Part shown: in pieces, positions 1 to 64,000 of the stretch
Layout: each line of letters opens with the position of its first letter
How positions within the stretch are numbered: position 1 is the first letter of the stretch
Assembly (NCBI GenBank): GCA_963920765.1
Contig: OY987250.1
Span: 13,570,409-13,634,408 of the forward strand
Reading direction: 5' to 3'
DNA length: 64,000 nt
DNA from: Ulota crispa
Taxonomy: Eukaryota; Streptophyta; Bryopsida; Orthotrichales; Orthotrichaceae
Notes under the pieces: model-generated
Told to the model about the DNA's origin: nothing
The model's database searches: none
What the model saw: only the letters and a program-made list of their open reading frames with translations
Position numbers and translations under genes: made by a program

Positions 1-197
1 CTTAAATACCGGAAACCATTAAAAGGAAGCTTGGTTCAATGTACCTACGTCGATGTGGGGTCAAAGTGGAAACGCTCAGCATTACGAACAGGGGCAAAAA
101 TAATAATGTGCCCCTTATTATTTTGTTGTCCAACCAGCAGTTGACGTTTGCTATGTTATACATTCACTATTAGAATTTTATTGGGGTTTTTCATATG
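1..197. other. AT-rich flank, no gene seen
   Basis: No open frame, repeat end or RNA gene is recognisable before the first TTAA element. Confidence 0.5.
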
Positions 198-201
198 TTA
201 A

Positions 202-1112
202 CCCATAAAGGATCAAGCAAAGTTTTTACCAAAAACTATTCAAAATTGCCATTTTTAGAGCATCAACTAAATTTCAAAATAAAATCGCTTTTTTGCACAT
301 GTGATCGTGGGATCTTGTAGAAGAATAATTTTGGAAGATGTGGAAAAAAATTCTGAGTTTTTTACTTTGTGGATTGAAAGATAGAATGGTTTGAATATTC
401 AAAAACATCTTGTGAAATTTGGGTAGCTACCCTTCAAAAGGTGATTATCCTAAGGAAAAAAAGATATGTGGGTGGTACTTCTCTAAATTTTTTATTCCAC
501 CTACGTAAAGTACATGTAAAAAAGTTTCAAATCATTTGGAATTGTATAATACATGGAAAAAATCAGTAAGTAAAAAGAAGTAGAGAATGATTCAAAACAC
601 TAAATTGTTAATAATTTAATTATAGAAATGAAAAATGCCAATCCCAACGGTCATAATGTTGTAATAAATAATCTACATCTTCTAGTTTTGTTTTTTTCCA
701 ACATGTTGGAAATTGAGTAAAATAAAGGACTTCAAAGTTTATTTTAGAGTAGAGAATTCATAACTGCCCACAAACTAAAAGTCCTCATAACTTTCATTTT
801 GTTGATCAAAACAGAATGATTCAAAGCTTCCTACATTCACATAAATCTCCTAAACCAAATTAAAATTTTTGTTTTTGAAAAAGATGATTTTTAAGAAATT
901 TGCCTAGGCTGCCCAATGAACGTAAAAAACAACATATTAGGCCATGAATTTTTACTCTTAATTTCAAATGTCATGAAATTTAGTGCATATGAAAGATAAA
1001 CCTTGTTCCCACATTATATTAAGATTTCAGCCTAAAATATGAAAAGCTCCAATCACAAGTACATGCCCAAAATTGCTATGTTGCTAGAAAAGGGGGTCTG
1101 GTCCTTTAGGGG
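202..1112. mobile_element. TTAA-flanked MITE, subfamily A copy 1
   Basis: A 911 bp element starts CCCATAAAGGATCAAGC and ends GGTCCTTTAGGGG. It is flanked by TTAA at 198-201 and 1113-1116. Closely related copies lie at 34680-34944 (cut by the gap), 35686-36595 and 56739-58476, the first and last of these inverted. There is no long ORF and no transposase, so it is non-autonomous. The TTAA target and CCC/GGG ends fit the piggyBac superfamily; Sola3 is the main alternative. Confidence 0.75.
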
Positions 1113-1290
1113 TTAAATAGAATGCATTTTATAAAAAAAAAGTTTTCAAAGTGTATTTATGATGTCACAAAGATTAGATGAGTGTTATTAGAAAGGGGAA
1201 CACATGATATTACAAAAGTCATCGTGATTATAGTATATTGGTGTTTGGTTAGCGTCAACATTTTGGGCTAGAAAAGTGTTGACCTTATCC

Positions 1291-1670
1291 ATGATCATGG
1301 GAACTACTAGAGAGACATCCCCCAATTGCTAGGGACTTACTAAATTTGAGATATTATTATGTTGAAATATGAAATAAAAGAAAAACAACATTTTAGGACA
1401 CGTCTGCATCTGAGTGTTGCAAATATACAACAGATTTGTCTCATTTGTGACAAGGTTAAGAACTAAACTTACAAATAAAGGGATCAACTAGTTTTAACTC
1501 TTGACTATGTCACAAATGAAACATATTTGTTATATGTTTGCAATGCTTGCAGATGCAGATGTGCGCTAAAATATTTTTTTGATTTTGCTTCATATTTTAA
1601 CATTAGAATAATCTCAAATTTAATAAGTTGGGTTGTAGGGGGTGTCTCCCTAGTCATTCCCTTGATCATA
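1291..1670. mobile_element. Hairpin MITE nested in G1
   Basis: Arms of about 165 bp pair imperfectly. The left begins ATGATCATGGGAACTACTAG and the right ends TAGTCATTCCCTTGATCAT. Shared inner blocks, such as the TGTGACAAGG side against the CTATGTCACAAATG side, pair as well. The related copy at 51.3 kb lacks this insert. Confidence 0.55.
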
Positions 1671-1799
1671 AGCAAACATTCCATTTGCATTACTTTCCCT
1701 AGTTCTAGTGGTTGCAACTTTGGAGGTGCTTTCCAACCCATCAATGCTTTTGATACACTAACCAAACACCTTTCTAACTAATGAGTCAAAATGGGCATT

Positions 1800-2020
1800 G
1801 ATGAACAATTGAGCAGCCCTTTGTGCCTAGTACAATACAAAATATTTTTCTTGTATTTGGAGTACATTCACACCTTTATTACATTTGGGATCAACAAAGA
1901 AGTTAGAATATAGATCAATGCTTTTCAAGTGAGGTAGTCAAGATCCCAAATTTAAATTTTTCTATTGGTAGCAAATGGAGCGTACATTGCATGTATTATA
2001 GTAGCTCAATTGTTCAAGGG
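1800..2020. mobile_element. Partial TTAA element nested in G1
   Basis: The sequence matches the interior of the TTAA element at 40265-40488 (for example the stretch around GATCAACAAAGAAGTTA). It ends GTTCAAGGG followed by TTAA at 2021-2024. The corresponding G copy near 24.1 kb carries an intact GACC-TTAA-CCAAG at that point, so TTAA is the target. The left end is not clear and may be deleted. Confidence 0.5.
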
Positions 2021-2124
2021 TTAACCAAGCTCATAATACATGCTTTAGGCAAAATGGGAATGGGACTATGATCTTATCCAATTGTTGTTGTTACAAAGAT
2101 TGACGCTAACCAAGCACCACTGTA

Positions 2125-2980
2125 ATATAATTATATCCTCCTCCTAAATTCCTTATCGTTAGAGGATCTTTAAATCCAAATATGAATTTCAGAATTTCCA
2201 AATTCAATCTCCCAATAATAAATACCTAAACTCTCACATTTTCTGGTCGGTGAAAAACCACTATTTTTCCACCCTGGCCCACACCCACATCGACATATGT
2301 GCATTTGTGCAGTTAACCGAGCCCAGTAAACCGAGCCCAGTAAACCGAGCCCAGTAAACCGAGTCATAAGTTAAAACGGGTTATTCAAAATTTCATAAGA
2401 TATTATTAATCGGTTAAAACGTCAGACGAGCACCCTCCGTGGCAGACAGCGCAAGGGACAAGGGGTTCCACCAAAGCCACCCCGCCACCGTGGCACCAAA
2501 GCGGACAGCGAACTGGCTCTGATTCCAGGGGGAGAGGGGAGGGGCGTGTCGGTGGTCAAGCGCAGGATTGACGAAGATGCCGCTGGCGCCAGTCCATGGA
2601 GGGACGCACATGCTCACGCCCAGACTCCCAGACTCCCAGGGCCAGTGCGGCATTGCTCGCGTTCCGATGGTCGTGCACTGCCGTGACGTTGAACCGCGTC
2701 AAACTCCTTGCACAACAGTATGAAGCCAGCCAGGGGAGAAGAAAAAGACAAAGGCTCAATTAGCGGTACACAGTACCGAACACCGATAGGCCCTGCAGCA
2801 GAAGGAAATCAACCCCCGGAGAATCAGTTCAAGCATGCTCGCTAATTAAGCTTAAACATTTATCATCATGTGCTGGAGGACGGGGAGCGCGCAACGCCAA
2901 GGTAAGTTATGGCCCACCATGGCCTCCCCCGGGGGTGGCGTTTGGCCTTTTCTGAGGCACAGTTTGATGACCTGAAGAAT
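2125..2980. other. Upstream region of the HD-Zip gene
   Basis: GC content rises from about 2400 onward. Four 14-bp tandem units of CAGTAAACCGAGCC lie at 2310-2363. Short open frames here show no recognisable protein. The proximal part is presumably the promoter of the HD-Zip gene. Confidence 0.5.
2310..2363. repeat. 14-bp tandem repeat, four units
   Basis: The unit CAGTAAACCGAGCC is repeated; the first unit has TTAACC in place of TAAACC and the last is two bases short. Confidence 0.85.
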
Positions 2981-2987
2981 AGCTTGC

Positions 2988-2994
2988 TATATAG
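2988..2994 (+). promoter_or_regulatory. Putative TATA box of the HD-Zip I gene
   Basis: TATATAG sits in the context GCTATATAGAGC, about 320 bp before the proposed start codon. This would place the transcription start near 3020. The assignment rests on motif and position only. Confidence 0.45.
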
Positions 2995-3021
2995 AGCTGG
3001 ATCCTCACTTGGGTGGAACGC

Positions 3022-3075
3022 ATGCTGGAGCCTCATTACACCGGCGCTCTTCTTTGGTTAACCTGCTGCTGCTAA
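3022..3075 (+). other. Upstream ORF 1 in the HD-Zip I leader
   Basis: The first ATG after the TATA-like box opens a 17-codon ORF ending TAA, encoding MLEPHYTGALLWLTCCC. It lies wholly before the main start at 3309. If transcription starts upstream of 3022 it could dampen translation of the main ORF. Confidence 0.35.
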
Positions 3076-3218
3076 ATTCAGGGACGCTTTCAAATTGGGT
3101 CGACTTTCTTTTTTGTGTCTGTATTCAAAGAAAACGTGGTAGAAGCAATAGACCGATAGAGAGTGAGAGAGAGAAGTTGTGGAAGGTTGTGGGTAGGGAG
3201 GGGAAGATCAGTAAAGTA

Positions 3219-3260
3219 ATGTGTGAGAGAGAAGCAGTTTTAGTGTGGTTAGGAAGGTGA
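3219..3260 (+). other. Upstream ORF 2 in the HD-Zip I leader
   Basis: A second ATG opens a 13-codon ORF (MCEREAVLVWLGR) that stops 48 bases before the main start codon. It follows a GAGAGA-rich leader stretch at about 3160-3175. Confidence 0.35.
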
Positions 3261-3308
3261 TAGAAGGGGAGATCTCACTGATTGTAGAGGTCTTTGTTAC
3301 TAAGGTCG

Positions 3309-4981
3309 ATGCGAGGTCCAAGGCTGCCTGAGCCTGTGAGCTTTGGCGAATATCCCGCCATTCCTACGAACGACACTACGTGGACAGAGATGGCGCATAA
3401 CGTCGGCAGAGGCGGCTACGGTGGTTCCAATGTCATGCTTATGCGGAACGAGAGCTCCACCGACTTGTCATTGGCTTCTATGCTCGCGTCTTGCTCTCCT
3501 CTTGCGCTTCAAGGTCTGTCTGTTGTTGATACTGTTGTTGTTGTTGGAGTTTCTTTGTCGTTGAAGAAAGGTTGAGAGAGAGAGATCCTGATCTACACAT
3601 TTCTTGAAATATAACTAACATTCATCTGTTCAACTTTTTAGTTCTTCAAGCTTTTGTAGAGTACCGGTAGTCACTGTCGTGGTCGAGTTTTTCCACCTAA
3701 GAAACCCTGCGAGAGAACTGTATTAGCTTCACATTAGTCTTGCCTTCTTGAATTAGAAGTAATAGTTGTCTTTTCAGCGATTTTGTCGAACGAGGAAGCG
3801 TCTTTGTATTTAAAAGTATAGAATTGTTTAGTTAGAGAGTTTCTAATCAAATTCTCTGCCATTTTGAATCTTGCTTGGCTTTTCTAACATTTTGTTCCTG
3901 TTCATCTGTTGCGTAGTTCGATGTGCAGGTGGAGGCATGGAGGACAGTGCAGCTGTAAGTTATGGTCCGAAGCGCTCCTACTATTCCATGTTTGAAATGT
4001 CGGGAGAAGATCCAGGAGAGGAGGATCTTGGAGACGATTGCACACAACACGTCGAGAAAAAGAGGAGACTTACTTTTGATCAGGTCAGGTCGCTGGAGAG
4101 GACCTTCGAGGTTGAGAACAAACTGGAGCCAGAGAGGAAAATGCAGCTTTCGAAAGAACTCGGTCTTCAGCCTCGGCAAGTGGCAGTGTGGTTCCAAAAT
4201 CGTCGTGCTCGGTGGAAAACCAAGCAACTGGAACGAGATTACGAGGTCCTCTCCTCAGATTTCAACCGCCTTAAAAGTGAACTGGATGCCGTGCTCCTGG
4301 AAAAGCAAGAACTACAGGGCGAGGTACGTTAGTAACACTTTGATTTCAAACGTTTGCCAAAAGAAACAAAGCTCTCTTGCTACTACCACTTCCCCCTGAA
4401 TCCTTGCAAGCTCTCATCGCAAAGAGACCTCACTAAGCACTGAGACGATTGTCATATTTTAAATTTTTTTTTTCCAGAATGATCATCGTGGTGAAAGTAC
4501 TGACACTCTTGTTTCTTAACAGATGGATTGTCTAACGGGAAAGGCATGTAAGCCAGAAGTGAACCCTGCCGATTTACCCGAGAAAACCAAGAGATCAAAA
4601 ACGTCGTCTCAGGCATGCGAGGGCTGCGTAAAGACGGAAAGTAAGGCTGAGCCTGCCAATGTCAGCAAAGATGCATCCAAAGTGGAGGGGCCGAAGGAGG
4701 AAACCATAAGCATCAACAGCGAAATACTAAACGCAGAAAGCCCTCGTACCAGTAACGACAGCAGCGGCGCACTCCTCCCGCTGGACAACATTAACACCAC
4801 ATATCCTCACTTAGTGGACTCTGTTAGCATCACGAATCTCTGCGACCCGTTGCTTTCCCCTCAAGTATGCCAAACCATTTCCGTAAAGCTTGAGGAACGC
4901 TCATTTCAAGACGACTCTTGTAATTACACCTTGACGCAACTGGATGAGGAAAGAGGTCTCCCTTGGTGGGACTGGCCTTGA
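3309..4981 (+). CDS. Class I HD-Zip transcription factor, 3 coding exons
   Basis: This encodes a nuclear DNA-binding protein; class I HD-Zip proteins bind AATNATT-type sites as dimers. Exons I infer: 3309-3513, 3929-4323 and 4523-4981, all with GT-AG junctions (AAG/GTCTGT, GTGCAG/GTGG, GAG/GTACGT, TTAACAG/ATGG) and a continuous frame of 352 residues. The homeodomain spans about 112-170 and contains [14 protein letters not shown] and the helix-3 signature [16 protein letters not shown]. The leucine zipper follows directly, with a heptad series L-L-L-V-L-L; its last leucine comes from exon 3. There is no START or MEKHLA domain, and the protein ends LPWWDWP, an aromatic AHA-like tail typical of class I. 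The central C-terminal part is rich in E, K and S. The start at 3309 is the first in-frame ATG of exon 1; a start at M72 (3937) is possible, which would make exon 1 leader. I cannot assign a subgroup. Confidence 0.93.
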
Positions 4982-5410
4982 GGCTCAGAATCCACAAGGA
5001 GACAGAATTCTTTCCCGAATTCTATCCTGTTCTGTTGTTGCAAGTCATTTCGAGGGATGCTAGATTGGCAGCCCGAAGTGACATACCCTCTTGAAATCAA
5101 TTTTCCTTACTGTCAACCAGCTCTACTTTGAATAGAATAAATGAGGGGACCCTACTAGCCAGCTGCAAAATTACTAGCTCAGTAATAGACGTCCACGCTT
5201 TGTACCAAATTGAGACTGTCTGGCTTATTCATGATCGACTAGGCCGATGCTCATCATTGTAAGTTAATACGTAGAGAGATAAGCTCTAAATTTTCCTTTT
5301 AGAGCCTTCCAGAGGTTTAGGCTTTGTATATTTCCATAAATATGCTGTAAACCACCATGCCAGTGCCCACAATTCCCTACTAATAAAACTTCGTCTTTTC
5401 CATCTCCAAG
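4982..5410 (+). other. Likely 3' UTR of the HD-Zip I gene
   Basis: AATAAA occurs at 5136-5141 and again at 5382-5387. Either could direct polyadenylation. No further ORF is linked to the gene. Confidence 0.4.
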
Positions 5411-6814
5411 CTGGTTGCAAAGTTACAGAGTCTCTTGAAGCTATGATGATGGTAACATACCTAGTGGCTCGCTAATATCAGTGATCTTGTTGTTATCACC
5501 GGTCTCGCATGCATACCACGTTTCTTACATCCAGCAGGATTTCAAAACTGGCTTTGAACAAAGTTCGCCGGAGAAGATGCCTGTCGTCATGGCACTTTTC
5601 TTCTCTCGAGCTTTCGAACTGTAAAAAGCCGTAGAGTCAGATACACTTAGAAAGAGAATAAGGAGAATATTCTCTACAAACACAAGTCCCCCGTTTTAAA
5701 GCAACTCGTCAACGATTAGCATCACAGGGTCCACGATCCACCGTCCTAAGCGGGGTCTGATCACTTTAATGCTCCTCTATTTCTGAATTAGACGATTAAT
5801 TTAGATGTTCAAAGCTGTGCGACCTGGTCCAAATACATTGACTAACGATTTCCGAGATCGGGGTAACGCTTCTAGGTCAACGAAGGTCTGTATCTATGGA
5901 ACCAAAACGACGAACCTGTGCATTGTATCTCTCCACGTGTTTTGTTTTTTTGATATTCTACCATTCCATACACTTCTTGCTTGTTGTGAAAAGTACCTAA
6001 GGATTTGCTTGTTCTAACTTAACTTTCCCCGAATATAATGAAGCTCCTTTCGTTCCGCACTCTCTGAAGGGAAATGCGTACTTTCTTGCGGGCCTGACTT
6101 TTTTACTTCTATGACGTACAGTACAAGCTTCTTCGAAAAAATAAAGAAGGAAGAAACCTCTACCGTAGTAGTGAAAGTAGTGGTACGAAGTGCCCGGAGA
6201 TCTGAGTATCATTTGTAATGAAACGATCGCATAACACTGTTAGTAGTAATATCAACGAGATTAATTCAAAGTGTGAACGAATTCCTAAGTAGTTTCAATT
6301 GCAAGCCCTGATTCCCCCGGTTATGCTGTTAAATCATGGTTCTCATTACACAATCGTACAAGGCTTGAAGAAAGCGAAAGATTCTTTTACCTTCCAAAAT
6401 GGAAAAGCACTGTCCTGGATTACTGTTTTGCTTTGAGGTAGAGCGAGGGTTTCACTGCTTTGCATAAGCTTAATCGAATAATTTTCCGATAAAAGATTCC
6501 TCCTCCGGACGATTCTTGTGATTCTTGTCCTCCTTGGTCTTGTTCGCCTCTCTATAATGACGTAGCTCGTGAGGCCACCTGCAAGTACAGAGGAGCATTT
6601 TAGACCATTATCGCTCTGAGCGTGCAAAGCAAGAAAGGGCTCCTCTCTCGTCTGCCACTGTGCCAGACGGGGCCAGACCTGTAGCTCTCGTACAGCGAAG
6701 ACTTCAAGTGTGAAGGTTCTTTCGAAACTGCAAGCGTCGTCTCTTTATTGCTCTCAACAGCCTCTCTCTCTCTTGTACAACCTCCTCCGCGTTCTTCACC
6801 TTCACTCTCAAACT
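5411..6814. other. Intergenic, no gene recognised
   Basis: Base composition is balanced, unlike the repeat-filled regions, and no MITE ends are visible. The open frames are short and unlike known proteins. A CT-rich stretch (CCTCTCTCTCTCTTG) lies near 6760. It may hold regulatory or non-coding transcribed sequence. Confidence 0.4.
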
Positions 6815-7815
6815 AAAGATGTCAATTCAAAGAGCTCTTGGCACCTTTTTTTTCCTTGAACATGCAAAGAATATCATCAGACTCTTGATCTCAATTGTAT
6901 CGCTTCTAATAAAGATGTCAGTTCAAAGAGCTCTAGGCGCCGTTTTTTTCTTGAACATGCAAAGAACATTATAATACTCTTGATCTTAATTATATCGCTT
7001 CAACTAACTCGAAATCATACCTTTGCAGGTCGGCATTGCTTTGGAGAGTTAAGACTTACGCCAGTAGATTAAAGAAACTTGTCAATCGTCCTCTCTAATC
7101 GCTTCATCGTCACAATCAGGTCGCACTAATTTCACTACTGTTGCTAAATTCAATAAAACTTTTATCGATTTCTTTAAATGCTTCAATAAAAAAGAATATT
7201 AGTGTTAAACTTGAATCTTAACTAAGATGTCAATTCAAAGAGCTCTTGGCACCGTTTTTTCTTGAACATGCAAAAGAACATCATCAGACTCTTGATCTTA
7301 TTTGCATCGCTTCAATTAACTAGAAATCAGGACTTCGCATGTCGGCATTGCCTTGAAATGTTAAGACTTGAGCCAGTAAGCTAAAGAAATTCGTCAATCG
7401 TCCTCTCTAATTGCTTCATCGTTACAATCAGGTCGCACTATTCACTACTGTTGCAAAATTAAGCAAAACTTCTACCGATTTCTTAAAAGCTCCAATAAAA
7501 AAGAATGTCAGTGTTAAACTTGAATTTAAGATGTCAATTCAAAGAGCTCTTGGCACTTTTTTACATCATCAGACTCTTGATCTTGACTATATCGCTGCAA
7601 TTAACTGGAAATCATACCTTCGCAGGTCGGCATTGCTCTGGAAAGTTAAGACTTAAGACAGAGATTAAAGAAACTCGTCAATCGTCCTCTAATCGCTCCA
7701 ACGTCACAATCAGGTCGCACTGTTCACTAATGTTGCTACATTTAGCACAACTTCTACCGTTTCTTTTATAAGCTCCAATAAAAAAGAATATCAGTGTTAA
7801 ACTTGAATCATAAGC
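6815..7815. repeat. ~300 bp tandem repeat, 3 full copies plus a stub
   Basis: The phrase AAGATGTCAATTCAAAGAGC recurs near 6818, 6906, 7226 and 7530. Each full unit continues through a GCAGGTCGGCATTGC block, then CACAATCAGGTCGCACT, then CAATAAAAAAGAATATCAGTG. The first unit is cut to about 88 bp. The units differ by small indels, so the array is old. No coding frame persists across units. Confidence 0.85.
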
Positions 7816-8875
7816 AGATGTAGCCGTGTCTTTTTTTGCTTCTGCTTAAGCTAATTGTGAATGCTAATCCAGTTAAAGATCATTACCAGGTATTACGCTT
7901 GAGGTAGCCAAACTTGAAACCGACTTATTAGTTTTCTATGGAGCTTGAACGGATTGATGCTCTGAAAGTGCGCTGTTCCCGAGATGGATGGACATGACCT
8001 GCTGGGAGAGAGCGACAGCTAATTTTTGTTGCGCAAGCAAGCAAGGAAATCGTTTTGTTTCTAATTTCTTCCCATTCAATGTTTGACGGATTCTTCCTAC
8101 CAAACCTCTGACGGACTGCGCTGGCCTCGAGAGCGTCTGGTGACGCTGATCATTGATTCCTGTCTGTCTGCGTTTGTCTCTTCCCCATCTGGTTGTTGCC
8201 TTCCCATTATGTATCTCAACCATGCCCTCGATTGCCTCTCTCGGTTTTAAGCGAGTCTTTGTTTTTTCTGCAATCTTCATGTAACTTAACTCTTAGAAGC
8301 CCTGATTTTACCACCCTGGCTCAAGACCCTTGGATACTAATGATTTCAGTAAACATGAAGATGTAAGGTAGTACGCTCGAAAACCGCCCATGTAAGGGCT
8401 CATCCCTCTTTTTCATGGTTTTCCATGGATGGGAGGATTTTTAGTTCAATTTTCACACAAAGAGAAATATATATGGAATGCAATAGCAACACAAGTAGTT
8501 TTATATTTTTTGAAGCATTTTTGAGTTCTTTATGAATTTTCAAAGTGCATGTGTCATAGGTACCTATTAATGACCTTAGGCCTTCCAAAAATTGTTCACT
8601 TGTAAGTTGAGAAGAAATTTGGGAAAGCAAGGAGAATGACTGGTTCTTGCAATTAAAAACACATTTTCTTCCATGCATTCAATGAGTTGTAAGAGGCCAA
8701 TTTAAGAACCACCAATGCACCATTTCACAATAGGCTTCTAGACAGTTCAAAATGTGCAAATAGTTTATGAGCTTGCTACCTTATTGTTAGAAGAACACAA
8801 TATTGAAGTTAAAACCTAAATCAAATATTTTACACTAGGAGTTGAGGTCATCAAAACTTGGGACCAATTGTATTA
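7816..8875. other. Intergenic, no gene recognised
   Basis: A 114-codon minus-strand frame at 7936-8280 resembles no family I know and lacks splice or promoter support. From 8400 the DNA becomes AT-rich. I see nothing else. Confidence 0.4.
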
Positions 8876-8881
8876 AAATTT

Positions 8882-9194
8882 GGGAAAATTGCATGGATAC
8901 CCCTAAAGTTTGCAATAATTTCATAGATACTCGTGCTTTTTTAGAAATTTCACAAATACCCTTGGACCAAAAAAATTGGGTGTTTGTTTTGTTGTGCATG
9001 TCACTTCCCTTCTTCCTTTGTGCGCACACATAACAAGAAAGAAGTAGTGTGCCCACCAAGGGACAAGGAAGTGACATGCATAAAAAAACAAACACCTAAT
9101 ATTTTCTGTCCAAGGGTATTTGTGATATTTTTGAAAAAGCAAGAATTTCTATAAAAATATTGCAAAGTTTAGGGGGTATCCATGAAATTTTCCC
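8882..9194. mobile_element. Mutator-like hairpin MITE, copy M1
   Basis: This 313 bp foldback runs GGGAAAATTGCATGGATACC to GGTATCCATGAAATTTTCCC. Long inverted arms cover most of it (CAAATACCCTTGGACC against GTCCAAGGGTATTTG). It is flanked by a perfect 9-bp direct repeat, TTAAAATTT, at 8873-8881 and 9195-9203. A 9-bp duplication is the Mutator (MULE) hallmark. A second copy is at 18400-18739. Confidence 0.8.
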
Positions 9195-9500
9195 TTAAAA
9201 TTTTAGCACATACAACATTGACCCCTAAAAGCACAAGAAGACATTTTTTGTCCCTTGGTCTTCAAAAAAATACTCTTGGACAAGAAAAAGCCGTTTTTCA
9301 TATGGATTTTTGTAGAAGTGAACATATATACAGGTGCACCATGGAAGGCAAATAGCAACCTCACCAAATGCACTCATATTTTTAGGTAACCTAAATTGTG
9401 AGAAGATTTAGACTTGGTGTTAGGTTCTATGTTGTCTATTTGCAAATTTCATGAGGTTAGTATACACTATCAACTTTTGTAGCTTTTGGAAACAATGTTA

Positions 9501-9732
9501 TAAGATAGGATACTCTAATTCAGACCATGCTCTAATTTGGACTAGCTCTAGGAAGGGTTGACATTTTATATCAAATATTTATTATTGTCATTAATGAGTT
9601 AGGTGAGTTTAGCAAACCTGCTAAGCTCACCTAACTCATCAATGATAGTAATAGATATTTAATCTAAAATATCAGCCTTTCCTAAAGCTAGTTCAAATTA
9701 GAGCATGGTCCAAATTAGAATATCCTACCTTA
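9501..9732. mobile_element. Hairpin MITE with TAAGGTAGGA ends (F1)
   Basis: A 232 bp palindrome. The left arm starts TAAGATAGGATACTCTAATT and the right arm ends AATTAGAATATCCTACCTTA; the centre pairs GAGTTAGGTGAG with CTCACCTAACTC. Ends of the TAAGGTAGGA type recur at 23790-24735, 28866-29194 and 48971-49193. Superfamily uncertain. Confidence 0.7.
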
Positions 9733-10671
9733 ATGGGTGGGCATTTTGCCACACCGTTGTAGACCATTGTAGACCATTGTAGACTGGCAATGTAGAGCTA
9801 TTGTAGAGGAGCAGTTACGGTAATCAATCGGGCGTATAAGGGTTAAGAAAGGACTAGAATCAATCATTGCAATAAGAACGCCATATTGAAATGAATTGGG
9901 AAAGTCCAAACTCCAAAAATAAGAATATGATTTTTGATTTTCCTGAACATATATGCAAAAAATTGAGAGATTTCCCAAATTTTGCTTATTCCAAAAGTAA
10001 ATGAAAAATTAAAGAGTCTAAAATTATATGAAAAACCTCGATTTAAAAAGATGTGGCATAAGAGTATAATGGGATCTTTTTTGGTTTGAAGGTTTGAGGG
10101 TCTTCAAGCCATATAGGCAATTAACCCTTTTTTCACTAGGTCTTAATTTAAAATTAAAGTACAAAGCCTACAATACACCAAATGTCATGGTTATAATGTC
10201 ATTTGAAAGGTAACTGAGTCGGTTTTGTATCAAGTTTCAAAATCCCAAGTCAATGAAGTTTGTGTTAGTTAGCAAGGTTTTCAATGAGGTAAGATCAAGG
10301 TTAAGATCAAATTTGAAATTGTCATGTTATTATTTCCTTAATTAGAGATTTTGGTTGTCATATATGATCATATTTTGTCATTTTTTGTCTATGGCCTTCT
10401 TCTTCCTTTCTTTGGTCTTTGTGATTATCCATAACTGCTAGCAAAGTTGACAAATTTCAGTTGTTTTTGGTTTTTTGCAACTGACATTGCTATAACTAAA
10501 ACGTTGGGACAATAAATTGTATGTCCCATTGAGGTTTTGTAGCTAATACACTCTACCTTTAGCAAATATTGTTCAAAGGGGAAAAAAATTGCACTATTAA
10601 GTAAAGGACTATGATACCTTTCTATATCAATAAACCTAGATTTGAAGCAACTACCTGCAAGATATGGAGAT
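9733..10671. other. AT-rich, no gene seen
   Basis: A short tandem TGTAGACCAT run lies near 9763-9785. TTAACCC at 10121 resembles one end of a TTAA element, but no partner end was found. Confidence 0.45.
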
Positions 10672-10675
10672 TTAA

Positions 10676-11582
10676 CCCCTAAAGGACCAGCTATCTATTC
10701 AACGGACAAATGGGATTTTGGGCATGTACCTATGGCCAAACTACTTTGCATTATTTTTTAAAACTTTTATTGAAGATGTGGAATTCAAAAATCTGCATGG
10801 GCATCTAATTTCTATTCCAATTGATGCCAAGGAGCAAAAGTTATGCCCAAATAAACACAAATTTGGGGACTCCGGGTAGCAAAAAGAATTCTTATAAATA
10901 CTTGAAATTTTTTTTCTCATAGGTTATATCTTTGTCTACATCTGAAGCTTTGATTCATTCCACTTGGACTAGTTATGAGAAAGTTTTGGACAATCTTGTT
11001 TTTTGGGCACCTCAAGCATCTTCTTGAAAAAATAACTTATAAACTTCATTTTTGAATGCAATTTTAACATTTTTTCAAAAAAATTTGTTGGAGAGGGTGA
11101 AGTTTGCTTTCTAGAACAATCTCACCATTGGGATCATTGCATTTCAATTCCATTGCAGGGTTATTAGCAATTTAAGTTTTTGTTCAATCTCATACCTTCT
11201 TCTACCTAATGTTTTTTTTAAAGAATGAAAAATAATTATTTTTTGTTTTTTTTTCCCCAAGATTACCAACTCAACTTCCCACCATGCAAAAATAGAATTC
11301 CAAACTTTGTGGTGCAAAAATTTTAAGTTAAAACTCAAAGTCAAATAATCTAATCATACAAGGTGCAAAAAAAGCCATTTTTTACTTTTTAAATGCAAAT
11401 GTCTTCCAACCTGTATGGTCAAAGTTCTTGAGTTTTGTATGACACATTCTTATAGTAGTCTAGTACAAGATCCTATGGTTAGATATGCAAAAAGACCAAT
11501 TTTCAAACTTGTTTACTCTTTGCCATAGAGGTGGCAGTTTTGAGTGTCTTTTGACAAAATAAAGGCCATGGTCCTTTATAGG
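10676..11582. mobile_element. TTAA-flanked MITE, subfamily C copy 1
   Basis: A 907 bp element starts CCCCTAAAGGACCAG and ends GGTCCTTTATAGG, with TTAA at 10672-10675 and 11583-11586. It pairs, in opposite orientation, with the copy at 36965-37884, sharing the stretch around TGTCTTTTGACAAAATAAAGG. It is non-coding. Confidence 0.75.
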
Positions 11583-11586
11583 TTAA

Positions 11587-13402
11587 AAACATAAAATGAT
11601 AATAGAGGTAGAGTGATAGTAGGGTAAATCAATTACCTATGTATAATAAACTTCAATACTTTAGAAAATAGTGAATGAGTGAGGAGACCAAGTATAGATT
11701 CATTAGATTTCATATTCATTTTAGGGTGCTGACATTTCCAAAATTTATATAAACATATATACAAGCATCAAAATGATTATATCTATACTACTAAGTGGGA
11801 GGATTTCTCTAAATGCGCCCTTTTTTGGAACTTTATAGAATTTTTTTGTTGCAAGTTGAAGCACCAAAGGAAGCCTAAGATGTAGAACACCAAGTGCCCT
11901 ACAACCATGTCCATTTCCAAAAGTTTGTAGAATGTTTTGGTGGAAGTTGAAACAATAAAGGATGCCCCAAATATAGAACACCAAATGCCTTGCAACCATG
12001 TGCTACAAATCAATAAAATGTCAAGCGCCTTCTAACAAAATATAAAAAAGTAGCATTGTGATGAAAACAATTGTTATTCTTGGTTTCAAAAAAGAACCAA
12101 ATGATGGTACATGAGGATTAGATTCTACACCAATTGTGAGATATTGATTTTTTGTACTTGTCTAGTACACCAAGATTAGGTTCTAGACCAATTAGTTTAT
12201 GAGATATCAATTTTTTGTAAAGTTGAATGTTACATTACTCATACATGTCCTACTCACGCAAAGCGTGTGCCTGTATAAAGAAAATATGACTATGATCTTA
12301 AGGTCGCCATTCGCCAACTGGCCTTTCTTTTTGGTGGACCCAATTCTAGGCCATGAAGCTACGTAAGGTCTTGCCTTTTGAGCATTGAATATTTTTTTAA
12401 AATAAGGTTGTGGCTTCTAATGTAAAGACCTTAGTTACATTCAATTCGTTTTTCAGTACGGTTTTCTGGAATATTGATCCATCATTGCTAAAAAGTCAAC
12501 GTCATAATCCTAAATACATTTTAGATATTTAATGATTTCAGAAAAAATTTGAATATTAATATTTCCTTGTCTTGTGATTCACATGGTTGGAAGTTCTTTT
12601 TAGCATCCTTTTTTTTATTATTTTGAGCTAAAATATTGAAAATGTGTTTACAAATAGGCTCGAACTTATGTTGTAAGAGGCGCCTAATATACATCAGCAA
12701 AAACTCCGTGTAACTTATATGGTTGCAAAATTAAGTTCTTTGCTCGTGCATACTGAGACAAATAAAAATGAATTTTCATGGTTTCTTTGGGATCAGATTG
12801 TTAAAAATGAATAATTTAACTTTTTTAAAGGGAGTTTGTTCCTCTTTCTTTAAAATTAACACTTCAAGGCTATCCATTTTTATGAGTTTTATCCTTTCCT
12901 TAATCTTCTCTTTAAAAATAAAAATAATCTTACTAGATTTACCTTCTTTTTGGTGTATAAAAACATATTAATTTTCAAGATTTATACATTATTATAGAGA
13001 AAAAGTTTTAGTGAAATATTGCAATAAACAGTACATGTGTTTCTTACACTTACCTGTTATATCAAATTTATTACAAAATTCATTTATGTTATGTTATCTT
13101 GGTTTGAATAATGGAGTGTGTAGATTTAAGTTCGAGCGTGCCTTTTATTGGCTTTTGTAAACAACATGACTACAACAGAAAATTCACATCATATTCGGTT
13201 TTGGGAAATTTTGTTGCCACAAAGCAAGGTGGTCAGTGTAATTGAAGTTTGGTCTCTTTGGGAATGATCAATTGCTATGTTAAGGCTATTATGGCAACAT
13301 GTTTGAAGATTTTATTCTTTGCTGAAAATATATATACTTCAATTGTTGTTGGTTTTTATTACCTTTGGCCACAATTAAGCCTCTTTTTATAGTTTTTTCA
13401 AT
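11587..13402. other. AT-rich, no gene seen
   Basis: A degenerate direct duplication lies at about 11825-12000 (two versions of TAGAACACCAA...CAACCATGT), which creates two chance minus-strand frames. Nothing else is recognisable. Confidence 0.45.
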
Positions 13403-13817
13403 GGGATTGATATGTTTACCACACCCTTTCACCTATTCTACCACCCTTCTGGGGTAAATTTTAGATTTCTACCATCAAATAGTTGAATTTGAGAATTTGA
13501 AATTCAGATTTGGACTTACAAACCTTGATTTTGTCTAGAACCATAAAAAAAGGTTGTAATTGAACAACACCCACTGAAAAAGCTCAAGTATGGGGAAACG
13601 TATTACTTTTACTTTTGTTTATAAAAAAAAATAAGTTTTTTCATTGGGTGTTGTTCAATTAGAACCTTTTTGTGATATTAGACTAAACCATAGTCTCTAA
13701 ATCCAAATTTGAATTCCAAATTCTCAAATTCAGCTTTTTGATGGTAGAAATCTAAAATTCACCTCGGAAAGGTGGTAGAATAGCTAAAAGGGTGGGTGTG
13801 ATAGACATACTAATCCC
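13403..13817. mobile_element. Hairpin MITE, family I copy 1
   Basis: A 415 bp foldback. The left end is GGGATTGATATGTTTACCAC and the right end is its near complement finishing CATACTAATCCCC. Inner arms pair AGTTGAATTTGAGAATTTG with AAATTCTCAAATTCAGC and AACAACACCCACTGAAAAA with TTTTTTCATTGGGTGTTG. Relatives lie at 39116-39537 and 53783-54189. Confidence 0.75.
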
Positions 13818-15677
13818 CTTTTTCCAATTTGTCTTATACGATTACAACTTCCAGTGTGCTCATGTTTTCTCTCGTTAAGTCTTTTTAAGGACAAGCCTAA
13901 TACCCTTCTTCGCTTTGACTTAACTTAGTACAATTTGAATCTATGCTATAAAACCTCAAAACATTCAACTTCTCCCATTATGTGTTTTGAGTGTAATTAA
14001 TGAAGAAAAAGTATGTACATGTAAAAAATAAATGAAATAATGCCGAGTGTAACTTGGTGTAAGAAACGTGTAACCACTTAGACTTAGTGCTTTTGATATT
14101 TTTCAAAAAAAATATGGAGTACAGAAGTGAGCTTTATAATACAAATGATCATACTTATATGTTCTTTGTCCATTTTTGCCAAAAGTCACAAGGAATAACT
14201 TAATATTGCATAGAGGAAGTTACTTTCAAACAGAATATAAAACGATGGTATCCATTATCATTATTTTTTAATTTTGAAGTTTACCATGTATCTCAATTGT
14301 GTTGTTTGCATCTTAATATACAAAAAGAATTGATGCAACTAGATGTAACATAGTGGCATGAAGGAGTATAAGTGTCTACATTGGAATAGAAATATGTATT
14401 TTAAATAATCCACATCATTTGCCAAAGTTCCAATTATTGGCTTACATCATAATATGATAATTCTTGCAAAATTGATGTAGAAATGCATGGGCTTGATTGA
14501 GCCAAGATAAGATTGAAAATTACTCAAATAGTCTCCAATATTATCCACAACAAAAGCTATATATTTGAACTTTGATTGTCTATAACATGTTTTTACTAAT
14601 CTATCATGACGTCTTTCATTTATGGAAATAAATAAAAGTCTCAATTTGTTATTCAAATGAAAAGAAAAAAAGTGATAATCCATTGGGCCTCAAGATGTGT
14701 AAGCAAGTATGATTATGTTCAATTGAATTTTTATGTGTGGTTGATTTTGGAAATTCTAAAAAACAAAATCAATGTAGTAGTATTGGTCCTTAAAAGTATG
14801 ACCTACCAATTGAAAACTGAATAATTGGCAAACTTTACAAATGCAATTCAAGGACAAAGTTCATATTACAAAAAATAAGAATGTAGCCAAAATTTGGCAA
14901 ATTGAATGTGATATGCACTAGAAAAACCATTGTTGTTTATTGACAAATTATAACCAACACCAAGAATTTTAGTTCAAATTCAATTAGGATGTGTGTAATA
15001 CACCATTAGAAAGGTGTTGTTGAGAGCTTTTCACCAAGTTATCATGCTTCCTATTTAAATAAGAGCTACGCCAATGAAGCTCCATTTTATAATTGGTGGG
15101 AAGAAATTACATATATCACTACATTTCAAATGTTCTTTACAACAATAAGGTAATTTTTCTTTTTCACTTGAGTCTTCCTTAAGCTTACTTACATAGAAGT
15201 GATTGGCAAAGTTTTGCCAATATGAGAATGTATTTTACCAATTCCTTTACCAACAATTTTACTAACTCTATGTCTTGAACCTTTGTCAACTTCTCAAACA
15301 CGTGAAATTTTTCTCTTTTAACCCTTTGATGTTCATACTTTGGGATGTGTAAATGGCATCATTTGTAGGCTTTTTGGATAAATAACTTCAAGGTATTGTT
15401 AAGTAAAACCTAAAAAAGTATTTACAATTCCAACTATACCAATGGATGCATAGAATTGTTTAGTTTTGGGCATCAAATTTTGAGTCTAGTCTAATATCTA
15501 ATTTCAAAGATTTGTTCACTTTTCAAGGAGATTTCATCTAATTAAGTTGTGAATAAATGTACAACAACCCAAATGTGGCATATGAGTTATATAAGGATTG
15601 AGACCATTTTATGATAGAGCCTAATTGTTGACCCAATAGATGGCGCATCGGAACAAACTCCAAATTGGATGTGGGCC
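13818..15677. other. AT-rich, no gene seen
   Basis: About 1.9 kb of AT-rich DNA without a convincing ORF, RNA gene or repeat end. Confidence 0.45.
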
Positions 15678-15681
15678 TTAA

Positions 15682-15922
15682 CCCTTGAGCGCCCGCAAGA
15701 CATTATAATATCTCTCAAAAATCTGGGTCAACTCAATTTTGACCGATATAATCTCATTGCACGTTTGGTGAAACCACTTCCAATCTAGTCCAGCATGATG
15801 GAGATGCTTTCCACTAACAATTAATATGGTATGATCTTGTAGATTGTATTTTTCAATCCACAAGGGCACTTTGATTGCACACAAGTCAAGCTTTTTTCGT
15901 TTCAACTCTAGGTTCTCAGGGG
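15682..15922. mobile_element. Short TTAA-flanked element
   Basis: A 241 bp segment starts CCCTTGAGCG and ends GGTTCTCAGGGG, between TTAA at 15678-15681 and 15923-15926. The ends match only over about eight bases. The 126-codon minus-strand frame that crosses it also runs into the next element and is not treated as a gene. Confidence 0.5.
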
Positions 15923-15982
15923 TTAAAACAAAAATGACCTTTAGCAAAAATTGCCATGTTGGCTTGGAACTATAAAACTTAA

Positions 15983-16701
15983 CCCCTAAAGGACCAAGCC
16001 CCCTTTTGGGGGACAAATGGGATTTCGGGCATGTACTTATGGCTAAACTACTTTGCATGATTTTTTGGAAATTTTATGGATGATGGGGAATTCAAAAATT
16101 TACATGGGCATCTATATTTTTCTTCTTTTTGACATTTATTGAAGAAGTCAAAAATGAATTTTTGGAAAATGGGCAAGATTGGATAGCCCAAAAACTTCTT
16201 TTAAAAATTTCATTTAAAAAAAATTAAAAAATGAAATAGGTTCTTTAGACTTATATATACATAGGGAGTTTTGAATCATTCAATTTTGATTGATGAAATG
16301 AAAGTTTTGAGAAGTTTTTGTTTGCAGGTAGGTGTGGTTTTGAGAGAAAACTTACCTACCCGCAAACAAAAACTTCTCATAACTTTCATCTCATCAATCA
16401 AAATTCAATGATTGAAAGCTCGCCCACCTATATATAAGTCTAAAGAACCTATTTCATTTTTTTATTTTTTTTAAATACAATTTTTAAAGAAATTTTTGGG
16501 CTGCTCAATCTCACCCGTTTTTGGAAATTCATTTTTAACTTTTTGAATAAATGTTAGAATGAAGAAAAAATTAGATGCCTACGTAGATATTTGAATTCCA
16601 CACCTTCAATAAAAGTTTTAAAAACCACAAAAAATAGATTAGTTGTAGGTACATGCCCAAAATCCATTTATCCCTCAAGGGGACAGTTGATCCTTTACGG
16701 G
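15983..16701. mobile_element. TTAA-flanked foldback element
   Basis: A 719 bp element starts CCCCTAAAGGACCAAGCC and ends GATCCTTTACGGG, with TTAA at 15979-15982 and 16702-16705. It is one long hairpin with arms of about 350 bp meeting near 16343 (TTTTTGTTTGCAGGTAGGT against ACCTACCCGCAAACAAAAA). Each arm matches the same half of subfamily B, so it looks like a head-to-head derivative of that family. Confidence 0.8.
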
Positions 16702-16705
16702 TTAA

Positions 16706-17981
16706 AAACAAAAATAACAAAAAATAATTTTGCAGTATAAAATTATTGGTTGCTCCTATTGGTTGCTCCTAGATATTTTAGTCATGTGATCAATTTGGAA
16801 TTTTGCGCTTTGTAAGTATCAAGCTTGACATAAACAAACAAACTGGCCTACCTTCTAAGGTAAATTATGCCATTGTGGACATTTCTTCCATTGTGGGCAG
16901 CGTCCATTTAGCCCCTTTATGTCAATACAATATGCTTAAAAACAAACTAGAGAAAGAAAATTAGGCCATTATTTGTAATATTTTTTTAGGGTGAAAGTCA
17001 TTTTGATCATTTGAGAAACTCTTAGTTACTGCAGTGTAGGTAATTATAAATTTTAAATGGGCATCAATGTTTTTGGACTGACATGGTTGCTTTGGGCTAA
17101 TTGGACCTTTGTAAAAGGATTCCCACTTGACCTCAATGGATGAATATAGCAACCAAGTCAAATTGTCAACATGGTTTGTAATGGACATTGGTTTTGTCCA
17201 TTATGGAGCATTCACAAGCATCATTGTAGGTCCTTTGTTGATGAGCCATCCAATGCCTTTCATGGGTCACATGAGCTTTAACACTTTCACAATTTTTAAC
17301 AAATGATGTAATATACATTCGATTTTTATTTCACCTCTCCTACACATTAAATGGGATTCTCTGGTTACCATGTATATCTCAAGTTTTTCTTGCTACCATA
17401 TTTATCTCACATTATTTCTTGTTAGCATACTTGTCTCATATTTTATAATTTGGTCTAAGATGTCAAACCAACAATTGTGTTTACAATACTTTACCTTAAC
17501 CTTTAAACATCCAGATGGTCACCATGATTGCTAGCCAAAATGGAGTGTGGCAAAGTGCCCACAAAATTTAGTACTACTTCTAAAAGATGCATAAACCAAT
17601 AAGCAATGCTGCCCTCACGAAAATTGCAAGAAGGGCAACATGGAACCTAAACCCATTTTGTGAACCTTTTTACAATTAGAGTATTTGAAAATATGAGGGT
17701 ATTCAACGAGGTAAGTTTATGCCTTCCATAATGGACCATGTCTCCATCATCACTTTTATGACAAAAATAAATGAAAATTGGCTTTCTTACATTCAACAAA
17801 TTGTCTTTTTGTCATTCATCAGTCAAAAAATGTCTGCATTGGCGTTTAAGGGACAAACCCAACACCACAATCCTTGGTGTTGACAAAGTTTTTTTGGATG
17901 AGCAAGAAACTGCCAAAGAATTAGAAATACTCCAAAAAGATCAGCACAAGAAACCACACTAAATATTGGATTTAGGTTGCC
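16706..17981. other. AT-rich, no gene seen
   Basis: No convincing ORF or repeat end. The last bases before the next element (ATTTAGGTTGCC) resemble a family J end. Confidence 0.45.
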
Positions 17982-17985
17982 TTAA

Positions 17986-18245
17986 CCTCTAAGCGTCACA
18001 AACAAAACACTGGTTTAGACAAGCTTGAGAGATTGTTTTAAAAAAAATGGAATAACTTGGAGTGTAAGAAGTTACCAAAAAATTCACCATATAGATTTGC
18101 TAGCAACTTCTTGGCAAGTGCAAATCTATAATTTGTATAGAAATCCACTATATGGATACATAGATTATAATGTTTGATGACTGATAAATTCAGATTTTTC
18201 TTCAATTCTTTGCGTCCAAAAAGCGTCCAATGTGACATTTAGGGG
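17986..18245. mobile_element. TTAA-flanked MITE, subfamily E
   Basis: A 260 bp element starts CCTCTAAGCGTCACA and ends TGTGACATTTAGGGG, with TTAA at 17982-17985 and 18246-18249. The 15-bp ends differ at only three positions. Confidence 0.7.
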
Positions 18246-18251
18246 TTAACA

Positions 18252-18830
18252 ATTAGGTTGCTTTACTTGGAAAGTTACCTCATGACTCATTACTTGGGCA
18301 CTTAAAGGTGCATGCAACTCTTTAGATACTAGGATTCTACGTGATTTATGACTTGGATTTTATGGAGTTTTGTTGTTGTTGCTAGGCCCATTTAAAATTG
18401 GGAAATTTCATGGATACCCCTAAAGTTTGCAATATTTTTGTAAATACCCTTGCTTTTTCAAAAATATCACAAATACCCTTGGACCAAAAAAATTAGACAT
18501 TTATATTGTTATGTATGTGACTTCCTTCTCCCTTTGTGTGCACACTCCTTCTTTCTTGTTATGCGGGCACACACTACTTCTTTCATTTTATGTGTGCGTA
18601 CAAAGGAAGAAGGGAAGTGACATGCACAAAAAAACAAATGCCTAAATTTTTTGATCCAAAGATATTTGTGAAATTTTTGAAAAAGTAACGATATCGAAGA
18701 AAATATTGCAAACTTCAAGCGTATCCATGAAATTTTCCCAATTTTAAATTTTGTTTATTGCAAGTTCCATCAAGTATTTGTATAGTGTAAAAGGTCGAGA
18801 AATTAGTGCGAGAGAACAACCTAAACGCAA
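18252..18830. mobile_element. Family J MITE, copy 1, interrupted
   Basis: The left end is ATTAGGTTGCTTTACTTGG and the right end CAACCTAAACGCAACATTT, i.e. inverted TTTAGGTTG ends. Copies 2 and 3 lie at 54849-55116 and 55643-55914. Here a Mutator-like MITE (18400-18739) is inserted in the middle; copy 2 shows the uninterrupted sequence. Confidence 0.65.
18400..18739. mobile_element. Mutator-like hairpin MITE, copy M2, nested in J
   Basis: It starts GGGAAATTTCATGGATACCC and ends GTATCCATGAAATTTTCCC, matching M1 at 8882-9194. Arms include CACAAATACCCTTGGACC against TTTGATCCAAAGATATTTGTG. The AT-only target blurs the duplication, with TTTAAAATT on the left and AATTTTAAA on the right. Confidence 0.75.
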
Positions 18831-18871
18831 CATTTAGTGTAGCTCCCGTACCTGCGTCGGTGCCTTTTACC

Positions 18872-19098
18872 ATGGCCATGGCGGCCATGGCGGCTATGGC
18901 GGTAGTGATGGCGTCCTCCACCTCGTCCCGCACGCTCCTCACTGCGATAACTTACAGCGTCTGCGTCTCTCGGGCGCCAGCACCAGGCTTCGCGTTGTCA
19001 CTGTCGGAGCTGGTAAGAAACGAAGAGAAGCGGAGAGATCGGTAGTGCACGCCACTAACGCCAGTCAGGCGATTCAGGCACTCAAGATCCATTCTCAG
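18872..19098 (+). other. GC-rich patch: possible 5' exon of a gene or relic
   Basis: A sharp GC-rich island interrupts AT-rich DNA. ATG at 18872 sits in ACCATGG context and opens MAMAAMAAMAVVMASSTSSR, an Ala/Ser/Thr/Arg-rich start that resembles a plastid transit peptide. That frame stops at 19045. The +1-shifted frame is open from about 18961 to a strong donor CAG/GTAAGA at 19098, reading LRLSGASTRLRVV, then GAGKKRREAERSVVHATN. A possible continuation is a 57-bp open segment at 20637-20693, after TTTTTCAG, in phase. I do not recognise the protein. It could be a gene start with a frame break, an unrecognised intron, or chance. Confidence 0.3.
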
Positions 19099-22000
19099 GT
19101 AAGAACGTTCAATTCCTCGTGCTTAATCTTCCCCGTAACTCCGACACTAGATTTCCTAAAGCCTTATGAAACGAAACAGGATACTTATTGATGCGTTCAG
19201 AAACAGCTCCGGGGTTTTAAACAGATTGTGCGCTCGTTTATGTTGAAGACGGGCTGCCATGTGACTTTCACGAGAATCATACATCGTTGTGGTAGGAGGA
19301 GTTTCGAACGCTTCTTTTTTGTTGTAACGTACGCATTTGTTGAGCAATTCTTGGAGTGACGTATCTTCTTAAGAAGTCGGAGACGCTGGAAGTGTAATTT
19401 CTGTCACGATTGACTAAAAATCTATTGCAAGTGCAGGAGTTTTCAAAATGTGTTCGAAAACGGCGCCAGAATGGAACAGAACAGTTGTAATTTTGGTCAA
19501 TGGAATCGTTCTAAGAGGAGAGAAAATAATTACTGCAATAGAGCATTTTGATTGCTTCGACATGTCTAATACAGAAAATATGATTATGATGGACTACATG
19601 CTGTTGAGTGCAGAAAGGATATGGCGTTTTTTGATGGCGGTTTGTTGTTGTTGTGCGAGATGATTTAAAATCATGTGTGAAACGTTTTGTAGATTCTTAG
19701 TTTGGAATTTCAGTGCGTGAGGTCATGGACGTGAACTGTCTTTATGGATATTTGAGGTTAGGATTCGTTTTTACATAAGGTTATAAGTACGTTGCTAATA
19801 ATTGTGTCTTTTTTGATATCGCTGCAGAGTTGGAAAGCACTTGGTAACTTGACGATCGAGCTTGAAGTTTTAGTTATAACATTGTCTTTTTTCAGTCTCT
19901 TTGAGAAATTGCTTAACCTTCTTCTGGAGGATGCAGCTCCGCTAATGCTTTGCTTCGGAAGGTAATTTGATGTCATCCTTGTATGTCTAAGCGTAATACT
20001 TTGTAAGGTGAACATATCTGATATCCTCACGTTTTGTTTTGGATCTGTACCTTCAGGTGTACTCTTAAAATTCATTTCATGCACTTTCCTTGCTTAGTTT
20101 TTAGTCTATAGACGTTCGTCCTCAGAACTGCGATAGGGAACTGTGAAGCCCGGTCAAATTGCTAGATGAACATCGCCTACTGAAAAAGTTCCATTTTTGG
20201 GAAAATGCAAATATGCTGTTTGGTGGATGTGCCCTTAATTTAATTATTACCAGAAGTCATTAAGAATTGTCAGTAAACAGTTCATTCTTATCATGAGACG
20301 AAGTGAAGGTTTATTTTTTTGAACAGGTTTGTAACCTAGGCGCTAATCGATCAAGTTTCAATTGAACCTCTAAAGCTCCAATGTGACTGGAATCTGAAGA
20401 TTCTGATCAGTAAGTGGGTTAAACGCCCGCACAATTGAGGTAGCAATGCTGGGGAAGTACCATTGTGAGATTCAATCTCTAGATAACAACAAAATTTTAG
20501 TAAAAGATCTGGATTCCGTTAATAAACGAGCCCTCGTTCTTGCTTTGTAGATTTAAATGTTCTTACCCCCCGAGTATTAAGTTTTGTCTGCAGGATTTTT
20601 CTTTTTCCATGAGACACTGACATTAGTGTTTTTCAGATTCACGTAAGGAGACTGGAGGCCAAGAGCTACAATGCAGTGTTGTGGATGTTTGCATGACTTC
20701 GTATTTCCATCAAAGACAGATCAGGGTGAGACCAAAGATCTAACAAAGAAGTTCCAGGCATGGTTGTAGAAATGAATGGGCTTCGTGATCAAGGATTCAC
20801 ATCGAAATGGAACTGCTAACAAAACCTCCGATTTTACCTTTTAATTACAGCAACCAAGCGAAAGTTAAATTAGAGATCTTTCATGTACCGAATCCATCCT
20901 ATCGATTCTGTACAATCCAAACATGTAAGTCGAACAGCTCTCTCCTGCATGCAATTGATTTTAGAGGTTGTGAATGTTTAGAGATATCCAAAAGCCGGGA
21001 TTCCCTTTAAATCATCTATTAGCCAAGTCAAATTCTGATTCACATCACGTTTTCATAGGCGAATAAGTAGTACCTTGCTAGTGCTTTAATCATTACTACC
21101 AATGAACACTTGCACTTGTTGCATCTCTGTGTAGACTTGCAACATGTACATGTCCTGGAAGCCAGTCTATCTCCAAAAGGAGACCGACACCAAAGGTAAC
21201 AATTGCTATCTCCCTGGAGTAGATTGCACAAGCACCCAACAGTCTCTTCTTTCAGGATATTATCAAGACCAGAATTATTCTATTTTGGAATAAACTTCAT
21301 CTCCAAAGTCACCCACACGCCGGGAGCAAAAGCAAAAGACACCGCCCAAGTCCGAAAAGTAAACACCACACATCCATGTGTGTTTCAATCTTAGTCACAG
21401 CACTCCAATTTCATGGTCAGTCGAACGCATAAATATAACTTTTGTAGATTTGAAAAATTAGTTTGTTTTCTGTTCCAGGATAAAACAAAGCAGTTGAATT
21501 TCATACTCTGAAGTTGAAACCCCCAAAAACTCCTCAATTTCAAAAATAGGCACAAGCCAACAAACCAGAAGGGAATCAGAAGGGAACCGGAGGGGAACCA
21601 GAGGGGAACTAGAGGGAACCCAGGATCCAAACATTGCCAAAACTGAATAATTTCGACTGATGGATGAAACCGACGGTGAGAGTTTGAACTGGAACTCCAA
21701 GTCCAAGTTCAAGTCCAATTAACCGTTCCCAGGCCCGGGACACAACTAACTTACAAACCGTTCCAGAAATGTACATTTCAGGATCCTAGATCTTAAGAAA
21801 AGTGTATGCAGCCGCGAGAGGGAGAAGAAGTGGCGGGAGATTTGTAATTTGAACTGTGGAGAATGGACACGTGGCGGATTGTCAGACAATTTGGCTCGTT
21901 CGCTTTTTGAGTCTCTAGAAACACCGTGGCGCATCTTCGTCAACGGTTGACGTCAAGCAGGGCACTGAATTCTAGCCAGGGGCGCTTTTCGAGGAATCCT

Positions 22001-22173
22001 TTCTGTCAGACACGGCGTTCTCGCGTTATCTCGTACCGTTCCCTTACGTTCCCTTAGGATGTGTCGGGTGGTCCCGAGAATCCTGTATTTCGTTTGATGA
22101 GAGTTTGATTTGGGAAGGTTGTTGACTTGTCTTCGTTTGGTCCTTGGGGTTTAGGCCCGGTTCAGACCAGTGT
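19099..22173. other. Low-repeat intergenic or intronic DNA
   Basis: About 3 kb with balanced composition and no MITE ends. A short array of GGGGAACCAGA-like units lies at about 21570-21620. 21800-22130 is GC-richer (for example around CACCGTGGCGCATC) and could be a promoter. No exon series could be assembled with confidence. Confidence 0.4.
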
Positions 22174-22177
22174 TTAA

Positions 22178-22536
22178 CCCTTCAAGGACTGACCCTGAAC
22201 CTGTGGCTCAGTTTAGGAGGGTGTGCACTGTTCATGGGCAGCCAACAGCCTGTGGCATGTGTCCAAGAGAGATAATATTCTTTTCGAAAGAAGGAAAAGT
22301 CAATAGTGTATCCTACCCTCACAAAAAGGGCAACAGGGATCTTGTACATTTTTTTACAAATTGGTGTTTTAAAAAATATGGAGGCATTGAAAGCAGCTAC
22401 TTTTGACATTTAGTGATGTGGCACATCGCTCTGACCACTTTCAAGAAAAAAGATTTGAAAAAACTATATTTTTCCACCCTTTGGGTGTGTTTTTGGCACT
22501 AAAAGGACGATTTTTGTCCTCTTGGACGGTTAGGGG
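22178..22536. mobile_element. TTAA-flanked element, weak ends
   Basis: A 359 bp segment starts CCCTTCAAGGACTGACCC and ends CTTGGACGGTTAGGGG, between TTAA at 22174-22177 and 22537-22540. The right TTAA is shared with the next element. Confidence 0.55.
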
Positions 22537-22540
22537 TTAA

Positions 22541-22612
22541 CCTCTAAAGGCCCAAGCCATTTTTTTTGTGAAAAACAATTAAAAATGCCACTTTTGAGGG
22601 AATGAGAGGAAT

Positions 22613-22656
<44 letters not shown>

Positions 22657-23473
22657 AAATCCAACCGTAGGATCTTGCTCTAGACAGCACGAGGTACTTG
22701 GGAAAAAAAATTGAGCTTATTCCAAATGACAAGGAGTGAGATTTTTACAAATGAAGTGAAGAAAAAAGTTTTTTTCATACTGCCCAAAAATTTCACATGC
22801 CGTTGATCACTCCTATACCAAAAAGTTTGCTCTACGCAAAGTTGAGTTGTAGGAGACCAAGTTAGGTATGTGTGGGAGAATTTTCCAATCAATTGGAACC
22901 ATACAACACATGGGAAAATATAGTAAGGAAAATGAAGTAGAGAATGGGTCAAAACACTAATTTGTTAAGAATTTAATTATTGAAATGAAAAATGCAAATC
23001 CCAACGGTTATAACGTTGTAATAAACAATCTACTTCTTTTGGTTTAGTTTTTTTCCAAAATACGGAAAATTGAGTAAAATAAAGGACTTCAAATTTTATT
23101 TCAGAGTAGAGAATCTATAATTGCCCGCAAACAAAAACTCCTCATAACTTTCATGTCATTCATTGAAATTGAATGATTCAAAACTTCTCATGTATGAAAA
23201 AATCTAAAGAACCAATTTCAAATTTTTATTTTAAAAATATATAACTTTTAAAGAAGTTTTTGGGCTGCCCAGATGGACAGCCCTCCCAAAATTTCAGAAA
23301 AACATGCATAATTTCTTCAATAAATGTCAGAATGAAGAATTTTTTGATGCCCATGTAGATCTTTGAATTCCCCATCTCCCATAAAAGTTTCAAAAAAATA
23401 CATAAAGTAGTTTACTCATAGGTACATGACCAAAACCCAAACGGTCCCTGAAGGGACAACGGGCCTTTAGGGG
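22541..23473. mobile_element. TTAA-flanked MITE, subfamily B copy 1
   Basis: A 933 bp element starts CCTCTAAAGGCCCAAGCC and ends CGGGCCTTTAGGGG, with TTAA at 22537-22540 and 23474-23477. Its length equals that of copies 2 and 3. A (TA)n run of about 36 bases lies at 22616-22651. Confidence 0.8.
22616..22651. repeat. (TA)n microsatellite
   Basis: An uninterrupted TA dinucleotide run inside subfamily B copy 1; the same region is not expanded in copies 2 and 3. Confidence 0.9.
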
Positions 23474-23477
23474 TTAA

Positions 23478-23789
23478 ATTGGGATTTTGAGTTTGGTGCT
23501 AATTTGGCGATTGTTTTTTTTTTGTTTTTTTGGGTGCAAATCTGGCTTCTTTCATTTATTTTTTGGTGAAGTCCTCAAGCAATCTCTAGCTTTTTAGTGC
23601 CAAAATACATTAAAGCAAGTGATTGTGACCGCCACAAGTGGGAAAAGGGGTGCAAAAGTAGTCCCTTGAAGGGAGAATTTTGGCGAATCACTCTTGGTGA
23701 AAACACTAGCTCTGGCGCTAATTTCAGCCAACCTAATTTTTTTTGCTTTTTGGCTATTTTTCACCAAAAACAAAAACAGTGGTTTAGAC
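23478..23789. other. Unassigned short segment
   Basis: About 310 bp between two elements. It contains repeated GGTGCTAATTT/GGCGCTAATTT phrases but no identifiable ends or gene. Confidence 0.35.
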
Positions 23790-24735
23790 TAAGGTAGGAG
23801 GCTTGTGAATGGACCATCTAAGCGAAAGTGCGCTTTTGTGGAAAAATCATGGCAACTTGGTAAAATGAAAAAAAAAAAATGATACAAAGCCAAAGAGACA
23901 ATTTTGTGACCATTTAATTTGAATTTTTTTGAGTTAGTATGAATTAACTACAATTTATCAAAGCAAAAGATGCATATGTAGCTATTCTTGATCATGGGTG
24001 GTATAGTGGTGCTTGGTCAGCATCAACCTTTGTAACAAAAACAATTGGATAAGATCACAGCCCCACTCCCTTTTTGTCCAAAGCATGTATTTTGAACTTG
24101 GTTAAGGTCAAGTGCTTGCATATGGTCAATGTTTTCTTTCATCAAGGCCCATTTTGACTCATCAGTTAAAAAGGCGTTTGGTTAGTGTACCAAAAACATG
24201 AGTGAGAAAGCAAATCCAAAGTTTGCAACCACTAGAACTAGGGAAAGTAATGCAAATGGAGTGTTTGATTATATTCAATGCTTGGATAAGGTCACCACTT
24301 ATTTCTAGCCCAAAGTGTTGACGCTAACCAAGCACAATTGTAGCATTCATGATGCAAAGGCGGTTTGTAAATGGAGCACATGAGTCCTAAAAGCAACCAC
24401 CACATATCCAAGAATGCTCCAACAAGGCTTTTAAAGTGTGCAAGCACCCATTCCATATTCTTATACTCAAATCGTGATTGAGAACAAGTTTTCATTTATT
24501 TCAATTTAACATATATCTATATTTTACTAAAAGACAAATCTAAACACAATTATGACCAATAAGCACACTCAATAGTGGTTCATGTCACTCTCTTAAGTTC
24601 CTAAAATAGTACATACACAAGTACAAGTTTCTGAACATAGAGAATGTAACCCATTTAAGAACCTATGTGCACAATTTTTGTAACCCCCACATGGTCGGTT
24701 CAAAATGCATGATCCGAATCATAGCCTCCTACCTT
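23790..24735. mobile_element. MITE with TAAGGTAGGAGGC ends (F2)
   Basis: It starts TAAGGTAGGAGGCTTGTG and ends ATAGCCTCCTACCTTA, 946 bp. A Tc1/mariner-like MITE (G2, 24004-24340) lies inside. It is repeated in mirror image from 33540 into the gap. Confidence 0.6.
24004..24340. mobile_element. Tc1/mariner-like MITE, copy G2
   Basis: The left end is TAGTGGTGCTTGGTCAGC and the right end GACGCTAACCAAGCACAATTG, next to TA on both sides. It is nested in F2, and its mirror copy is at 33935-34271. Confidence 0.55.
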
Positions 24736-25204
24736 AACGATTGGACAAAACACTAAAAGTGGCACCCCTCCCGTACTGTCTTTGAGCACTTCCACATCAT
24801 CCAAGAGTGTTGGAGAAAAAAGTTGTTATAAACCAAGAGTATTCATCTATTGAACAAATTTGGAACAACCCTCATAGCAAGCCCCAAAATCTCATTATCT
24901 TATTCATTGATGTGTCTATATTGGTTCCCAAAAAGAAGCCCAAGTTTTGCCCTTCAAACAACTTGCATGGTATAGAACATACTTGGGAATGTTTTTTGGC
25001 TTGCACCATTGTTATTAAAGTCTTATGCAAGTTTGATCATGCACACCAAATTCCAATTCTAAAAATTCAAAATCCCCATTTTTGGTGATATATAATCCGC
25101 AATATTCATGGTTTTACATAATAATTGATTGAAAAACAATGGTGATGAGTTTTTGAGATTTAGTTGCACAAATATGTAGCAAACATCCATACAAAGGTCA
25201 TTCC
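24736..25204. other. Unassigned repeat-like segment
   Basis: The part at 25010-25200 recurs inverted at about 26440-26640 (blocks such as AAAATGGGGATTT and TTATGTAAAACCATGAATATT) and more loosely near 52700. It is therefore part of a dispersed repeat whose ends I could not define. Confidence 0.4.
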
Positions 25205-25208
25205 TTAA

Positions 25209-26141
25209 CCCCTAAAGGACCAAGCCCTTTTTTCAATGAAAGTTACTAAAAATTGCCACTTTTGGGGGAATGAGTATAAAGGTAAGAAAAACAATCAATT
25301 TTGGAAACCCAACCGTAAAATCTTGCCCTAGACTACAAGAGGTACTTGTGGGACAAAAATCAACTCGTTCTAGATGTCAAGGAGTGAGATATTGACATCT
25401 GAAGTGAAAAAAAAAAAAAAAAAATCCCTATTGCCCAAAAATTTCAAAAGCCTTGGACTGTCCCTAAATCAAAAAAATTGCTCTACACAAAGTTGAGGTT
25501 TATTTTTTCCATGTAGAAGACCAAGTCAGGTCAGTGTGGGAGAATTTTCAAATGAATTGGAGGTGTGAATCATACTTTGTAAAATCTTGCAATGCCGTAA
25601 GGTCATGAAATTTGCATATACACTAGGCAAAATTGGAGGAATTATGTAAAATTCAGAAATTTAAACTACTTTGATCCAAATGGTGAAAACCAAGGAATCT
25701 TAGTCTACTACAACTTGGAAAAAAATGAAGTCAAAAAACAAATTCACAAATAGCACAAAAAAGTAAAGCACCAAAGGCAAAAGGAGTGGAAGTATGGGAG
25801 TCATGTACCTGCCCGCAAACAAAAACTTTTCACTTAGAAATCAAAATTGGATGATTTAAAGCTCCCACATATGTATAAATCTAAAGAACCAATTTCAGAT
25901 TTTTATTTTGAGAAAATCTCATTTAAAAAAAAAATGGTTGCCCAATCTCCTCTATTTTTCAAAAATTCATGCATAACTTCTTTTAATAAATGTTGGAATG
26001 AAGGACAAATTAAATGCTTGCGGAGATCTTTGAATTCCCCATCATCAATAAAAGTTTCAAAAAATCACACAAAGTAGTTTAGCCATAGGTACATGCTCTA
26101 AATCCCATTTATGTCCAGAAGGAACAATGGTCCTTTAGGGG
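25209..26141. mobile_element. TTAA-flanked MITE, subfamily B copy 2
   Basis: A 933 bp element starts CCCCTAAAGGACCAAGCCC and ends TGGTCCTTTAGGGG, with TTAA at 25205-25208 and 26142-26145. Its right TTAA is the inner boundary of the long inverted repeat. Confidence 0.85.
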
Positions 26142-26658
26142 TTAACAAGCATTTCCAAAAAGCTTCAAAGCTCTTTTCAAAAAGATTTCTATGTTGAGGT
26201 GCCCATGTCCAAATTTTATAAAATAGACATTGTTTCATGGTGATTGGATATTTCTACTTGACTCATATACTATGACTAAGTTTGTCCCTTTGAACGTGAT
26301 GATATGTTTACTTTACCAAAAACTACTTAGAAACTAAAATATGTATTTTACAAAATTGAGTCATACCACACTTCACATTGAAATCTTCATAGTACATATT
26401 GTGTTTCCATAATAGGATTTAATTTAACATGGAAGATGTGCGTATGAATGTTTGCTACATATATATGCAATCAAATCTCGAAGATTCATCACCAATGTTT
26501 TTCAAGCAGTTATTATGTAAAACCATGAATATTACGGAGTGTATATCACCAAAAATGGGGATTTCAATTTCTTGGAATTGGAATTTGGTGTGCATGATCA
26601 AAATTGCATAAGACTTCAATATCAATGATGCAAGATAAAAAAAAATACCCAATTACTT

Positions 26659-26735
26659 TCTATATCATGCAAGTTGCTTGCTATTCTATATCATGCAAGT
26701 TGCTTGCTATTCTATATCATGCAAGTTGCTTGCAT
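26659..26735. repeat. 26-bp tandem repeat, three units
   Basis: The phrase CTATATCATGCAAGTTGCTT occurs three times in a row, with TGCTATT between units. Confidence 0.9.
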
Positions 26736-28865
26736 AGCAAAAAAAAAAAAAAGAAAACCTGAACTTCTTTCCAGGGACTGTACAAGTGTAAGTGCAAAGT
26801 ACCAAATAAGGAATATTACAACATTTTGGCTTTTTATTTGTATTTTATTTATTATAGTGCCATTTCAAAATATTGCACTAAAAGTATGGGGGTAGAGCAA
26901 CCTTTGTTGGGTTCTTTTTCCTTCTTTTTAATGGCAGACATTGGAGAGTTAACTTTCGTTTCATTTTGATTTACTTCTTATTGTTATTTTGGTTTCTATA
27001 TTATTATTTTTGGCATTGTTCCTAGGTAGAGACGGGATACTTTTCCTTTGTATGGTCGTACCACAAGAAGAGTAGGGGATGATTCTTTCTAATGCAACAT
27101 TTTTTAGAAAACAGTGTGTCTCTCTTAATCATTTGTGTTAGTTTATTCCTGAAAGAGAATAAATGGAGCATGTTTAGTGAAAGTGTTTTTATCTTCGTTC
27201 TACCTTATTAATGAAAGGAAAACAGGTTTTTGTTTTTTGTGGGACCAAATATTTAGAATAAGTTGCTTTTGCGCAATGAGCGGGCAGATCCAACAAACAA
27301 ACAAAAAAGTCAAATGAAATGTCAAAAAATCGGTTAAAATTTGATTAAGTTGGGTAAAAACTATTTAAATTTATGGGAAGTATCTAATTATAGTAAATCG
27401 TGTAAGCAATATCTGGTGTATGTGTCAAAATAATTGGTTGAATATGAGAAATGCAAGATTCTTATGGAAGAAACTCAAAACCTGTATAGACAGTGCTTGT
27501 GCATACTTGGTTAACAAAGCAATGACATCCAAGGATGGCAAGTGGAAGGACCATGATTGGTAGCAGATGTCCATTTGGATTATGAGTCTTATTCAAATGT
27601 CAATGTCATGGTAGCAAAAGCAGCAAGATGATGTCTGATAAAGTCTATGGTGTAGAAACAAAAGCAAAGATACTCATTTGTAGCCATATTAAGCCTCACC
27701 CACATGAAAACATCACATTGGAGTTGGAAGTCATGGATGAAAAATGCATGCAGAATAGTTTAGTGGTAATAAGTACAAAGAAGAGCAATGTGCAAGGTGT
27801 GAAAATATTCTCCATTACATTGGATATTTTTTTACCTTGAAATTATTATCTATAAATAATTATATGATTGTACAATAGCTACAAACGTCTCTTGCATCAC
27901 ATCCAATTGCATTGGTAAAACAATAAAACTAATAATGAAGTACTTGATATTTTGAAAAATCAATGTCTATCTTGCAATGTGTCTAGTTGGAAGGTGCAAG
28001 CAAAGTGATTTCATAATTGCCTCATGTTGATGGTATTTTTGAAATGTGCATTGATAACCTAGTCTTGCACAATTTTGGCATGATCACAGTCACACCTTCA
28101 AATACAGAAGTTTTGAATACAAGGTTGTTATTGAAATATCATGTCCCACTCTTTAAATTATTTTAAGCCTTGACAATATTACAGATTTTGCAATTTTCTC
28201 AAATTTAGCATTGTTAGTTTTTCCTTGAAAATGGGCCATAATTGCAAACAAACACAAAAGTCCAAATCTAAAGTATTAGACATCTCAAATTTTCATACGT
28301 TCTAATAATTAATCAATTATTTATTTCTCCAGCTAATAAATGAATGTATACATAAAAATAGTTTTTTTTAAATACCAGAAACATTAATAAATAATTCAAA
28401 ATGAATTGAACAATTTTCTCCACTATCTATTATCTTGTTTCAAATAAAAAAGATTACCGTCTTTCTTCTATGGAAAGGGATTTACTGACTTGTTCATTAT
28501 TTTTTGTTTGAGATTAATGAAATTAGAGTACTTCTCACCTACTCATTAGCCAAAAAAGTTTAAAAACCTTTTTTCAAACAATAAAACCAAAGTTTATGAG
28601 GTTTATCAAGCAAACGATTTTCAAATATTAGAAGAAAACTTTGGATCCCACGTCTTTAAAACCCCTTTTCTCAAATTCTATGATGATACTTGACACGTGC
28701 ATATATTCAAAATTTTGAAAAAACAAATTATTCATTTCATATGTTTAGTATGTGTCATTTTATTTTGTTCTATTTAAAATTATTTCAGAAAATCAAATCA
28801 AAATTACATAATTTTAATAAATATTATCAAAAAGAGGATCCTTTTGGACGTGTTAAAACCCCAAC

Positions 28866-29194
28866 TAGGGTAGGAGGTTCTAAAAGCGTGCAGGTTCTAA
28901 AATAGTGCACCTCCTCAAATGTAATATGCTTGTACATGTTTTTTTGCATAGCCCTTCAATAATGTACAAGTAATGTACATTTGAGGAGGTGCGCCACTTA
29001 AGAACCCTATGGCCTTTCTACTTCAAAATTTCATGACTATTCCACAAAACTCCAAAATATATGAAATAACTTGAGTTAGATGCCTGTTCCTCTTGTCTTT
29101 CAAGGAAAGTTTATTGATAAATATTTTAAGAAGTTTCGCCTCCCAAAATTCATTTTCAGTCCTTAGATGCTCCATTCATGAGCCTCCTACCTTA
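28866..29194. mobile_element. MITE with TAGGGTAGGAGG ends (F3)
   Basis: A 329 bp segment starts TAGGGTAGGAGGTTCTAAAA and ends GAGCCTCCTACCTTA. Inner inverted blocks pair GTGCACCTCCTCAAATGTA with TACATTTGAGGAGGTGCGC. Confidence 0.55.
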
Positions 29195-29927
29195 CATGTG
29201 CATGTTACTTGTTTATTGTTGGATATTCAAAGTTAATTCAAAGTTGTTGTTTTAGAAGATTCTATATAATTTATCTGAGTTTTAGTCAAGGTTGAAATAC
29301 AGCTTTTAAATATGTATAAAATTTTGAAATATAAACTCACATCATTGATAAGATGAAATACAAATTTATTTCATTCAATTTTTATATGATTTTGAAAATT
29401 CAATCATAGAACTTACAGATTGTAATATATTATGTACTTCCATTTTTCTTAATTTTTGTTTTGAATGATACAGTAACTTTTCGTTAAGTCTAACGTAAAC
29501 ATTGCTTGAATAAAATCCTTAGCATTTTCAGTTTCTATATACTTGTGAACACAATCGGAAATTGTGGAGTGGTGTCACTATGCATAACATTGCTTCTACC
29601 GATAAAAAGAACACGTGACATTATTTTGTTCTAGCAAAAAATTATGCAAGCTAAGTGCCTCATGTTTGGGCAATCTTGCGTTTGTGCAATTGGTTACTTG
29701 GGCTCAACCTTTGTTTCCATTGGCTTAAATGTCATAATGTTCTTGCATGAGGTCCTTACCCTACACATTATTTTTGATGAAAATGTGCAAAAATTGAACA
29801 CATAAAAGTATGCAATTTCATACAATTAGCACACATTTAATACATGCATATGTTGGTTATTATTGGTTAATTGGTATACGCATGGTTGTACCAATGGGTT
29901 TAATAAGATGATGCATCAACTCTATGC

Positions 29928-30110
29928 CACATCACCCCCTATGGCACATCATCCCCTATGTCACATCACCCCCTATCCCCATGCCCCCTATCCATGTGCC
30001 CCATATCCATGTGCCTCCTATTCATGTGCCTCCTATCCATGCGCCCCCTATCCATGCGCCCCCTATCCATGCGCCCCCTATCCTTGTGATCCCTATCTCT
30101 ATGCCCCCAA
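29928..30110. repeat. 15-bp minisatellite
   Basis: About eight to twelve degenerate units of CCATGCGCCCCCTAT. The multiple-of-three unit yields a chance frame of Pro-Tyr-Pro-Cys-Ala repeats, which is not treated as a gene. Confidence 0.85.
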
Positions 30111-30197
30111 ATTTTACTTTATTCCATTTACGAATTTAGTTAAACTTGTACTCTATTCTATTTTACTTTTCATCCTATGTAGGATTCTTTTATAAAA

Positions 30198-30222
30198 TTA
30201 GATTAGATTAGATTAGATTAGA
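30198..30222. repeat. (GATTA)n microsatellite
   Basis: Five GATTA units in a row. Confidence 0.85.
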
Positions 30223-31062
30223 AAAAGGTTGTATTCTATTCTTGATTGTGTTCTTCTATGTAAAGAAAAGGTTGTATTCAATTTCTATAACAATAGGCAC
30301 ATGTCAAGTTTGACTAAAAGCAAAATAATTTTAGGCTCAATTACACAAAACATTTCCTCCGCTATAAAACAGTTCTTATTTTTATCTGCGCCCTCCAATT
30401 TCAAACTTTACTCATGCAATAAAACATTTGTTTTTGTTTACATTACATTTCCTTGCAAAAATGCAATTTTTGATTTTTTTATCCATGCAATAACAGGAAT
30501 GTAATTTTTTTCTCGCGCAAAAAATAAATAAGTAAATATATATTTCTATATATAAAAAGCTTAGATTTATTAGTTGGGTAGTTGGGTGTTGCTCCAAGAA
30601 GATTAAGTGGCAGTTATGTGGCAGTTATTCTTACTTCTATGGTTATGTGGCAATTACGGTTGTCCTTGGGGATGGGGTATACACGGGAATAGGGGGTGGT
30701 CGTTTGGAGAAGAAGGCGAAGCGTGTAGGTAGGCATAGTACAAGTAAGCTCATTATAACGGAAAGGAGAAGAATCTTGAAGAAGGCAATTATGAGGAAGG
30801 TCATGTTGATTTTTTTGCAAGGATCCCCTCCCGTGATGGCCCTCCACCAAAATAGCGGGTACAAGGGTCCACTAGTATATATACAACACCATATTAGGTA
30901 AATTGCGAAAAACAATCTATTTTGGGACTTTCACTATTTCTGTCATTATGTAAAATTTAGTAGCATATTATAAAAATTTAAGCATGCACTTTCTTGTATA
31001 ATAATGAAGCCTCAATGATTGCCTCCAAGAATTTCAAATAAGTACAACTTTCACAAGAAGAA

Positions 31063-31173
31063 AAACATGTCCTAAATGACTAATCCACAATGACTGCAAA
31101 TGTCCTAAATGACTAAAATTGAGTCATTTAGGACATTTGCAATCATTGTGGACCACTTATTTAGGACATGTTT
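31063..31173. ncRNA. Compact hairpin, miRNA-precursor-like
   Basis: Arms of about 52 bases flank a loop of about 7 bases. AACATGTCCTAAATGACTAA pairs with the segment ending TTATTTAGGACATGTT, and CAAATGTCCTAAATGACT pairs with AGTCATTTAGGACATTTG. The few mismatches are scattered. Size and pairing suit a small-RNA precursor, but a tiny MITE is equally possible. Transcription is unknown and strand cannot be set. Confidence 0.4.
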
Positions 31174-32133
31174 CCTTCTAGTGTTTAAGCTATAACTATG
31201 CCTACATTTACTATATATAAGACTAAGGTGGAGTACAAAATGGTCCTCCGTTTTTCCCAATTAACCTAATATGGTAAAGTACACAAATTTCTTATCCAAG
31301 TAGTAATTATTCATGCAGTTTTTTATTATTTTTTTAAATTTTTTACCCTGCAATTTTGTTACATTTATTATTATTTACCCACATATTTTTTACACACACA
31401 ATTTTTTATCCATACATTTTTACCTACGCAATTTTTTTAACCAAGCAAGTTTTTACCTATGCAGGTTTAGTTACTCACACGGTAAAATGATCTTGGTAAA
31501 AGGATCGCCAGATGGGTAAACAATTCTGTTATATAGATAGATGGATGGACTAGGTGTGTAAACGATATGATCCTGTTCTTTCCATGATCCTTGTATTTTA
31601 TAAAAAACTAAAACTAAGATTATTGGGGGGTATTTTGATCAAGAATAGGCAATACAACATGATAAAATTCATTCAAAGACCTCAAAATTCAAAGGGAGGC
31701 CTTCTGTAATCACTGGCTTGTACTTGCTACCTATTTTATTGTCTAAACATTTGTTTTAGAGCTTTCATAAGCAAGGAATTTCTATATGACGAAAATACAT
31801 TTTTTTTCACAAATTGTGACATTATCATCTCCTTGATATACAATCAATTTCTTAAAAAAGTTCTTGAACTTTGTTTTACAAAGTTTACAAGAATCAATGA
31901 TATTGGTTAACAAAACATTTTTAACCATATGAATATTTCAGTATAAGAAAAGATTAGAAACAATTTTCATATAGGTTTTCTTTAATTGAAAACCTCAAAA
32001 AAATTGAGGTTTAAGAATGAAAAGCTAAATACTCTATGCGCAATTATCACCAAATTCTTTTAAAATCATGATATGCATATTGGAATATTTATGATTAATA
32101 TCAAAAAACTTATTTCAATAAATATTCTTTAAA

Positions 32134-33066
32134 CCCCTAAAGGAACATTGTTCCTTCTGGACATAAATGGGATTTAGAGCATGTACCTATGGCTAAACTA
32201 CTTTGTGTGATTTTTTGAAACTTTTATTGATGATGGGGAATTCAAAGATCTCCGCAAGCATTTAATTTGTCCTTCATTCCAACATTTATTAAAAGAAGTT
32301 ATGCATGAATTTTTGAAAAATAGAGGAGATTGGGCAACCATTTTTTTTTTAAATGAGATTTTCTCAAAATAAAAATCTGAAATTGGTTCTTTAGATTTAT
32401 ACATATGTGGGAGCTTTAAATCATCCAATTTTGATTTCTAAGTGAAAAGTTTTTGTTTGCGGGCAGGTACATGACTCCCATACTTCCACTCCTTTTGCCT
32501 TTGGTGCTTTACTTTTTTGTGCTATTTGTGAATTTGTTTTTTGACTTCATTTTTTTCCAAGTTGTAGTAGACTAAGATTCCTTGGTTTTCACCATTTGGA
32601 TCAAAGTAGTTTAAATTTCTGAATTTTACATAATTCCTCCAATTTTGCCTAGTGTATATGCAAATTTCATGACCTTACGGCATTGCAAGATTTTACAAAG
32701 TATGATTCACACCTCCAATTCATTTGAAAATTCTCCCACACTGACCTGACTTGGTCTTCTACATGGAAAAAATAAACCTCAACTTTGTGTAGAGCAATTT
32801 TTTTGATTTAGGGACAGTCCAAGGCTTTTGAAATTTTTGGGCAATAGGGATTTTTTTTTTTTTTTTTTCACTTCAGATGTCAATATCTCACTCCTTGACA
32901 TCTAGAACGAGTTGATTTTTGTCCCACAAGTACCTCTTGTAGTCTAGGGCAAGATTTTACGGTTGGGTTTCCAAAATTGATTGTTTTTCTTACCTTTATA
33001 CTCATTCCCCCAAAAGTGGCAATTTTTAGTAACTTTCATTGAAAAAAGGGCTTGGTCCTTTAGGGG
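32134..33066. mobile_element. TTAA-flanked MITE, subfamily B copy 3
   Basis: The mirror copy of 25209-26141 within the right arm, with TTAA at 33067-33070 and a one-base variant TAAA at 32130-32133. Confidence 0.85.
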
Positions 33067-33539
33067 TTAAGGAATGACCTTTGTATGGATGTTTGCTACA
33101 TATTTGTGCAACTAAATCTCAAAAACTCATCACCATTGTTTTTCAATCAATTATTATGTAAAACCATGAATATTGCGGATTATATATCACCAAAAATGGG
33201 GATTTTGAATTTTTAGAATTGGAATTTGGTGTGCATGATCAAACTTGCATAAGACTTTAATAACAATGGTGCAAGCCAAAAAACATTCCCAAGTATGTTC
33301 TATACCATGCAAGTTGTTTGAAGGGCAAAACTTGGGCTTCTTTTTGGGAACCAATATAGACACATCAATGAATAAGATAATGAGATTTTGGGGCTTGCTA
33401 TGAGGGTTGTTCCAAATTTGTTCAATAGATGAATACTCTTGGTTTATAACAACTTTTTTCTCCAACACTCTTGGATGATGTGGAAGTGCTCAAAGACAGT
33501 ACGGGAGGGGTGCCACTTTTAGTGTTTTGTCCAATCGTT

Positions 33540-34479
33540 AAGGTAGGAGGCTATGATTCGGATCATGCATTTTGAACCGACCATGTGGGGGTTACAAAAA
33601 TTGTGCACATAGGTTCTTAAATGGGTTACATTCTCTATGTTCAGAAACTTGTACTTGTGTATGTACTATTTTAGGAACTTAAGAGAGTGACATGAACCAC
33701 TATTGAGTGTGCTTATTGGTCATAATTGTGTTTAGATTTGTCTTTTAGTAAAATATAGATATATGTTAAATTGAAATAAATGAAAACTTGTTCTCAATCA
33801 CGATTTGAGTATAAGAATATGGAATGGGTGCTTGCACACTTTAAAAGCCTTGTTGGAGCATTCTTGGATATGTGGTGGTTGCTTTTAGGACTCATGTGCT
33901 CCATTTACAAACCGCCTTTGCATCATGAATGCTACAATTGTGCTTGGTTAGCGTCAACACTTTGGGCTAGAAATAAGTGGTGACCTTATCCAAGCATTGA
34001 ATATAATCAAACACTCCATTTGCATTACTTTCCCTAGTTCTAGTGGTTGCAAACTTTGGATTTGCTTTCTCACTCATGTTTTTGGTACACTAACCAAACG
34101 CCTTTTTAACTGATGAGTCAAAATGGGCCTTGATGAAAGAAAACATTGACCATATGCAAGCACTTGACCTTAACCAAGTTCAAAATACATGCTTTGGACA
34201 AAAAGGGAGTGGGGCTGTGATCTTATCCAATTGTTTTTGTTACAAAGGTTGATGCTGACCAAGCACCACTATACCACCCATGATCAAGAATAGCTACATA
34301 TGCATCTTTTGCTTTGATAAATTGTAGTTAATTCATACTAACTCAAAAAAATTCAAATTAAATGGTCACAAAATTGTCTCTTTGGCTTTGTATCATTTTT
34401 TTTTTTTCATTTTACCAAGTTGCCATGATTTTTCCACAAAAGCGCACTTTCGCTTAGATGGTCCATTCACAAGCCTCCT
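33540..34479. mobile_element. Mirror copy of F2 with nested G element
   Basis: The inverted copy of 23790-24735. The nested Tc1/mariner-like element lies at 33935-34271. The last few bases fall in the gap. Confidence 0.6.
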
Positions 34480-34679
34480 NNNNNNNNNNNNNNNNNNNNN
34501 NNNNNNNNNNNNNNNNNNNNNNNNNNNNNNNNNNNNNNNNNNNNNNNNNNNNNNNNNNNNNNNNNNNNNNNNNNNNNNNNNNNNNNNNNNNNNNNNNNNN
34601 NNNNNNNNNNNNNNNNNNNNNNNNNNNNNNNNNNNNNNNNNNNNNNNNNNNNNNNNNNNNNNNNNNNNNNNNNNNNNNN
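34480..34679. other. Assembly gap, 200 N
   Basis: Exactly 200 Ns, a round number typical of a scaffolding gap of unknown true size. Frames reported through it are meaningless. Confidence 0.98.
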
Positions 34680-34944
34680 CATGGCCTTTTTCCTTAGGAA
34701 TTTCACCTTCTGAAGGGTAGCTGCCCGATTTTTCACAAGACATTTTTGAATATTCAAACCATTGTAACTTCTAATCCACATGGTGGAAAAATTTGAAATT
34801 TTTTTGACATCTTCTAAAACTATTTCTACAAGATCCTATGGTCACATATTCATAAAAATGACATTGTTTTCAAATTTGGTTGATGCTCTAAAAATGGCAG
34901 TTTTGAAGAGTTTTTGGTGAAAACTTTGCTCGGTCCTTCAAAGG
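34680..34944. mobile_element. TTAA-flanked MITE, subfamily A copy 2, partial
   Basis: Inverted relative to copy 1. It ends GGTCCTTCAAAGG followed by TTAA at 34945-34948. The other part lies in the gap. It matches the first 265 bases of the copy at 35686 in reverse. Confidence 0.7.
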
Positions 34945-35065
34945 TTAAAGGTGCCATTTAATTCCAAAAATGACTGTTCATTCTTGAATTGTTATTGTTA
35001 ACTTGATAAACGTTACTGCCCAAAACGACTTTAGAAAATACATACTCCATATTAAGGACCTTTCT

Positions 35066-35535
35066 TTTTTATTACATGGGACATAGCGGCTGGGGCTAGA
35101 TGGCATGCTATTTTGGCTAGGCCCCAGCTGCTTTTCCAGCGTGGCCCTGTTTGCTCTTCCTGCCCGACCCCTCCTCCTACTCGCTTCCTTCCTCTCTCCC
35201 GCTCGCTTCCTCCCTCCCTTTGGCTTCCTCCCTCCCTTTGGCTTCCTCCCTCTCGTTCGCTTCTTGTTAAGTTGTTGTAGGAATGTCAAGAAGCTAGCAA
35301 TACCAAGAGCAAGCGACATGGAGCAACATAGCAACAACTTAACGGGAACCAAGTGGGAGGGAGGAAGCTGAAGGGAGGGAGGAAGCAAGCGGGAGAGAGG
35401 AAGGAAGCAAGCAGGAAGAGGGGTCGGACAGAAAGAGCTGGCAGAACCATGTTGGAAAAGCAGCTAGGGCCAGCCAAAGCGGCATGCCATCTAGCACCAG
35501 CCGAACATAGCCTTGTTGTTGGCCATGTATTATTA
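35066..35535. mobile_element. GC-rich hairpin MITE
   Basis: The left arm contains GCGGCTGGGGCTAGATGGC and the right arm GCCATCTAGCACCAGCCG. Arms of about 210 bp meet near 35300 (TTCTTGTTAAGTTGTTG against CAACAACTTAACGGG). The left arm holds direct CTTCCTCCCTCCCTTTGG repeats. Composition is unlike the AT-rich surroundings. Outer ends TATTACATGG and CCATGTATTA are approximate. Confidence 0.65.
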
Positions 35536-35685
35536 CTTGTACACAAAAAAAAAACGCAATAATAATGGTTCATTTTGCAGGTTAAATTGAATTCTTACTC
35601 TTCAAACTTGTATAGATCTTAAGTTTTCCTACCAATCTATGCAAATAACTAAACGTTTCTATTTCAAAGCTCACCACAGGTTTAA

Positions 35686-36595
35686 CCTTTGAAGGACCGA
35701 GCAAAGTTTTCACCAAAAACTCTTCAAAACTGCCATTTTTAGAGCATCAACCAAATTTGAAAACAATGTCATTTTTATGAATATGTGACCATAGGATCTT
35801 GTAGAAATAGTTTTAGAAGATGTCAAAAAAATTTCAAATTTTTCCACCATGTGGATTAGAAGTTACAATGGTTTGAATATTCAAAAATGTCTTGTGAAAA
35901 ATCGGGCAGCTACCCTTCAGAAGGTGAAATTCCTAAGGAAAAAGGCCATGTGGGTGGTGCTTCTCTAAATTCCTTATTCCACCTAAGTAAAGTACATGTC
36001 TAAAAAGCTTCAAATCATTTGGAGTTGTATAACATATGGAAAAAATTTAGTAAGTAAAAAGAAGTAGAGAATGATTCAAAACACAAAATTGTTAAGAATT
36101 TAATTATGGAAATGAAAAACGCCAATCCCAATGGTTGTAATGTTTTCATAAACAATCTTCATCCTTTAGTTTTGTTTTTTTTCTGAAATGTTGAAAATTG
36201 AGTAAAATAAAGGACTTCAAAGTTTATTTTGGAGTAGAAAATCCATAATTGCCTGCAAACAAAAAATCCTCATAACTTTCATTTTGTTAATCCAAACGGA
36301 ATGATTCAAAGCTTCCTACATTCACATAAATCTCCTAAACCCATTTTAAAATTTTGTTTCTAAAAAAAGTGATTTTTAAATACTGCCCAAGCTGCCCTTC
36401 GAATATAAAAAACAACGTATCAGGCCATAACTTTTTACTCATAATTCCAAATGTCATGAAATTTAGTGCATATGAAAGATAAACCTCATCCCCACATTCT
36501 TGTAAAATTTCAGCCTAAAATATGAAAAGCCCCAATCACAAGTACCTACCCAAAATCTCTATGTTTCTAAAAAAGGGGGTCTGGTCCTTCAAGGG
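35686..36595. mobile_element. TTAA-flanked MITE, subfamily A copy 3
   Basis: A 910 bp element starts CCTTTGAAGGACCGAGC and ends TGGTCCTTCAAGGG, with TTAA at 35682-35685 and 36596-36599. The right TTAA directly starts another CCCCTAAAGGCCC end. Confidence 0.8.
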
Positions 36596-36599
36596 TTAA

Positions 36600-36960
36600 C
36601 CCCTAAAGGCCCATTGTTCAAACAAGCGACAAAATTGATCATGGGCAGATTTGTTCTATTGGGATTTTTTGTTGAATTTTTTAATTTTTTTCTTAAGATA
36701 GGGTTATGTGGAGATTTTTTTTTTATTGGAATTGGATATACTATTCAAAAGTTATGAGTGTCTCACTATTTAAGAACTCCCCAAGTTAGTATTATGATTG
36801 TATGAGCACACTAACGACTTCACTAAGAGTCTTCTATAGCATCTCCTACACATAACTATAAATTTTTAGTGATTTTGGACTTCAAAAGATCTTTGTGAAC
36901 AAATACCTGCAATTGGAACTTTCAAATTGATGCCAATATTTTTAATTTCTCCTTCCTAAC
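36600..36960. mobile_element. TTAA element fragment
   Basis: It starts CCCCTAAAGGCCCATTG at a TTAA shared with the element before it. No matching end is found before the next element begins, so it is probably truncated. Confidence 0.45.
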
Positions 36961-36964
36961 TTAG

Positions 36965-37884
36965 CCCCTAAATCCCTAGGGCCTTTATTTTGTCAAAAGA
37001 CACTCAAAATTGCCATTTCTATTGCAAAGAGGAAAAAATTTGAAAATTGGTCTTTTTGCATATCTAACCATAGGATCTTGTACTAGACTAGTATAGGAAT
37101 GTGGAAACAAAAATTCAAAAACTTTGACCGCACATATTGCAAGATATTTGCATTCAAAGTGTAAAATACATACTTCTTTGTACCTTGCATTACTAAACTA
37201 TTTGACTTTGAACTTTTTTAACTTAAAATTTTTGCTCCACAAAGTTCTGAGGTTTATTTTTGTATGCTGGGAAATTGAGTTGAGAATCTTTGGAAAAAAA
37301 TCAAATCAAAAAATACTTAACTTTTCATTCTTAAAAAAAACATTAGGTAGAAGAAGGTATGAGATTGAACAAAAACTTAAATTGTTAATAACCTTGCAAT
37401 GGAATTGAAACTCAATAATCCCAATGGTGAGATTGTTCTAGCAAGCAAACTTCACCCTCTCCAACACTTTTTTTGAAAAAGTGTTAAAATTGCATTCAAA
37501 AATGAAGTTTATAAGTTATTTTTTCAAGAAGATGCTTGAGGTGCCCAAAAAACAAGATTGTCCATAACTTTCTCATAACTAGTCCAAATGGAATGGATCA
37601 AAGCTTCAAATCTAGACAAAAATATAACCTATGACAAAAAAAACAAAAAAAAAAAATTCAAGTTTTTGTAAATTTTTTTGCTACCCAATTTGCATAAATT
37701 TTTGCTTATCTAGGCATAACTTTTGCTTTTGGGCATTGATTGGAATAAAAATGATATTCCCCAAAAGCTAATGTGTTTTCCTATCTTCAAAAATAGTTTA
37801 AAAAAATCTATAAAAAAATTGAGGTTGTAGGTACCTGCCCAAAATCCCATTTGTCCCCTGAGGGGACACTCAGGGATTTAGGGG
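36965..37884. mobile_element. TTAA-flanked MITE, subfamily C copy 2
   Basis: A 920 bp element starts CCCCTAAATCCCTAGGGCC and ends CTCAGGGATTTAGGGG. Flanks are TTAG (36961-36964, one change from TTAA) and TTAA (37885-37888). It is inverted relative to 10676-11582. Confidence 0.75.
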
Positions 37885-37954
37885 TTAACACTATTTTTTT
37901 TCAAAGTTCATCAACTGGGATTCCTACTTATGGGTGTTCCTACCTTATTTAATA

Positions 37955-38311
37955 CTCCCTCCATCCCAAAATGATCTTCTTGTTATACAAAATGTTGTAG
38001 ATTAAACTCAAAAAGAACCATTTTTCAAAATTCTTTTGACCTATGAATAGAGTTTGGATGTCCTTCTACTGTTCTGAAATTTTGAGTTCCAAATCAATTT
38101 CCAAAGTGTGGTTTCAAAGTGCTTGAAAATTGAAATTTTGAGGTATTTTTGAAGAGCACTGGTGGCCACTCAATTGATGGCATGGGGTTGGTTAGCATGA
38201 TGCTTTTGGACTATGTGCAAGTGTCACTAGCTCCTTTCCTCCTCCAACAAGAAGATCATTTTGGGACACTAAATAAAGGTCAACAGGAAGATCATTTTGG
38301 GACGGAGGGAG
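37955..38311. mobile_element. Stowaway-like (Tc1/mariner) MITE
   Basis: A 357 bp element starts CTCCCTCCATCCCAAAATGA and ends TCATTTTGGGACGGAGGGAG, between TA dinucleotides at 37953-37954 and 38312-38313. This is the classic Stowaway end and target. A second internal copy of ATCATTTTGGGAC lies at about 38257, so the right end may be duplicated. Confidence 0.9.
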
Positions 38312-38659
38312 TAACTTTTTTGATGAATGATTCAAGATTCTTTTTATCATTTTCAATAAAAGCCTCAAATTGACATGCCACTTTGAAATGTTTGCAAGAT
38401 AAAAGACATTGCTATTTTCAAATTCAGCATTCATTTAGTGGTCCTAAAAAATGTAGCATACATAATATACTTGCATGGAACATATTATGTTTATGAAAAT
38501 GGATGGATTGTATTCATTCAACTATGATACACAAGTGGATGAATTTTATTGTACATCTAGGATTCTAGGTTTTTAGTTTTAAGTGGTTTATGAATTTTTG
38601 AAAGTTTTGACAAAATAAGCACTACTTATAAAATTCTTGGGGGTTAGGGAGAAATTTAA

Positions 38660-39711
38660 CCCCTAAATGCTTGAGGCACCAAAACTGGGTGTTGACAATA
38701 CTTAACCAACATGAGTTGCTATTTTGAGTTGTGTATGTATTTGAATTATTCTTTTTGAAGTATAGTTTTAGCAACAAAAATCTGATTTTGAAAGTGATTG
38801 ATTATAATTTTTCTATTCAAGACTTTGGGCAAGGGTCTTGACTTTCTATAGTGTTGAGAGCTTTTGGAAATGAGCCTCAAATACATTAGATCTTGGAGAA
38901 AAAATTAAACTAGAGATTAATTTAAAAAATTGTAAAATAGATTTTGAAATTATAAACTTATTGGAGGTATGTATGTTATGTCTTTTGACCTTATATTGTT
39001 TTGGTGACCAACTTTTTAGATTCAACATGCAAAAAGAAAAATGAAAGACTTCAAGTCATTTTGCAGTTTTAACACCCTCATGATTAAACATTATAACCTT
39101 TTGATTTATAGTGAGAATTGATATGTGCTCACCTGGGGTTTGATATATGCACCCCATGTGGGGTAAATTTTAATTTTTTACCGTCAAAGAGTTGAATTTG
39201 AAATTTTGAATTCAGATTTGGACTTAGAGACCTTGATTTAATCTATCTATAACCATAAAGGAGGTTACAATTGAACAACACCTAATGAAAAAGCTTACCC
39301 TTTTTTACAAACATAAGTAAAAGTAATAGTTTGCACCTTACCTAAGCTTTTTCATTTGGTATTGTTCAATTCTAACTTCTAGTATGGTTCAATTCTAACT
39401 TTTGGTACGGTTCTACACTAAATCAAGATCTCTAAGTACAAATCTAAATTCAAAATTTTCAAATTCAACTTTTTGATGGTAAAAATCTAAAATTCATCCC
39501 GCGCATATTTCAAACCCCATGTGTGTACATATCAATTCCCTTTATAATTGATATTATTGTGTTTTCTTTTCCTATGTGATCACTAACATATCTAGTTTGA
39601 ATTTGTACAATTACAACTAAAAAAATTGATATAGCTTATTAAAATGTTGACTTTTTAGTAGATTTAGAGCAAATCCCTAGAAGCTCTGAAAAAGCCTCAG
39701 GCATTTAGGGG
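38660..39711. mobile_element. TTAA-flanked element with nested hairpin MITE
   Basis: A 1052 bp element starts CCCCTAAATGCTTGAGGC and ends GCCTCAGGCATTTAGGGG (17 of 18 end bases match), with TTAA at 38656-38659 and 39712-39715. A family I hairpin lies inside at 39116-39537. Confidence 0.8.
39116..39537. mobile_element. Hairpin MITE, family I copy 2, nested
   Basis: The left end is AATTGATATGTGCTCACC and the right end finishes GTGTGTACATATCAATT. Inner arms match copy 1 at 13403-13817. Confidence 0.75.
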
Positions 39712-39929
39712 TTAAAAAAACGCCAGCCGGTTTTCAGCTTGGAAGCCTGACATTCCTTGACTCTTTTTGGATCATCTTATCAGAGACAGCCACGTGGAGT
39801 GTTTTTGCATGTTGGCAAGGAGAATAAAAATATTAGGATTCCCGCCACAAAGAAGTTCCCGCGCTGAAACGAAACGTTGAGGCTCTAGGACGAAAGTTTC
39901 CAAAGCAGCAACGAGCGAGATCGAGAAAC

Positions 39930-40260
39930 GAACGAAGCCATGAGCCGAATGAACGAACGAAGCCATGGATTGAACGAACGAAGCCATGGATTAAAACAAA
40001 CGAAGCCATGGAGCCATGGATTGAACCAATGTGCAGGGAGATTTTGAGCTTCTTCAGCAAAAAATCCTACATTTATAATTTTCAATTGGTTTTTTTAATG
40101 CATACACCAAATATTGTCTATATATTCACTTTATAATTATAAATTTTTCAAAAAATTAGTCCACATTTATTTAGCTGACTTTTTATTGTTTTTTTTTTTG
40201 CTCTTCCAGTACATTGGATTTAACAAATGAAACCATGGATCAAACGAACAAAGCCATGGA
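39930..40260. repeat. GAACGAACGAAGCCATGGA repeat array
   Basis: Units of GAACGAACGAAGCCATGGA recur four times at about 39947-40022. They recur again near 40228-40260 and, past a TTAA element, at 40493-40510. An inverted copy (GTTCGTTCGTTT) is at about 40520. Confidence 0.7.
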
Positions 40261-40264
40261 TTAA

Positions 40265-40488
40265 CCCTTAAAAGATCAAGGAGCCCTTTGTGGTCAATAA
40301 AGTATTTAAGATTTTCTTGTATTTGGAATGCATCCACACCTTTACTACATTTGAGATCAACAAAGAAGTTAAAATATAGATCAATGCAATTCTAGTGAGC
40401 TAGGCAAGATCCCAAATTAGAACTTTTTATTGGTTGCAAATGCCAATTATATAGCAACATATTTACTATATATAATACACGTAGAGGG
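40265..40488. mobile_element. Short TTAA-flanked element in the repeat array
   Basis: A 224 bp element starts CCCTTAAAAGATCAAGG and ends ACGTAGAGGG, with TTAA at 40261-40264 and 40489-40492. Repeat-array units lie on both sides, so it split the array. The interior matches about 1800-2020. Confidence 0.6.
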
Positions 40489-40615
40489 TTAACGATTGAA
40501 CGAACGAAGAGTGAAAATTCAGTTCGTTCGTTTTTTAGTTGGAGGATTTCGTCCAATGTGCTTCTTGAGTAAGGTTTCAACAGTCAGCCAGTTCCGCCGG
40601 GCCAGCTGCGGTGTC

Positions 40616-41802
40616 CGGTGACCCGGCGGCCCGGCCCGGCCCGGCCCGGCCTGGGCCGACCCTTCCCGCTCTGGTCGTGGGGGAGGGAGCGCTGGGAGCC
40701 CGAAGGTTAGCGAGCGAGGGTCACAGAAGGCGCACCTCCTTCAAGCTTTCACGTCTCCCGTTGCAGATGCGGACGGTCTCGCAACTATTGCTCCCTTCGA
40801 TCACTCTCCCGTCGTTGCCGTTGCTCTCGCGACTCTCGCCCTTGTATCAACCAGTCCTCCTGGCTTCCCTCTTTTTTTTCCACCTCTTTCGCACTTTTTC
40901 GCTGCAGGAACGGTTCAGAAATGATGAAATTACCCTAGGAGCTGGACAGGTGCTGGAAATGTAGCGCAGAGAAATTGCGGAGACATACTTTGCATTGCCG
41001 TAATTTATTGGAGCGTGCGATGAGGTTTTGAGTTATGGAGAGACGGTAGTTCCGCGTCGTTTTTTTGACTATTTGGATGCACAGGTGTTTGGATTTTTAG
41101 TGCGGCTCGGCTTAGAAGTGGCATACTAAGCACTCGTGAAAGAGTTGTTGAAGAACAGAGGAGAAAAGCAGCTTCGGAATAGGAAAAAGCGTTAGTGCGT
41201 CTTCTAGGGGGTCTAAGTTTCGGCGTCTTGGCTGTTGGTTGGTGTAATCTATTGGTCATTTCAGTGGAACAGAGTATTGGAGCAGGTTTGCTGAGTAGTG
41301 GTGTTTTCTTGCAATTTTCGACTTGGTTTGGTTATTGAAATATAAGCAATTCAATAGTCGAACTCTGCAGCTTTGAGAAACCTTCAAGAGAAAGTTTCCG
41401 GAGTCCTTACTGGCTTTCGGCACTTTGGACGACGAATTCCCGCATGCTTGTAGAGGTGGCTGTTGAGGACCAGGAGCGTGTTTGGTGGTGGAACTTCAAG
41501 GTTGCTCTTCGGGAACTTTTCGTCGTGTTTTGACTGGAAACGTTGCGACTGGAATACTTCCTTTCCAAGGATTGCCAGCGGATTTTTGAAGTGGTTATTG
41601 CACGGACTGTAGTCTAAGGCCTAGATATTTCTGCGCGGGTGTTGCGTATATTTTTGAGGAGGATGAAGCGCTTACAACGTTAGAGCGTGGCTTTTCGGTT
41701 GGGGATCATTCGCGAACGCCGGTGTTTTTTTTCAAAGGAAGCAGTGTGTTTGAAGTTGCCCTGAAGTGTTGGAGCTGCGAGGGTGAATAAGCAGGGTTCA
41801 AG
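40616..41802 (+). promoter_or_regulatory. Promoter and leader region of the cohesin gene
   Basis: A GC-rich start with about four CCGGC units at 40622-40651 is followed by 1.1 kb of mixed composition that leads into the kleisin start codon. No clear TATA box. Frames here lack an ATG or resemble no protein. The leader may contain a spliced non-coding exon. Confidence 0.4.
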
Positions 41803-44800
41803 ATGTTTTACTCACAGTTGATTTTGGCTAAAAAGGGTCCGCTGGGAACTATATGGATAGCTGCGCACTTAGAGCGCAAGCTGCGGAAAAATCAAGTCAC
41901 GGAAACAAATATCAGCGTCTCTGTTGGTACGTATTTCTATCCGAGAACCTTGTTTGGTTCAAAAATATAAGAATTTATCGGTTATTTGTTTCAAACGCAT
42001 CTTGTAAATAAGGTTGTGGTTGACTGTCACTTGATTTTCCTGAGGTGTTTGAAAAATTTATGTGAGAGGATTTGACAGATAGGTGAGATTTTAGGAGGTA
42101 AAAATAGATTCTAGCATAACAAATATTTTTAAGGAGTTTTATTCGACGCTAGAGCGTGATGCAAGCAGGGCGCCGTGTTTTGAACTGTTTGAGAGGGTTA
42201 GGACTTAGGAGTGGCGAAGGATGGTCTTAGATAGTGTGTTATATTATTAATACAGGATGCATAGATTTGCTTTCAAAATATCGGTCGTAATATGCGTGAC
42301 TTACCTCCTTTTTCACCGGTGAAAGGACGACATTACTTTAGTGGTACGGTTATTTTTGTTGCACAATTTTGTCATGTCAAGGAACTGGAAAAGGTGCAAT
42401 AGACAATTACAGTGAAAGAAGAGGCGTTTTTAGGTCGATTTTTCTGTGGTTGTGCAGATTTATACAAGTATATACACCTCTGTATTTAGTTCATCCTTAT
42501 GTTTGCAATTTCACATGCTCTGTCGCTGTTAACTCTAGGAGGAGTATAAATTGTCTTGAGCTTCAATTTAAACTCCAGGATGTTAATTTCATCGGCCCTC
42601 TACCCTCATGTTAAATGTTTTTGGGCAAGGCTGGCCAGTCAACTCATGAGCGCCAAAACTGAGCATTTTTCCAAATTCGTGCATGTTCTTGTAAAATATA
42701 GGCGGGAAGGTAGTCGGCATCTACGTTTCTATGTTTAAACAGCCCAGTGGATTTATCAAATCAATAGACGAGATGGAATGGTTGGATTCGATTGTGTACT
42801 GCAGGAATGCTTGATTTCTTGATTCCCTGAATAACAGCACAAATTTTTTGAGACCGCGAGTATTGGATGGATGTGCTTGGTTTCTTGGCTGTTTCGTGTT
42901 GGTTTGAGAGGTCGTCGTAGAATTCGACAATATATGCAAGTGTTCTGACTCCAGGTGCAACGTGTTTTTATTGGAATTACAGACTCCATCTTGTTCCCCG
43001 AAGCTCCAATTGCTCTGAGGTTATCGGGTCACCTGCTACTGGGTGTGGTTCGAATTTACTCCCGGAAGGTGAATTATTTATTCGCTGACTGCAGCGAAGC
43101 ACTGACAAAGATTAAACAAGCCTTTCATTCAGGGGCAGTCGATCTTCCACCCGAGGCTTCTATAGCTCCATTTCATGCTATCACCCTTCCAGAAAATTTT
43201 GACCTTGATGAGTTCGAGCCTCTGGGGGAACGAGAAAGTATGCTTATTGCCAGCGGGTACGTAATTTGACCATTGGTGCTCGTCGTGTTCAATCATTGGC
43301 ATATCCAGATAACACCTTTTGATGCTTGAATTTTGGGTGAAGGGAAGGTATGGGTATGTCATTATCATGACCGCTTTGATGAGGATCCTTTGTCTATCTA
43401 ATTGGATTCACCCGATATTCTTGCCGATAGCACACCAACTTATCGTAAATTTCTCCTTGTGATTAGGTCTTTGACTTTGAGAGTGTCCAATCGAGTTTGA
43501 TCTGTATTTTTGATGAGCGGTTCTCCTTACGGATTCGAGTACCTGCCTGTAATGAGATGTATCTGATTTTGAACAACAGAGCCGTGGATCAACATGTCAC
43601 TACCCGAGAGCTTATCACGCTGCAAGATACAGCGGAGGAGAATATCTACTTCGGATCTCAATTCGGCCTCGATGGTATGAAACGGCTACTTTGAACTTTG
43701 TTTTGCAGTCGATTGGTGAAGCATTTCAATTGTGCTGTGACAGTAGAAGATTGGAGGGATGACGTCCATGTGCAGTTTCGCCATCCTTTTTTTCCGGTCC
43801 CTTCGTTCAGTAATAACGTGGTTAATGATGTCTTTTAGGTGTTAGTTATTAGGCTCTGGGATGTGAAACGTGTGCTTAACATATGTTTGCATTCTAATAC
43901 TTGCTTATATAGTCGTCTGCCTTCTGGTTGTGATAGGAGGTGGGGATTTGCAAATTGTGTGACAATTATATTCATCCAAAAATCTTAATCTTAAATTTTA
44001 ATGACTTGGGTTCTCTGTTACATGCAGATAGACTCCCCCAAGCTGAGCTGCCACGCATGGGGCTTGATTTTGAAGAGGTTAGTTACAGCTACCATTATAA
44101 ATACCTGTCGTTTTTTCGTAATAAGGAAATTAACCGGTAGGGGCATTTTGAAAAGTGAGTCAAGTGGCAAGCACGACGACAGCACATTTGTAACACATCT
44201 TTTAGGTTCTTGATGGTTTAGTTCTAATATGATCTTTGCTGATGTAATGTTAACCTAATAATCTCGAATGTAGAGCTGTTACGCTCTTGGTAATGTCCAG
44301 CATTCACACGTCAATGCAAACATTCAATGAATTTAAATATTGAGTCTATGAAATATGGCAGCAGTTCAAGTGCCTGCTTGTCACGAATTTACGAAGTGAA
44401 GACCTTTTCCCCAAGCCGCACATGATTTATATGAACGAGTATGACTTGATGGAAATCTTGGCGGAGATCGATAATGGCGGGTGTGATGATCTCGACTTCT
44501 CAAATTCTGTCTGTTGCAGACCCTATAACTGGCTTATAAAAGTGCATCACCTTTTATAGCGTGCGGAAATTTTTATAACGACATAGTAACATGGCAATAT
44601 AATACGTGAACCCTGGTCTTGTCTATGATTTACTAAGAATATGAACTCCATGAAAGTAATACTAACATGCATTCAGAACTTGTTGCTGGATGGAGCACTG
44701 CCCGCCTACAAAATATTCATGTACTATATGGGCACTGTATGTGCAGGAGAGGGAGAAGGAGGCTCAAGAACGTGTGCGAAGCCCAAGATTGACTTTAGAA

Positions 44801-47800
44801 GAAGAGTTACTATCATCTCCTCATCCCGAGCATGCTTTGTTCTTTGTTTTTGTATTTCCTTTGTAAAGGGCGGTTCTCTTTTTTGTGTCCTTTATTATGT
44901 CTTAAAGTGATTCCATGCTGAACTTGAGTAAATTTAACTCTTCTTCTGTGTTTATGTGGAACAGAGTAGCACCATCAGTAGAGGGATATCGGATCGACTT
45001 TGATCGCCTGGACGAAATGGAGGCCATGGACGTGGAGCAGTTGCCGCCTATGACTCCAGCTCTTCCCACGATGGTGGAAGTTGATGTTGAAATGGAGGAA
45101 CGTCCAGAACAGATGCCCGAAGAGCTTGAGCAACTCGCGCCTATCGTAGAAGAGCCAGAGCCGTTACTTCCTGTTGAGGAAGTGCCAGAGCAGTTAGTTC
45201 CTGTTGAGGAAGAGCCAGAGCAGTTAGTTCCTATTGAGGAAGAGCCTGTTGCTGAGGGGACACGTGAAGAACTTGTTGAAGTTCCTGATGAGTTGGTCCC
45301 AGCCCTTGAAGCTGCCGCTGAACTGGCTCCTGTGCCAACCTCTCCAGCTCCTCTTGAGTTGGAAATGGAAGATGTTCCAGAGGTCGAGACTCTCCGGTCT
45401 GCAGTGGAGGCACCGGCTGAACAGGCTCCTGAACTTTTTGCATTTGAGAGAGAAACGGCAAGGCCTAGCGAAGACCTTCCAGAAAGGTACGTTTTTCCAG
45501 TCTGAGCCTTGTTCATTTTCCTCAGAGAAGCACTTGCAACTGAAAGGGAGTCCAATGTTGAATTTGCAGTTATTCCCTCATTTTTCTAATGAGCTGGTAC
45601 GAATAAAGCGCAAATACCACAATTTGTTAGAACTATGCTATAAAAATGTCTACGACATTGGTAGGTCTCAGCCCTTTAAGCTAGAGAACTCGTTACTTCA
45701 TATTTATGCATGGAGCCTCCAATAATGCAAACCAAGCAAGCTTTCTTGCTAGTTTGTAAGGATGTATTTAATAGAATCTTAGAACTTGCGATTGGATGTA
45801 CAGAGACGTCGATCAACCTATGGTGGAGGCAGAGCAGCCTTTGCAATTACCTGAGACCTTGGAGGAACTACGAGAAACGTCTGCTGCAACAATTACAGGT
45901 CTGACGTCACCCAGGAGGCCCAGTCTTGCCCCGTCTGACCTACCTGCCGACGACGATGTGCTGGCATCATTATTGGGTATGTGGAACTATTCCTGAGCCG
46001 TTGTCGCCAGATTAGCTTTCTGCAATGTTGTTGATCGTAGATGTCTTTTTATATGAGGTTGAAGGATTCTAATTTTCAGGCTCAAGTGAATTCTAAGGCA
46101 ATCATCCACGCTTCTAGGATTTCTTATCCTTAGATCGCTTCTTCAAATTTGTGGTAGTGTATATTTAGTGTTACTGTACGGCTGGGATCCATTCCCTAGT
46201 GATCTAGATCCTATGAATTATTATGTGTATTTGCGTTTGAAGGATCTAGAGGCATGGTTACCTGAAGAGGATCATTCACTTGATAATGCCACTTGATACG
46301 GAGGTGCAATCCCTCGTCTTTGATATGCACTCGCATCTGATTGTTGATTCGTAACAGGTGGAAGATCCACCCCGTTTTTGGGAGTTTTGCCTACTCCTAG
46401 TGATGCGGGCCCCTCTCAGAGACCCCGGCGTGCTCCAAAGCGCCCACCTAGGAAGAGGAAGCCTGTAATGGACGTGCAAATGATTCTAAGTGGAGAGTAA
46501 GTTACTTTGCAAATGTGAATGGCTTGTTACGTTCAGTATTTTGCAAATATCTTTCTTTTTGTGAGTCCTGTTGGATGTTGTTTTTGCTTCTAGAGAGGTT
46601 TACAGACATTGATGAATTTTAAACGGGTTGCAGGCTTATGAGGCAGCAGTTGGCTGACACATCTGACACTCGTCGAGTTCGCAAAAGAGCTCCATGTACA
46701 CCGAGTGAGCTTTGGACGGCAGAGAGGCTGGCAAAAGGCAATCAAGTCTTTAACGAGCCTTCCGTTCCCGGTATTCAACAACACCTCTTTTACTTCTAAA
46801 GAGAGAGCGAACTGAAATTTCTGGCTTGGATGTCTAACTACTATCTCATGTCCGAGCTTTTTACGTCGTGCGTTCAGTTACCTCACGATCGTCATTTTTG
46901 AACAATTGCTACTTGATGGGCAAATTGGAGTATTACATGTCCTTGGTATGACCAATCAATTTTCCCGTTTGCTTGTACAGGTATGAGCAATGCATTGCGG
47001 GAGCTTTTTACTCGAATGTTAGTACCTGGTCGTGCGAACTTGCCATTAGCTGAACCTCAACGAGAAGCTACCCCTGAGGTTACCCGGGAGGAAGTCTCCG
47101 CTGCCCCTCAGGCTGAACCTCCAGTCGAAGAACCGGGGGCTGATGAACAGAGGGTATCTGAGCCCCAGCTTGAAGTGTCTGGACCTACAGTTGCCGAACC
47201 GGCTGCTGAACTTGTCGAAGAGCCAGGTTTAGAGTTGCCCGTTTTGGAGCCACCTGAAGAGACAGTTGCTGAGATGCAGCCAGAAGCAGGTTTCTTTCTA
47301 ATTTCACCGTGGGGCCCTAGATACTCATCTGATATGTGCTTTTCAGTCCATACAGTTGGATATGCTCTTGCTTTATTTTCTGAAGTGATCACTGTGAGCT
47401 TCTTGAGCTCCTACTTTCTCCAAAATTGTTTTCCGACTTAGTTCCTGAACATGTACGTACCAATCTGTTGTGCATTTTGAGGGTGGGAATAGCACTCGAA
47501 TTGCTAGAGTCGGGTTATTTGGGTTCACCACCGCTGTTCAATTGGAGGAAATCCGATCCCACAATTTGATAAAGTTTTGTTATCTGGCCTAATTGTATTC
47601 AGGTCTTGAGCTTCCAGCTGAGGTAGACATCCAGATACAACCTGAACAAATACCAGAAGGTCAGGATTCTAACAACAATGGGATTGTTGACTTGCAGCAA
47701 AGCTGTTGTGACAAGTTCTTCATAGAAATGAACATGAATCATAGCTTTAGCATCTCGCCTACTCCATATTTTATAATGTCACCGTGTTTTTTCATTTATT

Positions 47801-49942
47801 CGAGTGTCGACCTCCCCTTGTAAATTCTTTCTGTTTTTTTTCTTACCTCAATAAAGGATTCGTAACTGAAGCCTTTGATTGCCATTGAACAGCTGTTATT
47901 ACCACAGAGGAGGTCGTTGAATTTCCAGTTCTTGAGACTGATCCAGGAGTAGTCTCAGAACCTCAAATTCCTCCCCCTCCTCCAGCAGTTGAGCCCATTT
48001 CGACAGAAACTGAGGCTCAAGAAGAAACAGAACTCGTAGAAGAAGCGCGGGTTCAAGAGGCTCTACCGGAATTTCTTCCAATGGAGGAAGAGGCGGAAGT
48101 GACAGAAGTGAGGGGACCGGCTATTGGTGAAGAGGAAGCTGCTGCTTTTGCAGAGGGGCCAGAATTGTTACAAGAAGTCGCTGCTGAGGCAGAGGCTGTT
48201 GCAGAAGCAGTTGCAGAAGGGGCTGCCGTGGTTGTTGAGGGTGTTAATGGAAGAACAATTATTGTGCTGGAAGATGACGGTACAATTTTAGATGAGGGTC
48301 CATCGTCGTTAACAATCAAGGAAGAAATTGTTGCGGAAGGAATTCAGGAAGAGGTACGCTCTTTTGGAGCTGTTTGATTCAACGTACAAGTTCACTGGGG
48401 TTATCTGATGGCCAAGTCTGACTGCTAGAGTAGTGCAGCAAATACTTTGTTTACTTATCTTTTTGTAATTTTGTGTTGCGTAAGCTAGCTTTCAAAATGG
48501 TTCGTTAGTTTATCTGTGAATAACAGTTTCAACTCTAACATACTGTGTGGTATTTTCCTCTTCGACCAGGAGCTTGGATTTCTTGGGGAGCCTAGGGAAA
48601 CAGGTATACTCGGCGTCGTGCTGTTTCACTGTTCTTTGCACACCGTTTTAATGCTTTGTCTTTCCCCCCTTTCTGTGAATTTTTCGTGGTTGGATGTAAA
48701 ATTGAATGGTGACCGAGTGTTTTATGCCAGTTAAGGATTATTGCCTTGAAATTCCGATTGCTGACCCAGTGAGTGACCTCTGGCTTCGTTTCTACAGTGT
48801 TCCTTCAAGATGATGATGACGATTTGAATGAGGAAACTGAGCCTTATGATGATAGCGTCCAAGATGTAACTGTAGAAGGATTCAGTGGCTGGTCGGCTCG
48901 TACAAGGTAAAGGCACAACTCCTTTGATAAGAATGTCAGCTTGTATATAAGTTTCTTTGTAGAGATTTATTAAGGTAGGAGCACCCAATACCAATAGTGT
49001 ACCTAATGATGTCACTCTCTACACAAGACGGTCATTCTAGAACTTAAATCTAGGTACACCATAGATAGCTTATTGCTGTTGACCAAAATGATAAGCTATC
49101 TATGGTGTACCTAGATTTAAGTTCTAGAATGACCATCTTGTGTAGAGAGTGACATCATTAGGTATACTATGGGTATTGGGTGCTCCTACCTTATATGATG
49201 ATGGTCGCGTGTATCCATTACACCTGCAAATGTAAGTCGAACATCTATTTGGTTACTTAATTATCAGTGGGTTTAAAGAAATTCTTGCTACCTGATGTTT
49301 ACATAATGCCATCAGTATATCAATGCCACATTTCTGCTAGAAACGCAACGATCCATTGGTTTTCTTTTTTGTATTGAAGGAGAGTGGGTTGTTTTGTACA
49401 GGGCTGTAGGTGGATATCTGCAAGGGGTATTTGAAAGCCTAGGTGCAACTATAGAACGAAGACAAGAGGACTCTCCTTCAATCGGACTGGATCACACTCT
49501 TCGAGGGAAAACCAGAAAAGAAGCTGCTCGTTTGTTTTTTGAGACTTTGGTATGCCCTTTAAAAACCTTGGAATATCTTCCAAAACCGTGCGATGTTCGA
49601 CCTGTTTAAGACTCGTGAGGAAAAACTCTTTGTTAGATATTTGCAGTCAAGCTGCAACTTACATTCCGCAGCTATCATACATAACAACTTTTTGGCTAAT
49701 TCTTTGCCAAGCTAGTATGTTAGGAATACCAGAGAATGTTTTTGTAAGATCCATTTCAGGGTACATGATTGGATGGAGGAGATGTGGATTCCTACGCAAA
49801 TTTTGATTATTATCTTGTGCATTTGTTGGTATAAACTCTACAGGTGTTGAAGACGAAGGACTACGTCGATGTTGACCAACCGCAAGCTTATGGTGAAGTT
49901 TACTTGTCAGCACGACCCAAGCTGTTGAAGGGCAGCTTTTAG
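41803..49942 (+). CDS. RAD21: Cohesin kleisin RAD21/SCC1 (SYN type), 16 coding exons
   Basis: This is the alpha-kleisin that closes the SMC1-SMC3 cohesin ring and is cut by separase at anaphase. Exons by splice sites and phase: 41803-41926, 42983-43256, 43580-43674, 44028-44077, 44747-44862 (or ending 44838), 44965-45486, 45804-45976, 46358-46496, 46634-46770, 46981-47289, 47603-47659, 47893-48353, 48570-48603, 48798-48906, 49402-49549, 49844-49942. All phases join, giving about 948 (or 940) residues. The SMC3-binding N-domain (1-105) begins [18 protein letters not shown] and includes [10 protein letters not shown] and [18 protein letters not shown]. The middle is Glu/Pro-rich, with a conserved RKRKP...[12 protein letters not shown] block at about 485-520. 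The winged-helix SMC1-binding C-domain (about 865-948) includes [15 protein letters not shown]. It resembles the mitotic SYN2/SYN4 class more than meiotic REC8/SYN1. Only the exon 5 donor is doubtful. Confidence 0.93.
45151..45240 (+). repeat. 30-bp in-frame tandem repeat in cohesin exon 6
   Basis: Three consecutive 30-bp units encode ten-residue blocks of the type [10 protein letters not shown]. They lie in the disordered acidic linker. Being a multiple of three, copy changes would keep the frame. Confidence 0.85.
48971..49193. mobile_element. Hairpin MITE in a cohesin gene intron (F4)
   Basis: A 223 bp near-perfect palindrome. TAAGGTAGGAGCACCCAATA pairs with the segment ending TATTGGGTGCTCCTACCTTA, and arms of about 100 bp surround a ~19-base loop (TTGCTGTTGACCAAAATGA). 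It lies in the intron between exons 14 and 15 (48907-49401), 64 bases after the donor. The ends match F1-F3. Confidence 0.85.
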
Positions 49943-50302
49943 GGTACCCCATATTCCAGTGCAAAGGTCTTCGCTTGCGTGTTTCTGTTTGGGGAAGTTA
50001 CGCACATTCTGAGTCCCCCTTCAGTAGTTTGTTTATAGATGAGTTTTAGTGATGGGTCTTATTCGGTGCCCAAGTTACACCGCAATAATGTTTAGCTACA
50101 CTTCTGAGACTGCAACCTCCCGGTTGCCATTGTACTTTTTATGAGTCCTTGTGTATAAATTATTCCCATCCTGGGTTCAGAATGCTATTGTGTGCCATTT
50201 CTTAGTAATTTAACTTAGCTTTTTTGTTGTTTTGTTTGACTGTCAAACTGACGATCATGGAGAGTTCTTTGTGCCTGCTATTGCATTGCGGATAGTTTGT
50301 GC
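49943..50302 (+). other. Likely 3' UTR and downstream flank of the cohesin gene
   Basis: The sequence up to about 50170 is not repetitive and is the probable 3' UTR. No canonical AATAAA is evident; TATAAATTATT at about 50154 may serve. Confidence 0.4.
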
Positions 50303-50305
50303 TAA

Positions 50306-50594
50306 GAGCATCCGCACCCTTGCACGCAACTTGGAGCTCTCCAAAGCAGGTGTGCAATACCCCATCCTTGCCCTCAAGAAGCAGGTACAAGCAAGCACTA
50401 AGAGCGGAGGATAGGTGTTGAGCTTCAATTGTGACTAATCAACAAGTTCTACATTCTAGTGTATGAGATTCAATCTAGCAAGTTTTATCACATATAGGGT
50501 GTTGGTATGTGTGCGGTGAGAGCGTCAAATAAAGCAGCTACAGCTATGCCAAGTGCTCTCGCAAGGTTGTTGAGCATGAGTGGGTGTGGATGCC
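50306..50594. mobile_element. PIF/Harbinger-like MITE
   Basis: A 289 bp element starts GAGCATCCGCACCC and ends GGGTGTGGATGCC, next to TAA (50303-50305) and TTA (50595-50597). The GRGCATCC ends and TWA targets match Harbinger/Tourist elements. The 60-codon frame across it is not a gene. Confidence 0.65.
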
Positions 50595-50598
50595 TTAA

Positions 50599-50818
50599 CC
50601 CCTAAACGGCCCAAAGGTCCTTTTTGGTTGTATGTACAAGTTTAATACGTATCAATCATGATCACATAATGCTCCAATTTTTATTGTGAAAACCTTAATT
50701 ATCAACCACAATCACACAATGCTTCACTTTGTGATGTTTTGCACTTCTTGAAATTTGGTGAAGACAATATTTGATTGATATGACCTTGTATCTCTAGAGC
50801 CTTAGGACCATTCAGGGG
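50599..50818. mobile_element. Short TTAA-flanked element
   Basis: A 220 bp element starts CCCCTAAACGGCCC and ends GGACCATTCAGGGG, with TTAA at 50595-50598 and 50819-50822. It abuts the Harbinger-like MITE, whose TTA lies within its TTAA. Confidence 0.65.
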
Positions 50819-50822
50819 TTAA

Positions 50823-51256
50823 TGTCTTAGTTTTTGTTGCTAGCATTGTCTCTAAGATGATGCAACAATGGGCATCAACATTAGAACTTTGTGCAGAACT
50901 TTAGGCTACATGACAATCTACATGGCGCTTCAAAGGAGAAAATCACAACATTGTGACACCTATGTTTCATACTGTCTATTTGAGTTTTTGGACTTCAATG
51001 TTTGGTAATCAAGCAAGAAGCACAAAAAGGAGATCCCAAACTTATGGAAGATGCCCAAAATCTAACTTTCATGATTTCCAAAAAACTCAAAAGTTAATAA
51101 CTTAAAAGTCACTTACTTAAATGACATGGTTGACTACTCATACATCTAGGTTACTTTTGAAAAACAAGCTTCTACATACATTTTGTAGTTCAACTTTGAG
51201 TCTTAACACTCCCTACTGTCAAGTGAAGAGTTTTTAAGTTTCAAAGTTGTTCACTA
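50823..51256. other. AT-rich, no gene seen
   Basis: About 430 bp with no recognisable feature. Confidence 0.4.
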
Positions 51257-51587
51257 CAGTGGTGCTTGGATAAGGTCAACACTTTGGGTTGGAAAAAAAT
51301 ATTGATCTTATCCAAGCATTAATCATAAAGAAACACTCCATTCACATTACTTTCCCTAGTTCTAGTGATTGCAATTTTGGAGGTGCTTATCCAACCATGT
51401 TTTTGCTACACTAACCAAACAACTTTCTAACTGATGAGTCAAAATGGGCATTGATGAAAAGAAAACATTGACCATATGCAAACATTTGACCTAAACCAAG
51501 CTCATAATACATACTTTGGGCAAAAGGGGAGTGGGAGTGTGATCTTATCCAATTGTTGATGTTATAAAGATCAACGCTGCACCACTA
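51257..51587. mobile_element. Tc1/mariner-like MITE, copy G3
   Basis: It starts TA-CAGTGGTGCTTGG and ends ATCAACGCTGCACCACTA-TA, about 331 bp. This is the simplest copy of family G and shows the state before the insertions seen at 1230-2122. Confidence 0.65.
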
Positions 51588-53782
51588 TATAGGAATGCAA
51601 ATTTTATATGTTGAAAACTTTGGAATGAACTAGAGGAGATGATTTCTTCCACAAGTAACTTTTCAAATATGGGAATAAAATTTGATTTTTACATCGTGGT
51701 CTATTGGGCATATAGAAAGTACTCATATGGAAGAGCTATATATCCTCTTAATGCTGGTACTTATCACAAGTATCTCTTGTTAAAAGTTCTCAAAAATTCT
51801 TGGTATGCATGAGTAATGTTGTTGGAGCTTGTGCTTAGAATTGTACTCATACATAAGCTTTTTTTTGCTATACCTTGGCTAATTGGATATGAACATGGCA
51901 TTGTGTAGCCTTGTCATCGTTTCATTTTAATCTATACCCTAAGAATTATAGTAAAAGGTAGTTCTTGCATTCTTGCTAGTCAGTAGACATTTGTTTTGGT
52001 TGGAAGGATGGTGTTCTTCATCTAATGGTGGAGCAGCCAAAGGAGCATCATGTTGTTGGAAATTCTATGTGTTTGTCTTTTGTGGAGTATTTTCTTTTTT
52101 GAAGTATCTTGTCACGGTTTTCTATTATTTTTTTTCATTTATTTGTTGGGGTTTTTGGAGATTTTTTTGTTGTTCTTTTAAATAGTTTGTGTAACACATG
52201 TCTTAGAAGAGATCAAGAGATGCTAAAGTAATGTCAAGTATGAACAATTTTGTAATTTTATTTTGTTCTTATGTATTGAAACTTGAATGGTATAGTGTTT
52301 GGTTTTCTATTTCATCTATCCATCAAATGAAATGCTTTATAAATCTAGGTTTTGACTTTGTTAATGTGAGAAGTTTCTGTCCACATGCTATGCCTTTGTT
52401 TTTTCCATATGTAAGATTCTTGTTTATTTTAATACAAAACTAATTGAAACATTTGATAGATTGAATCTTTTAAAAATTGGAAGGAAAACTTAGAAATGCA
52501 AGGAGATTTGTGGCCCTTTCATGCAACAAAAGAGCATTGGCAGTCTTGCACAATGGCCTACCAAAAATACTCTTGCTCCCTTTTACTATTCACCATGTTA
52601 TAGAATAAATTTGATACTTGTTGATGTTTTATTATTCTGTAACATCAATGTTTAATTCTTACATGCAATCCCAATCAAGCATATCAAAATCAATCCCAAA
52701 ATATCAAAATCCAAATTTTGGTGAATTTTTTGGTAGAATAATCACAATTTACAAGAAAATTGATTGAAAAACATTAATGATAATTTTTTTGAGATTTGAA
52801 TGGATCTATAGAAAACACTTAGATACACTTCTTTTCTTCTAACAAGCATCTCCAAAAAAACTTTAAAATACATTTTATGGAAACTTTATTATTAGGGTGC
52901 TCATGTCTAAACTTTGTAAAAAACACATTTCTTTAAAATCCTCAGATTTTACTCTTTGACTTGTGAATTATGATTCCATTTGTACATTTGATCACAATGA
53001 TACATTTACTTTGCCAAAATTCAATTTAAAAAAATATATATTTATTTTACAAAATTTAGTCATATCACACTTCACATTGAACTTTTCATAAAACACATTG
53101 CTCAAACCCTTTTAGTTAAACCATTGCTAGCTAATACACGGACATGACCCCTAGGTGCCTTGCAATGCCTTTCATTGTAATTGCCTAGTTAACAAGTAGT
53201 TATTGGAGTCTATGATCCTCATTAGAGTATTGATTTCCAATGCAAATTTGGTAGTGCAAAGACTTTTAATCATGAACTTGAAGGAAATTTCATTTGACAA
53301 CTATTAGGTAGCAAGGCAAATTTTGTAGCACAATTGTTATAAACTTATATTTGTACATTCTTAGCATAATTACGTACTCTAGTTATTAAATAAAATAATA
53401 AAGTGCTTTTGCATCTCTCATTGGCAAACGGAAACTTGCTAGATTTATTGAAATCGACTATTGAGGAAATTCCAATTGAAATGCACTGCTCTGATTATGG
53501 TGCTTTAATTGATACCAAGCATTCTGTTGTTGGCATTCTTCTCTATTGCAGTTGTAGAACCTAAGTTCCATAAAAGGGGCAGTTGGTTTTGTTAAATTGA
53601 ATGTGAGATCAAGGGCCAACTTCCATGCTGGCCCTAGAATTGGAAATTACAAACACATCAAGCATTTTTGAAAGTATACTATTGCTTGTGGTGTTTAGGA
53701 TTTATGATTTTGGGACTAGCATGCAAATTTGCTCAAAATCCAATAGATTATTATGGAAAGGTGCTAATGAGTATCAATGGAG
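51588..53782. other. AT-rich, no gene seen
   Basis: About 2.2 kb. A region near 52700-52810 resembles the dispersed repeat at 25010-25200. The phrase CTTCCATGCTGGCC at about 53617 returns in variant form at about 54697. No gene found. Confidence 0.45.
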
Positions 53783-54189
53783 AATTAATATATGTGTCAC
53801 ACCTTTTCAACTATTTTACCACACCTATTATATATGACCAATACTTAGGATATTATAGTAGGTGTGGACAGCAAGCTAAAAATTACTAATTTGAAATTAC
53901 AACCTAACATAAAAGTTGCAATTTCAATTTTTTTTCAACTCTAAATCTCAGTCATAATATTGATTAAAAAATCTAAATCAAACTTAGCATGATTTAAATC
54001 TTTTAAAACAATACTATAAGCAAGATTTAGAATTGAAAAATAGAGTTGAAAATACAATTTCTATATCAAATTGCCTTTTCAAACTAGTGATGTTTTGCTT
54101 GTAGTTTACACCTACTATAATATTGTAATATTGGCCATGTATAGTAAGTGTGGTAAGAAAGTCAAAAAGGTGTGATACAAACATCAATT
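53783..54189. mobile_element. Hairpin MITE, family I copy 3
   Basis: A foldback of about 407 bp. AATTAATATATGTGTCACACC pairs with the end finishing GGTGTGATACAAACATCAATT, and TATTATAGTAGGTGTGGAC pairs with GTTTACACCTACTATAATA. The ends are similar to 13403-13817. Confidence 0.65.
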
Positions 54190-54848
54190 CCCATATCAAT
54201 ACTGGCAACTTGAAGTCTAGTTGATGCCACTTCAACTTTTTTGGCAGGTGTGCTTGTAGTAATAAGCAAAAGCTCTCTCATGAATTGTATTCACTACTAA
54301 AATTTGGAGGTGAAGCAACAATTGAAGCAAATGTTTTGGAACATGCAATAGCAACATTTTTTTCTTCACTTGGAGCTACTCATAAAACGAGTTTCAAACT
54401 AGAGAAGTCAACACTTGTCAAATATTGAAATCAACAATTCTCCCAGTATTAGAAACCAATTCAAAATAGACATATCATTCAATCCCTTAAATTTGAAATG
54501 ATTTTTCAATAATATGAGCAACGTTTTTGGTGTTGCTAGAGGAGAGAAATGTAGTAGCAAATGTGCTTGTCTTTGAAGTTACTAAAAGCTAGTGGTCAAA
54601 TCTAAACATGACAAACATCGTACAGTTAACCAACAATGTTTATTTGTGCCGTCTAAATGCCACATGTGATAACAAATTGCTTTACAAATTTGTGGCCAGC
54701 TTCTATGCTGGTCTAGAATTGGTCACAAGTTTTTTAACAATTACTAATTTTGGAAAACTCCAATCTTTGTATTTCTTGTACTTCATACAAAAATCTTACC
54801 AAAATATCATATCAAAATTTTGATTCTATTGTTTTCTAAGGTTAATAG
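54190..54848. other. AT-rich, no gene seen
   Basis: No gene or repeat end recognised apart from the variant of the 53617 phrase. Confidence 0.4.
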
Positions 54849-55116
54849 TGCATTTAGGTTGCTTTACCTTGAAATTTACATTAAGACTCACTACTTGGAC
54901 ACATGGAGGTGCTTGCAATTTTTAGATATTAAGATTTCTTACGGTTTACAACATGGACATTGCTAGTTTGATTTTCCACAACTTCATTATTGTTGTTAGG
55001 TCTTTTAAATCTTGTTTATTGCAATAATTATTAATGAAAATTACTATAGTATTAACAAATGTTTATATAGTGTGAAATGTTAAAAAAAATAGTGTGATGA
55101 GACAACCTAAACGCAA
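54849..55116. mobile_element. Family J MITE, copy 2, uninterrupted
   Basis: It begins GCATTTAGGTTGCTTTACC and ends GACAACCTAAACGCAATATT. It serves as the empty-site version of copy 1 at 18252-18830: TCTTTTAAATCTTGTTTATT stands where that copy has the Mutator-like insert. Confidence 0.65.
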
Positions 55117-55208
55117 TATTTAGTGAAGGCACTTTCCATGCATGTCAGTAACTCTTTTTTCCTTTTCTTGCTTTTCCAATTCCAAACCACCATGGAAGCC
55201 GACCTTTA

Positions 55209-56218
55209 GGGCTGCTTCACACTGTGGCCAACCAAGTGAAGAGGCCGTGGGATTGAGTAGCCAAACTTTGTTGAGAGACCAAAAAATGTGCTGAAAATGG
55301 GCAATAAAACATTGTTTTTGACACCTTTGGTTGCGTTTAGTGTGAAGCCTCCAAAGGTCAAACCTAAAATCCAAAGTCATAACATTTATTAGACCTCCAA
55401 ACTCTAACAACCAAGATTTTGTGAATTTTTGATTTACTTTATAATTTTTTTGACAGTCTCTCAATCACAGTTTGGGTCTCCATTTTTGCTTGATTCAAAC
55501 TTTTCTTGAGAGGCCATTGCTTTGGATGATATAGTGCTGCCATGTAGACATTTGGAGAATGACAACCTTTGAACTTTGGCCTCTAGTGTGAAGGGCCAAG
55601 AAACCAAACTCTACACCAAACATTGCAATAGGCTACTTTAATAATTAGGTTGCCTTACTTTGACAAAGTTACCCCATGACTCACCCTTGGCCACTTGGAG
55701 GAGCATGCAACTCTCTTTATGCTACAATAATTATTGGTTATGTGTAAAATTCCAAGTTCCTTGCTCCTTGGCTTTAGTGCTTGTTGCTCCGCCAAACCTT
55801 TGTTTGCCTCCTCCATTATTCATCACGGTATTTATTGACAAAAGTGAATATAGTCTTGGAAAATATTTAAATAGTGTGAAATGTCAAGAAATTAGTATAG
55901 GGCAACCTAAATGCACAATTTGGTGCAATGATTGGGGAGAACCGGCCGGTTGAAATTGCAAAAAGTCCGTTGAAACCTAAAACTACTAGATACAAAACTA
56001 GCCATTTTTCTCCAAAAATCTAATTATATTATATTTCATTATATTTATAGAATTTCCCAAGAAACAACGGGTCCATGCTATTGAAAAACCAATTGAAATT
56101 GAAAAATACTGGATTTTCACCAATGAAATTGACATTTCTCCCCAAACACTAATTTGATTTAGGTTACTTACAATCTGATTGGTGCCTCTCGACCTTTGGC
56201 CATAGTGTGAAGTGGCCC
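55209..56218. mobile_element. Harbinger-like element with nested J MITE
   Basis: It starts GGGCTGCTTCACACTGTGGCC and ends GGCCATAGTGTGAAGTGGCCC between TTA at 55206-55208 and 56219-56221. Inside, AGTGTGAAG motifs recur (55339, 55588), and a family J MITE lies at 55643-55914. A shorter element ending near 55597 is an alternative reading. Confidence 0.55.
55643..55914. mobile_element. Family J MITE, copy 3, nested
   Basis: It begins AATTAGGTTGCCTTACTTTG and ends GGGCAACCTAAATGCAC; the interior matches copies 1 and 2. Confidence 0.65.
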
Positions 56219-56221
56219 TTA

Positions 56222-56734
56222 TTCCATGTTGTTTTGGCCAGGACTTGTACTTCATGAGGCCATGAAACTCATACGGCAACTCTTACCCTCTCTCCTGTCG
56301 GTTTTGCTGGCCTGATTTCCAGTACATGATATTGACATTGATACAGTAAGGCAGCATGCATGCAATTTGTACAGTTTGCATGTCGTTGAATATCCAGGTA
56401 TAAACTTGACACCTTAGTAAAAAGAAACTTAGGATACACTTTCCTCTAATGTTTGGTTTCCAAAAGGACACCTACCAAAATTTTCAGATTTCAAAATAAA
56501 AGAAAAGGAAATAAAAGAGCCGTAAAATATTGCATCTCATAGTCTTATAACGCGCAAATATTGGATTGAATTTTCAAAAAACTGATAGGCTAGGTTGGAT
56601 TTTTTTCATTTATTTGAGCGTACATGGGACACCTCGTTTTTTTGGGGGGGGGGGGGGGGGGGGGGCGGTTTCAAAATGAAAACTTAGAAAAGAAATGATT
56701 TTAAACAAGTGCACCATTTTTTGAAATTGAGGGT
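56222..56734. other. Unassigned spacer with poly-G tract
   Basis: A run of 22 G lies at 56644-56665. Otherwise no gene or element end. Confidence 0.5.
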
Positions 56735-56738
56735 TTAA

Positions 56739-58476
56739 CTCCTAAAGGACCAGACCCCCTTTTTTAGAAACATAGCGATTTTGAGAAGATACTTGTGATT
56801 GGAGCTTTTCATAATTTAGGCTGAAATTTTAATAGAATGTGGGGACAAGGTTTAGCTTTCATATGCACTAAATTTCATGACATTTGAAATTATGAGTAAA
56901 AAGTTATGGCCTAATATGTTGTATTTTACGTTAGTTGGGCAGCCTGGGCAGATTTATAAAAATTACTTTTTTCAAAAATAAAAAATTTAAATTGGTTTGA
57001 CCCCTAAAGTTCTTTTGTGCTTAGAGGCCCAAAACTGCTTCAAAATACTAGTTCCAAAACTAGGTCAAAATCTTCATTGAAACTTATTTTTTAACAAATC
57101 CAATTGTAGGATCCTTTGGTTGACTTGCACAAGTACATTGTCCCAAAATTTCAAAATGATTATCCGCACCATTTGCAAGATCAATGTGCCTAAACTTCAA
57201 AATTTAGGCTTTTCTAGTCCTTCCAGAAGGTGAAGTTTTGTTTTTCAAACTTTTTAGAGAAAAACACATATGTTGTATTTCTTGTGCAATTTTTGCAATA
57301 CGTTGGAAAATGGGTTGAAAGCATATATACAAAAAAAATAGACAAAAAAAAATTTGGATTCATTTTTACAAAAATTGTAAAGTGAAAGGTATTGATGAAT
57401 GAAAGATATAACTAATATGTTGATAACTTTTGGAAGAATTTGAAAATTGTTAATCCCAATGGTAAGAATGCTCTAATAGACAATTATTAACTCCCCTTTT
57501 CATTTTCATTTGAAAATTTTCAAAAGTGAGAATAAAAAATAACTTTATATGTTTTTTCTACCCTCTTCCCACCTTCATTGCCCACAAAATAAAACTCCTT
57601 TTAACTCTTACCTCATTATTTGGAATTGAGTGGTTCAATTTTCTTTGAGCAGGTATCAATCTATAATGTTTTAAATTTTAAAAAAATTAAAAATAGAATA
57701 TATTTTTTGCTGCCCGATTTGTCATTGAAATTGATAAAACCTTATAACTTTTGCATTACTTATTAGAATGACATGAAATAAAGCTTCCCATGTAGATTAT
57801 GACAAGTAGCATCCATCCTAAAAAATTCATGAAAAATTTCCAAATTATGAAATCAATAGAGCCTGCTTGAGTTCTCATAAAGCCCAAAGTGGGTTCCTTG
57901 GGCCTTTAGGGGTTAAGAGATTTATGCAAATGTAGGAAGCTTTGAATCATTCCGTTTTGATCAACAAGATGAAAATTATGAGGATTTTTTGTTTGCGGAC
58001 AATTATGGATTCTCGACTCCAAAATAAACTTTGAAGTCCTTTATTTTACTCAATTTTCAACATTTTGGAAAAAAAAAAAAAAAAAAACTAAAGGATGAAT
58101 ATTGTTTATGACAACATTATGACCATTGGATTGGCATTTTTCATTTCCATAATTAAATTCTTAACAATTTAGTGTTTTGGACTATTCTCTACTTCTTTTT
58201 ACTTACTAATTTTTTTTTCCTTAGGAATTTCACTTTTTTGAAGGGTAGCTGCCCGATTTTTCACAAGACGTTTTTGAATATTCAAACCATTCTATCTTCC
58301 AATCCACGCGGTGAAAATGTCTGAATTTTTTTTCCACATCTTCTAAAACTATTCTTCTACAAGATTCTACGGTTACATATGCATAAAAAAAAATTTGCTT
58401 TCAAATTTGGTTGATGCTCTAAACATGGCAGTTTTGAAAAGTTTTTGGTGAAAACTTTGCTTGGTCCTTTAAGGGG
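56739..58476. mobile_element. TTAA-flanked MITE, subfamily A copy 4, with nested element
   Basis: It starts CTCCTAAAGGACCAGACCCC and ends TTGGTCCTTTAAGGGG, with TTAA at 56735-56738 and 58477-58480. Inverted relative to copy 1. It is split by another TTAA element (57001-57912). Without the insert it is about 820 bp, somewhat shorter than other A copies. Confidence 0.8.
57001..57912. mobile_element. TTAA-flanked MITE, subfamily D, nested
   Basis: A 912 bp element starts CCCCTAAAGTTCTTTTGTGC and ends CTTGGGCCTTTAGGGG. Flanks are TTGA (56997-57000) and TTAA (57913-57916). Other A copies carry GGTTTAGGAG, unbroken, at the same place, which fits a 4-bp target duplication. Confidence 0.8.
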
Positions 58477-58480
58477 TTAA

Positions 58481-58958
58481 AGACATCCTAATGTGCAAAA
58501 TCCCCCCCACATGATGTCAAATTTATACATTTCCATTTGAAATGTAACTGCGTATAATTGATGTAGGATCAATGATTCATCAGATGTTTTTGTTCAATCA
58601 GGATGGTCAGGTTTCATTTTTTATGTTTTTATCAATTTCTGCTGTTTCTCTTAGCATTCCTGTCATGATTGTAATGTGTCCACATCATTGTTTGTTTTCT
58701 GGACTGCCCAAACTGGCCTCTGGCTAATATTTACTAAGTTCAAAAGCGGTTAAATTTGACAGCATATCTACTCAGGACAGGTGAATAAGCCAAATCTCCC
58801 TTTGGCGTCTACAGAAACTTCTCGAAACACTGGCATTGCATGGATGAGTATGACCATCTCGGAAGCAGGGGTCAGTACTCTATATGGACAGACTTCCCAC
58901 GTGCTGGCTGGGAAGTTTGGCAAATGTTCAAGTGGTTTATTGGAGTTGGTAAAGTATG
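58481..58958. other. Unassigned segment
   Basis: The plus-strand frame from 58781 (GIAWMSMTISEAGVSTLYGQ) is not a family I know and runs into a MITE at 58962, so I do not call it a gene. A decayed exon is possible. Confidence 0.35.
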
Positions 58959-58961
58959 TTA

Positions 58962-59400
58962 GGGCATCCCAATGCAGCCGTAATAGAGGCAGGGAAAAGC
59001 TTGTGGAGTGGTTTAAACCAGACTTGAGCAAAAACATGGGTTCCAATGCAACAGGTAAACCATACTGCATTTTTCAAGTAAACCATATTGCAATTTTCAG
59101 GGCTCCCTACATAAGAGCCTCTCCTTTGCAAATTTTCACTATTTGGAGAGTCCTGCATATCACTCCAACTCTAACACTGATGCAATTTCAGGGAATTTCA
59201 GATACTTCTAACATGAATCAGCCTCACATAAGCACTTAAAAAATACAATATAAATTTGTGGTTAGTGAGTGTCATGAAGTATGTGCATTGGGAGGTGATG
59301 GATTGGAAAAAAGCCCTGCTTTGTAAGAGAGCCGCAGTCAGACCCGGTCTGACACAATTGGCAGGGCTAATATACTGTAGCTGCTAGATTGGGGATGCCC
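58962..59400. mobile_element. PIF/Harbinger-like MITE, chain member 1
   Basis: It starts GGGCATCCCAATGCAGCC and ends ATTGGGGATGCCC, between TTA at 58959-58961 and 59401-59403. Confidence 0.75.
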
Positions 59401-59403
59401 TTA

Positions 59404-59786
59404 GGGCATCCGCAATGCAGACCCCTCTATTGCAAAACATTGGGCTGTTTCACGAGAGCTTTCAAGTTTTTATTTTATTTCCATGGACAACACTTCAATG
59501 TACAGCTGGTATACTTGTCTGCATATGATAAGTTGATCAATCATCTCTTGACACGTGGAGACTAGGAACAAGGTTAGGAACAGATTCTTATCAGCTTAGT
59601 CGTGGCAAAAGTAACAAGAATCTTCCAAGGATAGGCAAATCAATGAAATTTACCATTCCAAGCCCTTCGGATGCCGAGGCTGTGGAAATGCCGGTGCCTG
59701 TGAAGGTCGCATTGGGTTGCACGATAAATCAAAACGCAGGTACAGTACCAATGCAGTTGTTGATCCCGGCTGCATTGTGGATGCTA
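59404..59786. mobile_element. PIF/Harbinger-like MITE, chain member 2
   Basis: It starts GGGCATCCGCAATGCAG and ends CTGCATTGTGGATGCTA, between TTA at 59401-59403 and 59787-59789. Both target sites are shared with neighbours. Confidence 0.7.
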
Positions 59787-59789
59787 TTA

Positions 59790-60208
59790 GGGCATCTCCA
59801 CCAGTCCAGCCAAATACAAACTTGGGAAAGCATGTTTAGAGGGCCCTCGGAGGTGAAATTGTCTAGGTTGTGAATGCAATCTCCACTAGTGTACCCTAGG
59901 ACAAATGCACCATGGGTTTGCCAACTTGAAATCCGGCCCTACTTGACAAAATGATGGAACTTTTCAAGCCACACAAGTACAAACATGTCATCCCGTGTAG
60001 TGACACGCAGGGACTATTCACAAAACAAACCACAATTTTAGCTTGCTATGAAAATAAATAATCCCCACATCTCCTCGTCCCCGGACCAATATTTAGCAAG
60101 GTTGCTCAAGAAAACACCTTGGGCGTGTCGCCGGTGGAGATTCAATGCGTGAATAATAACCAAATGCCTTGCTATCTGGCTAATTGGAGTTAGCTAGTGG
60201 AGATGCTC
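59790..60208. mobile_element. PIF/Harbinger-like MITE, chain member 3
   Basis: It starts GGGCATCTCCACCAG and ends CTAGTGGAGATGCTC, between TTA at 59787-59789 and 60209-60211. Confidence 0.75.
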
Positions 60209-60211
60209 TTA

Positions 60212-60807
60212 GGGGTAGTCACACCTTCTCCTACACTAAATATTGCATTCAGATTGCCCCATGGTTTCTTTTGTTTTTTGACTAATAGCTGTGTGGCATT
60301 CTTTGAAAATGGTTTGTAGCTTGCTAGCTCCATCCCTATTTTTGGTTGGAGTTGAAGGTGGCTCCTATGAAGGGTTCTTGCAACATCAAGGCTATTAATA
60401 CTAATATTAAGGAGAAGTTGACACAATCAACTTTTTTGACAATGCTTTTGGATTTGTCTCATCATAAAATAATGGCATCAATTCTCAATTTGATAAGAAT
60501 TTCATGAAAGCCCATGTTTCAATGCAATTTTCATTATTGCAATTTGGCATTTTTTGAAAAAGAAATCTCCTTTTTTTTGTATAGGCTTGAAGCTCACTTT
60601 TTTTTTAGGCAATTGAGCCTCAAATTGCCCAAAAAAAAAACCTAGATCCTACCTTCTTGAGCACCAAAACTTCCAAAAAATGATGTCATGTAAACAATTA
60701 GGATGTGGGACTTGAGACATAGTATGAAACGCCAAGTCCCAACTTCTTGCTCTTCACCAATCAGATTCTTAGAAATCAAGGTGACATGGACATAGTGTGA
60801 CCGCCCC
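60212..60807. mobile_element. Harbinger-like MITE, chain member 4
   Basis: It starts GGGGTAGTCACACC and ends TAGTGTGACCGCCCC. It abuts TTA at 60209-60211 on the left; the right flank is TAA, not TTA. An AT-rich interior includes a long minus-strand frame without recognisable product. Confidence 0.5.
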
Positions 60808-62178
60808 TAAAGCTTATCAGAAGGGAAGATGTAAGTTTAAAAGATGTTGACCTGGTAAAGTAAAAGTAGAGCATCCATTTCCAAGATGGAAACATGTTCA
60901 TTTGCAAAGGTTGGTGATCTCTGGACTTTTCTTCTGCTTTTCTCACACCATTAGTGTCGTGGTACTTGATGTTGTGGCTGTTTTGTTTGGTGCGAAGTTG
61001 GAGAGTTGGAACGGTACCTTGCTTGTGGCTTGTCCCACTTTACCAGGCTTGCTATGCTATCCCTTCACCCTTGTCATTTGGGACACTTCAATTTAAGCTT
61101 TGCGCTTCATTAGGACCCTTTTATCTCTTGGAAAATTTACCTGTAATTTTTAATGTAAAATCTTGTGAATTCAAGGGTTTGATAATTCTCAAAAGAATAT
61201 GGTATTAGTGTTCACAAGGCAATTACACATGAAGGGATTTATAAAAGTTTATAAGTTTATAGATAATTCAAACCTGAGAAAATTATAAGCACTAAACCAC
61301 AACAACAAGGACACAAATGATATGACCAAATACAAGAGATTGTTTTATTATCCAATGAGATCTCATTGCTATTATACAGGTAAATGCACCTTTGATATTG
61401 ATGACCCCTTGCTCAGCAAATTGGAGCCTATACCCTATGTAACTGGTAGGTTCTTTTGAAAAGCTTCAAAAGACTCTTAGAATCAATGACAATATGTGTG
61501 CATAGTAGCAAGTAAGAGAGATGCTTCCTCTTCCTAATGCTATATGTATACAAGCCAAATGTTGATTATGGGCTACTATCAATAAGTGTTGACTCAACAA
61601 TAGCTTGGGTGACGTCTCCATTTGTGGCTTTCAAGATATGAATAAAAATAACTTGAAAGCTCATCACTTTACACAACTTATATGGGGTTGGCAATGTTGT
61701 ACAATTCCATATTCTTAATTTTAACGATTTCTTTTGCAAGTGTAGTGTAATACTTGCAAAGGACTAATCAATCCTTGCTAATGTGTGCCTTGTATAGTAC
61801 ATGCATCAAGTATTCTACTATGGTAAATGCTTCTAATAAATACTTTTAACAAGATCAAATAACATGAAAGGATAATGCACAATTGTGTTTGTCATAACAT
61901 TCAGTAGCACTCCTACAGCGTGCCCTCCCTCCAAGAGAATGGTGTGGAATATTCCACACCCATCTTTAGCTATGGGGACACTTGGCTGAATTTGTCAGAG
62001 AGTTTATGGAAGAGAGGCTTAGTTTAGTGCACATATGTCAATGTGGGGGCCAGCCATGTCAGGAAAGAAAAAAGAAAAAAACTTTTTTTTTGTCAAGCCA
62101 TGTCAGGAAAAAATAAATAAATAAATAAATAACTTTGTTAAGATGAAATTCATGGATGATACCTGAAGAGAGGGAACT
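60808..62178. other. AT-rich, no gene seen
   Basis: A 64-codon plus frame at 60902-61096 is hydrophobic but unrecognised. An AAATAAATAAATAAAT run lies at about 62110-62130. Nothing else. Confidence 0.4.
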
Positions 62179-63897
62179 GAACATTGGGAAAACATCCCCC
62201 TACATCAACAGTATTGATACAATATTGATGGATTTTTTGTCCTCAGCAAAACTAATGCAATATTGAAGTTATGTTGTTATAGTATTGTAAAATTGGCACT
62301 TTTAGCAATATTGTAATGATTAATAAATTTGCAATGTTGATGCAATGAGCCCCATTGAAGCAACATTGCAGCATTGGTATATACTAGAATTTGCTCAAAT
62401 TAATATTACAAACAACCAATCAATCAAAATAAAGTTTGTATTGGAATAGTATTGCACGAATATTGCTATATTTTTAATTTCTATCCAATTACAATATTGT
62501 TGCAATACTAAAAATATACGCACATAGTATTGAGGAATTTAGTATTGTTGTCATATTGATTGCAACAATATTCTTAACTAAGAATTGTTTTGAATGTATA
62601 TTGCAACTGTACAATTTGCAAAATTTTTTTTATGTTAAAACAATACTATGCATGTATTGCAAGAGAATAGGATTTTGGTACTATTGCTTTAATGTGGAGG
62701 GCCCATTCTTCAAGATGGAGAAGACTCATTCTTTACCTTGGGAGATGAAGAATGAGTGGATGTGAAGGTGTTGCCTTCCCAAATGTTATTTACTATATGT
62801 TTGTAAATTACAATTATATTTTACTAATTCACTCTTCTATTATGACTACTTCTATACATTTGAGTATGATGGTTCAATTAGTTTGCTAAACTTAATTATA
62901 GTTTTAAGAAAATTTGATGATCACATTTTTTATTAGACCTCATATTGGGATTGCAAGACTTCTTGCAGGGTATTGTGCAATGGAATTTTTTTTTTAAAAA
63001 CTTAATCATCCACAATTTAGAGTTTTTGAAACTTACTAAAATTTGGCGGCCATCAAGGAATAGTGAAACAATTGTTTTTAGAAAAAATTGATCTTAAAAA
63101 AGATCTTAAGTAAGTTAACTTTCATTTCCAAAAATTTGTTTGACATTTTGAGCCTCCAATAAAAAATTATATGCAAAGTTCTAAGAGGGGTTGAAAAGGA
63201 AATTTTCTTAAACATTTTCAAACACCCTCTCATAATTTTGTACATAACTCTTAAATGAAATATCAAAATTTGAAATGGTTTAAAAAAAATGAAATCTAAC
63301 TTAATTTAACAGCTTCTTTTAATCCAAGGTATTGTGAAAAAGTTGTTTTAGTATGCCAAAGTGGCCTTCAAAAGTTGCTGATTTTACAAATCAAATGAAG
63401 AAGAATGAGAATAACTAGGTAAATTTCAATTTAATATTTGCATGTGCATAGCTTAGATCATGTGGTGTAGTAATGTGGATACACCATGAGAATTCAAAAG
63501 TTAAGTGCCTTTCAACTGGAGTAGCACCCAGATGGATGACCTCTCGGGGATCTCGATGATGTAGTAGATTGTGTGGTGCAATTGTAGAGCTCGTGGCTTG
63601 CCATGCGTATGTGGAGTCCTTTTTTTTCTCATAATCTAAAAAACAAATAAATTGGAAGACTTCCTTTTTTTCCCAATGCATTATATGATATTGAAGTATG
63701 ATTCTTTCATTACTATATCAATACTGCTTTATTATATAGCACGTGATATTGTTTACATACAGTAACAATATTGTGTTTATTTAATTGCTTGCAATATTGT
63801 TGCAATATTGCATTAATATTATATTGTGAAGCCGTTGCAGTTAGTATTGATGCAATATTGCTACAATACTGTACAGAGCAAAGGTTTTTTCCCGATG
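62179..63897. mobile_element. Possible DNA transposon with CAATATTG subterminal repeats
   Basis: Both ends of this 1.7 kb block are crowded with CAATATTG and related TTGCAATA motifs (about 62200-62570 and 63660-63870); the middle has few. Candidate inverted ends are CATTGGGAAAACA (62180) and TTTTTTCCCGATG (63884-63896). Motif-dense subterminal regions are typical of hAT and CACTA elements, but no target duplication or transposase was found. Confidence 0.4.
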
Positions 63898-64000
63898 AAA
63901 AGCAGCCTCTCTTTAGGCTACTGAATGTTATGGTGGGCCAAAGTGGAAGAGCTTACTTTTATCTACATATGAAGATAGAAATAAAAATTTGCCCTTGTCC

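Follow-up and report, generated by a model that had tools for sequence, protein, structure and literature searches.

Insertion at TTAA is best known from the piggyBac elements of animals; plant MITEs of the Stowaway and Tourist types, which like the elements described here are non-coding, bounded by terminal inverted repeats and present in many copies, duplicate TA or TTA/TAA and have ends of a different sequence. According to the passages of the papers cited here and below, piggyBac ends begin with CCC, four end motifs (CACTA, CCCTC, CCCTT and CCCAT) being named in the same source (PMC10813416), and "generally" have a CC[C/T]T terminal motif within inverted ends of 12-19 bp (PMC2872659), while the left end of the T. 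ni piggyBac carries a subterminal palindromic repeat at about bp 17-33 (PMC7351741). Animal piggyBac/TTAA MITEs, such as the coral CMITEs, resemble the present elements in the TTAA duplication, the short CC-rich inverted ends, the absence of a transposase of their own and the insertion of one element into another; the present elements differ in their plant host, in starting with CCCCT rather than CC[C/T]T, in their length of ~930 bp and in an interior homology that extends across deeply diverged subfamilies (PMC2872659). With the T. ni piggyBac, in a comparison that covers the terminal motif, they share the targeting of TTAA, a left end that is unlike the right end further inward and, possibly, a palindrome after the inverted end; unlike that autonomous element, they have no transposase (PMC7351741).

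In the open literature, a TTAA-inserting class is little described in land plants; the initial annotation called piggyBac rarely described in them. Plant piggyBac annotations do exist, as can be gathered from an abstract that names "insects, fungi and plants" as sources of piggyBac (PMC10813416), from a plant review naming PiggyBac among the superfamilies (PMC10794571) and from a Ceratopteris repeat table with 1230 PiggyBac-labelled elements (PMC6890710).

Elements and their ends

The window analysed (the whole stretch of 64,000 nucleotides from Ulota crispa, whose assignment to a plant is supported by an HD-Zip gene lying within it) is crowded by a gene-less, old family of TTAA-inserting mobile elements: TTAA-specific elements occupy ~19% of it (12,042 of 63,800 bases in 16 spans, among which the weak candidate at 9218, the inverted duplicate at 32130 and the incomplete copy at 34680 are counted). 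Two-ended elements number 14, with short inverted ends near CCCCTAAAGG and flanking TTAA (Table 1). A Stowaway-like element is also present in the window, with ends quite unlike those of the TTAA elements.

The initial annotation had counted at least 16 elements, and an end resembling CCCCTAAAGG is indeed found at all 16 positions, beside TTAA or a sequence that departs from it in one base (TAAA at 32134, TTAG at 36965, TTGA at 57001). Some entries need correction: 32134 lies inside a near-identical inverted duplication (32132-34479 repeats 23796-26143 in the opposite orientation, 2348 bases with a single mismatch) and does not count as a separate insertion, 40265 is weak, and 56739 and 58476 are the opposite ends of a single element, split by the nested 57001 element. 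That first list lacked the ends of 9218-9846 (weak), a right end lying in reverse at 36596 and an incomplete copy at 34680-34948.

Table 1. TTAA-specific elements and related copies, in window coordinates
Feature	Coordinates	Strand	Remarks
E198, full-length ~930-bp	198..1116	+	TTAA both sides; 85% identical to 35682-36599
Weak candidate	9218..9846	.	TTGA/TTAA flanks, imperfect ends
E10672, full-length ~930-bp	10672..11586	-	TTAA both sides; 82% identical to 36961-37888
249-bp element, end motif only in common	15678..15926	.	TTAA both sides
727-bp foldback	15979..16705	.	two inverted copies of the long family's right (3') ~350 bp
268-bp element, end motif only in common	17982..18249	.	TTAA both sides
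367-bp element	22174..22540	.	right TTAA is left TTAA of E22537
E22537, full-length ~930-bp mosaic	22537..23477	+	ends like E25205, middle like E198/E35682
E25205, full-length ~930-bp	25205..26145	+	TTAA both sides
E25205 copy in 2348-bp inverted duplication	32130..33070	-	not an independent insertion
Left part of element	34680..34948	-	100% identical to E35682; cut by N gap 34480-34679
E35682, full-length ~930-bp	35682..36599	+	right TTAA common with end at 36596
Right end of truncated long-family member	36596..36766	-	profile E=1.2e-8; partner end not found
E36961, full-length ~930-bp	36961..37888	+	TTAG/TTAA flanks
1060-bp element, ends only in common	38656..39715	.	own ends match at 17 of first 18 bases
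Weak candidate	40261..40492	.	right end (about 40492) poor; 83% similar over 166 bp to 1812-1977
228-bp element, end motif only in common	50595..50822	.	TTAA both sides
E56735, long family, 830 bp without nested insert	56735..58480	-	host of E56997
E56997, full-length ~930-bp, nested in E56735	56997..57916	+	TTGA/TTAA flanks; empty-site comparison

A chance origin of these ends is ruled out by shuffling: TTAACCCCTAAAGG, with up to 3 mismatches, has 39 matches in the window against 7.75 +/- 2.86 (100 shuffles); a search anchored on TTAA, which required a C next to it and agreement with CCCCTAAA at 6 or more of 8 bases, yields 30 ends (shuffle mean 3.5, maximum 9), and inward-facing pairs with matching ends number 9 (shuffle mean 0.02, maximum 1), one pair wrongly joining ends that belong to two nested elements (200 shuffles). 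When the flank is ignored, exact CCCCTAAA occurs 22 times (two of these within the inverted duplicate at 32132-34479), following TTAA in 14 cases, a one-base variant in four (TTGA twice, TTAG, TAAA) and unrelated bases in four. The end consensus is CCCCTAAAGGACC, and the inverted ends match over about 12-18 bp in most elements and poorly in those at 15678 and 22174. Among the 28 ends, C occupies positions 1, 2 and 3 in 28, 27 and 24 cases, position 4 is C in 21, T in four, A in two and G in one, and position 5 is always T, hence the start CCCCT.

Target site and candidate transposases

TTAA is found at 26 of the 28 flanks and on both sides of 12 of the 14 elements, the other two having TTAG or TTGA on one side; neighbouring ends have one TTAA in common at two places. 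At the nested insertion of E56997, the empty site in two uninterrupted relatives reads GGTTTAGGAGATTT and the filled copy GGTTTGA-element-TTAAGAGATTT; the single TTAG of the uninterrupted relatives means that four bases were duplicated. The TTAA duplication proposed in the initial annotation is thus upheld by one empty-site comparison together with the flanks.

Since TTAA is palindromic, the empty site alone also fits a TA duplication, in which Tc1/mariner-like elements with the ends ACCCC...GGGGT would prefer TTAA as a target; what speaks against this in the flanks is only that the outer T and A are conserved, and the reading is made very improbable by the whole TTAA at 26 of 28 flanks, by the outermost base, which is T at all 28 ends (a partly circular count, the TTAA-anchored search having supplied most ends; the preceding base is not conserved) and by the quite different ends of the Stowaway-like element. 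Another candidate is a Sola-type, Sola3-like transposase, as Sola3 also uses TTAA with a 4-bp duplication, and a TTAA duplication is what these elements display. Sola elements are present in plants, as the elements are here: in the passages cited, Sola1 is recorded from Physcomitrella, Sola also from Capsicum (PMC9033089), and 2739 Sola elements from the fern Ceratopteris (PMC6890710), listings that make a Sola source in a plant plausible; a Sola3-like source is nonetheless unlikely, the plant examples named there being Sola1 or unspecified, and no Sola3 termini for comparison were found in the accessible texts of the open literature. Kolobok transposons duplicate TTAA too, but their termini are given as 5'-RR...YY-3' (PMC9587614), whereas C begins 28 of the 28 ends, which rules them out with hardly any probability left.

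That the elements belong to an unnamed TTAA-targeting superfamily, perhaps specific to plants, is rather doubtful; the CCCCT start is unlike the four named piggyBac motifs (PMC10813416), and a survey of 207 plant genomes, the main text of which nowhere mentions TTAA, assigns MITEs to Micron and five superfamilies (PMC12550479), but end motifs drift, and one differing base hardly justifies a new superfamily. A piggyBac-type transposase is preferred because TTAA together with CCC...GGG ends fits piggyBac better than the other superfamilies compared. The piggyBac reading of the initial annotation holds for the TTAA duplication and for the CCC at the first three end positions; most ends lack the CC[C/T]T motif, position 4 being T in just 4 of 28, so that a piggyBac transposase is not proven, and the elements are named TTAA-specific and piggyBac-like, not confirmed piggyBac. 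On the basis of the paired inverted ends, the TTAA flanks, the one empty site, the nesting, the shared TTAAs and the non-coding long elements, all of them observed, these are probably non-autonomous cut-and-paste DNA transposons moved by such a transposase. Encoded elsewhere in the genome, it would recognise the inverted ends of ~12-18 bp and perhaps conserved subterminal DNA as well, cut the element out and place it at a TTAA, with duplication of these four bases.

The initial annotation saw no transposase in the window, and none was detected by Pfam, with X substituted for stops, in all six frames of 6500-15678, 17200-22173, 22174-26145, 26146-34479, 35682-39715 and 50000-64000 or in the + frames of 40500-50000; 1-6499, 15679-17199, 34680-35681, 39716-40499 and the - frames of 40500-50000 lie outside the six-frame scan, and 10 of the 26 stop-to-stop frames of at least 110 aa were tested singly. 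RAD21-type domains were matched; all other matches fall below the Pfam cut-offs, namely DUF7838 (0.019), THAP (0.5), DUF3695 (0.063), DUF3678 (0.074), IL8 (0.055) and Extensin_1 (1.1e-4), the last on a tandem repeat. A 21-base pattern had no match in viral contigs, and a 17-base pattern matched 8 bacterial contigs, which by a rough estimate is not above chance.

The ~930-bp family

The subfamilies proposed in the initial annotation exist, although the statement that they differ inside and keep their ends applies to five of the 14 elements; another eight form a homologous, collinear set with a length of about 930 bp (seven measure 915-941 bp, one 830 bp when its nested insert is left out), one of them a mosaic (E22537), and a ninth is a foldback of the long family's right end. 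Identity is 57-85% in the 12 of 28 long-family pairs that align over their whole length, and the interiors, with 60 bases trimmed from each end, score z>10 in 27 of 28 pairs (40 shuffles each), the exception being E25205-E56997 (z=1.6). A profile built from seven members and searched against the window recovers the eighth, split into three pieces, as well as the two halves of the foldback and two incomplete copies; its best match in the reversed window has E=0.6. The core is probably one old lineage of nearly fixed size, whose members came to differ through mutation, the swapping of internal segments and the inversion of an end.

A coding interior is ruled out for the eight long elements, the longest open frames of which (56-103 aa) lie inside the range of 60 shuffles each. 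The MITE label is apt as regards the non-coding sequence of these eight, the inverted ends and the many copies, and for length it suits the short elements of 228-367 bp; the long family (915-941 bp in seven, 830 bp in one) exceeds the upper limit of the 50-800 bp range applied in the plant MITE survey (PMC12550479).

Seven of the eight left ends share a palindrome centred near bp 28, similar to the subterminal one of the T. ni piggyBac (PMC7351741), with a mean score of 5.94 against 4.03 and a maximum of 5.31 in 200 shuffles, in what is a post hoc test on related ends. The right-end palindrome is weaker (4.10, shuffle maximum 4.25), the score in unrelated elements is within the shuffle range (4.15 against 4.55), and bp 76-89 of the left ends, a nearby stretch taken as control, reach nearly the same height (5.50) on account of a TA microsatellite that one element carries.

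It is conceivable, if somewhat less than an even bet, that a land plant here harbours an expanded TTAA-specific system, either an overlooked piggyBac clade or a new superfamily, in which a non-coding lineage of ~930 bp has perpetuated itself at full length through 40-50% divergence, which would imply a role of the interior in mobility. Should such elements be common in this lineage, annotation of the kind in PMC12550479, which stops at 800 bp and has no TTAA in its main text, would overlook them, and there could be a TTAA transposase native to plants; with the collinear non-coding family it could also be tested whether non-autonomous elements need their interior in order to spread. Rfam gave no matches, the fold of two elements, with the pairing of both ends included, has z about -2.6 (20 shuffles each), and internal direct repeats, in two elements tested, are short and weak; the 1060-bp element holds another hairpin repeat at 39106-39547.

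A single family with common interiors

The ends listed in the initial annotation, which had read at least 16 TTAA-flanked elements as piggyBac-like MITEs, are real and far above chance expectation; two-ended elements number 14 in the window, and eight of them, the long elements, are a single old family with a common interior as well as common ends. Pairwise searches aligned 12 of the 28 pairs among these eight over nearly their full length (57-85% identity) and 15 partially but collinearly, 25205-56997 (elements are named by their start) being the sole pair without alignment; once 60 bases had been trimmed off both ends, 27 of 28 pairs scored more than 10 standard deviations over shuffles (40 per pair), with the exception of the same 25205-56997 (z 1.6), each of which matches other family members. 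Seven of the elements measure 915-941 bp and the eighth, insert excluded, 830 bp; in a seven-element multiple alignment pairwise difference ranges from 14% to 55% (K2P 0.16 to 1.0). The left subterminal region is unlike the right, yet each side can be aligned across all eight. A profile made from the seven elements of this alignment recovers those seven by construction. Its further matches are the duplicate of 25205 at 32132-33070, both foldback halves, the incomplete element at 34680, a right end lying in reverse at 36596-36766 (E=1.2e-8) and, as three pieces, the eighth element; the reversed window, used as control, gave nothing better than E=0.6.

Coordinates of elements, repeats and genes in the window
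Feature	Coordinates
Long family	198-1116
Long family	10672-11586
Two-ended element	15678-15926
Two-ended element, foldback	15979-16705
Two-ended element	17982-18249
Two-ended element	22174-22540
Long family	22537-23477
Long family	25205-26145
Long family	35682-36599
Long family	36961-37888
Two-ended element	38656-39715
Two-ended element	50595-50822
Long family, host of nested element	56735-58480
Long family, nested element	56997-57916
Weak candidate	9218-9846
Weak candidate	40261-40492
Duplicated segment	23796-26143
Its inverted duplicate	32132-34479
N gap	34480-34679
Partial copy	34680-34948
Stowaway-like element	37955-38311
Long hairpin repeats	8874-9205, 13400-13820, 18390-18749, 35087-35503, 39106-39547, 48971-49193, 53777-54194
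HD-Zip gene	3868-4332
RAD21/Rec8-type gene (+)	about 42900-49600

The proposal that subfamilies differ inside and keep their ends thus fails for the eight elements, which are homologous inside, and stands for others with no interior match found. The shuffle test took in the eight, 38656 and the weak candidate 9218, the interiors of the last two lying near shuffle level against the family (highest z 2.8). For 15678, 17982, 22174 and 50595, pairwise search gave no match to the family at E 1e-4, the sole match of 22174 being 9218 (E=1.3e-7). Under the Repbase rule for non-autonomous elements, as worded in PMC4455052 (equal TSD length, no more than one mismatch over end positions 1-11), 11 of 16 elements fall in one group, 22174 and 35682 form a second, and 15678, 50595 and 40261 remain single; the second group merges with the first, since the interior of 35682 places it among the eight.

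Target site and classification

The flank consensus T, T, A, A is present in 28, 28, 27 and 27 of 28 ends, and the eight bases beyond it show no comparable conservation. Because TTAA was in the query for the majority of these ends, a count ignoring the flank is a fairer test: exact CCCCTAAA occurs 22 times, preceded by TTAA in 14 cases, by a one-base variant in 4 and by other sequence in 4, TTAA totalling 430 in the 64-kb window. An A directly precedes TTAA in just 1 of 28 ends, a possible additional target preference.

The nested element sits within a relative of 198 and 35682; in a three-way alignment these uninterrupted relatives carry GGTTTAGGAGATTT at the insertion site, and the filled copy reads GGTTTGA, then the element, then TTAAGAGATTT. 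A single TTAR has become two, and therefore the duplicated target is, in the maximal reading, four bases. TTAA being a palindrome, a TA duplication with element ends one base longer would account for these data as well; the outer T, which never varies, and its matching A speak for TTAA. One TTAA is common to the adjoining 22174 and 22537, and another to 35682 and the adjoining end at 36596.

The piggyBac identity is borne out in part: TTAA and CCC are shared, whereas the ends mostly depart from the strict CC[C/T]T motif. The elements appear to behave in a piggyBac-like manner and are therefore not filed as piggyBac members. Kolobok was ruled out on its termini (PMC9587614). As for Sola, the alternative (as Sola3) in the initial annotation, it is among the plant TIR superfamilies in a table of a land-plant TE review (PMC9033089), which as a whole has 0 mentions of piggyBac; PiggyBac is included in another plant review (PMC10794571), and PiggyBac-labelled copies appear in a fern repeat table (PMC6890710).

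Transposition and coding content

The element anatomy fits cut-and-paste movement in which a transposase acting in trans would recognise the short ends, possibly together with subterminal DNA. In T. ni piggyBac a palindromic 19-bp repeat lies directly inside the left end, where the C-terminal zinc-binding domain binds it as a dimer (PMC7351741). In 7 of 8 left ends of the family a palindrome is centred near bp 28 (mean score 5.94; shuffles mean 4.03, max 5.31); the right-end palindrome is weaker (4.10 vs shuffles max 4.25), unrelated elements do not exceed shuffles (4.15, max 4.55), and a control stretch at bp 76-89 of the left ends reaches 5.50, caused by a TA microsatellite in one element. 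The test was chosen once the sequences had been seen and the ends are kin, so that the likeness to the T. ni repeat may be taken as a hint only.

The longest stop-to-stop frames of the eight elements (56-103 aa) are within shuffle range. In agreement with the earlier statement that the window holds no transposase, none was found by Pfam, stops masked, in the frames scanned (six frames for 6500-15678, 17200-22173, 22174-26145, 26146-34479, 35682-39715 and 50000-64000; + frames only for 40500-50000). The HD-Zip gene, with Homeodomain and HALZ domains, the latter a mark of plants, is evidence for a plant host; in the RAD21/Rec8-type cohesin gene the N-terminal and the C-terminal Pfam domain lie in separate frames, so that the gene has introns.

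Rearrangement and neighbouring repeats

The outer parts of 22537 resemble 25205 (63-86% in 75-column windows) and its middle 300 columns resemble 198/35682 (76-92%); middles have therefore been exchanged in one of the lineages compared. The foldback consists of the right ~350 bp of the long family, twice, inverted.

The inverted duplicate differs from its counterpart by 1 mismatch in 2348 bases; its outer end stops at the N gap, and the inner breakpoint is the right end of 25205. The sequence beyond the gap opens with 270 bases of the first part of 35682, inverted and 100% identical, and each of the two junctions is no more than a few bases away from an element end. These may be real element-linked rearrangements, recent copies or movement, or an assembly fault; neither the duplicate (32130-34479) nor the partial copy should be counted as an independent old insertion.

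The element with ends CTCCCTCC...GGAGGGAG is Stowaway-like. The long hairpin repeats belong to several families, their ends differ from those of the TTAA elements, and the arms of the hairpin at 48971 match at 97%.
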